The notes beneath the pieces are model-generated. The model did no database searches. It saw only the letters and a list, made by a program, of their open reading frames with translations, and was not told where the DNA came from. DNA of 64,000 nt, taken from Heliocidaris erythrogramma (taxonomy: Eukaryota; Echinodermata; Echinoidea; Camarodonta; Echinometridae). The stretch is taken from contig CM046854.1 of NCBI GenBank assembly GCA_025617745.1, positions 59,554,721 to 59,618,720 on the forward strand, given 5' to 3'. Shown in pieces: positions 1 through 64,000 of this stretch. The first letter of the stretch is position 1. Every line of letters begins with the position of its first letter. A program made the translations under genes and the position numbers.

Positions 1-734
1 ATGCGTATTATAATTGTACCTTATACTATAGAAATAGTGCAATAAATCGAAAAAATATAAAAAAGGAATTCGACTCGTCATTATCCTCATTATTTTATGG
101 TACGAAAGTTTGATTACAATAATGCACAATTAAAGGTGATGGGAAACTAATTTTGCACTTCGCAGAGGCAGGTGAGCCAGTTCAAACCCGAAGACATTGG
201 CCGGGAAAAGCGAACCCACCTCAACAAAGTGGACATCACAAAGATGAGGCCAAATAAGTAATATGGAACGTCAGTGGCGCAGATAATCTATGAAGATTGA
301 AGAGCGCCATCAAGCTCCAACAACAACAACAACATCTCGGCTCATTATAGCAGTATATAGCAGCCGAAACGTCACAGACTTCCTACGTTTACGTTTGCAC
401 GTCGTGAGACAACTGATTAACTCTCTTCAATTATTCTTCAACCACGATGAACCTCTTCCAATCTATAATATAGTTGATTTCAAGTAATTTGTTATATACC
501 TGCGTGATAACCTGATGAGTGCAGCTCGAAAAGCTTCGCTATCATGTCTCTTTTTCGTGCCATATTGAAATTTTGTAGCACCTAGAAATTATTAGAGTCT
601 ATACAAGTTTCATGTACGGTACTATGGATAAGGTTAGTCAAATATTGTTTCATGTTTTTCTTTTTCTTTTTTAAATTAGTTAAGAATGGATATAAGACAA
701 ATATACCAAGCATTTACTTCGAAATTATAGTGGA

Positions 735-845
735 AATTATATATCTTCGGAGGGACTGGCATTAGTAACTATTTTTTTCCTTGGGGCTTTGCCCCTCGGA
801 AAAAATAGTACTATGCTAGTCCCTCCTCAGATAAATAATTTCCGT
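735..845. repeat. Hairpin repeat (MITE-like)
   Basis: Arms such as GGAGGGACTGGCATTAGTA and its diverged complement (tactatgctagtccctcct) surround a small second hairpin, ttggggctttgcccctc. This is typical of short non-autonomous elements. Confidence 0.6.
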
Positions 846-1711
846 TATATCCCTTCTATGGATATTCATGAGTATTCTAAATACATAATTGGTCAATTGA
901 TGATCACGTGATAAAATATAGTTGCAATTTGTGTTTGATTAAAACTTAAAAATCCATATCTTTCTTATTTCTTATCAGATTTTTTTTCAAACCTTCACTG
1001 ATCTGTTTCTTTTAACACGATAAAAACTATTTTCGAAAAATAAACTCAAGACAATTTCAATAGCCCTGTTTATAGAATGGGTTTCAGAATCCCTGCAATC
1101 TCATTGGTCAAGAGCTGTGCCTTGAATTTTACTGGCCTGCACGTTCGATATCAATAATTATTACGATCACTGACGATAGCCACTGTAAACATGCTATCGA
1201 TATTTATTTTAGCGAGTGCGAGAGTCTGAGCTGAGAGCCGCGATATACGACTTTTTAATGACGGAGAATTGCAAGATTTGAGACAAAATTCAGATGTTAA
1301 TGATAGTTGACTTCGGATTCTGATGGTAAGCCCAATAAAATCCGATTATAGGTCTACCTGTTTAAAAACAAGCAAACTGAAAAGGCGATTAAATGAAAAT
1401 TAGTGCAGTGTGAAACTGAAACTTCAAGGAGAGGGTTACTGTGTAGTACCGTACGCTGCACTGCACTGTGCAGTGCATACGGTACGGTGATTCACTACAG
1501 TCTACAGCGCAGCATACACTGGTCTGGGCTGGCCTGGATTATGGGAAGACCAGACTTAAAATTTGTTGATGCAAGACTAGAAGTTCTCTTTGCATTAATT
1601 CTTTAAATTACTTGCTTTAATGTAAATAGACTAGATTATATCTAACTTGGGCTTGTTGTTGACACTGACAGATTCTAAAATAAAAAAAGTTGACAGTCAT
1701 GACAGTATGAT

Positions 1712-2078
1712 GGGGGGACCTAAAGCTACGCACTTTGTTTTCAGCAGCTAAAAGGTCACATAAATCATTGGCTTGTCACCAATTTCATTCCATATCCTGA
1801 TTCTGGATATTCCAAAGTTGATTTGTGGAGAAAATTACGATGGGTGAATGTCAATAATGCACGTTTTCAGGTCGATATCAATGCCGATGTCAAATTTTGT
1901 TAAAAATGAAGGGGTCCTAAAGCTACGCACATGCAATAAATGAATGCAAATCTTGATATTGAAATTGACTGTGTGTATCGCGTGTGTGTTTTAGCCTGAT
2001 TTGAACGCGTTGCATTGCGCGTGTATGTGATTTGTATGGTGCGTAGCTTTAGGACCCGCGTAGCTTTAGGACCCCTTG
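1712..2078. mobile_element. MITE with doubled terminal repeats
   Basis: The motif GGGGTCCTAAAGCTACGCAC occurs as a diverged form at about 1712 and again at 1912-1934. Its complement GTGCGTAGCTTTAGGACC lies at 2039-2058, followed directly by a second complement at 2061-2078. Outer and inner inverted pairs are therefore nested. No coding capacity. Confidence 0.6.
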
Positions 2079-2388
2079 CCATACTGTCAGTAGTTAGCTT
2101 AGCCTTAGGGTCAAGACTCTAACACTGAAATAAAATGAAATTCTGAAATTTAACCTTAAATTAGCCAGATTTTCAGTTCTCTATGGAAGTCATTAAATTT
2201 CTAAAATCTATTTATGATGCATGGAAATGATTTACCAGTGCAAGCATGAAGCAGTGCCTTGTATAAGGTTTTTTTTCTCTTATCATGCGTCCGGTAAATT
2301 GGATCATGCGTCCGGTAAAATTTGGCCGGTAAATTGTTGCATGATACCAGTAATAATGCCATTTATCCTGTACGCCCATTCTATAAAA

Positions 2389-2551
2389 CAGATGATGCAC
2401 AGATTTATTTCGTGGGTCGGTAGAATTGTTTGCATTCGGTAAATTTGGCCTGGTCTAAAACACACTCGGCTGCGCCTCGTGTGTTTAAACCATGCTCAAA
2501 TTTACCTTATGCAAACAATTCTACCGACCCACTCATATCTGTGCATCATCT
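2389..2551. repeat. Long hairpin (about 75 bp arms)
   Basis: Arms read ACAGATGATGCACAG... and its complement ending CTGTGCATCATCTGT. Both arms contain the GGGTCGGTAGAATTGTTTGCA segment or its complement, and tcggctgcgcctcg is the loop. It looks like a fold-back element or MITE. Confidence 0.65.
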
Positions 2552-3549
2552 GTATACTGTCACCTTTAGAAATCTGCGAACATTACAATGGTGTATTACA
2601 TAATCCGAACCTGATTTCTATGGGCAGTAGCCTACAATAGGTTTTTGAAATTGCCCTTGAGTTTATTTTCGAAAGTAGTTCTTATCGTGTTTTTTTTAAT
2701 CTTTCTGCTTCTTTTATAAACAACTTGTAATCAGCTGAGGGTGGACTTTCCCTTTAAGTCATGTTAGGTTATTACATGGTTACAATACAAGACAAGCTGA
2801 AAAAGATGACTTGTGTGTACCAAAATTTAGGACGGACACATAGACAGTCCTTTGGTTTAGGGAATTAGAGTATGGATACAAGTTGAAAGTTTTGTCAAGA
2901 AATCTCCTAGATTGAATAGTTTTAAAGACAACTTGATAGTTCTGCTAGCTGTAGAAAACGTTTAAGTGAATATCGTTCACCTTGTATATTGATTAACGGG
3001 TGCTTCCTTTGAAATTTTATTCAAATACATTTCTCTATGAAATTTACTTGTTTATTCACAGACTTTTGATGACATGAAGCTTTTGAAACTGAATGAATGA
3101 CACCACTCATTGTTATTGGTGCTTTCATTGGTATTTTTCGAACGACCCCCCCCCCCCCCCCCCCCTCCGTTGTCGAGCAGAGGTCCGCTTGAAAAAAAAA
3201 AGATAAATAAAAAAGGAAGAAGCGAGGGGAGAAATGATGGAAAGGGAAAATAACATGATAAAATATCGGTCTTTCCGTCTATTTTAATACATTTTATTTA
3301 AATTTTGTCCCGTAACTTCCTAATCTGACAAATCTAGTATTTATCAATGTCGTCTTTCACCATTCATTTTTGAATTTTGTACATTGTGCCATATTGCAAT
3401 CGTTTTTGTTTCAAAGCGTCATTTAAAGAATTATTCAAATTCGTTGGGGGGGGGGGGGGTTCAGAGGTTCGCACCCCCCCCCCCCCCCCCAGCTCCTAGC
3501 TGACGAGCAGAAATCTGCTTGAACAACACCAAAAAGGAATCGTAAGGCG

Positions 3550-3832
3550 AAACAATTCTCCAAAGTGAAATCAGAATAGTGGTGTTTAGGTTAAAAATTT
3601 GAAACATTTCCACACCAACTGGCTTTAATAGGGGAGGGGCGCCAAGGGGGTAACATGAAAGGGGAGGGAGGAAGGAAAGTGGAAAATAATGTGAGATAAT
3701 AGAGTTTACAGTCAATTTGAAAAAAAAAAAAATTTGCTTTTGTCCTGCAACTGCATAATATTCCAGAGTCATTTATAAGGCCTAGTCAATTTACGTATTT
3801 GGCCATTCATTTTCGGAATTTATTTTTCATTT
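3550..3832. repeat. Source copy of a 281 bp segment repeated at 5847-6127
   Basis: The segment starts aaacaattctccaaagtg and ends ggaatttatttttcat. It is nearly identical to 5847-6127, differing mainly in A-run length and a few bases. Confidence 0.75.
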
Positions 3833-4076
3833 TGCTAACGATTTTGCCAAAGACTGAAAGAGTTCAAAGAATTATTCAAAACTGTCACCCGGTCGTTGTA
3901 AGGTGGATATAGATATTGTGTATAGATATTAAATATGCAGCAATACGTTTTTGAAAATTTCCATTACAAGGATACCAGATAATATGTATATATACATGTA
4001 TATATATATATATATATGTTGTTGCTGCTACACATAGCAGCAACAACATCAACAACTCATCACGAGCCATTAGATC

Positions 4077-4105
4077 CTGAAGAAGGCCTAAATAGCCGAA
4101 AGCTC
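4077..4105 (+). other. Degenerate hammerhead-ribozyme-like motif
   Basis: CTGAAGA, stem GGC..GCC (4085-4087 with 4095-4097) and GAAA (4098-4101) keep the order of a hammerhead core with one change (CTGAAGA for CTGATGA). It lies between TA microsatellites, as does the better copy at 29258. Activity is doubtful. Confidence 0.35.
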
Positions 4106-4398
4106 GATTAAAACGTGTATGTATACCAGCTACGTCTTTGTACAGTTCCTAGACTTTTCTTCTGTTTACGCATATCTATATCTGGAACACCGTCGGTCAT
4201 GTATAAGTTGAGCATCGTTACACTCCTATATATATATATAATTATATATATATATATATATAATTATATATATCTATCTTCAATATTTTGTTTTGTTGCT
4301 GTAATGAGTACATGGAAAACCACAATTTATGTGAATGTGTTAACCTGTATAAATAACAGAAACAAATGAATAAATAAATTAATATTATTCTGTACTAG

Positions 4399-4755
4399 CT
4401 CCTCCTGGTGAACCGTACCCAATAATCCAAGAATGTACCGGGAAATATGTACACCCTGGAGCCTGTACTTTTACCGTCGATTCAACATCAAAACTCACCT
4501 GCCTTGTGGAGGGATACTATCCAGACATCGAGCTCTACTTCCTACATGGATCTGATATTGTGACATCCACTGAATATCGAGAATGGAACAACACCGATGG
4601 GACAAAAAATAAAAATGTGACAGTTTTGATCAGCGTAAGTGACGAACCCTACCAATGCGTGGCCTCCGGATTGCCCGGTATTGCTGGAAACAGAACCGTT
4701 TCAGCCTTTGTCGAAGCCCGTTCTGAAGATCCAAATGCTGCTGCAATCGTTGTTC
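4399..4755 (+). CDS. Exon: immunoglobulin-like extracellular domain
   Basis: The acceptor is ctgtactag and the donor gtaagt at 4756; the exon is 357 bp, phase 1-1, as is usual for Ig-domain exons. It encodes about 119 residues. The B-strand motif LTCLVEGYYPD (Cys about residue 35) and the F-strand YQCVASG (Cys about 87) form the canonical Ig disulphide pair, with C1-set-like spacing. The usual core Trp is not in its normal place. Two extra cysteines (about residues 13 and 23) may make a second bond. Three N-glycosylation sequons (NNT, NVT, NRT) support an extracellular location. The exon ends with the hydrophobic NAAAIVV, which runs into the membrane helix of the next exon. The ligand cannot be predicted, and earlier Ig exons may lie upstream. 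Confidence 0.85.
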
Positions 4756-6492
4756 GTAAGTTTTAGCAATAACTTTTTATTTTATTTGCTTGAATAGGAT
4801 GTTAGGCCGAATGAAATTGATTCCGATTTTCTCGTCGCCTCCTCATTCTTATTTTTAACCCGCCTCATTTTTTTTTAATACCCAATATTTATGTTACACA
4901 TGAAGAAAGAAGAATCTGATGAAACCTAGACAATGAGAATCACAAAACTAATATATGTAGTGCGGTGTCAACTTGTTTTCAGCCCGTTAGTGCATAGCTA
5001 TGTAGAATTTCATTTCAAAGATTTTGAGTTGAATTTGATCCAACAGCATTTGTTGAAAATATCAATTTGATAAAAATATCTAATCTATAATTAGATTTTA
5101 CATGGCCATATGCATTATATTTATTTCATAAATTGGAAAATGAAGGAACATTCTTATACAATAAGAATGATGAAATATCACTGCGGACTACGCAGGTGTT
5201 ATGGGTATGTAAAATATTCCGAATACCACATAAATTAAATAGCATTAACAAATGCACTGCACTCAGTTAAGTCACAATGAGACGGATAATGAACTCGACA
5301 AGTCTCGTTCATTATCCCATTGTGTCTTAACAACCGTGCAGTGCATATTCAATATTGCACTCGCAAACATGCATTATTTGTATAATAACATCTCATGGTT
5401 TGGGGTACGTGCGCGTAACGCGTAAAAAAGTGAGCACGCGTTTAAATACGCAAAGGTTCATACAATGGAAGTATTGAGCAGCTCTTCCGAGATGCTTGGG
5501 TAAGGACAAAATAATGTTTTTTCTACCCGTGTTTCATATTGAAGTCAATACAAAAACATAAGGACATAATGGTGAAAATTGAGGAATTGGGTTTCATACA
5601 AGTAATAATAATAATATTGAATGGGTTTTTTTTCGTGGGACACAACGGTATATCGCACTCGCTTTGAAAATATTTCACTCGTCGTGCCGACTCGTGAAAT
5701 ATGCTAATAGCTAGTGCGATATATTTTTGTATCCCACTCAAGGCCATTCAATATTATATAAATATTCCATATTTAGGTTCTCTACGCGTAAGGAGCATTC
5801 AAGATGTTTCAATTTACATTATACATTATCCACTTATCAGCCCTACAAACAATTCTCCAAAGTGAAATCAGAATAGTGGTGTTTAGGTTAAAAATTTGAA
5901 ACATTTCCACACCAACTGGCTTTAATAGGGGAGGGGCGCCAAGGGGGTCACGTGAAAGGGGAGAGAGGAAGGAAAGTGGAAAATAATGTGAGATAATAGA
6001 GTTTACAGTCAATTTGAAAAAAAAAATATTTGCTTTTGTCCTGCAACTGCATAATATTCCAGAGTCATTTATAAGGCCTAGTCAATTTACGTATTTGGCC
6101 ATTCATTTTCGGAATTTATTTTTCATAACTCGTGAAATATGCTAATAGCTAGTGCGATATATTTTTGTATCCCACTCAAGGCCATTCAATATTATATAAA
6201 TATTCCATATTTAGGTTCTCTACGCGTAAGGAGCATTCAAGATGTTTCAATTTACATTATACATTATCCACTTATCAGCCCTACGCATTTACCCCACACC
6301 ATATTCTTAAAGTCATGTTTGTCAGTTATGAATTATACAAATCAAATTATTGTAGGGTTTTCATAACCTCATAGGATAAATGTATAGCAATGATGCTTAT
6401 CATTTTCTTGACATAAGAAACGGAGTAATTTCACATTATTGTTATCGTGTTTTTCTAAATGCATTTGTTTCTGCATGATTTTGTTGATCAAG
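4756..6492. other. Intron 1 with hairpins and a templated duplication
   Basis: Contains hairpins at 5252-5346 and 5607-5757 and the 157 bp duplication that flanks the 281 bp insert (5690-6284). No further exon seen. Confidence 0.6.
5690..6284. repeat. 157 bp direct duplication flanking a copied 281 bp insert
   Basis: 5690-5846 and 6128-6284 are essentially identical 157 bp copies (actcgtgaaatatgc to cagccctac). Between them lies a copy of 3550-3832. The first copy starts next to the loop of the hairpin at 5607-5757, so the duplicated unit begins with that hairpin's right arm. Confidence 0.8.
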
Positions 6493-6564
6493 CTGTACTT
6501 ATGGTTCTTGGAGTATGCCTTTCCATAGCTGTACTTTTCAAATCTTATCGTGGAAATGGCAGAG
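6493..6564 (+). CDS. Exon: transmembrane helix and stop-transfer
   Basis: This is a 72 bp exon, too short to show up as an ORF. Its acceptor is ttgttgatcaag and its donor gtgagt at 6565. Joined in phase 1 to the Ig exon it reads P then VLMVLGVCLSIAVLF followed by KSYRGNGR. With the preceding AAAIVV this makes a hydrophobic helix of about 21-23 residues with basic stop-transfer residues, so the protein is type I with a cytoplasmic C-terminus. The donor keeps phase 1, so it could splice to any later exon of the gene. The next recognised exon is 14.5 kb downstream; small exons in that repeat-filled intron cannot be excluded. Confidence 0.8.
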
Positions 6565-6904
6565 GTGAGTTTTATGATCAGGAGTATTCAATTATGTAGA
6601 TTTAGAATTCATATTGTAAATTTGTTACAATTTTCGTCATAATCTAACGCGCGAAACATGAGGAGTTTCCGAATAAATGTGAGTAGAAATTTCAAATAGC
6701 AAAATGAAAGAATTTTTCCTATGACTAATGACCTTTCGGAGGATAGGGAAGTCACTAGTGGAAAATCGACGCTCCTGATTGGCTTATAAACTCTAGAGAT
6801 GTGATTCAGTCGTTTCATTACAGTACTACATGCATCCAGTGTACAGTACATGCAGCGGGCAATTACTACTTAGTATCGATATCCGGATTAAGCTATCGAA
6901 CATA

Positions 6905-8080
6905 TCCATCTGTTTCAGATCTATGGGTCTAGATGGCGAGGAAATAGTAATAATTGAAGAAATATATGCATATATTCCAGTAGAATTGAAAGTTGAAGTA
7001 AGGAGGAATACTTCAATTGATGGTTTAAAGATCGACTTTATGTTCTGTAAAAAGGTTTTCCAGTTTGAATCGGTTCGTTCAAAAAATTTGTATAGAGCAT
7101 GTATTAAAAATAAGGTCGATACTCCAGTTAGCTTTCACAATCTAGAACTATCATATAACATGTCTGAAAAAGAAATTGAAAAGGTATTTTATCGTCCTAG
7201 ATCGTGCACATTGGATAATAAGTTGAGAGAATTTCAATTTAAATTATTATATAATATCATCTTTGTAAATCACCATTTATATAGGTTTAAATTTATATCG
7301 AGCAATAAATGCTCTTTTTGTGGTAAAGATGAAGAAACCTATAAACATTTATTTTATGAATGTGAAATGGTTAAAATATTATGGAAATTGTGTAGCAATT
7401 TCTTAAATTTTTCAGTTCTTAAGGAATTAAGTTGGAAGGATATCCATGTTGGATTAGAGGAGACAGCTGAAAATAGACAATTACTTAATCATATTATTTT
7501 ACTCATTAAATATTTAATATACCACGGAAGGGGGAAGAATAAACCACCAACTGCTGAAGAGATACAAGAAAAGCTAATTAAAAGTAAAGAAGAAGAAAAG
7601 AAGATAGCAATAGAGCGAAAAACATTAACACAACACTATAAAAAGTGGGAACATTTAAGGTATTGAGAATCAACTAAAGAAGGATGGGGAGGGGAAGGGT
7701 TCGGTGGGTCTGCGCGCGTCCGAGGTTGACCGATCTGTGCCGCTGTGGACTGCCCTCATTTTTTTTCCCCTTTGTTTTGTTTCGTTTTTTTTTTTGGCGT
7801 TTATGTGTTTTGTGAGTGCGGGAGAGTGTTTTTTTCTCCTTATTCATTCAGTGTCATTTCATTGAGCAATTTCTGTATATTAGGCTGTTGTGTACATGCT
7901 TTACGAAATTGTTAATTTATATTGTTACATTTTGTATTATTTGAACTGAATGATATATTGTTACATTTTGTATTATTTGAACTGAATGATATATTGTTAC
8001 ATTTTGTATTATTTGAACTGAATGATATATTGTTACATTTTGTATTATTTGAACTGAATGATTTTAATAAATATTATTAC
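6905..8080 (+). mobile_element. 5'-truncated L1/Tx1-like LINE (copy A)
   Basis: A single open frame to 7666 (LINE part from about 6922) encodes the C-terminal part of a LINE ORF2. It begins MGLDGEEI and carries the zinc-binding CSFCGKDEETYKHLFYEC (zf-RVT type) at 7309-7362. The polymerase and endonuclease domains are missing. The 3' UTR contains four 36 bp direct repeats (7921-8060) and ends near an AATAAA. It matches copy B at 13600-14757 closely, so both belong to one family. It is inserted in the large intron in the same sense as the gene. Confidence 0.8.
7921..8060 (+). repeat. Four tandem 36 bp units in the LINE tail
   Basis: The unit attgttacattttgtatta... repeats at 7921, 7957, 7993 and 8029 with no or very few changes. 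The sister element at 14690-14757 has only one unit, so the array arose in this copy or its parent. Confidence 0.85.
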
Positions 8081-8691
8081 AAAACAAAAAAAATATGTTT
8101 ATGGCAGAGGAGAGATTCTGCCATAAAGTTATTTCGGCAGTGGGTGGGTGTGTTGCCGGCTTCTTCTTAGTGAGCCCTAATCCTAACAGGCAAATTATAT
8201 CAAGAGACAAAGGCTTGGGTGTTCATTCTTCGTTGGTAATTTAGTTTTATGGCAACTTGTTCTAACTTGTTACACTGGTCGTTTGGTATGCAACCGGCAT
8301 GACGGGGGTTAGTAACTGTTTATGTTGCAAATACTTCAAGAGAAAGTTTGGGGGCACATTTTATCAAAGATTATTTAGTGACAATAATTATTTTTGCAAC
8401 AGGGGGAAATGTAAAAAAAATATCATATATAAGCCCAGTTGAGGTGAATGTATCTGTTTAACGGCTTATGATGCAAATTCTTCCAGAGAATTTTTTTTTT
8501 TTTTTTTAATTTATTGAATAACTTTTCTCTAATTATAGTTAACTAGGTACATTGTTCAATTGAGATTATACTGTAAACTATCAAAATTACAAGCATAGGG
8601 AGAGGGTAGTGTCACAAGAACTCAAATGTCCACGGGGTCTTTGTATAAGACACGTCTTCTCTTGATAGGGTCTCCTTGTTTGTTTTATGTA

Positions 8692-10362
8692 CAGTTAACA
8701 ACAAAATTATTCATACCCCTGGAAAATTCTAGTTTTTTGCATTTTTCCTAAAAATGAATGGTTAACTGAATTTAATTACACATCACTTGAATACATTTAG
8801 TTATCATCTGCAAATGAATGCTGTTTCTGGTTTCACCTCATTTGCATAACAATAGAAAAGGTGAATTATCCAAACTGGGTGATGTTCAAAATTATTCATA
8901 CCCTTGGTGATCTATTGACTTTGTCAATGAGTATGAATCCAGTCCTTGTGATTAATGCTCGTAACACTTTCTTCACACTGTCACAATGCTTCTGGAGGTC
9001 TCTACTGAGATATCAGGCCAATACCTGGTCTCCAAAGGCCCAATCGCCTTGAGGATGTTGTCCACACATGCCATCACCTGGTCTTCAGGGGATTTGGTGG
9101 ATTTAAAGCAGATTTTGTGTTTGCAGGTGGTGTAGTTTTAGACGTCATGAGGATAGAACTATGATATTGATATTTCGTTAATATTCCTTACATTTTAATG
9201 ACAATTCTGTATTTCTAAGTTGAAACAAAGCACTCTTCCTGGAGGGACTTCCCTAGAGGCCTTCACTGTTGCACTGTCAAGGGAAGGTATTTCCTGATAC
9301 TTTTGTTCCATTATTATTAAGAATGTTTAGGGAGGCCATGGTAGTTGTCTAAAGGTTGGATGGTGCCAATTTTATCAGTTTATTCAGTTACACTGATTGA
9401 CACATTTTTGATATGGACACCTGCAAGTGGGTACTCTAGTGAAGCTTAAAATACTCTGATCTTTATGTTCCAGTGCACTGTCAAAGTGGTAGCATTTTGT
9501 GCACTGCAGCTGGTAACATGGAGGGCACATGGTATAAATTTGGTTTACATTCATTTTGATATCAAGGATTGTAGCTTTCATACCAAAGATACAAAGAATA
9601 TACCATATGAAGATGATATACAGTAACAGTCAATGTGGGATGTGTATGGTACTCAAAGGTTACATTCTGTTATTCATGGTGACCTGACGTTAGAGTCATG
9701 CAATGACTTTAATATCACCAACATGGCCTTCCTGAGCACTCTGATTAAGAATGGGGCCAATGAATAAAGGTGAACCCTCCCACAGGCAGTGCAAAAGGGA
9801 AGGGCTCTTCAGGAATGGTGCTTTGCTTCATAAGTAGATACAGAATTTTCATTAAAATGCATGGAATAAATGACCGAAAATTTCAATATCATAGTCCTGT
9901 CATCATGAAGTCGATAACTGCATCACCTGTAGGACACGAAATCTAATGAACTCCCTGAAGGTCAGGTGAAGGCATGTGTGGACAACATCCTCAAGGAGAT
10001 TGAGCCATTTGAGAACAGGTACTGGCCTGATATCCCAGCAGAGACCCCTCCCCGGAAGCCTTGTGATGGTGTATTAAAATAAAGTGAATTACAAGCATTA
10101 ATCACAAGGATCGGATTCATACTGATTGACAAAGTCAATAAATCACCAAGGGTATGAATAATTTTGAACATCGCCCAGTTTGGATAACTCACCTTTTCTA
10201 TTGTTATGCAAATGAGGTGAAACCGGAAACGGCATTCATTTGCAGATGATAACTAAATGTATTCAAGTGAAGTGCAAGTAACTTCATTTAACCATTCATT
10301 TTTAGGAAAAATGCAAAAAACTAGAATTTTCCAAGGGGTATGAATAATTTTGTTGTTAACTG
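8692..10362. mobile_element. 1.67 kb fold-back Tc1/mariner-like element
   Basis: It is flanked by TA at 8690-8691 and 10363-10364. The ends are CAGTTAACAACAAAATTATT and its complement. Inverted arms continue for about 650 bp (8692 to about 9345, about 9690 to 10362), leaving a loop of about 350 bp. Inside each arm the motif AAAATTATTCATACCC recurs about 188 bp from the outer copy (8701 and 8889; 10149 and 10334), like the IR/DR layout of Tc1-type transposons. No transposase frame was recognised, so it is non-autonomous. Confidence 0.8.
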
Positions 10363-10564
10363 TATATGTCTTGTATGTTTTTTTTTTGTTTTTTTCTTTG
10401 TTTCTTTCCTTGTTTCTTTCCTTGGTGTCAGTTAGCAGCGGCATTTTGATCTCGGTCAGCTTTAGGTGGGGTGCAACGGTCTTCCTCTTCTCATCCTGCA
10501 TTATAATCCCCTCCTCATACCCTTATGTATAAGCCTAAATCTTCCATTTGCAATTTTATATAGG

Positions 10565-13500
10565 CCTATCTAAATTTTAAGGGTATTCCAGAGAAAAATA
10601 AGAGACGAAGTATTTTTAAATGGTGCAAAGAAAAGAGTAGACATATTATTTTTCTGCAGGAAACCTTCAGTACTCAAGATATAGTCAATAACTGGAACAC
10701 TATGTGGGACGGGAATTGCATTTATAGTCACGTTACAAATCACAGTAAAGGCGTTATGATATTAATTGATAAAGGATCGATATTAAATTAAAACACACTA
10801 TTGTGGATTTGGAAGGCAGGTACATTTTCAAAATTGGGTCGTTACAAAATCAACAGGTAATACTGGGAAATGTTTACTTCCCTGATGGAAGTAAAAGAAC
10901 TGGAACAACCAGAGTTTTTGCACAAGATTATTAAGATTTTAGAAAAGGAGGAATTTTAAAAACAAACCTTGTTAAGTTTGTTGTAGGAGGAGATTTCAAT
11001 ACGGTTAGGGATATATATTTATATTACAATGGAGGTAATATTAATAAAAATCAATCCAAGCTAAGTATGCAGTTTGAAGACTTTTTAATTAAATACAAGG
11101 CACTGGACATGGCGATTACAAAATGCCACAAAGAAACAATTCACATATCATCAAGAAAATCCTTACATGCAAAGTAGATTGGATTATTGGGTAATTTCAG
11201 ATGTTTAAAGGAGAAAGTGTTAAATAAAAAAAAAATACCTTCATTATCACCCGATCACTCAGCAATAGAGTTTAATATTAATATCATTGCTATTAATCCT
11301 ATAATAAAAACAAGTTACTGGAAATTTAATAATAGTTTATGTAATGATGAAGAATATGTTAAAAGTATGAAAGAAGAAATAACTCGTTTAAATTAAAATT
11401 ATCCAAGGAGATTGCAGATGGTAAAATATTATGGGATTATGTTAAAATGGAGGTTTAACTAGAAAATATCCCATGAAAAAGGCTAAGGAAAGAAAGCAGA
11501 AGGTTGCCAAGTTAGAACACGAAATTGTAAAAATAGAAGAACTACAACCGCGACACATAGGAATAGTGATCTGATTGAGACTTTGGCAAGAAAAGGGAAT
11601 GAATTAAAAACAATTTACGCTTATGTAAATGAAGGTATAAAAATCAGATCTCGAGCGCCATGGTTTGAAAGTGGGTTTGAAAAGGGAAACTGCATATTTT
11701 AAACAGTTGTTAGAGTCCAAGGGGAGAAAAGGTATTATTAAAGAGTTGAAAGTGAAGGAAAATATAATTGATGACGAAATTTATATTTTAAACGAAATCA
11801 GAATATTTTACTCAACATTGTATTCTAAATCAGAAATAGTATTATGTGAGAACTCTATTTTTCCCCCTAACAGCTTACCTAAACTAACCGAAAACAAAAA
11901 AAATAATTTAAGTGTTAAGCCTAAAGTTGAAGAAAGATGGGAAGAACTTTTTCAAAAAAAAATATAGATTGGAAATGTATATGGTTATTTAACTTACAAG
12001 CTGTTAAAGAAAGTAAAATAATAGAGTTTAATTACAAGTTATTACATAATTTAATACCCCACCGGTATAACTTATACAAATGGAAGTTGGGCAATAGTCC
12101 GCTATGTTCAATTGACGGTGAAATACATTACACTGTTCCCCTATTTGTAACGTGTGAGAAAACACAATTGTTTTGGGGAAAATTTAAATATATTCTATAT
12201 CAACTTTTCAATATTGAGATTAACTGCAACGTTTCAACTTTGATAAAAGGATACGAATTGAAAAACAAAAAGTACAAAATTCTCAATCTTTTGATAATCT
12301 ATGCAAGATATGCACTTTATTCAATTTTTATTCGAACAGAAAACCGAAATTGCATATTTCATGAGTTAGGTATACTCAGTTTATTTAAAAGATTGATTCG
12401 TAATCGTTTGGAACTGGAGAAACATTGCAAGAGTAAGAATCTGTGTATTTTTGAAAACAGCATTGTTGAAGACAACATCTCATGTTTTGTATGACATTGT
12501 TTTGTATCATCTGTTATGAATTTGACATTTGATTATTAATAAATGTTTTTAAAAAAAGAACAAAAATCACTGAAGGAAAGATAAATCAAGGAGATTGTAT
12601 TGAAATTCTAAAAGAAATGCAATTGAATAAATCGCCTGGAAATGACGGATTGATTGTTGAGTTCTATATCACATTTCGGTGACTTAGTCGTTGATGCATT
12701 TAATGATACTCTAAAGTATAAAGAATTGTCGCCATCTCAGAAACAAGCAATAATTACCCTCATACATAAAGAAGGTAAAGACCCGACGCTTATTAGTAAC
12801 TATAGACCTATTTCCCTACTCAATGTAGATTACAAAATTCTCACTAAGATACTTTCTAAGAGAATAAAAGCTATTCTGAGTAATGTTGTGTCAGTTGATC
12901 AAGTAGGTTATTTAAATGATAGAAATATTGGCGAAGCCGTCAGAATAATTAATGACATGATTCTTCACTCATCAAATTTTAGTAAACCAGGGTATTTATT
13001 AGCAATTGACTTCGAAAAGGCTTTCGATTCTGTGTCACATGTTTTTATTCAAAAGGTATTAAACTCATTTGGTTTTGGACCGATATTCAGTGAATGGGTT
13101 AAAATACTTTTTAATGCACATAGCTGTGTCTTTAATGGAGGGTCATCAACCGGTTATTTCAAAGTCGAACGGGGCTAAGACAAGGAGACCCCCTTGATTA
13201 CAAACAGGGGGGGGGGGCTAAAGATGCTTAATTTTAAACTTTTCGTTGTGGTACAGAGGGTAATGTGGATCAAAAGACTCGTAACTGGAGATCAGAAGGT
13301 AAAATGGGGGAAAAAAATCATTAAAATTTCTCCTCAAACCATTCGGTGGTAATTTATTTTTTTATTGCAACCTTTCGCCTGATATGATCTATATAAAGTT
13401 ACCCAAATATTACCAGGAAATGCTTAGTATTTGGTTTGATATGAATATGTTTATTAATGATATAAGTAATAAAAGAAACTAAATCTTCTATAACAACAGA

Positions 13501-14757
13501 TATATTCAGAAGAAAGGAAAAACATATTTCCATGAAAATATTTTCCTTAAAAATACATTTAAATTGCATCATATTTCAGATGAAGAAGATGCACTTAAGT
13601 CAGATACTTATTTCGGATGTATGGGACTAGATGAAGAAGAAATATCAGTGATCAAAGACATATTTGCAGACACCCCTGGAGAATGGAAAAGTGAATTTAA
13701 AAGGCATACTTTAGTTGATGGGTTAAAAATTGAATTTATGTTCTGTAAAAAAGTTTTCCAATTTGAATCAGTATGTTCGAAGAATCGGTTAAAGAAACTG
13801 AAAAAGTCTTTTATCGTCTTAGTTTAAGTACATTGGACAACAAATTGAGAGAATTTCAATTTAAATTACTATATAACATTGTCTTTGTAAATCATCATTT
13901 ACACAGGTTTCAATTTATAGCAAGTAATAAATGTTCTTTTTGCGGTAAAGATGAGGAAACATATAGACATATATTTTTGGATTGTGAGACAGTAGGGACA
14001 TTGTGGAAATTATGCAGTGATCTGTTTAATCTTCCAATTCTTAAAGAATTAAGCTGGAAGGAAATCCCCATTGAGGTAGATGAGACAGCTGAAAATAGAC
14101 AATTAATCATATTGTTTTACTAATTAAATATTTAATATACCTTGGGAGGGGAAAAAAATAAGCCACCGATTGCTGAAGAGATACGAGAAAGGCTACTTAA
14201 GAGTAAAGAAGGAGAAAAGAAGATTGCATTCGAGCGAAACACATTAACACGACACTATAAAAATGGGAACATCTAAAAGTATTAAGCACTAATCAAAACC
14301 AGAAGAAGGATGATGGGAGGGGTCCACCGGGTTCGCGCATTCTGGACTTTGATCGATCTTCGCCGCAGTTTTGTAGACTGCCTTTTTTTTTTTGGGGGGG
14401 GGGGGGGTTTGTTTTATGTTTCTTTGCAGGTGCGTATGTGTGTGGGTGCGTGTGGGCGTGAGGGGGGATTCTAATTATGTTTATTTGTTTCGTTGTCTGT
14501 TTGACTTGTGACATTTGTAGGGGGCGGGAGCGGGGTCAGCATGGCCAAATCTCCGATTCATTCAGGGTGATATAAATTGTTGACCATTCAATACTTATTA
14601 ATAGGTTATATTAGCAATATAATAACATATGTCTTATGAAGTTACATTATGTGTTAAGGTTCATGATTCGACTTATATTGTTAATATTAATATTAATAAT
14701 ATGACTATATTTTGCATAATTGAACTGAATGAATAAATAAATACTACTTTTAAAAAA
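10565..14757 (+). mobile_element. Degenerate L1/Tx1-like LINE (copy B), interrupted
   Basis: Pieces appear in ORF2 order. The endonuclease start has LNFKGIPEKNKRR and IIFLQETF (10566-10680). VVGGDFNTV follows near 10985 and SPDHSAIEF near 11250. The reverse transcriptase has NYRPISLLNVDYKILTK and AIDFEKAFDSV (12654-13178). The C-terminal zinc segment CSFCGKDEETYRH is at about 13931. It carries many stops, a frameshift at the RQGDPL motif (about 13170), loss of the region with the YADD-type catalytic motif, and a deletion near 13784 relative to copy A. The 3' end at 14757 has AATAAATAAA and an A run. The endonuclease and RT are not functional. Confidence 0.8.
11928..12556 (+). mobile_element. 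Second LINE 3' fragment nested in copy B
   Basis: An open frame (11937-12494) encodes a LINE C-terminus of another family: FNYKLLHNLIPHRYNLYKWK, a cysteine/histidine segment and FVTCEKTQLFWGKF. It ends with AATAAATG and an A run at about 12540-12556. On its left copy B stops after the L1-linker words LPKLTENKKNNL, and on its right copy B resumes at ITEGKINQG. This fits a 5'-truncated insertion. Target duplication is hidden in A-rich sequence. Confidence 0.65.
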
Positions 14758-14769
14758 AAATCTATATCT

Positions 14770-14897
14770 GGGCCCTCTTGCATAAAAAGTTGCGTTTACA
14801 CGCAACTCTATTTTTAACCAATCAGGATCGCGTATTTGGGGCTTGCGTTAAATTTTTTGAGTTGCGTTTAATCGCAACTTTTTATGCAAGAGGGCTC
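14770..14897. mobile_element. 128 bp MITE
   Basis: Terminal inverted repeats GGGCCCTCTTGCATAAAAAG and CTTTTTATGCAAGAGGGCTC flank an internal gttgcg/cgcaac arm. It sits immediately after the end of LINE copy B. Confidence 0.75.
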
Positions 14898-14899
14898 TG

Positions 14900-16915
14900 A
14901 TGAGCAACTTGCGAATGTGACTGTACATAGACAGATCCATTTGACCTTCAATGTAAGAATTCACTGACAATGTTACCTTTTTTGAGAAATTGTACTGGGT
15001 CGGCAAGGCTTAGTACTACGACTCGGAGCAGATTTGGCCATTCGAACGACGAGAAAACTCGGCAAAGGCCATGTTATCGAGTTTACTATCTGTATGACTA
15101 TTCAGACACTCAATCAGAATTTTTTTTTTTTTCGTTTTTAAATGGTTTGTCAAATGATATTATATTTTCTTCTGAAATCGGATTGCAGACCGATCGTAAG
15201 GTGCGCGGTGGCCTTGACTTTAGAACGATTTCGCGATGTGTTTGCTGTTTATCATTAAAGATCTTATATTGAAAAAGTGGTATACAACATAAGGCATGTT
15301 AATGTACTGAAGGAAAGCAAAGCAGGGTTTTAAAATGTTATGTACATTTTACTGTCAATATATTTCATATTGATTTAAGTGATGATGCCATCATCAAAGT
15401 GCGGATTAATGTTTACTAGCTCAAACGTTTAACCTTTGCAAATGCTGTTTTATACACTATCCTATATTGGGGGCGCAATATTTAGCAGGAGCACTGGCGT
15501 AGCCATGATTTTTCAGTAGGGGGGGGGGGAGACTTGAAGGATCCAACCGCGTAGCCAGGATTTAATTTTGTGGTGCGGTTGTGAGAACGCAAAGCGTGCT
15601 CTCCAGGGGAGTGGGTGCAGGGATGGGGGAGTCCCCCCCCCCCCCCCCCCCCCCCCCTTCCCGCGCGAAGCGTGAAAACTCTGACATTTTATAGCAAATC
15701 TGAGAGAAAGATAACGGCTTGTAACACTTTTTTAGGGGAAAAGTTAGTTCGACGCCCGGACTGCTTTTCAGTTATTTGGACGCAATACTGCACTGTAGTA
15801 ACAGGGATGGGTGCATGGAGGGGGATTTTGAAGCTCTGACGTTTTATAGCAAATTTGAGAGAAAGATAACGGCTGGTAGCAAGTATTTTTAGGCGGAAAG
15901 TTAGCTCGTCACCGGGACTGCTTTACAATTATTTGGAGGTACTATACTACACTGTATGTTACATGCATAGGTGCAGGGAGAGGGGAGTTAATTCCCCCTT
16001 CCCGCGCGAAGCAAATTTTGATTGAAAGCGCCTTTTTAGGCTTTTGTTCTCTCACTTCCCCCGCTTTTTCGCGCTCGCTTTTTTAGGGGGGTGAATAGGG
16101 GGGGCCATGGGCCCTTTGTGGCCCCCGGCTACGCATATGAGCAGGAGTCATATGAAACTTAAGCTATCTAAAAACTATATACTGAGGGCGCGAAATTACG
16201 AGATCCTGAAAGAACATAAATTGTGCTAGGGATCAAAGCGACCGAGCTTTGGAAAAATTTCGCATTTCAAACCTTCAAAAACTAGATTTCTAGTGCATTT
16301 ACCCAGCCTATAAAGGGGAACATAATCCGTAACGATTATGATTTTTCTTCATTCCCCCTTTTTTTTCTTTCTCTTCATTCCCCCCTTGTTTTTTCTTTCT
16401 CTCCTTTGCGTTTTTTGCGCCCCATCCAAGTACCGCCTGGGGCACCTGCCCCCTGCCCCCTAAATACACCACTGAGCGAAGCGACCGAGTGGGGGGGGGG
16501 GGGGGTATGATTCTCATGTTTTTTTATCCAAAAATATTGGGGGATGATAATACAGGCCATCCCCCCCCCCCCCCCCCACCTCAAAATTGTTTGGGGATAT
16601 ATCGTTCGAACTTGAACGCCTATTCATGAATTCGAAAGCAACTCTGATGAAATTGGGCGGGAAAACCTATATTAACGTCGAAGGGGTCTGTCTACCCATC
16701 AGATATCTATGGTTGCTTTCATGCGAACAATTTTCGGCACAGAATAACGGTTTGGTTGCGTTCATTCAATTTATGGTCGGTCGTAAAAATAAACGTGTTT
16801 GAGATTGCCAAACTGAAACGCAGAAAAGGGTGCGTTTTGTAACACGTTTCTGCCAGAATCACGGTCTCTGAAATTGCATGAACGCAACGGAGATCTCAAC
16901 CATGATTCTATGACG
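14900..16915. other. Intronic repeats, tandem 156 bp unit and poly(C) tracts
   Basis: 15600-16010 contains about two copies of a 156 bp unit (ttatagcaaat.tgagagaaagataacggct at about 15690 and 15846). Fragments with 'actggcgtagcca' and 'taaatacaccactg' ends (15494 and 16458-16475) look like ends of short DNA transposons. No exon seen. Confidence 0.55.
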
Positions 16916-16919
16916 TCTG

Positions 16920-18120
16920 TAGAGTAGAAGTAATAAATGAGAGAATGAGAACAATAAAGGAAAACGTATGAAACAAGAGAAGTTGAGGATAAAAACAAAG
17001 AACATCATAAGGAAATATATACATAAAGGAAAAATATGAGAGAAAAATAAAAACAAAGAATAACAAGGGAAAGACAGAAATAGAAAGAAAGAAGAAAAAT
17101 TAAAAAATACTTAGGAAGGGAAAGATGTAAAGATAAAAAGAAAGAAGGAATAAAAACAAACAAGGAAAACGATGATATATTAGATAAAAGGAAAGACAGA
17201 AAGAGAGGATGATAGAGAGATTGAAAAAGAACATAAAGAAAGACAGAAAGAAAATATGAAAAAAAATCAAAACCAAGAATGAAATAAGGAAAGATATGCA
17301 GAAAGGAAAAATATGACAGGAAAATAAAAACAAAGAATAACATAAGGGAAAAATGGAAATAATAAGGAAATAATTAGGAAAGGATAGATTATAAGATAAA
17401 AAGAAGGAAAGAATAAAAACAATCATAAGGGAAAAAGGATGATATCAGATAAAAACAAAGAATAACAAAAGGAAAGACAGAAATAGAAGATGATAGAGAG
17501 ATTGAAAAAAATATAAGGAAAGACAGAAATAGAATATGAAAAAAGATCAAAACAAAGAAGAACACAAGAAAGACAGAAAGAGAAGAAATGTCAACACAAA
17601 GAAAAACATAAGGAAAGATAGAAAGAAAAAGCATGAAAGAAAGATAATTTAAAAGCAATAGGAAAGCTAGGAAAAGAAGAGAATGAAGGAAAATAAGGAG
17701 ATATACTTAGGAAAGAATAGAAGAAAAGATTAAAAAAAGGATAGAATAAAAAGAAAAACATGAGAAAAATAGAAAAGAATTGTAGGATAAAAAAACAAAG
17801 AGTAACATAAGGAAAGATCGAACATAAAAGAAGATAGATAAAAATGAAGTTAATGACAATGAAACGATGCAGAGGGGAAATATGGGAAACATAAGGAAAG
17901 AAAGAGAAAAAATGATAGGAGGAAGAAACAAAGAATAACATAAGGAAAGATAAAAAGAGAAAAAAGGGAATTACAGAAGGAAAAAGAAGATGAAAGAAAA
18001 CTAAAATGCATTCGAACGATAGAAAAAGAAGATGAAAGAAGGCTACAAACATGTAATTATATAAAGAAAACAATTTTTAAAAGAAGATGAAAGAATAAAA
18101 TAAAATGTATAATAACAAAA
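16920..18120 (-). repeat. A-rich minisatellite array
   Basis: About 1.2 kb of degenerate units such as aacataaggaaagacagaaa and aaaaacaaagaataaca. It is the reverse complement of the T-rich arrays at 29630-30330 and 31940-32580 (ttatgtatttctttgttttt). The Phe/Leu-rich open frames on the minus strand are by-products of this composition. Confidence 0.8.
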
Positions 18121-21078
18121 AAGGAAAAGTGCACGCCGAAATTGGCCCTTGGGTCAAACTGGCTCTCCACAAGACACCGTGTTTTAAAACGACGTTTTTG
18201 TATTGCGATTCATGTTCGTGATTCTAGATAGCTTCAAATATTGCTTGAACGCACCCTTTAATCCGGAGAATAGTTTGCCCGCTGCGTGTATACTGGATGC
18301 ATGTTGCGTACTGTGTACATTGTGAATAGCTGTACTGTGCATGTGCTTGACTCACTGCACTCTGCATTTTAACAAAACGACTGAATCACACCTCTCAAGA
18401 GTTTATAAGCCAATCAGGAGCGTCGATTTTCCGCGAGTGACTTTCCCACCCTCCGAAATAAATATTGCTCCGGGGGTGGGGGAGGTGGTGGGGGGTTGAT
18501 TTGAGTGGTTTGCTGTTGTACAGTGTTTTTTAGTAGTTTAGAATCTGGTCGATTTTATTTTAAGACCAATCTCCCGATTAGGTAGGGCAATTCCAACGTA
18601 ACAAATATGACATTCAGATCTATTTTGGGTTATTTAAGACATTTCTAAGCAAAATCAAAAGTCCTAGAACATATCTCAGTAAGCAAATCAGACACATTTG
18701 ACTATCAGGGACATACACAGTTAATTTCACAGTATTCCACTGAATATATGAAGAGAAAATGGACTCTTTGTATCCGTAAAGAATATGACACAAAATGGAC
18801 AAGGATTTTTCAAACCTGCGAACAGTTTGAAAAAAAAACCCTGTGACTTTGGGGTCTAATTTATGTATGAACAGAAGCTTATAGTAATACTGTTAAAATT
18901 AATATATTTTGTGAAACGATTACACTGCACATTTCGTTGTCAGAGCTAAAAAGTGGCGAAAGGACATGTTGGCTTGGGCGTAACGGGCATGACACTGCAT
19001 GTTGTCTGATTTTTTTTAAACTCCTATAACTTTGCTTTAAAATATTCAATGGCTCATGTATACCTCATATCAGTGATCTTTTCTTCCATTTATATCAATT
19101 TACAGCCAAAAAATAAATCTTACTTGTGGTGTGAAATAATGTGACTTAAAGTTTTGACAAAAATTGTCACGTTTTGCCCCAGAAGTGATTTTTTTTTAAA
19201 GAAAATCCTTAGTAATTGTACTTGAATCCCATTGACATACCAAACAAATTGAAGAGTTTGTTTAAGGGAAATCCAACCTCAATGGCAAGTTGTTCAAAAA
19301 GAAGGGGGAGGGAAATCAGATTGGGGAAAGTTTGAAAGAAATCGGACAAGCAATAAGGAAGTTATGGATTTGGGAAAGTTGTAATCACTCTACATACATG
19401 GGAATTTCAAATTGACCAAATAGGTAATGACACTTTGATGTAGTGGCGGACAACTCCCCGTTTGCTCCAACACACAAATGACTAAAATGTCATCATGTCA
19501 TCAAAATGTATTACTCTGTAGGCTCTTTTCCTTTCAAGCGGACTTATCACAATATGCTATCTACAATATATTCTACCCTATGGGAAATGGCGATTAGGAG
19601 AAAACCGCAAATTGATGACATTTAGTGTACGAGAGACGAGAGAGTTGACCTCCAATATGTCAAAATGGACTCACCAAATTGCCAATATGAGATTGGCATA
19701 GATTTAGTATTCTCACTTTTCAAACTTAAATAACTTTCTTATTCCTTGTCAGATTTCTGTTTTTCCTGGGGTTTTTTCTCCTGCTTTCACACAAATCAAA
19801 TTATTACCAATGTTTGATTGCCCATAAGCTCTTTTGTTTGATACTAAATATGCCATGGTAGCACAAATATTTCTGGAGTTATTTTCAATTCATGATTTTT
19901 GGCGAGTGAACATTCTCCGTTGAATTGCCTATTGCCTGATCTCCCCTAATAACTGCTGCTGTCCCCTAATAACTGCTGCTGTCAGGCAAGATGATGTTTG
20001 CACCAATTCGCACGCCCAGCGGAAAAAATAAAATCGGACATATTCTGAACTAATACCCGAGCGGTACGGAATTCCTCATGATAACCCAAAGCCTAGATTG
20101 TACTCTATAAATAATTAGTTTAATATGGTATTCGATTTTGTTTCGTATTTATTTATCTATGTTTTATTATTATTTTGTTTGTTTGTTTTGTTTTGGTTTG
20201 TTCTTGTTTGTTTTTTGTAGGGGAGGGGGTCTAAACTGAGTTGTGATTGTACTTAGGCCTACCCTAATTCGACTTATTTTAACAAAGCCTATTTTTTTCT
20301 TGTAAAATTAGAATACTTCATAAACTCCTGTGGCGTACTCAGCATATCTGAATATGACGGAGCCGTAACCTCTTACGGTTTAAAGTCCCCGCAAAAAGAA
20401 GGTTATTAAACGTGCACAGGTTGTATGGCTTATATGCAGTCTGAATAATATAACATTGCCCCCCCCCCCCCCCCCCTGTCTTGGGAGGATTCGGCCTCTT
20501 GTTCATCAGTTTTCGAATATGCCACTGCAATCTTTAGACTAAAGTCATGGTGTGGTTTATATTCCTCTGCAGTTTCGGGCAGGACACACGACTTTATGCC
20601 CGTACCCAGACGGAAGGGTAAGACATTGAACAATTCTGTATCATGGTTTTCAAAAACTAGACACATTAATAGATTTATCCTTGAAGTTCCTTTTGTGGTA
20701 TTCGATAACCTGCTCTGTGATTGGTACGATTTATTGCATATATGCCGGATATATAAAGCTTAAGTATTTACTGACTTAATTTATATCACATCAATTCAGC
20801 AAAGCTCGAGCACTGTGAAAGGCCAGGGGGCAAATCACCAATATGTGGTCAACTCTTTCTTTAAAGGTTATACATGTAGTAGTATTTATGTGATGAAGCA
20901 TAAACAATTTTCTCAATTTGCTTTTTAAAAGAAAAACGTGATTAGCACTGTTTGACTTACGCTTGCACTGAAATAAGGCATATATAAAACCAAATTATTG
21001 TGATATAAATACGACAAAGAGGTCATAATTAATTATAATTATAATTAAATGATATCTTTTTGTTTACGACATTTCTAG
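18121..21078. other. Rest of the large intron; no exon recognised
   Basis: 18275-18470 is an inverted relative of 6725-6880. 19260-19930 contains related inverted segments (gaaatcggacaagcaataaggaagttat and its diverged complement near 19730), so it may be another fold-back element. 19940-19982 has a direct repeat of cccctaataactgctgctgt. A poly(C) run is at 20459-20476. Confidence 0.5.
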
Positions 21079-21345
21079 CCCCCAAAGGACTTATATCTAA
21101 ACTTGAACTGTGGAAACTGGTGAAAGAAGCTAAAGAGAGCAACGCTCACCAGAAACTTAAAAAAGCTTTGCGTCGTCTTAGACGGCTGCCGAAAACTGCC
21201 GCATCAAAATCATTCAAGAACGTCGACTACTACGAAAGTCTCTGTATGTGGAAAAGTGATACGTCTTCCGACTCTGATCAGAGGAAGACGCTATATTCTG
21301 CCTGTTGCAAAGTCGGAATGTCTGACATAATTAGGAAACTGAAAG
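21079..21345 (+). CDS. Exon: death-domain-like module 1
   Basis: 267 bp, phase 1-1, 89 codons, acceptor tttctag, donor gtatgt at 21346. The start is Lys/Arg-rich and helical (LWKLVKEAK, then KKALRRLRRLP) and probably lies next to the membrane. The second half has the helix 5-6 pattern of death domains: YYESLCMWKSD, an acidic/serine loop, then LYSACCKVGMSDIIRKL, which resembles the usual 'LL..W...L..AL..VGM.DIA..L'. Death domains are six-helix bundles that assemble homotypically in apoptosis and NF-kB signalling. The family call rests on this pattern only; specificity cannot be told. The frame can be read through to a stop at 21438, but the splice pattern shared with the other exons favours the donor at 21346. 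Confidence 0.72.
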
Positions 21346-21479
21346 GTATGTGGGCTGATATAAATGGAGCAAGGCCCTCGAGCTTTAAAAACTTTGTGTT
21401 GAATCACAACTTTAAAAAAAATAAACGCGATCCTGATTGATTAAAACAAATCAAGTTAAGCTTACTTTTTTGACGTGCG

Positions 21480-22425
21480 TTTAAAACCAACTTTTGTATG
21501 CAAGAGTCCAGATCCATATGCGTACGAGGCGGTAGTAGTATGGGAAAATACATATCGACCTAATGTTAAGCTATGTACACTGCAAAAAAAGGTTTTACGT
21601 ATCATATCAGGTTTTCATCTACTCTCCAGCAGCGATCCTTTATACAAATCTTTTAAATTGCTTCCCATTTAAGATATAAATAAACTTCAAAAGTGTACCT
21701 TGTTATACAAATGTCTAAACTCATAATTACCTGCTCAGGTATGTGGCCTTTCCCAACGTGTTTCAAATATTCATAAGTATGGTACTAGATCAACTGATGA
21801 AAGCTGTATTCCCAAACACGGTAAATTTATTTTTCAACTTAATATCCATTTCACCAGTCCTAAGCTTTGGAACGATTTACCTGCACCCATGAGGAATTCT
21901 GTGTCTCTGCTAAGCTTCTCATGGAAGCTATAAAATAGTGTATGATATTGGATTATAGTTCATAATACCTTGCTTGATTATCATTTTCAATCACTATCAT
22001 CCTAACCTGTTTCGAGTATCTTTTTGTAAGAATGCCTGTGAATATTTCGATATTTTACTCTCTTATATCTTGCCACAGTATTATCCATGCATGCCATACA
22101 ACTCCATTAGGCCTATGATTATTACTATTTTGCAATCCTCCTCCTTTTTCTCTACTTCAAGTTCCATATCCTCTTCTCTCCCTTTCTTTGTCTCTCACTT
22201 TCTTCTTTTCCTGTATTAATTTATATTCTATTTGTGTAGTCTGGCGTACCCGCTAGAAGCGTCTGGTTATCGGGATCGCGCCTTCTTCCTTGTATTGCAA
22301 GTTCTTGATTATATTCATATACTTTATACATGTATACATGTAAATTGCACTATTTGAACAGATGTTGAATGTTGTCCAAATCAGTGGCAGAAAATCAATG
22401 TTTATTTGAATTGAATTGAAAAAAA
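21480..22425 (+). mobile_element. Decayed CR1-like LINE 3' end in intron 3
   Basis: Broken frames keep typical LINE C-terminal words: VVVWENTYRPNVKL, LQKKVLRIISGFH and, after several stops, LWNDLPAPMRNSVSLLSF. The 3' end near 22425 has a tandem ttgaattgaattgaa tail, as in CR1/L2 elements. It lies between death-fold exons 1 and 2 in the sense orientation and does not affect their frame. Confidence 0.7.
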
Positions 22426-22600
22426 TAATTTCTGAAAATTTCAAGCGTATATTTATACTTTATATTTACCTATATTAATACTATAACGAGGAAATAAGGA
22501 CATTCTTTACCATGTTTCATATGGAGTTATCCGAATAGGTATTTTACATGTGTTCAAAATTTAGAAGAAAAAAAAAACTCTTTCCTGGTTTTGCACTCAG

Positions 22601-22876
22601 AATTCGTAATAGACACATCTGATGAAGTATCCAGAGTAAACATGGAGCACATTTTATGGGACATTCGAGATACGAAGAAAATAAGTGAACTTTTGAAAGC
22701 CCTCGGACTAGATCATGAAGCAGTTGCTTTCGCACATGAAAAGGGGAAAAGAGAGGTGATTGACATGGCACTGAAAGAACTATTGAAATGGCGAAATCGA
22801 GAGTTTGAAATGAACCCTACGGTTACCTTGAGTATGACGTTAGATGATCTTGAGTGCGAGACAAACTTCTTTAAGA
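22601..22876 (+). CDS. Exon: death-domain-like module 2
   Basis: 276 bp, phase 1-1, 92 codons, acceptor ttgcactcag, donor gtaagt at 22877. An acidic linker is followed by the death-domain-like KISELLKALGLDHEAVAF (helices 1-2) and a helix 4-5 segment LKELLKWRNREFEMNP. The final helix is LSMTLDDLECETNFF. The spacing between the 'LGL' motif, the 'LL.W' motif and the last helix fits a death domain of about 80-85 residues. No catalytic residue or known subfamily signature is visible. The module is probably a docking domain. Confidence 0.78.
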
Positions 22877-23562
22877 GTAAGTTAACAGAATTTCTTACAT
22901 ATTGAAGCCCCTTTCGATCTCTGGTCTCTTAGATATTGTGATTGTGATTATGAAAGCTTTATGTTTTTAAAAGTTCAGAAAGGAACATTCGGATTTCTTT
23001 AACACGTTTTAAAGTCATCACTTTAATAAAACAGATCAAAATTTATGTATTGTGATACAGAATCCTCGATATTAGACATCACGTTAGTAGATTGCTGGAA
23101 TAGCGAGTAGTGTTAATAGTAACCGATGTTTTCAAACTTTGCATTATCATATTAGATTTAATTCAATTTATATCTTTTTGAAAGAATAGAAAATAATTAT
23201 GCATTTTCTTCCAAGCACGAAACCTTTAATTGATATACATGTACATGTATCTATGATTATCTTTACAATTGATTATCGGGTTTGAAAATAATATTGAAAG
23301 ATATATTTCATGTGGAAACGTTTAGAGGAATTGGTATCCATGTAGAAATGACACCATCATTAGGTAAAAAAAATGTAAGAAAATGTAGCGATAACCATAC
23401 ATGTATATATAGACTGTGCTACTCCTTCTCCCTCATTTAACCCATTTAACAGATCAATTCGTCTCTAGCTCCTCGAATGATGTTTTCTTTCAATATAAAA
23501 ATCATTGGCATTGAAATATATCCTATAAATGTGATATCCTTTCTCCTGCTTAATTTGATTAG

Positions 23563-23844
23563 TACAAATGAGCAAGAAGGAGGAAATACATATGGATGAG
23601 ATTAGGGACATATGTCGTCAGATCTCTAAGCAACACTACACGTATTTGCTAAAAGCTATTCGAGATAATCTTGGAGAAGATATACCGGATCAAATCGAGA
23701 AGTTTGTCGATGAAAACAACGATTCGCTCTTCAACACCAGCCAAATGCTCCTTGACTGGTTAGAAGATGAAGAGTGCAGTGAATATGAGAAAAGAAGTAA
23801 ACTTCAAAAAGCCTCCAAAGCTACTTCACAGAGAGATCTCAGAG
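23563..23844 (+). CDS. Exon: death-domain-like module 3
   Basis: 282 bp, phase 1-1, 94 codons. The acceptor is taatttgattag and the donor gtaaat at 23845. A charged start (SKKEEIHMDEIRDICRQI) leads into YTYLLKAIRDNLGEDIP and then SQMLLDWLEDEECSEYEK, the strongest death-domain-like helix 5 of the series. KRSKLQKASKATSQRDL follows as helix 6. The internal ATG at 23568 is in frame, but the open frame continues through the acceptor in phase 1, so it is treated as an internal Met and not as a gene start. Confidence 0.78.
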
Positions 23845-24221
23845 GTAAATGATGAAATAAATGTCCCTTTTTATTATTTTTCTATTGAACAGAGGATTTT
23901 ATTTGTAAACAAAAACAAACAAACAAAAGAACTACGCCTTAACCTGTTTATAAACGGTCATTTGTTTTCTACTTTATGTAATCAGTTCATCCTTGCAAAT
24001 TTTCTTTCATAATCAAAAAATGAGCACTGGGAAAGGATAAATGAAGAAATGTAATACATTTGATTTCTGATTTACGTACATGTATATTGTGTAAGATTAC
24101 ACATATCCTTACAACTACCAATTATATTTCATTCCCGATCTCTTTCCTAAAGAACCATTTACACATTTTCGCTCTAATTGTGATCAGTATAAGTTTGTCT
24201 TTATGGACCAATTTACTATAG

Positions 24222-24449
24222 CAAACTGGCCTCCTGATGATGAGTTGAGGGTAATTGCAAGTTGTCTTTCTCCGGCATCAGTGGGACAACTATGCTCCAA
24301 GCTTGGCATTAGACGCCCTCCTTCAGAAGCTAAAAAGGAACAACGGTTTAAGGCACTCATCGAGTGGAGAGACTGTCATGCCGCGTCAAAAGATCTGACA
24401 GAGAAACACACTGAGCTTTTCACTGCACTTAAAGAGCTCAAACAAGGAG
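24222..24449 (+). CDS. Exon: death-domain-like module 4
   Basis: 228 bp, phase 1-1, 76 codons. The acceptor is atttactatag. Another AG at 24187 would give phase 0 and break the frame, so 24222 is preferred. The donor is gtaaat at 24450. The sequence starts NWPPDDELRVIASCL, then VGQLCSKLGIRRPP, RFKALIEWRDCHAASKDL and LFTALKELKQ. This matches the compact death-domain order: Trp/Leu helix 1, 'LGI' turn, 'AL.EW' helix, final 'L..AL' helix. It is the shortest and most canonical module of the array. Confidence 0.78.
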
Positions 24450-25021
24450 GTAAATTTCACAGTTTTTAATGAGGAAGAGTCCTATTTTCCACAAGAATAC
24501 GATGGTCTGTAGGAAAGGGACTAGAGTTTTCATTTTTTATCTGCTTTTGTAAAAACAACAGTGTTTCTTCTTCTACTTAACCTGCTTAAATATAAAGTAG
24601 TTCTGGTCATGGGATTGAATTGTGAAAGAAATTGTCTAAAAGCAATTGGGAAAGGTTGATTATAGAGCACACAAATATTGGTGTAAGGGTAAGGTTTTGG
24701 AATCATCCAAATGATGAGAAATTGGCTCAGTCCTGCTGAGTCATATGCACTGCACACAGACATGTGTATATGGGACTGCGCACCAACGTTCGGCTCGAAC
24801 ATTTCAGAAGTTTCTTGTCATATTTTGAATGTGAGAGCATTTGACGAGCAATCCTTTTTAGGGGACATATCTACTATAATAATCTTCCAAACTAACACCA
24901 AAAGAATGAGAAAGCTGACAAATTATTTTTTTCCCTTTCCTAGAACTCTAGCTTCCCTTTAACTTGAAAATATGCCTGCCATAATTTTTACCATAAATCT
25001 ATTTTACCCATATTCTGGTAG

Positions 25022-25315
25022 GCCTGATTCCTCGTGCAAAGGATCAATTAGTCTACAAAGCTGAGCAAGTGGACTTGGCGTTTCACCTGTTCGCTCAAGA
25101 CCTTATTCCTTTTACGGAGGCTCTGGGTATCAGTGCTGCTGAACTGATTACCTACAAACAAGCTTTTCATCAGTTGCACATGACACTTGGTACAATCGGC
25201 CTTGTCTGTAAGCTAACTCACAACATTTTTGACCAGGAGACTGGACAAAGGTCTAGGTTCTTCAATCTTTTAAAGCAGATGCCATATCAAAACGTATGTG
25301 CGAGTGGAATGCTAG
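25022..25315 (+). CDS. Exon: death-fold-like module 5
   Basis: 294 bp, phase 1-1, 98 codons, acceptor attctggtag, donor gtaagt at 25316. It contains FAQDLIPFTEALGISAAEL, a good helix 1-2 and 'LGI' turn, then the helices YKQAFHQLHMTLGTIGLV and RFFNLLKQMPYQNVC. The Trp common in helix 5 of death domains is replaced by Phe, and the last helix is poorly conserved, so it could be a death domain or another death-fold class. Position, size and phase agree with the neighbouring modules. Confidence 0.7.
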
Positions 25316-25559
25316 GTAAGTGGTAATGGACTTGTTGTTTTTGTGGCTCCCTATGTTCCATATTTCAATTCAATCCATTTCAATTCATTCTTTATTCGAT
25401 CAAATATAATCATAAACAAATGAATAATTAAGAAGTTGGCTCAAAATGTAGACTATATTGCATAATTCTTCGTCAGGCCTAACATGTCCTGACGAAAAAA
25501 AAAAATTATTCATGATTCATTTAACGTCGTGTGATAATCTTTCATTCATTCATATTTAG

Positions 25560-26024
25560 CTCTTGAAATTAGCTACGGTGAAGTGTGTGCCATATATGTT
25601 CATCCTGACAATCGTCAAAAAGAACCAACAATGCAACCTTCAAGCATCAAAAGCAACTCCATAACCATCGTCGGAGAAAATTTGTCCTCAGAGGACGAGA
25701 TCAGGTCCATTCCCTTAGGAGCTAAGCCCGAAGTACCTCATATCAAAATACAGGGAGATGCCACATATGATGAGTGTGTTCAGAAACATCAAATCGATAT
25801 TTATGACGAAACAACGAGTGGTCTTATGACGCTGCTAACGTCAACGAATGAAGTTGAAGATCATAATAAGAAATCTACTAAATCCTTGATTGCCTTCGAT
25901 CACTTCAAATCTTGGAGGGATCAGCCGCGCCTGATACCATTCAATTGTCGCCTAGCTATTACTAAGGCTTTGAGGAGCATGGACAACCATTATCCGGCAT
26001 ATCTGGTAGATACTTTCCTTCAAG
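25560..26024 (+). CDS. Exon: long linker plus partial death-fold-like segment 6
   Basis: 465 bp, phase 1-1, 155 codons, the longest exon of the array. The acceptor is catatttag; the donor gttagg at 26025 is weaker than the others. The first 90 residues are polar, rich in Ser, Glu and Asp and probably disordered. The last 45 contain AFDHFKSWRDQPRLIP and ITKALRSMDNHYPAYLVD, which resemble helices 4-6 of a death domain without a clear first half. Possible readings are a degenerate death domain, a linker with short docking motifs, or a domain completed by the next exon. Tyr residues in the acidic linker (ATYDE, DIYDE) could be phosphorylation sites, but that is conjecture. Confidence 0.65.
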
Positions 26025-26383
26025 GTTAGGAAATAAGTTCTTTGTATGTGTTGGATATTTTAAAGGGTATTCGTATAAAACAATAGCTATTCGCATTTTA
26101 ACTGACACCAACTGAACTCGCTTGTCAATCGGTTCCAGCTTGCAACTCGCTCAAAGCAAGCTACTAATTTAATATCATTAATTTTCAATACATTCAACTC
26201 ACTGGCATTATTTCAAAGTCTCAATGAGCATTTTAGGAAGGCCCTCCTTACCCAGAGTCTTACAAATGGTCTTACTGGTGATACGATTTTATTGTTGTAA
26301 ATTGGTTTCTGTTTAGTGTTATTTATATTTTCTTTCACTTAAAACAAAAAAGTTTGTTTTTCTTCTAAATCTTTTCCACACAG

Positions 26384-26748
26384 GTGATTGCAACAAAGGG
26401 AAGGTACCGTTTACACTCCTTTATGATATGTTCCTAAACATGCATCCTGACAAACGTGACATCCTTGGCAAGCTGTTCGTAGAATCAGGATTCACCAAAG
26501 TGTTGAGTAGAGTGTCCATGATCCCTCAAGGAGTTGAAGACTGGTCTCAACTAACAGATGCGGTTTGTGGAAAGATGCATGAATGGATCGAAAAATGGAT
26601 ACAACAAATGAAGAGCAAGGGTGGCGATCTCCCTACAGCAGAAATGGCCAAGAAGCACAAGGAATTCAACGACAAGCTTGTAGATCATGGCTTTTTCGAC
26701 CTTGCACGCGAGATCATGATTTGTGAGCAGCAACTGATAGATGAATAG
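26384..26748 (+). CDS. Terminal exon: C-terminal death-domain-like module 7
   Basis: The acceptor is ttttccacacag; the exon is 365 bp in phase 1 and ends with TAG at 26746-26748. It encodes about 121 residues. HPDKRDILGKLFVESGF and VEDWSQLTDAVCGKMHEWI are amphipathic helices; a Lys/Gly loop follows, then EFNDKLVDHGFFDLAREI, which fits a death-domain helix 6 ('L...G..DLA..I'). The protein ends CEQQLIDE. No obvious C-terminal PDZ or lipid motif is present. The ORF has no stop from the acceptor to 26745, supporting this as the last exon. Confidence 0.74.
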
Positions 26749-27470
26749 AATGCATCATGACTGTCATTTTTCACTTCTCTGCTCGTTTTGTTTTCTTCTT
26801 GTTGAATGACTTGATAGTAAATTCATAACTTTTGGACGTTTTGCCCACTTTATTCTTTCACGGATAAAGATAAGTTGTATACAAACTGAGATCTTATGTC
26901 AGGCTCACATGATGCGTCATTTTGACTCCGTCAGTACCTGCACTAATCGAGCATGTAAAGGCAATTAATCCATACTACAGTTATTAACAGTATTATTTGC
27001 GCTGTTCATTTTGCAATTCCTTTTTAAACTGTTGCACGTACAAGGGCAATTGCAAGCCTTACGGAATGACATTCACAAAGCATTTTTGTAGTTTGAAAGA
27101 ATAATATTATGAACATCGTAATGAATTTCTACAAATTAATCGTACAATACATAAATAACTTTCAAAAGTTTGGAGTTTCATGCCAACCATTCATCACATT
27201 TATGAAATATTGAATATTATATTGCTTCGTTACGGAATAACATAAAATAGAGCTTAACTTTTCAACAAGAGTAAACATTCCTCAAATTCTGTGAGCTTGA
27301 AATATGTATCCGGTTTTGAAGATTGCTGTGGCATTATGTAGTATGTAAGCTTTGATATATTACCATGTTCCTGGAAATCCGTTTGAAAATATGACACAAA
27401 ATATGAAATGAAACAGCGTTACGGAATGACTTCTGAAAGTCAAAGGGGAATGGTGAACAAAATTCATATT
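26749..27470. other. 3' flank of the receptor gene
   Basis: Probable 3' UTR followed by intergenic sequence. It is AT-rich with no AATAAA hexamer; variants such as AATACA and AATATT are present. No other gene seen. Confidence 0.5.
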
Positions 27471-28390
27471 ATATTAAACTACGGTATGTGTTAATAGTGT
27501 TGTCAAAGTGTGGGGTGATGAATCAAAGTGTTAACATTATGATCACAATCAAAGTATGTGTAAAGTATGTTGAAATTATGTGGTCACAGTGTTGTTAGAG
27601 TGTGTGTTAATTAATCACAGTGTTAATACGCTGTCGTCACTTAGTCAACTCTGTGTAAATTATGTGACTGTTCATAAATGTAGTGTTTTCACAATGCGAG
27701 TTTATTAATCAGGTCACATAGTCTACTCTGTGTAAAATAATTGTGAAATTATGTGTTAAATGTTATCACAGTTTGAGCTAATTTCTCACAGTCTTAACAC
27801 ACTGTGGTAATATTGTCATCTCTGTGTACAATATGTGGAAGTTGTGTGTTCATAGTGTTGTCACAGAGTGAGTAAACTTTAATCCTAGTGTTAACATAGG
27901 GAGCTCTGTCTTAAATATTCGATAATGGTGTGTTCAAAGTGTGGTTACAATAATTTGTTTTTTATATGATGTGGTAATGGTGGTTTACCACACAATAATC
28001 ACATACGTCTAGGAGACATACACAGTGTATACAGCTTAATTAACTTAGTACCACAGTGTCTTTATGTCTTCTAGTGCAATGTAAATTATTCACAACGTCA
28101 AGTTGTGGGTTAATAAATCACAGTATTGTCACATTCTGTTTATATGTGGACATCGTGTCTCACAGTATCGTCAGTGTTGGTTTTCATACGGTGCCGTTTA
28201 CCACATAATAGTCACTCATGCAGTTATAGGCCTATCCATGCAGTTTATACTGCTTAATTACCGCATAACTGCAACAGTGTGATTCTTGTCCATTATGTGG
28301 AAGTAATATATTTACAGTGTTGTCACAGTACGTTTAATAAGGAATCATAGGATAACCATACTGTGTGCATAAGGCTTATGCGAAATATAT
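27470..28390. repeat. Degenerate satellite, about 80-100 bp period
   Basis: Blocks such as gttgtcacagtgtgagttaat, cacagtgttaacacactg and ctctgtgtaaaatatgtg recur at about 27498, 27591, 27681, 27758, 27858 and 28090 and beyond, with much substitution. Confidence 0.65.
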
Positions 28391-28479
28391 GTAACATTTT
28401 AAAAATTGTTAAAATGGCGTCGGTTGATTTCACATAGCCCTTAATATCAAATATGGTGTAGGTCTAGTCAGAGCCTCCC

Positions 28480-28800
28480 CCCCCCCCCCCACTTTTTCAA
28501 GTGACCTTTTTTATTTCTGAAAAATGCCCCCTTTCTCTCTGATAAGTGCACTTTTTACTACTAAAAGTGCCCTTTTTCCTTTCTAATAAGTGCCTTTGCC
28601 CCTACTGATAGGAGCCACTTTTCCTTTTAAATAAGCGCCTATATTTTCCCCTTTTTGATAAGTGCCCATTTTCCCATCTGATATGTGCCAATTTTCTCTT
28701 CTCATAATTGCCCCTTTTTATCTCTTATAATTGCCTCATCCACCTCTTATTAGCGCCCTTTCATCTTATGAAAAGAGCCCCTTTCTACCTATATACCCCA
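28480..28800. repeat. Short-period tandem repeat (about 20-27 bp)
   Basis: The motif gataagtgccctttttcc occurs with variation at least ten times between 28541 and 28760, after a C11 run at about 28481. Confidence 0.7.
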
Positions 28801-29124
28801 CTGTTTCTTTAAAAAAAAAGAGCCATATCTAGCTTAAAGGAATCGGTGTGGCTTTATGTAGTAACATGTACCCATATACTACAACTACAATGTAAGGCAG
28901 TGTAGCTGGAGGGCAAGAAGGGCACAATGCACCTAGCTAGCTAGCTAGTTAGGGCAATATTTTCTGAAAATTTTCCCTAAATTCGCTCGCTACGCTCGCT
29001 CGCTCTTATAATGAAATCAAGCAGATCGCATAAAGTATGTTGATATCGATGTAATCCTAAAGAAAAACGACAGGGGTAATGTACAAATCAAAAGATCATG
29101 CGACACCCCCCCCCCCCCCCCCAA

Positions 29125-29155
<31 letters not shown>

Positions 29156-29331
29156 TATATATATATATATCTTTTGTCTGTTTGCTTGACTGAACTAGAA
29201 TTATATGTCTATATTACGCTGTACTTTAATAAAACATTGTATAAGTTGATTTAGTTGCTGATGAGGCTTCGGCCGAAACAGTCCAGCTAAGTCACTATTA
29301 GCAACACTTTCCAGCCTATTAAAATTTGTAC

Positions 29332-29365
<34 letters not shown>

Positions 29366-29610
29366 ACTTTGCTCTTGTCATTTCATTATATCGCTGTAAA
29401 TAATGCACAACCCAAGGACTTCAGCATTAGGAAAAATTCTGAAAATGTTTTCTCGCTCATTTTGCTCGCTCGCACACGAATCGTTAGACCATTAAACACA
29501 ACTTTAAATTGGGGAAGCTGAAGTGAATTTCAAAAAGCACAATAAAAAGGAAGAAGATGATGCTTGATAATGTATTGATTAAACTGTAGGGTAATACCAA
29601 TATCACAAAA
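28800..29610. other. Intergenic repeats with TA arrays and poly(C)/poly(A)
   Basis: Includes a C run then an A run at 29105-29142, TA arrays at 29157-29170 and 29332-29365, and the hammerhead-like motif at 29254-29305. No gene seen. Confidence 0.55.
29254..29305 (+). ncRNA. Hammerhead-ribozyme-like core
   Basis: CTGATGA (29258-29264), a stem II GGC-TTCG-GCC (29265-29274) and GAAA (29275-29278) reproduce the invariant hammerhead core in order. GTC at 29291-29293 could be the cleavage triplet, with A-U and C-G as a two-pair stem III. GTTG (29254-29257) can pair with CAAC (29302-29305), but the first stem I pair next to the cleavage site does not form. The copy may therefore be inactive. TA repeats flank it, as at the 4077 copy. 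Such ribozymes occur in Penelope-like and other retroelements of marine invertebrates; no reverse transcriptase was found next to it. Confidence 0.45.
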
Positions 29611-29629
29611 TGGTCCATTTTCACTTCAT

Positions 29630-30330
29630 GTTCACCCCTTGTAGGTGTATTTCTTTGTTTTTCTTCTCTGTCTTCGTTTTTTTTCCTTATGCATTTCTTT
29701 GTCTTTCTTCACTCTATCTTCTTTTAATTTCTTTTTTTGTTTTTCTTCTCTCTTCCTTTTTTTCCCTTATGTATTTCTTTTCTCTATCTTCTTTTTTTTC
29801 CTCATGTATTTCTTTGTTTTTCTTTTCTCTGGCTTCCTTTTTCCTTATGTAGTTCTTTGTTTTTTCTTTTCTCTATCTTCTTTTTTTCCTCATGTATTTC
29901 TATGTTTTTCTTTTCTCTGGCTTCATTTTTCCTTTTGTATTCCTTTGTTTTTCTTCTCTCTGTCTTCATTTTTTCCTCATGTTTTTCTTTGTTGTTCTTC
30001 TATCTTCATGTTTTCTAATGTATTTCTTTGTTTTATTTTTCATTCTCTCATATTAGTTCTATTTCTCGATGTATTTTTTTTTTTGTTTTTCTTCTTTCTC
30101 TCTTCTATTGATTTCGTTATGTATTTCTTTGTTTTTCTTCTCTCCTGGCTTCCTTTTTTCCCTTTTGTATTTCTTTGTTTTTCCTTCCATCTTCTTTTTT
30201 CCTTATGTATTACTTTGTATTCATTCTCTGTCTTCTTTTTATCTCTTTATGTATTTCTTTGTTTTCTTCAGTCTTCCTTTTTTCCTTATATATTTCTTTG
30301 TTTTTCTTCTTTCTGTTTTCATAGTGGTAG
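29630..30330 (+). repeat. T-rich minisatellite array 1
   Basis: About 15 units of roughly 45 bp with the core ttatgtatttctttgttttt followed by cttctctctgtcttcctttt. Overlapping open frames coding Phe/Leu/Ser-rich chains are composition artefacts. The array ends with cttcatagtggtag, as does array 2. Confidence 0.8.
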
Positions 30331-30349
30331 TTCATTACATTTTAGAGTT

Positions 30350-31046
30350 TATTTTGTGAGAAAAAAAAAACTTCGGCACCGCTGATATAAGATACACTGC
30401 TTTTATCTGCATGTATATTCAAGGGAGCGTAGATATCAAAGGGTTTTTTTTAAATGGTGTAATGGTATAGCTTCGCCTTTTTAGAGCACAAGAAAATCTG
30501 ATAGCAAAAATTATTTATTATCATTGGACGGGGGCAGCCTGGTTAGTGTGCAGGTATTAATTGCAGCGATTGCGCAATTACCTACATGTATGTTTTTTTA
30601 ACAACTCAATGTTAGTATATTGTCAAACTGGATTTGTCCTTGAAATGACTGAGACAGGTTTTGTTTAATAAACCGGTATCTACTACCACATTTCCCCCAT
30701 CAGCCATACGTTGCTTTACAGCCACAAAACAAATATTAGCTCGGGGCGGGCATGCATGCGATTGTGATGCATGTACTTCTAGGCAGTGTCGTAGTGAGCC
30801 ACACAAATTGAGGGGGCTGAGCCGGTACGAATTGAAGTATTTTCTAAAGCTTCAGTCGTGCCATACATACTACAGTGCGAGTCAGAAAAAAAAGTTACAC
30901 TTTTTAAAATGCTTATATTACAGATATGATAGAAATATCATAATTCTTGCACCAACATCAACAATACCTTGCCTGATTTGGATTCCACTGCACAATGAGC
31001 AAGAAAGCCTTTTGTATTGATAATTGAGTCATAGCGTTAGGCGCAT
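30350..31046. other. No gene seen
   Basis: Unassigned AT-rich sequence between the satellite and the transposon at 31050. Short open frames lack homology cues. Confidence 0.5.
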
Positions 31047-31049
31047 ATA

Positions 31050-31683
31050 CACTCAACCAAAACAGTAAGTTCCCCCCTAGCATTTTTGGATATATCTCAA
31101 AAAGTATTTTACCGATTTTCATAATTCAAACGGGAATGGATAGGAAATTTTATTACTCATAACATGAATGGCATATCATTGCCACCAGATATCATTATTG
31201 GTGTGAAAAAAATGCATTTTATGTCAAAATGCATGGGAAAAAAAGTTGCACTTAAGGTTATATGAAGCATATTGTGTACATTTCCTATGCAAGTTAGCGA
31301 ATGACCTTTTTAAATTGTTATGTAATTCTCAGGAATTTCTTCAGGTACAATATGCTTCCCTATTAAACTGTATGCTCATGAAAAGAAAGAGATAGAGAAA
31401 TATGCAATAAACCATGCTTAAAAGTTCAGAATCATGAGTGATTGTTTGATTATTTGCGTAAAAGTCAATGCAAATCACTAAAGTGCAACTTTTTTTTCCA
31501 TGCATTTTGACATAAAATGCATTTTTTCACACCAATAATGATATCTGGTGGCAATGATATGCCATTCATGTTATGAGTAATAAAATTCCCTATCCATTCC
31601 CGTTTGAATTCTGAAAATCGGTAAAATACTTTTTGTGATATATCCAAAAATGCTAGGGGGGAACTTACTTTTTTGGTTGAGTG
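31050..31683. mobile_element. 634 bp TA-flanked element with 205 bp inverted repeats
   Basis: Ends are CACTCAACCAAAA.. and its complement ..TTTTGGTTGAGTG, next to TA on both sides. Arms 31050-31258 and 31476-31683 are highly similar. The loop of about 220 bp has no coding capacity. This resembles a mariner-derived non-autonomous element. A truncated relative is at 55443-55883. Confidence 0.8.
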
Positions 31684-31939
31684 TATATGAGCAATGAAAA
31701 GTTGCGCGCATCTGCTCCATACGTCCCGCCGAACCCCATTTAACACGGGAAATGAACATCGAAAACAGCGCTTTTTGATGAAATGACTATAATTACCAGT
31801 GTAGTGAAATCACGCAAAACCGTTATAACGCAAACCCGTAATAATTTGACGTCAAAATAGTTAATCGATTACCAGAAGATCAATCTGCGCGCTCCACTGT
31901 GCAAGAGAATATGCACGCAAACCCTATGTGAATGGAGAA

Positions 31940-32580
31940 AGCGTGTTTTCTTATGTATTTCTTTGCTTTATATTTCATTCTCTCATTTATTTTCTATTTC
32001 TCGATGTATTTTTGTTTTTCTTCTTCCTCTGTTCTTTTGATTTCTTTATGCATTTCTTCGTTTTTCTTTCCTTCTTTTTTCCTTATGTATCACTTTGTTT
32101 TCATTCTCTATGTCTTTTTTTTATTTGTTTATGTATTTCTTCAGTCTTCCTTTTTTTCTTATGTATTTCTTTGTTTTTCTTCTCTCTGTCTTCATAGTGG
32201 TAGATCATTACATTTTTTTCTTTTCTCTGCCTTCCTTTTTTCCTGATGTATTTTTTTTTTCACTCTATCTTCTTTTAATTAATGTGTGTATTTCTTTATT
32301 TTTCTTCTCTGTATCATCTTTTTAATTCTTTATGTATTTCTGTGTTTTTCTTGTCTCTGTCTTCCTTTATTGTTTATGTATTCCTTTGGGGGTTTTTTAT
32401 CTGCCTTCCTTTTTTTCCTTATGTATTTCTTTCTTTTTCTTCTATCTTCTTTTTTCGTTATGTATTTCTTTGTTTTTCTTCGCTTTTCTTTTTTTCATTA
32501 TGTATTACTTTGTTTATATTCTCCATAATCTTTTTATTTATTATTTATTTGCTTTTTCTTCTCTCTGTCTTCCTTTTTAG
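31940..32580 (+). repeat. T-rich minisatellite array 2
   Basis: Same 45 bp unit as array 1, including the shared segment cttcatagtggtagatcatt at about 32190. It lies downstream of the 634 bp element, so one array may have been split. Confidence 0.8.
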
Positions 32581-33303
32581 TATGTATGCACAACCCTTGC
32601 GTCAAATAATAGCGAACGACTAATAAGAGACTAGGAAAATCGCTGGACCGTACGACCCTGCTGTGCGGGGCTTACGTAACAATCAGCAAATATAACGCTA
32701 AACCGTCATAATAACGCTTTTGCGTCATTTTACTACACTGATTACGTAACATAAGCCATGTTTTCACGAAACTTCGGACAGTTTTTGAAAGTTTAAAATG
32801 TTTTGCTGAAAATGATACCAATTTTGCTATTATTCTAATAAAGGAAAGAGTTGCACTTTTGACGTTCGAATTTCAACTTTTTCAGCTCGTCAATGGCCCT
32901 ATTTTGGTGAGTAGTTTGTACAATCAATGCCTTGGCCTGCCAAATATCACTGAAGTGTGGTATCAATTTTCTTCGGACGGTTTCTGAAAATACATATTTT
33001 CAGCTCTATGTTCATGTAACAATGATTCTTATTCGTCGAGAGTAAACGATTGCACTTTTAGCATCCATTCAGGTATAGTTATAACTGGGAGCACTACACA
33101 GACGCACACCAGCCTGCACGCGTCTCCGGCGCGGCCCGGGCCGGCCGCCAGGGTTACACTGCTGCATGTGGAAGATTCAAAGGTCAAAATGACTATGGAA
33201 AAGCACTTTTCAGTGAAGATCACTGAATGTTACGACTTCTGGCTTCATTTGTTTATTCATTTATTTATTAGTTCTCATGTTTATTTGCCTTGATTAAAGA
33301 TAT
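32581..33303. other. No gene seen; GC-rich patch
   Basis: Mostly unassigned. A short GC-rich stretch is at about 33100-33160 (ccggcgcggcccgggccgg). No exon recognised. Confidence 0.5.
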
Positions 33304-33793
33304 TGTAACGGCCACGGTTCGCCACGCCGGCTGACACGGCAATCTTGTCAGGATGCCTCGTGCCTTGCCGAGCTCCCCGTCCGTTTGGTCAAAATATATG
33401 ACCGCTGCTGATGGCTGGAGTTACCGGCATACAACCATCACCAACCGTCAGGTACTGCTCACCACCAGGCCTACCAGCAATCACCCATCCGTCGATTTCA
33501 ATTGATCACCCTTCTCGCCTCGGCACAGCAGCAGACAATTGATCATCCTTCGAACAATCAGTCACTCAATTGATGGTTATTCACCAGCATTCATTGTCTT
33601 TCGAAGCCCTAACGTTAATCAATTGAATTAAATATGGGAATTAGTCTGGAACCATAATTTTCAGTTGAAAATCAACACAAGAGTACAGGTTACAGAGTGG
33701 AAGCCAAGAGCAAATCTCGTTGAGATTGATTGGGCTACTCAGGGGGCGGATACAATGTGATGGCTAGTCCTAAGCACATAATCCTCCCTCACA

Positions 33794-33977
33794 CGTGTGT
33801 GTGTGTGTAATTGGGTTTTTACAGACGTGTATCAATCAGATATGATTATTTACGTCTGGGACCGACCTTTAACGTCACCATCTGAAAGACGTGACTCAGT
33901 CTCGAACCTGGGTCCGCTGAATCAGTTTATAACTTCCACTGGTAGCTGGATTACAGGCGCACGCCACAACGCCCAGT
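33794..33977 (-). mobile_element. 7SL-RNA-like SINE, copy 1
   Basis: On the minus strand it begins ACTGGGCGTTGTGGCGTG and continues CGCCTGTAATCCAGCTACC, very like the 5' Alu domain of 7SL RNA. GGTTCGAGACTG, like a pol III B box, follows about 60 nt later. It ends in a (AC)n tract. It is inserted in the left LTR; the right LTR shows the empty site. Confidence 0.8.
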
Positions 33978-34211
33978 TAGACAACTTGTATTCCCATATT
34001 AAGCCATGTGACAAATCATTGTGAAAACAGTTAGTAAAAACAACACTTTCGCTTAAAACAATATAACCCCGACTGAATTATCAAAAGTAACCACTGATTC
34101 CCGTCCAGATAACTTTTCCAACAAATAAAATGAGTCATGACGAACCCCCATATAATTTAAATATGCGAATTATGCTAATTTTCCTTCATTAAGCAGTAGC
34201 TATACCGATAC

Positions 34212-34459
34212 CAGTGGCGTATCCAGGGGGTGGCGCAACAGGCGCCCCCCCCCCCTATTGGCCGTCGTAAAAAAAAAAAAGTTGTTCATTAAATAGGCTT
34301 CAAAATTGGATTATTTTGCATCTCAGCCCTTCTTCAGAAGCAAAAATTTTCCAAAGGGGAGGGGGCACCCCCTCCCCTTAGACCCCTCCCCCAGGACGGC
34401 GATCAATAATGCCTGGCGCCCCCCCCCCCCCCCTATTGGGAATCCTGGGTACGCCTCTG
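34212..34459. mobile_element. 248 bp MITE in the LTR, TSD GATAC
   Basis: Ends CAGTGGCGTATCCAGG and CCTGGGTACGCCTCTG are imperfect inverted repeats; GATAC is duplicated at 34207-34211 and 34460-34464 and occurs once in the other LTR. It contains two poly(C) tracts and an A run. Similar 'actggcgtagcc' or 'gctacgccact' ends occur at 15494, 46627 and 61260. Confidence 0.8.
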
Positions 34460-35130
34460 GATACGTCGCAATCCCCATTGGTCTACACGTTATAGCAGAT
34501 ATGCTGTTACTTATACCCATCCCTTACTACAGAATAGTGCTAAAATATTTAGCACAGGTTCGTTACACGACCCCCTTCTCTCCCAAGCTTGGTCCCCAAG
34601 CTAACAAATCCACAATTATTGACAGCTTAAAACAAAAATCAGCATGCACTTTCTTACGTAAAACATTATGATCAACACTTCTCGACGTACAATTCTATCT
34701 CCCGCTTTCTGCCATTACCCATCTCTAAATATCACTAGGCTTATAAACATACAGAACTATCAACTTTACACCTTTTATGACATATTCTTCCCTTTACGAC
34801 TTATGAAAACCTCGAGAAATCTGTATCGTCGTCACATTTCCTTATGACGGCTGGTCAACAGCACAACTCAAACTTATACACAACATATGAAAATCATGGC
34901 GCTTGACTACAACATGCTAAAAACTATAGTTCACAACCAAGTCGTTTTTCGACAGTTCAAGTTCTCCTTGTGTTAAGTGTTCAACTGTTCAGAAGGATAA
35001 CTGCTCACTGTACTGTGACCACGGTAGGCCGCACATAACAAAAGATATCCGCACACAAAGTTCCAGGGTTATGATCAAGTTTATTCACATAGCCTTCATA
35101 TTCTTTCATCGGTTACAATCTGTAGATAAC

Positions 35131-35994
35131 TTATAACACGAAATAATCTCGCAGGTAGGTAGCAGGTCGCCTGTCTCGTTTGGGATAGCGTCTCGCGGCA
35201 TTGCCACCCCCTGATGTTTCTTTCTCAGGTACAGTTTGTTCACTGATCGTGTCAGTGGGTGATTGTTTATCTTTTGGACTTCCAACTGTCGTATCATCTG
35301 TCATTTTGTCCTTGGATTTGCCCCCGTCTGACCCACCAGCTATCAGCCCATAATCTGGCAAGTCTTTTGCTATCTCATCACCTGGAAGGCTGTCGTCCGG
35401 CCGGTTTTCAGCCGCCTTACTGTCTGCCGGATCGTCATCTGACGTGTCTTTGGCCGCCTCTTCAACTTCTAGATTGTTGTCTGGCGGATCTCCAGCTACC
35501 TCGTCACCCGCTAGGCTGTTGTCTGGCGGATCTCCAGCTACCTCGTCATCTGCTAGGCTGTCATGTGGCAAGTCTTCAGCTGCCTCGTCACCTGCTAGAC
35601 TGTTGTCCGGCGGATCCCCAGCTACCTCATCACCTGTTAAGGTGTCATCTGATGGGTCCTCAGCAGCCTCACCTTCTGCCGGGTTGTCATCTGGTGACCC
35701 ATCGGGTGCATTGTCATTTGCTGGATCCTCATCTGGCGAGTCTCCTACAGTTGGTCGGAACTCCCAAATCTGTCGCCTGACTCCTTGGTAAGGTTTAAGC
35801 CTATCGATGTGTACTACCAATGGCTTAGATCTTTGAGATTGCTGAATCCTTACAGTAACATCTGAGAGACGGGTTACTATCAGGTAAGGTCCAAGCCATT
35901 TTGGTTGCAGTTTTGGGCTGCGGCCCTTTTCTCGGGTCTTCTTCCGTAGCCACACAAATTGTCCCACAGCATAAGGAGCGGTGTGTACCTTTCT
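35131..35994 (-). pseudogene. Gypsy integrase C-terminus with acidic repeat tail
   Basis: The minus-strand frame starts within integrase (FYDRKVHTAPYAVGQFVWL), continues through the GPY/F module (WLGPYLIV, LVVHIDRLKPYQ) and ends with about 170 acidic residues. These contain seven or eight 14-residue repeats of the type GDEVAGDPPDNSLA (about 35350-35690). The tail ends in a basic segment with RRYPKRDRRP before the stop at 35131. Upstream similarity continues to about 36060 but is broken by a TGA and a frameshift. It cannot make an active integrase because the catalytic core is deleted. Confidence 0.82.
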
Positions 35995-36157
35995 ATCATA
36001 GAATAACTTCTGACGACGGCTTCAATTGACTGTCTTCAATGTTTTTTTGCCACTTTGTGAGCCCTTTCAAGCCGACCCCAAAGTCTGGCACCATAGTCTG
36101 TCTGACTGTCATCTGCACTGGTCTCAGGCGGAGGTAGATCCCACTCCTGACACCACG

Positions 36158-37010
36158 TGAAACGGCCACGGTTCGCCACGCCAGCTGACACGGCAGTGTT
36201 GTCAGGATGCCTCGTGCCTTGCCGAGCTCCCCGTCCGTTTGGTCAAAATATATGACCGCTGCGCTAATGGCTGGAGTTGCGGCATACAACCATCACCAAC
36301 CGTCAGGTACTGCTCACCACCAGACCTACCAGCAATCACCCATCCGTCGATTTCAATTGATCACCCTTCTCGCCTCGGCATTTGATCATCCTTCGAACAA
36401 TCAGTCACTCAATTGATGATCATTCACCAGCATTCATTGTCTTTCGAAGCCCTAACGTTAATTAATCAATTGAATTAAATATGCAAAGGAATTAGTCTGG
36501 AACCATAATTTTCAGTTGAAAAGCAAGTTTAATCATTACCTTTAAGCAACACAAGAGTACAGGTTACAGAGTGGAAGCCAAGAGCAAATCTCGGTGAGAT
36601 TGATTGGGCTACTCAATGGGCGGATACAATGTGATGGCTAGTCCTAAGCACATCATCCTCCCTCACACAATTTGTATTCCAATATTTAGCCATATGACAA
36701 ATCATTGTGAAAACAGTTAGTAAAAACAACACTTTCGCTTAAAACAATATAACCCCGACTGAATTATCAAATGTAACCACTGATTCCCGTCCAGATAACT
36801 TTTCCAACAAATAATCTATCAAAATGAGTCATGACAAACCCCCCATATGATTTAAATATGCGAATTATGCTAATTTTCCTTCATTAAGCAGTAGATATAC
36901 CGATACGTTGCAATGCCCATTGGTCTACACGTTATAGCAGATGTGCTGTTACTTATACCCATCCCTTACTACAGAATAGTGCTAAGATATTTAGCACAGG
37001 TTCGTTACAA
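36158..37010 (-). repeat. 5' LTR (right copy)
   Basis: 853 bp direct repeat of the left LTR without the SINE or MITE. It gives the empty site for both insertions (…ctccctcacac/aatttgtattcc and ccgatac/gttgcaat). Substitutions and small indels versus the left copy show that the element is not very recent. Confidence 0.85.
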
Positions 37011-37087
37011 TATGCATAAACTTTATGCGTCACTGTTTGTGTGAATGTTGTCTCTTTTTCAGCAGGTAATCCTACGAATTGGCGCAA

Positions 37088-38131
37088 ATGAGTTTTGACT
37101 ATCTTTCAAACAATGGCTGTTGTGCACTCAACCGTAACAACAACATTGAGACAAATGTTAGATCAATTCTGTTTAAAATACCTGAACTACGACTCCTTTT
37201 CTCCCAAAATAGAATCTCTGTAATTGCAATCACTGAAACGTGGTTAAACTCTTCCGTGAACGATGAAGAAGTTTGTATCGATGGATATTGTATTTTAAGA
37301 CGAGACCGTGTAGGAGAACATGGTGGTGGAGTCTGTCTTTATATTAGAAATGATATTGCATTTAACGTACGAGAAGATCTTACACAAAATGATATTGAAT
37401 CGTTATGGATTGACATTCTATTACCCCATACAAAACCCATTACTCTAGGTGTTGTGTACAGACCCCCTACAGATCATTTTTTTATTGAATATCTCACTGA
37501 CACCTTGGATAAATTAACAAAAGATGATGAGGTTATAATTTTAGGGGACATGAATATCTGCCTTTTGCAGCAGTCTTCATTATCAAAAAAATACAAGAAT
37601 ATTTTGAATTTAAATGGTTTGAGTCAACTTATAACTAAACCCACTCGAACAACATCGGCCACTTCATCATTAATAGACCATGTAATCAGCAGTAAAGAAG
37701 AAAATATTTGTCAAAGTGGTGTTATTGAAATTGGCCTAAGTGATCATTTTTTAACCTACTGCTCTAGGAAGCTAATAAGACCTGTATTCAAACAGCATAG
37801 AAATATAAATATTCGGTGTATGAGAAAATATTGTATAGATGATTTTAATAATGTTTTATCTCGAGTCAATTGGTCTGACATATTAGAATGTAAAGAAGTA
37901 AATACTGCGTGGTCAATTTTCAAAAATATTTTCATGTCTATAGTTGATAAATGTGCTCCATTAAAACAAGTAAGAATTAAGCAAAGAACCGATAAGTGGA
38001 TGAATGCTGAAATTATTTCGTTAATAAGACAAAGAAATATAGCTTTTAAAAGAATGAAAAAGGATTGTGGTAATTTAGAATTAGAAAAAAAATATAAACT
38101 TTTACGTAATTTGGTACAAAGAAAAGTGTGA
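37088..38131 (+). pseudogene. LINE ORF2 part 1: APE-type endonuclease
   Basis: The ATG at 37088 opens 347 codons. Endonuclease motifs are present in order: AITETWLN with the catalytic Glu, HGGGVCLYIR, LGVVYRPP, ILGDMNICL and IGLSDHFLTYC. These match the apurinic-like endonuclease that nicks target DNA in non-LTR elements. The C-terminal 100 residues are the basic linker to the RT. The frame ends at TGA 38129-38131. Because the same frame continues unbroken into RT after it, this is probably a C-to-T change at a CGA codon and not the natural end. Confidence 0.85.
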
Positions 38132-39457
38132 CAGGCTAAAGATGAATACTTCCAAAATCAAATTGATGAGCATAAAAATGATTCTCAAAAGTTGTGGAAG
38201 AATCTGAAAGATTTAGGTTGTAAAAACAAACAAAAGAATGTTAAAGAGAATGTTATTTATATCCAAGGGGAGTTATGTCATGATAATATGAGGATAGCGA
38301 ACGAATTTAACAATTATTTCACAACTGTGGCAGAAAAATTAGCTAGTAATCTGCCAGATAGCAACGCAAATGAATTTGGAACGGACAGTGTTAAATTACA
38401 AAAATTATACGACACTAAGGGTGTGTCGAAAGGTTGTTTTCTTTTTTCTCCTGTCAAAGAAAAGTTTGTTTTAGATGAATTAAATAAGTTGAAAATATCA
38501 AAAAGTACCGGGCTTGACTTGGTACCTGCCAGATTTTTGAAGGATGGAGCTAAATATTTGTATAAACCTTTAACTTACATTATTAACTTATCTATCTCAA
38601 CTTCCACCTTCCCTGATGAAATGAAAATTGCAAAAGTAACACCCCTTTATAAAAAGAAAGATAAAACTAATGTTAGCAATTATAGACCGATTAGCGTCTT
38701 AAGTATAGTCTCGAAGGTCCTAGAGAAATGTGTGTATGCCCAATTAGAGAACTACTTTCAAGAAAACAAAATAATATACGAATTTCAATCTGGTTTTAGA
38801 AATGGTTATTCCACTGAAACTTGTCTTATTCACCTGTTAGATTTTGTCAGGAACGAAATTTCCCAAGGACGTTTTGTCGGGATGGTTCTTCTTGACTTGC
38901 AAAAAGCCTTCGATACCGTTAACCATAATATACTGTTAAGTAAATTAGAAGTAATGGGTTTAAATTCTGCATGTGTGCAATGGTTTAGGTCTTACTTGAC
39001 CAATCGTCATCAAGTTGTCTCGTTGCAAAATGTACTCTCCGATTCTATGCCCATAAGATGCGGAGTTCCCCAGGGGAGCATATTAGGTCCTATTCTTTTC
39101 ATGTGCTACATTAATGATATGTGTGTTTGTGTCAACGACAGTAAATTACTTTTATATGCGGATGATAGTGTGTTACTATATTCTGGTACTGATCCTAAGC
39201 TGATCGGGGAAAAACTTAGCTTAGAATTATCAAACTGTGTTAATTGGATGACAGCAAATAAGCTTAGCTTACATATTGGTAAAACCGAAAGTATTTTGTT
39301 TTGTTCGCGCGGTAGGCTGAAGTATACTGATGATTTCAATATAAGTTATAACAATCAACTCATTAAGAGACAGGATTCTGTGAAGTATTTAGGACTAAAT
39401 ATAGCTAGTGATCTTTCTTGCTCAAGTTTGGTTGACAGTATTGTCAAAAAAAGCTAA
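38132..39457 (+). pseudogene. LINE ORF2 part 2: reverse transcriptase
   Basis: Same frame as the endonuclease block. RT motifs run in order: KSTGLDLVPARFLK, NYRPISVLSIVSKVLEK, QSGFRNGYST, VLLDLQKAFDTVNH with the first catalytic Asp, GVPQGSILGPILF, and YADDSVLLYS (about 39155) with the Asp pair. All catalytic residues are preserved. The frame stops at 39457 only because of the A7 run. Confidence 0.87.
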
Positions 39458-39998
39458 TGCTCGTCTAAAATTCTTGTATCGTTATCAAAATTGCATGAAC
39501 TTAAAATCAAGACGCATTTTAAGTTTTTCCTTAATACAATGTTTATTTGATTATGCTAATGCGGCATGGTACTGCAGTCTAGGCAAGGTGGATCAAAACA
39601 AGTTAAAAATAATTCAAAATAAGATTGTAAGATTTATCAATCACTTACCACCAAGAACACACATTGGGAAGAGTGAACTTGAAACAGCTGGTCTTCTTCA
39701 TGTAAACCTTAGATCACAACAACTTTTAATTCACCATGTACATAAGATTTTTTACTCTAATGCAGATCACTATATTTCAAATAATTTTACTCGCTCTTCA
39801 AGTGTTCATGGGCATGACACTAGAAATAGTCAATTTAATTTCGTAGTGCCTAAGCGGAAAGGTAAAATTGGAAATTCCTTTTATTTTAACGGTATTCTTT
39901 TCTGGAATTCCCTCCCAAATCATGTTAAGTCAGTTAAGAATTTTTTACATTTTAAAAGGGTATTGAAGCATCATCTGAAAAATGTGTGTACTCCATAA
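39448..39998 (+). pseudogene. LINE ORF2 part 3: C-terminal domain
   Basis: The shifted frame after the A7 run continues with KFLYRYQNCMNLKSRR, YANAAWYCSLGKVDQNKL, IIQNKIVRFI, YGHDTR-like HGHDTRNSQF and LFWNSLPNHVKS. These are the usual C-terminal words of CR1/Jockey-group ORF2 proteins. It ends at the stop at 39996. Confidence 0.82.
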
Positions 39999-40492
39999 AT
40001 ATATTTCTCCTCTCTTTTTTGTAGCTCAGATGGTTTTTTCCTATATTATATGACTTATGTAACCAACGTTTATTATCGATAGTTTCATTATGATTTTCTG
40101 TATATAGTTTTTCCGTTGAGTAAGTCTTGTTTTCACATTTATGTAATCTTCGCCTACTTTATAAAAATGTTATTATGTTTTATTTTGCTACTTTAGTACA
40201 TTCTTATTACTTGTCGTACGTGTACGATGGTCTTGTAGCCGTACTAATGTGTTTTCTTAGTGTATTTTTCAATCAGTTATTTAGGTATAAGGACCCCATT
40301 GCAAATAAGCCATTTCGGCTTTCATGGGCTATCCTGTCATGGTTCCTGGTTATGTTTGTATTGCAATATACCTGACGAATAAAATAAAATCAAATCAACA
40401 AAGGAATATATACTCTATACTCAATACTCAATTCAAATATTGTAACATTTTTTCTGACTCACACTGTATATTCCAATATCAATCCTTTGAAT

Positions 40493-40722
40493 AGACCTGT
40501 TTACTAAGTGATTCAAATTTATGGATGTTTCTTTCCGGGGGACCTAGTAACGAGGTATTCCATTAACCTGTTATTAATGAATGAACTACAATACTTGGAA
40601 TCCAGTTTGCATACATTACTTGTTGCTATGTCTGACAAGCCTCTGGCAAGCTTTCAGGTTGTCAAGAACAGCCTTTGTTTCAAAAGTATGTATAAAATTT
40701 GAATCACTTAGTAAACAGGTCT
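40493..40722. mobile_element. 230 bp MITE, copy 1
   Basis: Ends AGACCTGTTTACTAAGTGAT and its complement. Flanked by AT. Nearly identical copies are at 52985-53214 and, inverted, at 58703-58922. No coding capacity. Confidence 0.85.
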
Positions 40723-40724
40723 AT

Positions 40725-42590
40725 CGGCGAACAACTGGGTATACATCTACATCCCTCCCACAAATAAGAAGATCTTTCATTTCGCTGTACCATGAAAATA
40801 ATGCACTTATCGAGCGCCCTTGCTAAATTAAATATGGTTTGAAAGAATTAATTATGGTATGAAACTTTGCATTTCAAACTACTTTTATGCATACTAGTAA
40901 TGATCTAGCTTGAGCTTAACATCTACAAATTTTCTTTTTTCTCTTATATATATTGTTTGACGATGATGACGATCCCCTTCTTTATGTATGATTTTATGTG
41001 ACCATACATGTTGAAAGATTGTAAATTTATGATGATGTATATGGAAATAAATTAATATTCAAATCAAAAAATCATCGTCAATTTCTTGAGACTTTCAATT
41101 TCCGGGGACGATTATTCTTTGCCTCTACATGTTTAATAATATAATATAGATTTTGATTAATTTAAAGTTTGAGTATAATAATTGAAGGAGAGAGTGGAGC
41201 GACGGGGTGAGAGGATTTTCTATATTGCATAGCGAAAGTTTTCATTCTAGAGGACTTCGAAGCCTGAATAGTGGCTGTAGCTTTAACTCATTAATTTTAA
41301 TTTTGATAAATTTACCTCAGTTTTGAAAGAAATTAGACGATAGTGTGAAAGCCTATATGCCTAATAAATGGGTTGGGTTATAGTCTTATTGTAAGAAAAT
41401 TGTAATCAAATAAATACGATTTGCTGGCAAAAGAATCATTACTAAATGAAAGGGGATATACGAAGAAAATTCAGCCAATTATAATTATGTTCTATATTTA
41501 GGTTGCCGCTCAGTGACGATCACCACTGATATTTTGTGTGCTGTAATATTTTCTTTTGAAAAATTTTAATTTGTGATTTCATTTGTATGTTTCGCTGTCA
41601 TCATGTGTTTTTTTTTTTAATTCTGTAAGACCGACTATGGCTCCTTTCTAGGTAATTTTTTTAAAGCCACCTCTGATAGAAGAAATCTATTAAAGATCAC
41701 ATTGCAAGAACATTCCATCAAAATAAATATTGGCTTAATACTTATTATTGCATAGATGGCATAAATTATACAAGGTTATCCAAATTCAACGCTTGGAAAC
41801 ATTTGAATTAATGATTATTATCAATTATAAAACGGTAAAATACAGCCCCCGATATAGCAGCTGAAGAGCTCCTTGAACGCTGCTGAGATGTGTGACGACA
41901 CACGAAGGACCAGTCCTGTCTAAGCAGACGATGTCCCATAACATCTTACACATTTTTCAGTGCCTGTTTTGTCATCTCCTCTTCACTTATTTCTCTTACT
42001 TGACTAGCGTCAGTCTTAATGTTAGTCTGTTGCCTCACTCTTAACTTCGTGTATGGTATTATTTTGATGAAAAATGCAGCGTTAAAAAAATAAAAGAATC
42101 AGTCACTTGTAAACAAAATAAGACGCCATAGTATTTTCAGCTGCTTGCACCGGGGCATGTTCGGCGTTTCAAGAGGGAACGAATACAATCTGTGATATTA
42201 TTCGGAGGGCTTTTCAATTTGAAAGTGGGGTTTATTTCATTGATCATTGACCCTTCTCCTGTGTATTTACTATCAAACGGTTTTAGTTTGAATCAGTTCA
42301 CTTTCCCTTTTAGAATGGTGTGAAATAAGGTCATGTTAAATATACCAAACTCTTTATAACTTGATAAATAATTGCATTGCAATTACGTTCATTCATTATA
42401 GGACGTCGTCTGCTTAAGCAGGATCGATCCCTTGTGTGACGACATCAAAACATCGCTATATTTCTGGCGAATCCTCGGATATTCCACATGCTTAGAAGAG
42501 CTTTTATTTATGTTGTTTCTATAATCATCAGATACGCAGTTGACATAAAACTTATACGATTGCCATCTGTAAGCTTCCCAGTTTCTAGTG
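40725..42590. other. Non-coding stretch with a TIR element at 41885-42455
   Basis: Inverted segments gtgtgacgacacacgaagga (41891) and complement-like tcccttgtgtgacgacatc (42428), each next to a 'cagacgatgtcc' or 'ggacgtcgtctg' motif, suggest a MITE of about 560 bp. The rest is AT-rich with no exon seen. Confidence 0.5.
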
Positions 42591-42595
42591 ATACA

Positions 42596-43078
42596 TTAAT
42601 TGCCATATTTGTGATTTTCTTGCAATGTGATCTTTAACTCTTTCCTGCTCACTGTTTTTTCGATATCCCAGGTAGGATTTTTGCCAATTTGAGGATTACT
42701 GGGCATATTAGCCATTATAGCCGGTGTATTCAACTGGGATAGTTGATCTGCTACGTGAACCCCCGAAAGAGTCAGAGCCAGAATCACATAGTAGATTTGA
42801 CTGTCACCATTTCCCTTTTCAAGCCCATGACACTTCACAATAGAATGAATATGATTAAGCAGGTTGCTATGACGCCTGGTGAATCACCCTTGATCTAGTG
42901 AGACTTGGCAATGGTTTAAGACATGATGAAGGGTTTCTCCGTTACCACATTTGCTACATTTGTCGTTTGACCATGTTCCCCTTCTACTCAAATTTACATT
43001 AGTGTTGAGCGTATCGCATGTTGCATTAAATAATGATTTAGCAACCTGTTTAGGCAAATTATATGCAATAATTTTCAA
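42596..43078 (-). pseudogene. Retrotransposon C-terminal fragment (CCHC finger)
   Basis: One minus-strand frame with a single TGA (42884-42886) encodes WSNDKCSKCGNGETLHHVL, NHC and, after the stop, FTRRHSNLLNHI. The C-x2-C..H..C finger and the 'RRH..LL.HI' words occur at the C-terminus of several non-LTR retrotransposon polyproteins. Which clade is uncertain. No RT domain remains. Confidence 0.6.
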
Positions 43079-43242
43079 GTTTGTTTTGGTAACCCCAAAC
43101 CAATGAAGTCAATCATTCTTCCCTGAACTGCCAGCTTTATGACGTGTGAATGCAAATACTTAGTGACGCGCTTTTTGCATTTATTTTATGATCTGTTTCT
43201 TTGGGGGGGGGGTTGAAGCATTTGAATCAAAAACTTCATTTC

Positions 43243-46200
43243 AGATTTATTTTTTATTTTTATTTATTTATTCTTTTTCCGTTTCACATAAACAAAATAT
43301 AAAGAAACATGACATAATAAATATAATACAGCAAAGTTGTTCGAACATGTGTCATATAGAATACATGAAAATATCATAATTCTTGAAAAAGGATCAGCAA
43401 CATAACATCACTTTAGCTTATAATAAGTGTAAAACGGAGGGACTTGCCAGAAAGAAGCAAAGCTTGTACAAGAGGCAAGCCCCTGAACTTAGTTTCAATA
43501 CGTTTTAATCCAGGGGAAAAATGAAAAAATGTATAATGAACACATAATATATACAAGATATAAGAAGTTATAAAAGTATAACTAATAACAAATATAATAA
43601 CAGGGGGCAGAAAGAGAAGGTGCAGGTAATTATGAAAAGACAGACTGCAGAGGTACGTGTATGGAACGTCAGGTCGTTAGGCATGCTTATATGATTTCAG
43701 TTTTTAAGAAAATGTTATACGAAGGTATAATATAGGTATGGATATGTTATAGTTAATTGTGTATTGACTTGACCTGCTACTGTGAGTATTGACAGATTAA
43801 CATTTTTTTAAGCATACGTTTAAAAGCATTAATACTAGGGGATTCTTTAAAATCATGAGGCAGAGAATTCCAGTATGCAGATCCAGAGTAAACAAATGAG
43901 TTCTTTGCAAATAAAGTTCTTGTTAATGGTAGATGATAATAGTTTCGTTGTCTAGTTGGGTAGTTATGTATAGAAGTATTCTTGCGGAACATATCAGAAA
44001 AAATTGCGGGGAGATAGTCTTTACTTAATTTGTACATGAATTGGCCGAGTTGGAAAAGATATATGTCATTTACTTTCAGAATATTGTTTTCAAAGAATAA
44101 TATATCGGTATGTGATCTAAATTGCGTCTGAAATATTATTCTTAGAGCCTTTTTCTGCAAAAGTAATATCCGGTTTAATTGTGTTTTTATTGCACATCCC
44201 CAAGCTATAATTCCATAATTAATATATGGAAAGATCAATGTGAAATAAAGTGTCAGCAATGTTCGAGAAGGAAGAAAATGTTTGAGTTTATTAATGATTC
44301 CGATATTTCTAGAAATTGTTTGGCATGTGCTGTCGATATGAGGTTTCCATGATAATTTGTTGTCAATAAGAACTCCTAAAAATCTTGTTATAGAAACATT
44401 ATCAAGAACATGGTTATCAAAATGTATACTGCCCGGTAAACTATTGATTTTATTACTAAATAACATGTAATTTGTTTTCTGGAGATTAAGTGAAAGTTTG
44501 TTTGACTTGATCCAATCGGTCACATATGTCAATTCAGAATTTACAATTGTAATAAGTTGATTAACATCAGTATGAGAAAAGAAAATATTTGAGTCATCAG
44601 CGAAGAGTATGAATGACAGTAAATTAGAAGATTTTTGTATATCATTAATGTACGTAATGAAAAGTAGAGGGCCAAGTAGGCTACCCTGTGGCACGCCACA
44701 AGTAATTGGAAGAGTAGAAGAATTGCAATTGTTAACCGATACAAATTGAGTCCTATTAGTGAGGTAACTCCTGAACCACTCCAAGGCCTTCCCTCTAACT
44801 CCATAATGACAAAGTTTATGTAGAAGAATATCATGGTTTATGGTATCGAAGGCCTTGGAGAAGTCCAGGAAGATACCAACAGTGTGACAACCTTTATCGA
44901 TAGAAGTGGTGACTTTATCAATAAATGACAAAATTGCATGAGAGGTACTATGGTTTTCCCGAAACCCAAATTGGGAGTTTGAGAAAATGTTGTGTTGTTT
45001 GAAAAAATGTGTTGTTCTTGTATGGACAATTTTTTCAAGAATCTTAGATAGCGAGGTTAGTAGGGATATTGGACGATAGTTAGAAACAAGTTGACTGTCA
45101 CCTTTTTTGAAAAGAGGAATAACTTTTGCAATTTTCATTTTATTAGGGACCCGTCCTGTGTTAAGAGAAATATTAAAGATGTGCACTAAGGGATCAACGA
45201 TAGCTATGATAATTTTCTTTAAAAGGAAATTAGGAATGCCGTCAAACCCAGGACTTTTCTTATTCTGCAGATTGCTGACAATATTGATGATTTCACTCGT
45301 ATTTGTAGGATTGAAAAACATGGAATTAGGGTTAGGGTTGTCAAGGAAATCATTGAAAGATTTATTAGCTTGCGGCACTTCCTTCGCCAGATTGTTACCA
45401 ACTTGTGAAAAATATGAATTAAACTTTCCTGCGATAATGTTATTGTCATCGGTTAAGGTATTGCTTGTTTTTATTTTTGTGATTGAAGAACTCTTTTTCT
45501 TTTTATTCAATGCACCATTAATAATTTTCCATGTGTTCTTGGTATCATTTTTGTACATATTAAGTTGAGAAGTGTAGTATTCCTTTTTTGCAATACGCAA
45601 CAAAGAGGTGAGGGTGTTTTTATAAGAGGTGTATTTAGAACGAGAGACATCACTTGGTTTGGAGATATATCTATAATAAAGATTGTTCTTTCTGTTGATA
45701 GATCTCAAAAGCGATTTTGTAATCCAAGGGTGAATTGGAATCTTTTTATAATTTGATTTCCGGTTGGTGATAAGGGGAATATGTGTATCTAAAGAAAAGG
45801 TCAATTTGGCGATAAAATAGTCATAAGCTACATCAACATCTGAGGAGTCAAAAACAGTCGACCAATCTGTACTCCCCAAATCATTGATTAGATGGGTAAT
45901 GTTTTCGTCATTTATTTTACGATATGGAGTATTAAACGTTTCTTTACTAACAAGTTTGTTTGTACGAAACTTAACAAAAATTGGAAAGTGATCAGAAAGG
46001 TCACTAAGGATAACACCAGCTTTTGGGGTCGGAGAAGTTATATTACTGAAAATATTATCAATAATAGTGGCAGAGTTATCTGTTACTCTCGTTGGTTTAG
46101 TGATAAGTGGTAAGAAAGAATTAGATAAAAATATTTCAAGAAACTCTTGCGAAGTATTGTTACAATTAGCTAAGTTAAAGTTGAAATCCCCCATAAAAAA

Positions 46201-46470
46201 ACAATCTTTATTTTTCAACAGAGGATTTAGTAAAAGTTCATTCAGGGTGTCCATAAAATTTTGAGTATTCGATTGTGGAGGTCGGTACAAAACACCCAGT
46301 ATTAAGTTTTTTCCTTTGGGGTTTCTGATTTCGACAAAAAGGGATTCCAAAATATCGTTGGATATAGTCATGTTACCTATAAGAGTATATTCATATTGTT
46401 GCGGTATGTAAAGCGCAACACCGCCACCCGGTCTACGAGTTCTGTTATTAACAATCAAATTGCCTCGTTG
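43243..46470 (-). mobile_element. 5'-truncated LINE with long intact frame
   Basis: The poly(A)-like tail is at 43243-43275 on the minus strand (A-rich, AATAAATAAA). About 500 bp of 3' UTR precedes it, and the 5' edge is near 46470. The related repeat at 60985-61250 runs straight through the insertion point (…cttcaatccagattgcctcattg…), so both borders are well placed. Any target duplication is only about 4-6 bp. Confidence 0.85.
43777..46458 (-). CDS. LINE ORF2: endonuclease (N-truncated) and reverse transcriptase
   Basis: 893 codons without a stop. The first part is the C-terminal two thirds of an APE-like endonuclease (RRPGGGVALYIP, LGVLYRPPQSN, FFMGDFNFNL, LSDLSDHFPIFV). The RT follows with KKSPGFDGIPNFLLKK, NYRPISLLTSLSKILEK, QFGFRENHST, IFLDFSKAFDTINH, GVPQGSLLGPLLF and the catalytic FADDSNIFFS (about 44590). 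The end has LFPYINYGIIAWG, LQKKALRIIF and YWNSLPHDFKES. The first catalytic Glu region of the endonuclease is missing because of 5' truncation. CR1/Jockey-group. The intact frame suggests recent insertion. Confidence 0.87.
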   Translation of the reverse strand: MIVNNRTRRPGGGVALYIPQQYEYTLIGNMTISNDILESLFVEIRNPKGKNLILGVLYRPPQSNTQNFMDTLNELLLNPLLKNKDCFFMGDFNFNLANCNNTSQEFLEIFLSNSFLPLITKPTRVTDNSATIIDNIFSNITSPTPKAGVILSDLSDHFPIFVKFRTNKLVSKETFNTPYRKINDENITHLINDLGSTDWSTVFDSSDVDVAYDYFIAKLTFSLDTHIPLITNRKSNYKKIPIHPWITKSLLRSINRKNNLYYRYISKPSDVSRSKYTSYKNTLTSLLRIAKKEYYTSQLNMYKNDTKNTWKIINGALNKKKKSSSITKIKTSNTLTDDNNIIAGKFNSYFSQVGNNLAKEVPQANKSFNDFLDNPNPNSMFFNPTNTSEIINIVSNLQNKKSPGFDGIPNFLLKKIIIAIVDPLVHIFNISLNTGRVPNKMKIAKVIPLFKKGDSQLVSNYRPISLLTSLSKILEKIVHTRTTHFFKQHNIFSNSQFGFRENHSTSHAILSFIDKVTTSIDKGCHTVGIFLDFSKAFDTINHDILLHKLCHYGVRGKALEWFRSYLTNRTQFVSVNNCNSSTLPITCGVPQGSLLGPLLFITYINDIQKSSNLLSFILFADDSNIFFSHTDVNQLITIVNSELTYVTDWIKSNKLSLNLQKTNYMLFSNKINSLPGSIHFDNHVLDNVSITRFLGVLIDNKLSWKPHIDSTCQTISRNIGIINKLKHFLPSRTLLTLYFTLIFPYINYGIIAWGCAIKTQLNRILLLQKKALRIIFQTQFRSHTDILFFENNILKVNDIYLFQLGQFMYKLSKDYLPAIFSDMFRKNTSIHNYPTRQRNYYHLPLTRTLFAKNSFVYSGSAYWNSLPHDFKESPSINAFKRMLKKMLICQYSQ

Positions 46471-47200
46471 ACGCTAGATATTTTTTCAGGGTCCGTGTTT
46501 GCTCACGCTCGAGTTTAGAGTCGAGGCAATTAAGATTAGAAAAATATTTTGATGTTGAATATTTACATTATGATACTGGCTAAGGTTCTGACATGCAGCC
46601 CAACCCCCCCCCCCCCCCCCCCGGAACTACGCCACTGTTGAACACAATTTAATATCCTGGGATAGGTTTAAACTTGTGGTGTGGTCAACACTGTCCTATC
46701 TTCAGACCTACTGAAGGTAATCATCTGATTTTACATCAAAACTTTACATTCTAATGTCGCATATTTACATTATGATATTGAATAGGATTCTGACATGAGC
46801 GTAATTACATGAATTATGTTGAGGTGCAACCTATGTAGCAAAAAAGAACCATTCGACCCTTATTTAGGATGTTCGCTCGGAGAAGGAAAATTTATACTTG
46901 TCTTCATATATGTTTAATGGGGTCAATTATTCTTGGTCACTTTTAATACAAATATCAACAGACATGTCGCCAGTTATTACATATAGAGATAATACTACCT
47001 CCTCCTTGCTGGCTAAGAAGTAATTTTCCTATGTGTTCCTGTTGGCGATGGCATAACGGGGTTATGGGGGCATGGTTTTACCCGATAGATGAAATGCAAA
47101 GGTGCAGGCCGATCGAGTTGGGATGTACTTTTTTGTTTGCCTCGTTAGAGGATTTATTTTACATGCAAAGCTCTAAACTCAATTCATACGAAAGTGACAC
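46471..47200. repeat. Dispersed repeat R1 (right part of the LINE target)
   Basis: 43140-43242 plus 46471-47200 match 60985-61760 in order (gatattttttcagggtcc, cgaggcaattaagattag, poly(C), gctacgccact, cctgttggcgatggcataac). The 3.2 kb LINE splits this copy. Confidence 0.75.
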
Positions 47201-49820
47201 GAAAGGTAACTACAAAAAATGAAATTGACACTCACATATCTGTATTACATTTTCCAAAAAATTCAACAAATCCTTCAACTAATCCTTCGGTAATAAAGTC
47301 ATATTTTCTTTTTTGCATTCTTTCCCATCTGCTCCTTATATTTCTTTTTTTTTCTGATTTCCCTTTCAAACATATATAAATGACACAAAAGGTAACTACA
47401 GAAATTGATATTGACTTGCATATATCAGTATCAAATTTTCAAATAAGCATCAACAATTCCTTTTGTAAGCCATCTTTTGTTTGTATTTCTTTCTGCTATA
47501 TTCAGTTGCTGACTCGAGTCACGCGACTCGAGTCACTATTTTGCTTACTTGCGACTTGACTTGCTATATGCTCGAATGACTTGCGACTTGACTTCGACTT
47601 GCAACAAAATACTTGACTTGACTTGAATTTTTTCAAGACACGTACCGTAAACATTTTGATACGTGCAAAACGGGGCTGGGGTAAAAAAAAGCCACGTTTT
47701 CGCGTTATTATCATGTGCAGACCTATCATTATACTGTACACTGTATTGCGAGTAGGTGGTACAGACCATAACTCTATGGTACTATAATGAGACCACATCG
47801 AGCACGACTCTCTGACAAAATGCTGTCCAATTTGATTTTTCTGAAGTGTAATAATTTGTATATGAAGAGCAACTAAAACTGCCGGGCCAGTAAGTGGAAA
47901 GGATCAGGTCTGCAGAAGTAAGTGATTTCCAATCTTCACAACTATTGCCAATTTAAAGATTCACTGATTATTTCACATTCAAAAAATCTTGAGAGCTTTT
48001 AAAAAATAACGAACTATGACAAATAAGTGTTCATAAGTTGCAGAGCAATTTTAGAATTTTCTCTTTTTTAATACACAATTCCAATTTTTGAGAAGTTAAA
48101 TCAAGAGTTTCTCTTAACCCTAAAATGCCAAAGCTATTTCGAGGCTTTGGCACAGATGTAAAACTGTTTAAGCTCTGTAGGTGAAGAATCACTGTTCCTC
48201 ATGGCAGTGCCCACGGTGACCCTATTTTATTTTATTTATTTATTTATATCATTTATTTATTTTTATTTGTTTATTTATTTTTTTCATTTTTTTTTTTTTT
48301 TTTTTTTTTTGGGGGGGGGGGGTCTACGCCGATAATTCACATTTACATCTTCGTTAAGGCACACAATCGGATTTAGACCATACTTGGTCGGAATGACCTC
48401 CAGGGGAAGTGGATTGAAGGTTCCTCAAATGGTACACCTCCTCCCCCCCCCCCCCCCCCCCTCGTCACATCTGCCCTAGGGACCCAGGGTAAGGGCCCCC
48501 AAAGGCCCAAGCTTTATTTATTTAAAACACACCGATACCTTTATACGTGTATGCAAATAATTAAAGTTGTTCAGAGGGTGGTCCCATTGGGTTCCATAGG
48601 GGAATGGCACGTGGGGGTGGGGGGGGGGGGTGGAGAAGAGAGGCAAGGGGAAAATAACATTGTCATTTTTACTCGAAAAAATGACAAATAAACACTAAAG
48701 AGTTTGTAGCTGATGATATTCCATATCCATTTATTAAATATGAAAATTAATCTAAAAAGAAAAAGACAAGAAAGTGTATCTGTAAGCTCATAATAATAGC
48801 TTTAAGGTACAATGAAAATGTATAATGGTATTTTAAACAGATTAAAGATTTACTCATTCAGTCATAAATTCGACCAAAGTACATTTCTAACTTCAGTAAA
48901 TTTTACCGAACATGTTTTTATTATATATTATTTATTTATTTATTAAATCATATTTATACATCCTAACGATCAGATAAACAAACTGTTTTTAAGGTCCTGT
49001 ACAATAACAATAATTATAAGAATTACAGAGATCAGAAAATCCAGTTCAAAATAATAATATTACATAGCTTTGCCCAGTAAAGTTAACATATTGTTAAAAG
49101 CAATACTAGTAACCTAATTTTAAAAAAATATGCAAAAATCTGTTTTCTTGTTAAGTCAATCCTATGTTTCATCTTTACCAAAACCCATTAAAACAATGTT
49201 TCTCATTTGAACTATTATGACTACATGACTTATATACTGTGCTGTGGTAGTTGAATAAAAATAGGTGTACATTGCACAAAACAAAAAACATACACATTGT
49301 ACAATGTAGACTTGTGCAGTATATTGCGAATTGAATAAAACAATTTTTGATACAATTTACATACATGTACCTTTTAGGCTGTGACAACTTGTAACGTGGC
49401 ATTTTTTTTATCACACTACTAATGAACGATTACTGAAAACTAACAAGATTCAAATATGACTATGACCATTGACCACCAGTATCAAGATTCATGTAGTTCA
49501 GCTCCATATGCATGCTAACCATGCAAATTATAGGAAGTGCGCTCGCACCTCGGAAGGTTGCCCCACTGAATGCTCCTGTAATTTCGTCTTTTTATTGGAC
49601 TTGCCTCATCTAACACTATGTAATGCAATCTTGCTTTACCATTCAAGACTGCACAGGGCGAATTTTGAGGACTATCATCATTGTAGAATGTTACTAGCTG
49701 ACTGATGATTGACAGATGATGTCATTGTAGGAATGAGATCTGAAGCTGTTTTTTAGGGTGGAGCTTAGGAGGTTGGAAAAATATTTCAACAAATATTTAA
49801 AAATCTATGAAATATATTTA
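47200..49820. other. Non-coding, repeat-rich stretch
   Basis: Includes gactcgagtcacgcgactcg and repeated acttgcgacttgactt words at 47512-47640 (probable DNA-transposon end), a T/G homopolymer region at 48230-48320, and poly(C) at 48443-48461. No exon recognised. Confidence 0.5.
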
Positions 49821-49825
49821 GATGT

Positions 49826-50585
49826 TTGAATAACAAAATATTAGTTGGATGCAATATTCCTTCACATCAACAGCACAAAACTTTGGGTTACATGAATTAT
49901 ATGATCTTCAAACAAGATTTTGGTTTTGAGAACTATTTGGTGAAATTAGATTTTGCAGATAGTAAACTCTGTAAATATCGTTGTGGGAATCATAGATTGC
50001 CTGTTGCTAATGGTCGTTACCTCCCAAACCAGGTGCTGCAATGTTGTACCTTATGTGACTTACATGAGCCAGGTGATGAGTTTCATTTTGTGTTTAATTG
50101 TCCAGTTCTTGAAAACGAAAGGAAAGCTTTAATTAAAAGGTATTATCTTGTCAGGCCTAATGTTTTTAAAATGTTCAAGTTGTTTAGTATGAGAAATACC
50201 AAAGACTTGAAAAACCTTTCAAGGTTCTGTAAATTAATTATGTCCAAGTTTTAATGTCATCTGTAATGTTGTTGATTTTAGTAGTTATAGTCTTGTATTA
50301 CAACATTACCTCATATTTTGTTGGATTGCGCCCATAGGCGCTCAGAAGGGTGCGTATAGCTTTTGCTACCCTCTGGGTGTAGGTTGGCTAATATACATGT
50401 ACTTCATTTTGTGACAATTGTTACCTGTACATATTTTCATTATTCCCAGTATGTATTCTCATGTTTTTGTTTGTTTGTATATTTTCTTATGCCAAATATT
50501 GTCGTTTTATTATAACCTGTTTGTATATCTTCCATGCACCCAGGAGGGGCCGTCAGAAATAAAAATCATTATCATTGTCATTGTT
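49826..50585 (+). pseudogene. LINE C-terminal fragment with zinc-binding motif
   Basis: An open frame to 50254 encodes LCKYRCGNHRLPVANGRY, then CTLCDLHEPGDEFHFVFNC, the cysteine/histidine motif common at the C-terminus of several animal LINE polyproteins. The 3' UTR runs to a tail near 50585 (aaataaaaatcattatcatt). The polymerase is absent. Confidence 0.65.
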
Positions 50586-50659
50586 GCATTTGGTTGCAGG
50601 GGCCCTTTAAAGTACACAATTGCTGAAGTGTCAGGGGGTTTATTAACTCTCATTACAAT

Positions 50660-51780
50660 ATGTCTTTCTTACAAAAGAGGAAGAAGATTAAGATTTTGCC
50701 ACTTCTGTTTAAGCAAATATAAGTCATAAATTTCTTTCATGTTTAGCTGTGAACCTAGAGCTTATAGACGTCAAGTTTCATGAATACGAGACAGATTCTT
50801 GATCATCTGTAAATCCTTTATGAATCTTTTAGGAATTGAACAGTCCATTCAAATTTAACTAAAAATTTGTTGGCCCCACCTTCGTACTAACCTACTTGTT
50901 AATCGACATGGAATCATACAGAACACTCAGATTTGAACTTTGAAAGGGCTTTATGTTTGAAATGCGTTCTTGAACACAATCCTAGAGTCATGAATAGCAA
51001 TTCCTTTATCGTGATGATAACGAGGCTGTCATAAATTTCTTGTTACGGTTATGACAAAGAGATGACTGAACAACTCACATGCATGTTTAGTCAAAATAGG
51101 TAACCCGTGACTCCTATTTTAGAGCGCGGTTCATAACACCTGTATTGATATTGATGTAGGCCCTAATTACGCGTCGGAAGCTTCAAGATCAAAATATTGC
51201 AATGTCGCATATTTACACTATGACTCTGGAATGTGGATAGGATTCTGATGTGAGCCATTGAGACACTTTTCGGAAGATTGAAGAGAAAGATTTCCAACTG
51301 AATTTAACTCCCATCAAGCCCTTCCCGGGTAAACAGTGCCTGTCATAAAATTCATGAAAACATATATGTAAGAATCAAAAGAAAGGAAGGTAAAATACAA
51401 ACAAAAAAAGGAAGAAGAGGGGGAAGAATAAGGAAGAGAGAGAGAAAGAGAGAGAAAAAAGTAAACTTCTGTTTTATCTTTAATTTTTCGAAATTTTTTG
51501 CAAAGGTTGAAAAAATGTCTTCACCGGGAATTATTTCCACGAGAGTTGCCAAAGCTGTATAATTTATTTCCTTACAATTGTTTATAATTATTCTAATGTA
51601 TACATGTATCTCAAAGCGTTCGGTTGGATCCAGCTGAGGCATGCGGCCCGACAAAGGAATTAATTAATGAGGTTGAAGATTTGTGAAACTGTCGGTCAAT
51701 TGAATGTGGTGTCGCCTAAACCACTGGCCCGTCTTCATGCGTCTCCTCCCCCCCCCCCCCCCCCCCCCCCCCCGGCGACC
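50660..51780. repeat. Dispersed repeat R2, copy 1
   Basis: Similar in order to 57285-58045 and 61793-62690: acaaaagaggaagaagatta, cgtcaagtttcatgaatacg, cttcgtactaacct, gacaaagagatgactgaaca, agagcgcggttcataaca and the A/G-rich aaaggaag block. The end at 51600-51780 joins the 'gtgtcgccgaaaccac' repeat and a 27-base C run. Confidence 0.75.
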
Positions 51781-52116
51781 GCCGTGAAAACCGTGTGTGT
51801 CTGTGGATATGGGTACAAAAGACAGGTTTTAAGCATTCATGTAGTGGATTGTGTGCCACACTGGTTCTTTTCTACTATAAAAAATTACATATGATCCCAT
51901 AAGCGCTGACAATAGCATCTCTGAGTTCAGTGTACTTGACTTTAATATTGCACAGTTCAATGATACGTTTCCGTCTGGATTTATTTTCTGGAGTGATTAG
52001 ACGCCTTGAACCAATTTCAAGACAAATCAATTTTGGGCGCCACCCAACCGTCAGGAGATCATGGATAAGCCCGGCATACCGGTCTTCCTTCCTGTTGTGT
52101 GCGTCACGTATATTGA

Positions 52117-52117
<1 letters not shown>

Positions 52118-52168
<51 letters not shown>
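52118..52168. repeat. TA microsatellite
   Basis: About 25 TA dinucleotides before the tRNA-like repeat. Confidence 0.95.
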
Positions 52169-52171
<3 letters not shown>

Positions 52172-52173
<2 letters not shown>

Positions 52174-52330
52174 AATAAGTCATAAAGAAATGTGAGAAAA
52201 TTACAATGCCCCGACCGGGATTCGAACCCGGGACCCTGGATTACACGACCAGTGCTCTACCAACTGAGCTATCCGGGCTCCTGTCGAAGCAAAGTAACAA
52301 TCTCACATATAGCCCCTCTCTTTCCATCGA
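52172..52330 (-). mobile_element. tRNA-Thr-like repeat unit, copy 1
   Basis: 52207-52278 on the minus strand folds as a tRNA: GCCCGGA acceptor strand, D arm GCTC..GAGC, anticodon TGT, T arm CCGGGTTCGAATCCCGG. Position 33 is G in place of U and one acceptor pair is mismatched, so it is probably not a working tRNA. The same flanks on both sides occur in the hairpin at 52456-52763, so the tRNA is in the middle of a repeat unit. Confidence 0.7.
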
Positions 52331-52455
52331 GCGTAGGGGTATATCCATACCAATTCCATGCGTACGCTATAATGGCCTACCAATGAGACAGGTCTTCCCT
52401 CTAAAGTCGGGCAAATCCATGCCAACGAATTTCTATAGAGGACAATTTGAATTTG

Positions 52456-52763
52456 TAATTAAATATCATAATTGATAGGATTGAAGTAAATTGAATAAGT
52501 CATAAAGAAATGTGAGAAAATTACAATGCCCCGACCGACAACTGAGCTATCCGGGCTCCCGTCGAAGCAAAGTAACAAGAGAGGGGCTATATGTGAGATT
52601 GTTACTTTGCTTCGACGGGAGCCCGGATATCTCAGTTGGTAGAGCACTGGTCATGTAATCCAGGGTCCCGGGTTCGAATCCCGGTCGGGGCATTGTAATT
52701 TTCTCACATTTCTTTATGACTTATTCAATTTACTTCAATCCTATCAATTATGATATTTAATTA
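52456..52763. mobile_element. Large hairpin made of two inverted tRNA-Thr-like units
   Basis: Left arm 52456-52578 and right arm 52599-52763 pair along their whole length around a 20 nt loop. The right arm contains a complete tRNA-like sequence (52621-52692, anticodon TGT, base 33 A). The left arm has lost about 43 bp in the middle of its tRNA part, from T arm to anticodon. Confidence 0.85.
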
Positions 52764-52859
52764 TATATATGTGTGTGTGTGTGTGAACAAAGCCACCCCC
52801 CCCCCCCCCCCCCCCCCCCGCAGTTGTCTACTACAGAGATCGGGGATTCTCGTTGCCCG

Positions 52860-53430
52860 AAGCCTTTGCAATGGTATTACAGGCATTCGCTTGGATCCAG
52901 CTGAGGCATGAGGCTTGTCTTTGCTCAAAACTCACCTGCCCCGACACAGGAATTAATTGAAGATTTGTCAATATGTCGGTCAATAGACCTGTTTACTAAG
53001 TGATTCAAATTTATGGATGTTTCTCTCCTGGGGACCTCGTAACGAGGTATTCCATTAACCTGTTATTAATGAATGAACTACAATACTTGGAATCCAGTTT
53101 GCATACATTACTTGTTGCTATGTCTGACAAGCCTCTGGCAAGCTTTCAGGTTGTCAAGAACAACCTTTGTTTCAAAAGTATGCATAAAATTTGACTCACT
53201 TAGTAAACAGGTCTATTGAATCTGGTGTCGCCGAAACCACGGACCCGTCTCCGTGGTCTAGTGCACTGGCGTAAATCTTTAAAAATTTCTTTTCAAATGG
53301 GGGGCATGACCATTCATGGAGAACAAAGCCAACCCCCCGCAGTTGTCTACTACAGAGATCGGGGATTCTCGTTGCCCGAAGGCTTTGCAATAGTATTACA
53401 GGTTCATTGTCATGATTTGGTATATAATTA
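52860..53430. repeat. Dispersed repeat R3, copy with MITE
   Basis: Shares gcttggatccagctgaggc, ggtgtcgccgaaaccac, gtctagtgcactggcgtaaa and catgaccattcatggag with 55010-55250 and in part with 51620-51740. Confidence 0.7.
52985..53214. mobile_element. 230 bp MITE, copy 2
   Basis: Almost identical to copy 1. It is inserted in the 'gtcggtcaa/ttgaatctgg' repeat; the empty site is at 55113-55130. Confidence 0.85.
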
Positions 53431-54930
53431 ATGGCATGAATGATAACGGGTAATATCTCATTTAATACCTACGAGGCCCTACGTCACAATATTGCTACAT
53501 CTCATCTTCATAATATAGGTTTTCCCGCCAATTTTGAAACATTGCCATTCAATTTCGTGCTTCGTCACCCGTTTTCGTCAATTGTAATGTAATTCAAATT
53601 CGTCGGTCATTGTAGCTGTGCACGAGACATCAACATCAATTTCGTGTATTTGCATTAATTTTCGTCAAAGCTTCACTCAAAACCGTCTCGTAGATAAATA
53701 AAGACAAAACTCATGGGATGTAAGACAACCCCCATTTCTCTCTCTCTCTCTCTCTCTGTCGCTCTCTACTTACCCCAGTTGTTTCTTGTTTTTAACGTTT
53801 TAGCGTTTGAGCTAGCCAAAGTGTAGGTTGAAGTCATGAGGACTGAGGTAAGGTTGCGTTAGGATTCTGCTCAGAGGCTGATCCAGGATTTTTTTTTTAA
53901 AGGGAGCACACGATTCCGAAACAAGCGAAAAAGGGGGCAATATATTTTTGGATGTTTTTACTCTAGTATACTCTGACAAGCAAAATTAGTTATCACTTCA
54001 GAAGGGGGCACAATCCTGGAGTTACAAGTTGGGTTTCAAAAAAGGGCGCAGGCAACATCACCACCCCCCCCCCCCCCAAAAAAAAAAAAAATCCGGCAGT
54101 GGGTACTAACCAAGAATGGCTGATGTATGTATAATGTATTATTCAACTCTTTGCAGGAATGCAGAATCGTGGTAAAGGTAATTTGTATATATGTGTGTGT
54201 ATATATGTGTGTGTACTTTTTAAAAATAATAAATATTAAATATTTTCACTAAAAATCAAGCGTTGAGTGAATTCGCTACATTATGACGGTCAATTACTGG
54301 AAATTTAAAAAACAAGGTTAATTGTCTCTGAGCGAAGCTTCCGCTTACACCAGATATTATTCAGCTCTTTGCAGGAATTCTGTGGACCTCTCCCTGACCC
54401 CACTATACTTGCTCACCATGCAACTTAATTCACTATGAACGTAATATCGATGAAGCCTACTTAAAAGGTACTCCAGCCTATGATGATATGTCTGAAAGCA
54501 GTGAAATAAGGCGAATAAAAGTTTGAAAGAAATGGGACAAATGATAAGAAAGAAGGGGCGCTGGAAGGGTTCCAGTTTTCTGTTATGTTTTTTTTTTGGG
54601 GGGGGGGGCAGATAAAGGGGCCAACCACCATCAAACACTTACTAACTGCATACAGCCCTACCCCTCCCCCTCCCCTCCCCCTCTCCCTCCCCCTCTCCCT
54701 CCCCTCCCCCTCTCCCCAGTCGAACAAGCACATTTCCCCATTTTTAGAACGCCAATGCCTTAACTAGTGGTTAAGGCATTGACGTTCTAAGCCAAGGACC
54801 CGGGTTCGATTCCCGTGGAGACATTTTTTCATCATTTGCAAAAATTTCAAAAAAGCAGGACAGCTCTGGGAACTTCGATTTAAGTTACGCAACCAGTATT
54901 CTCTCATTTCCTTTCACATTGTATTTATGT
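53431..54930. other. Intergenic repeats
   Basis: A (CT)n tract at 53738-53757, poly(C)/poly(A) at 54064-54091, and a repeat at 54470-54745 shared with 58255-58415 (cttactaactgcata, ccctccccctc). 54770-54823 has a tRNA-like segment (agtggttaaggcattg, then ggacccgggttcgattcccg) that cannot fold as a full tRNA. No gene seen. Confidence 0.5.
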
Positions 54931-55255
54931 CCACGAGAGTTGCCAAAGCTGGTGTATATATTATTTCCTTATGTTTATGATTATTCTAATGTATACATGT
55001 ATCTCAAAAGCATTCGCTTGGATCCAGCTGAGGCATGAGGCTTGTCTTTTCTCAAAACTCACCTGCCCCCGACACAGGAATTAATTAATAAGGTTGAAGA
55101 TTTGTCAATATGTCGGTCAATTGAATCTGGTGTCGCCGAAACCACGGACCCTTCTCCGTGGTCTAGTGCACTGGCGTAAATCTGTAAGAATTTCTTTTCA
55201 AATGGGGGGCATGACCATTCATGGAGAACAAAGCCACCCCCCCCCCCCCTCAACC
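54931..55255. repeat. Dispersed repeat R3, intact copy
   Basis: Uninterrupted version of the sequence at 52860-53330, giving the empty site for the 230 bp MITE. Confidence 0.7.
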
Positions 55256-55442
55256 TTTGCAAAAAATTCGAAAAGGGACGACAGCTCTGGGGAACTTTGA
55301 TTTAAAGGGATACTCAACCGCAGATTGTGGACGTTTTTATGCCGCGAGAGGGCACGCGTGATCGTTACCTGATCATGCCGGGAGCCAACTTCGAACAGGC
55401 TGTTCGCTGCGCAACATGCACGCTCCGCTTGAGCTCGAGCTT

Positions 55443-55883
55443 AAAGTTGCACTTTAAGGTAATATGAAGCATATTGTGTACATTTCCTATGCAAGTTAGC
55501 AAATGACCTTTTTTAAATTATGTAATTCTCAGGAATTTCTTCAGGTACAATATGCTTCCCTATTAAACTGTATGCTCATGAAAAGAAAGAGATAGAGAAA
55601 TATGCAATAAACCATGCTTAAAAGTTCAGAATCATGAGTGATTGTTTGATTATTTGTGTAAAAGTCAATGCAAATCACTTAAGTGCAACTTTTTTTTCCA
55701 TGCATTTTGACATAAAATGCATTTTTTCACACCAATAATGATATCTGGTGGCAATGATATGCCATTCATGTTATGAGTAATAAAATTCCCTATCCATTCC
55801 CGTTTGAATTATGAAAATCGGTAAAATATTTTTTGAGATATATCCAAAAATGCTAGGGGGGAACTTACTTTTTTGGTTGAGTG
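55443..55883. mobile_element. Truncated copy of the 634 bp element
   Basis: Matches 31246-31683 with few changes, including the right inverted repeat and its TTTTGGTTGAGTG end. The left inverted repeat is missing. Confidence 0.85.
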
Positions 55884-56019
55884 TATATGTATGCAGCAAT
55901 GGAAATACCCACATGAGAATCTACCCGGGATAGCCCCCCCCCCCCCCCCCCCACCCTCCCCCTCCGGGTAGACCAACCCCAGGTCGATTAGGGAACTTTT
56001 TACATATGTTTCTGGCTAT

Positions 56020-56305
56020 TTAGTCAACCAAGGGTAGATAACACTTCCAATTATTTATATCACAGGTGTCCAAGATGTTTTAATTTATTGTCAACCCAGA
56101 TAAGTATTCGTTGCCATTTAGTCCACCCAGGGTAGATAAGAATCCCGATTGCCATTATCACCATCATCCTATACACTTTAGTTTATTGTCAACCCAGAGT
56201 TGCCTTTGTATCCTTTAAAGTCAACCCATGGTAGATAACAATTCCTACTGTCTTTATCACATGCATCCTAGACGTTTTAGTTTGTTGTCAACCCAGAGTA
56301 GTTTT
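56020..56305. repeat. Tandem repeat of about 96 bp, 2.7 units
   Basis: tttattgtcaacccaga recurs at about 56090, 56185 and 56283, and aggtagataaca-like words recur with the same spacing. Confidence 0.7.
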
Positions 56306-56435
56306 TTTTCATAATAATTTTAGTATAAATCCCCGTAACTTATATTCTGTATTTTGCACAAAGTTACACTTAAATACATGTGACCAGTTTATATTAATGA
56401 TAAGTTTATTTGAAAAACATGTGTTGTTTAGAACA

Positions 56436-56619
56436 AAATATACCCTGATGTTTGACTATGGGAATCTGAAAAAAAGCAATACCAGCAGTATGAATATATA
56501 AGTTAAATCAAGGAAGTACTAGGCAAGCTTGCCTAGTACTTCCTTGGTTTAACTTATATATTCATACTGCTGGTATTGCTTTTTTTCAGATTCCCATAGT
56601 CAAACATCAGGGTATATTT
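56436..56619. repeat. 184 bp near-perfect palindrome
   Basis: Two 92 bp arms meet at AGGCAAG/CTTGCCT (56527/56528) with no spacer and a single T/C difference. The right arm is part of the LINE fragment at 56554-56823. Confidence 0.9.
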
Positions 56620-56823
56620 ACTTCTTTTGACATTGATCATTAACACGATATTTTCCATTGACCGAAGGTCATTTCTCCAAAATAGATCTCTAAGATAAAT
56701 TACACTTATATCACACTGCCCAGTCCTTATAAAATAACGACTGATTATTGAACAATTATGTTTATTGTGCCAAATAATTTGATATAGTATTGAATCACAG
56801 TTGAACATGTTAACATCTTTCAC
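56554..56823 (-). pseudogene. L1/Tx1-like LINE fragment (post-RT segment)
   Basis: The minus-strand frame reads QIIWHNKHNCSIISRYFI, then TGQCDISVIYLRDLFW and LMFDYGNLKK. This resembles the 'W.N..I......F...W...GI..I.DL' segment between the RT and the zinc motif of L1/Tx1-like LINEs. No other part of the element is present; it ends in the palindrome. Confidence 0.6.
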
Positions 56824-57284
56824 AATGGTGAAAGTCCTTTAGTGAATCCCCATGCTTGTAATATCTCTTTGTAAAAGATGGGGATTTTCTTTTCATTTAT
56901 GACATGTATAATGTTGAACGTACGCATGCTATAATTACATTTTACTAACAAATAGAAAACGGCGGGGATGCAATAAAAAGAGTGTTTGTACTTCTCTTAA
57001 TACATCAGTGATCAATGGGGGCTCTTTTCGGGTAAATAACATCTAGGAAAGGCTTATTTCAAAAGTTTACTTGGTGATCTATACTTCCCTCCCTCTTTTA
57101 ACCTGCCAAGAGAAATTCCACAAGCTTTACAATCTTATATTTTTGCCCATTTAAATCTGTTCAGATTTTTTCATGCTCCACTGAATACGTATACAGCGGT
57201 GTGAATAGGAACAAAACGTGAAAAAATTGGGTTTTTTTGACGAAATTTTCAACGTGATAATGCTGGCTCATCTAAACCATTAAT

Positions 57285-58045
57285 ATTTCTTACAAAAGAG
57301 GAATAAGATTAAGATTTTGCTACCCAATGCCACTTCGGTGTAAGCAAATAAAACTCATAAATTTCTTTCATGTTGATCTGTGAACCTACGGCTTAGACTT
57401 CCAGTTTCATGAATACGAGACAGATTCTTGATCCTATGTAAATCCGTTATGAATCTATTAAGAATTGTACAGTTCAACTCAAGTTTAACTCAAAAAGTTG
57501 TAGGCCCTACCTTCGTACTAACCTAATTCCTAATCGACATGGAAACATAGAGAACAATATCGGATCTGAACGTTGAAAAGGCTTTGTTTGAAAGGCGTTC
57601 TTGAACATAATCCTATAGTCATCAATAGAAATTCTTTTTATCGTGATCAAGAAAAAGGCTGTAATATTTTTTTTTTATTATGATGCTTATGACAAAGAGA
57701 TGACTGAACAATTGACATGCATGTTTAGTCATGTATTAACTCGTGACTTCTATTTTTAGAGCGCGGTTCATAACACTTGTATTGATAATGATGTAGGCTC
57801 CAATTACGCGTGGGAAGCTTCAAGATCAGAATATTGCAATGCTGCATATTTACACTATGACACTGGAATTCTGATGTGAGCCTTTCAGACACTTTTCGGC
57901 AGATTCAAGGGAAAGATTTCCAACTGAATTGAACTCCCATCGAGCCCTTCCGGGTAAACAACATATCTGTAAGAATAAAAAAATACAAACAAAAATAGGA
58001 AGAAGAGGGGAAAGAATAAGGAAGAGAGAGAGTAGGAAGAGCGCC
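57285..58045. repeat. Dispersed repeat R2, copy 2
   Basis: Diverged relative of 50660-51430 and 61793-62690, from acaaaagaggaataagatta to gaataaggaagagagagag. No insertion in it. Confidence 0.75.
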
Positions 58046-58662
58046 AGGCAGGCAGTTGACTTTGATTATTGCTCCCAGTATCTGTGACATTTTGACTTGA
58101 AATACTATTTATTGGATACTTAGTAGGATATAGCTTCTCCTTGAGGCATCTGTGGATTTTGTCGACTTTTTATATGTTGTAGAAGGATAATTTCTTCTTG
58201 CACTCTACAGTGGTATGGTAAGACAGCCATCCTCGTGTACCCATTGCACAGGGGACAAATGATAAGAAAGGAGGGGCGCCGGGAGGGTTCCATTTTTTTT
58301 GTTATGTTTGTTGGGGGCAGATAATGGGTCCCACCTCCATCAAACACTTACTAACTGCATGTAACCTTACCCTCCCCCTCCCCCTCTCCCCCAATCGAAC
58401 AAGCACATTTTCCCATTTTATTACACTCTTAGAACAGGTGGTAAAAAAACATGTGGTTAAACAGTTGTGGTAAGAATATGTGTCAAAATGTACACATATC
58501 TGTGTAGAAGCATGAAACAAGGGTACACAGCATGCGAGTTAAACGTTTACACCTGCACCGCGGTAAAAAAGAAACCCGATTCTGGTCAAACATCGTCCAC
58601 ATGTCAAAATGTTACCCCATTTGTGGTAATCATCAACACGCTTGAACACGATGACAAAAGAG

Positions 58663-59108
58663 TGGGCAAAATATACAGCTCCTCATTGTACCCTCCACAA
58701 TAGACCTGTTTACTAAGTTTTATGCATACTTTTGAAACAAAGGTTGTTCTTGACAACCTGAAAGCTTGCCAGAGGCTTGTCAGACATAGCAACAAGTAAT
58801 GTATGCAAACTGGATTCCAAGTATTGTAGTTCATTCATTAATAACAGGTTAATGGAATACCTCGTTACAAGGTCCCCAGGAAAGAAACATCCATAAATTT
58901 GAATCACTTAGTAAACAGGTCTATTGTTCTGGTAGAAGAACATCCCTTCATTGCTATTATGTAAAATAAGTAGAACCGTGAATATGCATTTGACACCTGT
59001 TCTACATTTTTTTTTACATAATAGTATTAGCAATGAATTGAATGGATGTTCTTTGTCTACCAGAACCAGTGTGGAAGGTACAATGAGGAGCTGTATATTT
59101 TGTCCGCT
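58663..59108. mobile_element. Inverted-repeat element interrupted by the 230 bp MITE
   Basis: Outer arms ggcaaaatatacagctcctc and its complement gaggagctgtatattttgtc continue to gttctggtag on each side. The MITE (58703-58922) sits inside the left arm. Without it the element is about 220 bp. Confidence 0.75.
58703..58922. mobile_element. 230 bp MITE, copy 3 (inverted, about 10 bp shorter)
   Basis: Reverse complement of copies 1 and 2, with a small deletion after gacctgtttactaag. Confidence 0.85.
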
Positions 59109-59178
59109 TCTTTGTTTGCCATGTTCATAGTTCTAGTGTGTGTATATAAGCGCGAAACGCGGCCGGGTACGATCACAT

Positions 59179-59363
59179 AACTGGGCGTTGTGGCGTGCGC
59201 CTGTAATCCAGCTACCAGTGGAAGTTGTAAACTGATTCAGCGGACCCAGGTTCGAGACTGAGTCACGTCTTTCGGATGGTGACGTTAAAGGTCGGTCCCA
59301 GACGTAAATAATCATATCTGATTGATACACGTCTGTAAAAACCCAATTACACACACACACACA
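59179..59363 (+). mobile_element. 7SL-RNA-like SINE, copy 2, with 15 bp TSD
   Basis: Starts aactgggcgttgtggcgtg and ends in (AC)n. The 15 bp CGGGTACGATCACAT is repeated exactly at 59164-59178 and 59364-59378. This proves retroposition and places both ends. Confidence 0.9.
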
Positions 59364-59412
59364 CGGGTACGATCACATGAGTGGTGAAGCTACACTACAG
59401 TTCATCGTCATC

Positions 59413-59470
59413 ATGGAGTCGTTGCTGAGATCGTGGGGGATGCCAGCCGATGTCATCTCTTCATTTAATT
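59413..59470 (+). CDS. Possible first coding exon (weak)
   Basis: ATG at 59413 opens MESLLRSWGMPADVISSFN and is followed by a gtaaaa donor at 59471. The amphipathic start resembles the beginning of SAM-like domains (LL..WG......F). No continuing exon was found in the remaining 4.5 kb, so this may be chance. Confidence 0.22.
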
Positions 59471-60229
59471 GTAAAACATTCACATTTTCATTATATTAAT
59501 TTTATTATTGCATCAGAAGCTATGTTATAGACCCAGAGCACATTTCAGAGTTGATTGCACATCGGAAGTGGATGTTTGATGTTGCGTTCCGCCGCGAAGG
59601 CCGGCGGAGGAGCCCCGGGCGGAACTTCCCGATTTACACGTGTGCACCAATACTTTCATAGCCAGCCAAAAATGCCATGCAGTTCAATTTTTGTCCAGAT
59701 TTATTCCTAAGTATCTATATCGTGACGCCGCCATTATAATATAATTATGCCTAAATTATATGTAAATCGTTTGTTATGTGAAAATCAACCTTTCAGATCA
59801 TGTTTTATAGTTGGAAAGTCTGTTGTAACATTGTTTTGTAGTTTTTGTTTTCCATTATTGAGTTGGAAGTTTTAAGAGGAAATGCGTTTGTCAAAACTAT
59901 ATCTAAATGTTTGAAGTTAGTGTTTTTTTTTCCAACAAATTCACAAAACAAGAAACATACATCCAGGTTTTCGCCCTTTTCTTTTGGAAAATTGACCAAA
60001 TTGTCAAAAAAGGAAGCTTGTATATTGTTACTTTTGTGATTGATCCACATTCCAGCATTTAGAGTATAATTATATGTAAATTATATGTAAATAATTCAAC
60101 CTTTCTGATCATATTTAAATACTGTAGTTTAAAATCTTAACTTTTTTTAAAAACTTTTTCATGCTTATTAAAATGCAAGTTTAACAAAACATAATTTTCA
60201 TTGTGCATTTGTCTTGTAGTCTCAACTCA

Positions 60230-60595
60230 TCCTTGTGTAGACATTTAGTGTAAAAAGTGACACATTGGGGTGTGGTAAAAAGTATGGGGTAAATTCTGTA
60301 CCACTTAAGGGGTAAAATAACACAGCTGCGGGGTGAATTGTTACACAGGCTGGTAGTGGTTAAAAGTTGCACAGCATGGGGTAAAAAAGGGAACATGGTC
60401 GTTTTGGGGTAAGATGTTACCCCACCCTTTGGTGTTAACATTTTACACATTAGATGTGTAAAACATAACACATGTATCAAGCAAAATCTAACCACTCATT
60501 GTGTGTAATGGTTTACACCACAGACGACCATGTTCCCTTTTAACACATTTTGGTGTTATTTTTTAACACCAATGGGGTAACTTTTTTTGAGTGTA
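60230..60595. mobile_element. Probable MITE of the 'ggggtaa / ttacccc' type
   Basis: Many gtgtaaaaagt, ggggtaa and ttaacacc words occur in both orientations: gaacatggtcgttttgggg (about 60390) against gacgaccatgttcccttt (about 60523). The last word is gtaactttttttgagtgta. Related sequence is at 58430-58650. Confidence 0.5.
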
Positions 60596-60984
60596 TAGAT
60601 ATTTCTTTATATTTCAAAAGCCGGATGTTTTATTCCGAAGTTGCCTGGAAGGGGAAAAAAACAATGAACTTCCTATGACCCTCGAGCCTTTCCCTCCGAT
60701 GCCTAGAGCATCATAATATATATATATATATATATATATATGCAGCGATGGAAATACCCACATGAACAGTTCTTATCTTCTTTAATAACTCAGAAGTGTT
60801 TTCAATTCAGTTCAAATTTTATAGTATAATTTTTGAGTATTGTAATTTTTATGAGGTAAAACTTGGTGTCAAAATATAATTTCAAAATTCATGCAAAATG
60901 TCGTGATTTCTCAAATGTGCAAAATTTAAAATATTTTCATCACTCCATGGCCGATATCCAGAGGGATTGGAATCAGCTTTCTGA

Positions 60985-61760
60985 TGTGTGAATGCAAATA
61001 CTTAGTGACGCGCTTTTTGCCTTTATTTTATGACCTGTTTCTTTTAGGGAGAGTTGAAGCATTTGAATAACAAGCTTCAATCCAGATTGCCTCATTGATA
61101 CTAGATATTTTTTCAGGGTCCATGTTTGCTCACACTCGATTTTAGAGTCGAGGCAATTAAGATTAGAAAAATATTTTGATGTCGAATATTCACAAGAAAT
61201 TATGATACTGGCTAAGATTCTGACATACAGCCCAACACCCCCCCCCCCCCCCCCCTGTAGCTACGCCACTATGGAACACAATTTAACATCCAGGGATATG
61301 TTTAAACTGGAGGTGTGGTCAACACTCTCCTATTTTCAGACCTACTGAAGTGAATCATCCCATTTTTACGTCAAGACCTTACATTTTAATGTCGCATATT
61401 GCATTATGATATTGAATATGATTCTGACATGACCCTAATTGTGTTGGTGCTTGTCTTCATTTAAGTTTAATGAGGTCAGTTATACTTGGTCACTTTTAAT
61501 ACAAATAATAACAGACAAGTGTTTAATAATATTTAAAAAGTAATAAATAAAAATAAAAAAATAATAAATAAAAAAAATGTCGCCAGTTATTACATATATA
61601 TATATATATATATAATACTATACCCTCCTTGTTGGCTAAGAAGTAATTTTCCTACGTATTCCTGTTGGCGATGGCATAACGGGGTTATGGGGGCAGGGTT
61701 TTACCAGATAAATCGAGTTGGGATGGATTTTTTTTTTGCCTGGTTAGAGGATTTATTTTA
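60985..61760. repeat. Dispersed repeat R1 without LINE (empty site)
   Basis: Uninterrupted relative of 43140-43242 plus 46471-47200. It contains a poly(C) tract at 61237-61255 and a TA tract at 61595-61612. Confidence 0.75.
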
Positions 61761-61792
61761 CATTTAAAGCTTACAATTCAACTCACATTATA

Positions 61793-62690
61793 GGTCTTTC
61801 TTACAAAAGAGGAAGAAGATTAAGATTTTGCTACCCAAGGCCACTTCGTTTAAGCAAATATAAGTCATAAATTTATTTCATGTTAAGCTGTGAACATAGA
61901 GCTTATAGACGTCAAGTTTCATGAATACGAGACAGTTCATTTTAAAAAAAATCAAAAGTTTTAGGCCCTAACTTCGTACTAACCTAGTTGTTAATCGACA
62001 TGGAATCATACTGAACAATATCAGATTTCAAAGGGCGTTTGATATGCGTTCATGAACACAATCCTTTAGACATGAATAGCAATCCCTTTATCGTGATGAT
62101 GAATGAGGCTGCCATTAATTTTGTTTGTACGGTTATGACAAAGAGATGACTGAACAATTGACATGCATGTTTAGTCAAAATAGGGAACTCATGACTTCTA
62201 TTTTTTAGAGCGCGGTTCATAACACCAGGTCCTCTATTGATAATGTGCGTGTGTGTGTGTGTAATTGGGTTTTTACAGGCGTGTATCAATCAGATATGAT
62301 TATTTACGTCTGGGACCGACCTTTAACGTCACCATCCGAAAGACGTGACTCAGTCTCGAACCTGGGTCCGCTGAATCAGTTTATAACTTCCACTGGTAGC
62401 TGGATTACAGGCGCACGCCACAACGCCCATAACGCCCAGTGATGTAATGATGTAATGTCGTATATTTACTCTATGATACTGGATATGATTCTGACATTAA
62501 CCTTCGTGACACTTTCCGGAGGATTCACGAGAAATATCTCCAACTGAATTGAACTCCCATCAAGCCCTTCTAGGGTAAACAGTACATGTCATAAAATTCA
62601 TGAAAATATGTCTGTAAGAAAGAAAAGAAAGGAAAGTAAAATACAACAAAAATAGGAAGAAGAGGAGGGAGGAATAAGGAAGAGAAAGAG
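61793..62690. repeat. Dispersed repeat R2, copy 3, with SINE
   Basis: Matches 50660-51430 in order and is interrupted by the 7SL-like SINE at 62245-62440. It directly follows R1, which suggests R1 and R2 are parts of one long repeat. Confidence 0.75.
62245..62440 (-). mobile_element. 7SL-RNA-like SINE, copy 3
   Basis: Reverse complement orientation. The 5' end has a short duplication (acgcccataacgcccagt). It is nearly identical to copies 1 and 2 and ends in (GT)n on the + strand. Confidence 0.85.
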
Positions 62691-62699
62691 AATTTTATT

Positions 62700-64000
62700 T
62701 TTTTATAAAAGCTCAGTATTAAAAAGCATGCCATGCTTGTTATACACGTTCTCAATGTCATTTACATTAAGACAGCATTTCTCATTATCCCGAAAACGTG
62801 AATTGAAAAAAAGGAAAATACATTATTTACAAATCAAATTTCAAATTTCAAATTTTCCTACATTTACTCCGTTTTTTGGTAACGAATAAGGCTATATAGT
62901 CGCCAGGCCCATTTCAAAAAGTAAGGCCATTATCTTTGATATTATTTGTTATCATATATTTGGCTTCAACTGCTCCTGGGAGGGGACTCATCTTGGTATG
63001 ACTTAAAGGTGTGTACTACAACGGGATTTCCCTCACAATCGGTATCGCATGAAGGCCCGATATTGAGAGCAAAAAGGAAACGGGGTCATCCCAGTAGAAC
63101 GACAGCCCATGAGACCAACAGCCTATAAAACCGACAGCCTAAAAAGACCGACAAAACAGCTAAGAAAAACCATTAGGAGATACAGATAAAAGAAAGTTTC
63201 AGAAGGTCCCAAGACCGACAGCTCTCGAGACCGACAGCCCACGACACCAACAAAACAATATAAATATGTTGTTCCCGTGGGCCGTCAGTCTAATAACCCT
63301 CTGAAAATGAATAACAGGCCCACGAGACCGACATTGTTAGTCTAATTGGCTGTTGATCTCGTAGGATATCGGTATAGTTGGATATCGGTTCAATAGGCTG
63401 TTCGTCTAGTGAAAATCTCACTGATAATAATATTGTGCACATCTAACGAGAGTACTAATTTGTGGCATTGCACCACTGTATTTCTCCAACAATGGAACTA
63501 ACATCTCCAAGGAAAATTTTGTTTTAAGTACTAAAAATTGTCCCTACCGTGTACATCAAAATTCAAGAAGAAGTCATGGTAGGGCCAAGTACATGTATGA
63601 TATTATAACACTAAGCATGAGTGACTGTATTCTGGCTTTAGTAATTTGTTTACAGTTGTATGTGTGGTGTGGTGGGTGTGTGGATGTGGGTGGATAGTGT
63701 GTTTCTGTCTATATGCAGGGCAGTCTAAAAGACATAATGAGGGGCACCCCTGTTATGTATACGTTTTCTGATTTCAACATCAAGGCCTCCCTCTTGTGTT
63801 GAGATACAGTTAAATACATGAGTCATGGTCCAACTCATCGATCTCTACTTCGTGGATATACCGGTAGCATCATACGCACATCTCTATTCGAACAGTTGCT
63901 TACTTTTAAATTAGGAGCCCTACACTCAAACACAGTACGTGGGACATCGTCTGATGGGTACGATTCTAGTGTACTCCTATGCAAAAGATGCGTGATTTGA
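62700..64000. other. Intergenic, with gaccgacagcc repeats at 63090-63420
   Basis: Words of the type gagaccgacagcccac and their complements occur about ten times between 63090 and 63420. A 60-codon open frame at 63818-64000 has no recognisable features. No gene seen. Confidence 0.5.

What the first reader, a model, noticed from the sequence alone, without database searches (positions are those of the whole stretch)
4399..26748. Ig receptor with a cytoplasmic array of death-fold modules
Seen: Ig exon, transmembrane exon and seven cytoplasmic exons in one frame, several with death-domain-like helix patterns. Known: vertebrate death receptors normally carry one cytoplasmic death domain. Inferred: a receptor with four to seven tandem death folds could nucleate a large signalling assembly from one chain, and I know of no described family with this order.
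Basis: partly seen in the sequence, partly recalled or inferred. Interest (0 to 1): 0.87.

Follow-up and report, generated by a model that had tools for sequence, protein, structure and literature searches.

The report
Echinoderm Ig receptors with death-fold arrays
This is one member of a large, hard-to-see family of antibody-like cell-surface receptors in what looks like an echinoderm, whose inner part is a chain of up to seven small modules, most of them distantly related to the "death domains" that switch on immune and cell-death signalling.

Summary
Nine exons (Ig, transmembrane, seven cytoplasmic) lie at 4399-26748, all with phase 1 borders; the array region gives six phase-1 exon candidates against 0.01 expected in shuffles. 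The model is incomplete: a V-set Ig exon lies about 28.6 kb before the window, and paralogues move one acceptor. The same order recurs in the genome: 47 chains with two or more different modules by my linking rule, 33 led by a V exon; 75 of 76 neighbouring module pairs are in canonical order. The mitochondrial code is table 9, so an echinoderm is likely.

Death folds: no module reaches Pfam's cut-off. A homologue ties E7 to Death (E 0.00025); E3 hits weakly (E 0.0014); E4, E5 and E6 stand out from controls; E9 does so only as a family profile; E8 is unresolved.

Most likely it is an immune-type receptor whose array recruits death-domain adaptors; that function is inferred. The literature listings and passages seen describe nothing like it.

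The parts
4399..4755 (+). E1: membrane-proximal Ig exon (C1/Ig_3-like), phase 1/1, 118 aa, three N-glycosylation sequons
   Evidence: Pfam C1-set E 0.016 and Ig_3 E 0.019, both below cut-off; ten other genomic copies 65-81% identical; top PDB hit an IgY heavy chain, E 0.028, most of the 60 rows shown are antibody heavy chains; sequons
6493..6564 (+). E2: transmembrane exon, phase 1/1; helix spans the E1/E2 junction, followed by KSYR
21079..21345 (+). E3: cytoplasmic module 1, death-like
   Evidence: Pfam Death E 0.0014, 19.1 bits (cut-off 22.6); 3 of 24 module sequences from window and paralogues hit Death, best E 0.00099; 2 of 1235 controls as high; profile vs Death 5 of 120 permuted profiles as high
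22601..22876 (+). E4: cytoplasmic module 2, death-like (EHILW...LxxW...NPxVxLSLALE family)
   Evidence: 8.6 bits with a Death HMM, 0 of 1235 controls as high; 51 genomic matches at E<=1; homologues L050, L059 13.3 and 11.1 bits; family profile 5 of 120 permuted as high
23563..23844 (+). E5: cytoplasmic module 3, death-like
   Evidence: 3 of 1235 controls as high for Death, but also 3 for DED and 11 for CARD; four-sequence profile vs Death 21.9, 0 of 120 permuted as high, CARD/DED/PYD 9.9-12.0
24222..24449 (+). E6: cytoplasmic module 4, death-like; acceptor revised from 24153 by paralogues
   Evidence: 3 of 1235 controls as high (with the longer exon); 1 of 120 permuted profiles as high
25022..25315 (+). 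E7: cytoplasmic module 5, death domain by homologues; no tryptophan in this copy
   Evidence: own sequence not above controls, 141 of 1235; homologue L108 Pfam Death E 0.00025 over positions 16-83 of 86; 24-sequence profile 23.9, 0 of 120; 61 genomic matches at E<=1
25560..26024 (+). E8: cytoplasmic exon 6, variable N-terminal ~60 aa plus a conserved C-terminal part; fold unresolved
   Evidence: 8 of 120 permuted profiles as high; 41% identical in paralogue B; dN/dS 1.21 for the one pair
26384..26748 (+). E9: last exon, possibly death-like, with HKEFNDKLVDHGFFDLAREIM motif and stop codon
   Evidence: 46 genomic matches at E<=1; family profile 1 of 119 permuted as high but equal against CARD; own sequence 321 of 1235 controls as high
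6797..13178 (+). stretch of the E2-E3 intron that holds retroelement pieces
   Evidence: zf-RVT E 5.9e-9 at 6797-7663, RVT_1 E 2.5e-18 at 12654-13178

Best explanation
The locus is the 3' part of a gene for a type I membrane receptor: V-set Ig domain (outside the window), a second C-type-like Ig domain, one TM helix, and seven phase-1 cytoplasmic exons, of which about four to six encode diverged death-fold modules. It belongs to a multigene family of roughly 47 array-bearing loci, in clusters on two large contigs, of a probable echinoderm. Shown: gene structure, conserved order, dN/dS below 1 in most exon pairs, weak but transitive sequence relation to Death. Inferred: the V domain binds a non-self or self ligand; ligand clusters the receptors; the modules, each different, recruit different death-domain adaptors (of the MyD88, IRAK, FADD or PIDD kind) and so start NF-kappaB or caspase signalling from a pre-formed platform. 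Because every exon is phase 1/1, exon skipping or duplication changes the number of modules without breaking the frame.
For: Gene structure. Family and order: (54 matches at E<=0.01), and 128 (47 chains with two or more different modules, 33 beginning with V; 75 of 76 neighbouring pairs in canonical order, 0 neighbours on opposite strands). V-set in this gene E 1.1e-8, above cut-off, and Receptor_2B4 E 0.00017, above cut-off. Death: E3, E7 homologue, E4 homologues, E5, E6 and E9 profiles. E3-E6 aligned together score 23.5 against Death; 150 sets of E. coli pieces reach 17.9 and 100 shuffled sets 20.0. Jackknife: each of E3-E6 scored with Death plus the other three has 0, 2, 2, 0 of 1235 controls as high. 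Modules resemble each other: the E9 HMM puts 4 of 4 E5 sequences in the top 5% of controls, the E3 HMM 13 of 24 E9 and 7 of 11 Death domains, the E4 HMM 8 of 11 Death domains against 1 of 12 CARD/DED/PYD; the E7 HMM 7 of 11 Death domains against 4 of 12. Selection: 41 of 46 exon pairs have dN/dS below 1; E3 0.25-0.59 (6 pairs), E4 0.29-0.42 (3), E9 0.45-0.68 (6). Duplication of an E3-E4 unit in paralogue A.
Against: No module reaches Pfam's Death cut-off, and E3-E6 score 4.7-8.6 bits where 11 known Death domains, each left out in turn, score 11.6-69.7. The E4 family profile gives only 15.5 against Death, with 3 of 150 and 5 of 120 permuted profiles as high; Pfam at E<=1 finds Death in 1 of 23 E4 members (E 0.15) and Death_TNFRSF11B in 1 (E 0.039). 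The Death HMM puts only 7 of 23 E4 and 7 of 24 E9 sequences in its top 5%, and the E6 and E8 HMMs only 2 of 11 Death domains each. Adding E8 and E9 to the joint E3-E6 alignment lowered its score to 15.8. Five of 46 exon pairs have dN/dS of 1 or more: E1 (1 of 15), E5 (1 of 6), E6 (1 of 3), E7 (1 of 6), E8 (1 of 1). No transcript was seen; ligand, adaptors and expression are unknown. No ITAM or TRAF motif was found; one ITIM-like site lies in E8.
Confidence: 0.6

Rival explanations
1. The array is a set of related helical bundles of another fold that only look like death domains; it is a scaffold for other partners.
For: No curated Pfam hit in any module; E4, one of the best-sampled modules, is weak against Death with 23 sequences; E9 scores 15.6 against CARD and 15.9 against Death, so it does not discriminate.
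Against: E7 homologue L108 aligns to nearly the whole Death profile at E 0.00025; E5 and E7 profiles beat 120 of 120 permuted profiles and score higher against Death than against CARD, DED or PYD; reciprocal searches with E3, E4 and E7 profiles rank most Death domains high.
Confidence: 0.22
2. The receptor is not an activating signalling receptor but an adhesion, phagocytic or inhibitory one, in which the array titrates adaptors away or binds the cytoskeleton.
For: The sea cucumber two-Ig membrane receptor AjNLRC4 works in phagocytosis through actin (PMC8699970, passages seen). One ITIM-like site in E8.
Against: Nothing direct either way; keeping several distinct modules in fixed order in dozens of loci suggests that each has a partner.
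Confidence: 0.25
3. The Ig/TM exons and the array are two neighbouring genes that the reader joined across a 14.5 kb gap.
For: All exons are phase 1, so frame alone cannot exclude it; two weak start-exon candidates (8818-8860, 20596-20617) and one internal candidate (20510-20617) lie in the gap.
Against: V, Ig and E9 exons follow each other in the same order and strand in 4 sets on C2 and 11 complete sets among 13 V exons on C7 (made from the listed matches at C2:59-60 Mb, C6, C7 and C17); two C7 loci span 8.4-8.9 kb from V to E9. The gap here holds retroelement pieces.
Confidence: 0.04
4. This copy is a pseudogene or an unexpressed relic.
For: Some paralogous matches contain stops or are missing; no convincing signal-peptide exon found.
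Against: All exons of this copy are open with usable splice sites, and most exon pairs show dN/dS below 1.
Confidence: 0.1

Closest known systems
UNC5 netrin receptors (recalled)
   Same: Ig ectodomain, one TM helix, cytoplasmic death domain
   Different: UNC5 has thrombospondin repeats outside and ZU5-UPA-one death domain inside; none of these appeared in the Pfam scan, and here the modules are many and diverged
TNFR-type death receptors and p75NTR (recalled)
   Same: type I receptor signalling through a cytoplasmic death fold
   Different: Ig instead of cysteine-rich TNFR domains; one death domain there, an array here
Vertebrate V/C-type Ig immune receptors such as the 2B4/SLAM group (recalled)
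   Same: V-set plus a second Ig, multigene clusters; the V exon passes the Pfam Receptor_2B4 cut-off
   Different: they signal by tyrosine motifs; no ITAM here, one ITIM-like site
AjNLRC4 of the sea cucumber Apostichopus japonicus (PMC8699970, passages seen)
   Same: echinoderm membrane protein with Ig-like and Ig domains outside; binds microbes
   Different: NACHT domain inside instead of a death-fold array; two TM segments
Amphioxus hybrid immune genes and Apaf-1-like proteins with double death domains (PMC2575513 and PMC2246300, passages seen)
   Same: lineage-specific shuffling and repetition of death folds in marine deuterostomes
   Different: in the passages seen, at most double death domains, and no V-type Ig receptor with an array

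Membership tests
Death domain (PF00531), module by module | score above the curated cut-off | tested here: not met
   best 19.1 bits for E3 of the window, cut-off 22.6; homologue of E7 21.5
Death domain (PF00531), module by module | detectable relationship beyond controls | tested here: met
   E3, E4, E5, E6: 2, 0, 3, 3 of 1235 E. coli pieces as high; E7 by homologues. Not met for E8; inconclusive for E9
Death domain (PF00531), module by module | six-helix Greek-key fold | not testable with these tools
   structure prediction switched off
Immunoglobulin superfamily receptor | Ig domains outside, single TM helix | tested here: met
   V-set E 1.1e-8 above cut-off for the upstream exon; E1 only below cut-off, E 0.016; TM
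UNC5 | thrombospondin repeats, ZU5 and UPA domains | tested here: not met
   none among the six Pfam matches of the spliced window protein at E<=1 (V exon not included)
TNFR death receptor | TNFR cysteine-rich repeats | tested here: not met
Toll/IL-1 receptor | cytoplasmic TIR domain | tested here: not met
Ig-NACHT receptor (AjNLRC4 kind) | NACHT domain | tested here: not met
   for this gene; other loci of the family not tested

The most novel reading that the evidence does not exclude
An echinoderm lineage has evolved a large, clustered family of V-type Ig immune receptors that carry their whole signalling platform in cis: an ordered string of different death folds, each with its own partner, invisible to present domain searches, with module number adjustable by in-frame exon duplication or skipping.
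Probability: 0.35. Interest if true: 0.9.

Novelty: new variant of a known kind. Interest (0 to 1): 0.74.

Why it matters
Known death receptors depend on adaptors to build oligomers (recalled). A receptor with several different death folds on one chain would be a natural test of whether order and number of modules set the output. The family also joins V-type Ig recognition, in dozens of clustered loci, to the cell-death signalling toolkit in an invertebrate. It escapes Pfam: the genome-wide Death scan, which scored 150 of 338 candidates, listed 137 matches at E<=0.001 and none in this array.

Tried and rejected
Pfam, PDB and collection searches with single exons or the spliced protein gave little. 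hhalign of single exons against Death was ambiguous: of 284 E. coli pieces 0 scored as high as E5, 3 as E3, 4 as E4, 9 as E6; in global mode 3 scored as high as E6, and the other exons were lower. E7-E9 of the window against Death, CARD, DED and PYD: nothing, and a profile with E3-E6 added did not raise them. Helical periodicity did not discriminate. The motif L-[LICVMF]-x-W is in 4 of 7 exons, in 0 of 2000 shuffled sets at that count and in 10 of 284 E. coli pieces, but in only 2 of 11 known Death domains; 3 of 1235 pieces have it at the same distance from the end. It was chosen after seeing the sequences and is only supportive. Weak Pfam names such as VapB, BRR2_plug, Stonustoxin_helical and Phage_P2_GpE were rejected as chance: one or two members each (three for Phage_P2_GpE), below cut-off in the member shown. 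Scripts that stopped on errors: 23 and 25, 61, 126 before E9 (done in 133). Papers: ten searches of which I saw listings only, two of them empty; passages of four papers (PMC8195603, PMC2246300, PMC2575513, PMC8699970). Papers on amphioxus immunity, sea urchin immunity and apoptosis, and the sea urchin genome are not held.
Full report
WHAT IS THERE. The window holds nine exons on the + strand at 4399-26748: an Ig exon, a short TM exon and seven cytoplasmic exons. Every exon enters and leaves in phase 1, and the joined frame is open to a stop at 26746-26748. The TM helix is split over the E1/E2 junction and is the only strongly hydrophobic stretch. Chance does not explain this: the array region yields six phase-1 exon candidates and none in phases 0 or 2, against a mean of 0.01 for phase 1 in 200 shuffles. 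Between E2 and E3 lie 14.5 kb with retroelement pieces; the gap holds two weak start-exon candidates and one internal candidate.

THE GENOME. The whole assembly (1.064 Gb, 26 contigs; window at C2:59,554,721-59,618,720) became searchable late. Its COX1 uses AAA for Asn, AGA for Ser, ATA for Ile and TGA for Trp at sites that I recall as conserved; this is NCBI table 9, shared by echinoderms and flatworms. That the protein looks like that of a sea urchin is recall only.

THE FAMILY. A search with the spliced protein gave 54 matches at E<=0.01. Three loci on the same contig, A (59.66-59.68 Mb), B (60.39-60.41) and C (60.21-60.23), carry most of the same exons in the same order, with phase-1 sites at the matching places where the exon ends could be read. 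E8 was not found in A, E6 was not found in C, E8 is partial in C, and A has a second E3 and a second E4. They move the start of E6 to 24222. Of 46 exon pairs 41 have dN/dS below 1; all pairs of E3, E4 and E9 are below 0.7, and one pair each of E1, E5, E6, E7 and E8 reaches 1 or more. Two loci on C7 hold a V-set exon, an E1-like Ig, a TM-like exon, and matches to E5, E6, E7, E8 (weak) and E9 within 8.4-8.9 kb; E3 was not matched there and E4 only by a stray match in one. A search with that V exon gave 88 matches at E<=0.001, a lower bound. One lies at C2:59,525,811, upstream of this gene; it is open, phase 1/1, and passes the Pfam cut-offs of V-set (E 1.1e-8) and Receptor_2B4. Joined to the window exons it gives 983 codons including the split first codon and the one stop. 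No convincing signal-peptide exon was found in the 3.3 kb before it.

ORDER. I took matches at E<=0.01 for E3 (24 of 38), E4 (46 of 51), E7 (55 of 61) and E9 (36 of 46), and 81 of 88 V matches (seven dropped: five on C4, C12 and C20, two second V-like exons on C7). With links of up to 45 kb they form 47 chains with at least two different modules, 33 of them starting with a V exon, all 47 on C2 and C7. This gene's own V exon lies 50 kb before E3, so its chain counts among those without V. The number depends on the rule: chains may merge neighbours or split long genes. 75 of 76 neighbouring unlike modules within 12 kb are in the canonical order, the exception being the E3-E4 duplication in locus A; no module neighbours within 12 kb are on opposite strands (sources). 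V-Ig pairs on C6 (five) and C17 (one) have no E9 match, so those members probably have other tails.

ARE THE MODULES DEATH FOLDS? With the window sequences alone E3 hits Pfam Death at E 0.0014, below cut-off. Against 1235 overlapping pieces of E. coli proteins, 2, 0, 3 and 3 pieces score as high as E3, E4, E5 and E6 with an 11-sequence Death HMM; for E7, E8 and E9 141, 217 and 321 do. Known Death domains left out in turn score higher than any of these exons. E3-E6 aligned together score 23.5 against Death, above 150 control sets (17.9) and 100 shuffled sets (20.0), but adding E8 and E9 lowers it to 15.8. Homologues add the following. Of 23 E4 members, L050, L059, E4 itself and L058 beat all 1235 pieces, but most members do not. 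Of 24 E7 members 8 fall in the top 5%, at least four above all pieces, and L108 hits Pfam Death at E 0.00025 over positions 16-83 of 86; the other five E7 homologues scanned show no Death match. L108 lies at a place that the window's E7 finds at E 1.0e-5. Profile comparison with 120 column-permuted controls: E5 0, E7 0, E6 1, E3 5, E4 5, E8 8 as high; E9 1 of 119, though E9 scores about the same against CARD. Modules partly find each other. My reading: E7 and E3 are diverged death domains, E4, E5 and E6 very probably, E9 possibly, E8 unresolved.

HOW IT MAY WORK. Inferred, not shown: V-domain ligand binding, clustering, and recruitment of several death-fold adaptors by distinct modules on each chain. 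The closest echinoderm precedent that I saw for microbe binding by a membrane Ig receptor is AjNLRC4 (PMC8699970, passages). Phase-1 symmetry makes module gain, loss or skipping frame-safe, and locus A shows a gain.

WHAT IS KNOWN. The phrase 'tandem death domain' occurs in 1 paper of the library, about engineered FADD (listing); six similar phrases occur in 5 papers (listing), of which PMC2246300 names double death-domain repeats in Apaf-1 relatives (passage). Sea urchin and amphioxus have many death domains (87 and 139 in its table). In the listings and passages seen I found no V-type Ig receptor with an array, but most subscription papers could not be read.

CHECK.

Noticed in passing
52171-52728: Two tRNA-Thr (TGT) genes in opposite orientation within inverted repeat arms of 152 nt, 98% complementary.
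   Followed up: no
43780-46473 (-): Long open frame of 898 aa with a reverse transcriptase match and a just sub-threshold endonuclease match, a non-LTR retroelement.
   Followed up: partly
37070-39454 (+): Second non-LTR retroelement with endonuclease and reverse transcriptase frames.
   Followed up: partly
35134-36021 (-): Integrase C-terminal fragment followed by an acidic repetitive tail, probably an LTR element remnant.
   Followed up: no
G000 C6, C10, C11, C14, C21: Further clusters among the 137 Pfam Death matches of the genome, e.g. C6:33.1-34.4 Mb and C21:8-22 Mb; a large death-domain repertoire apart from this family.
   Followed up: no
G000 C6:50.2-52.4 Mb and C17:0.09 Mb: V plus Ig pairs of the same family without E9 matches: members with other cytoplasmic tails.
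   Followed up: partly
G000 C7:20,437,376 and 20,659,643; several chains at C2:12-13 Mb: A second, more distant V-like exon lies before the V exon, so some members may have three Ig domains.
   Followed up: no
17005-18076 (-) and 29595-32623 (+): Long T/C-rich degenerate repeat tracts giving hydrophobic open frames; judged not coding by eye.
   Followed up: no
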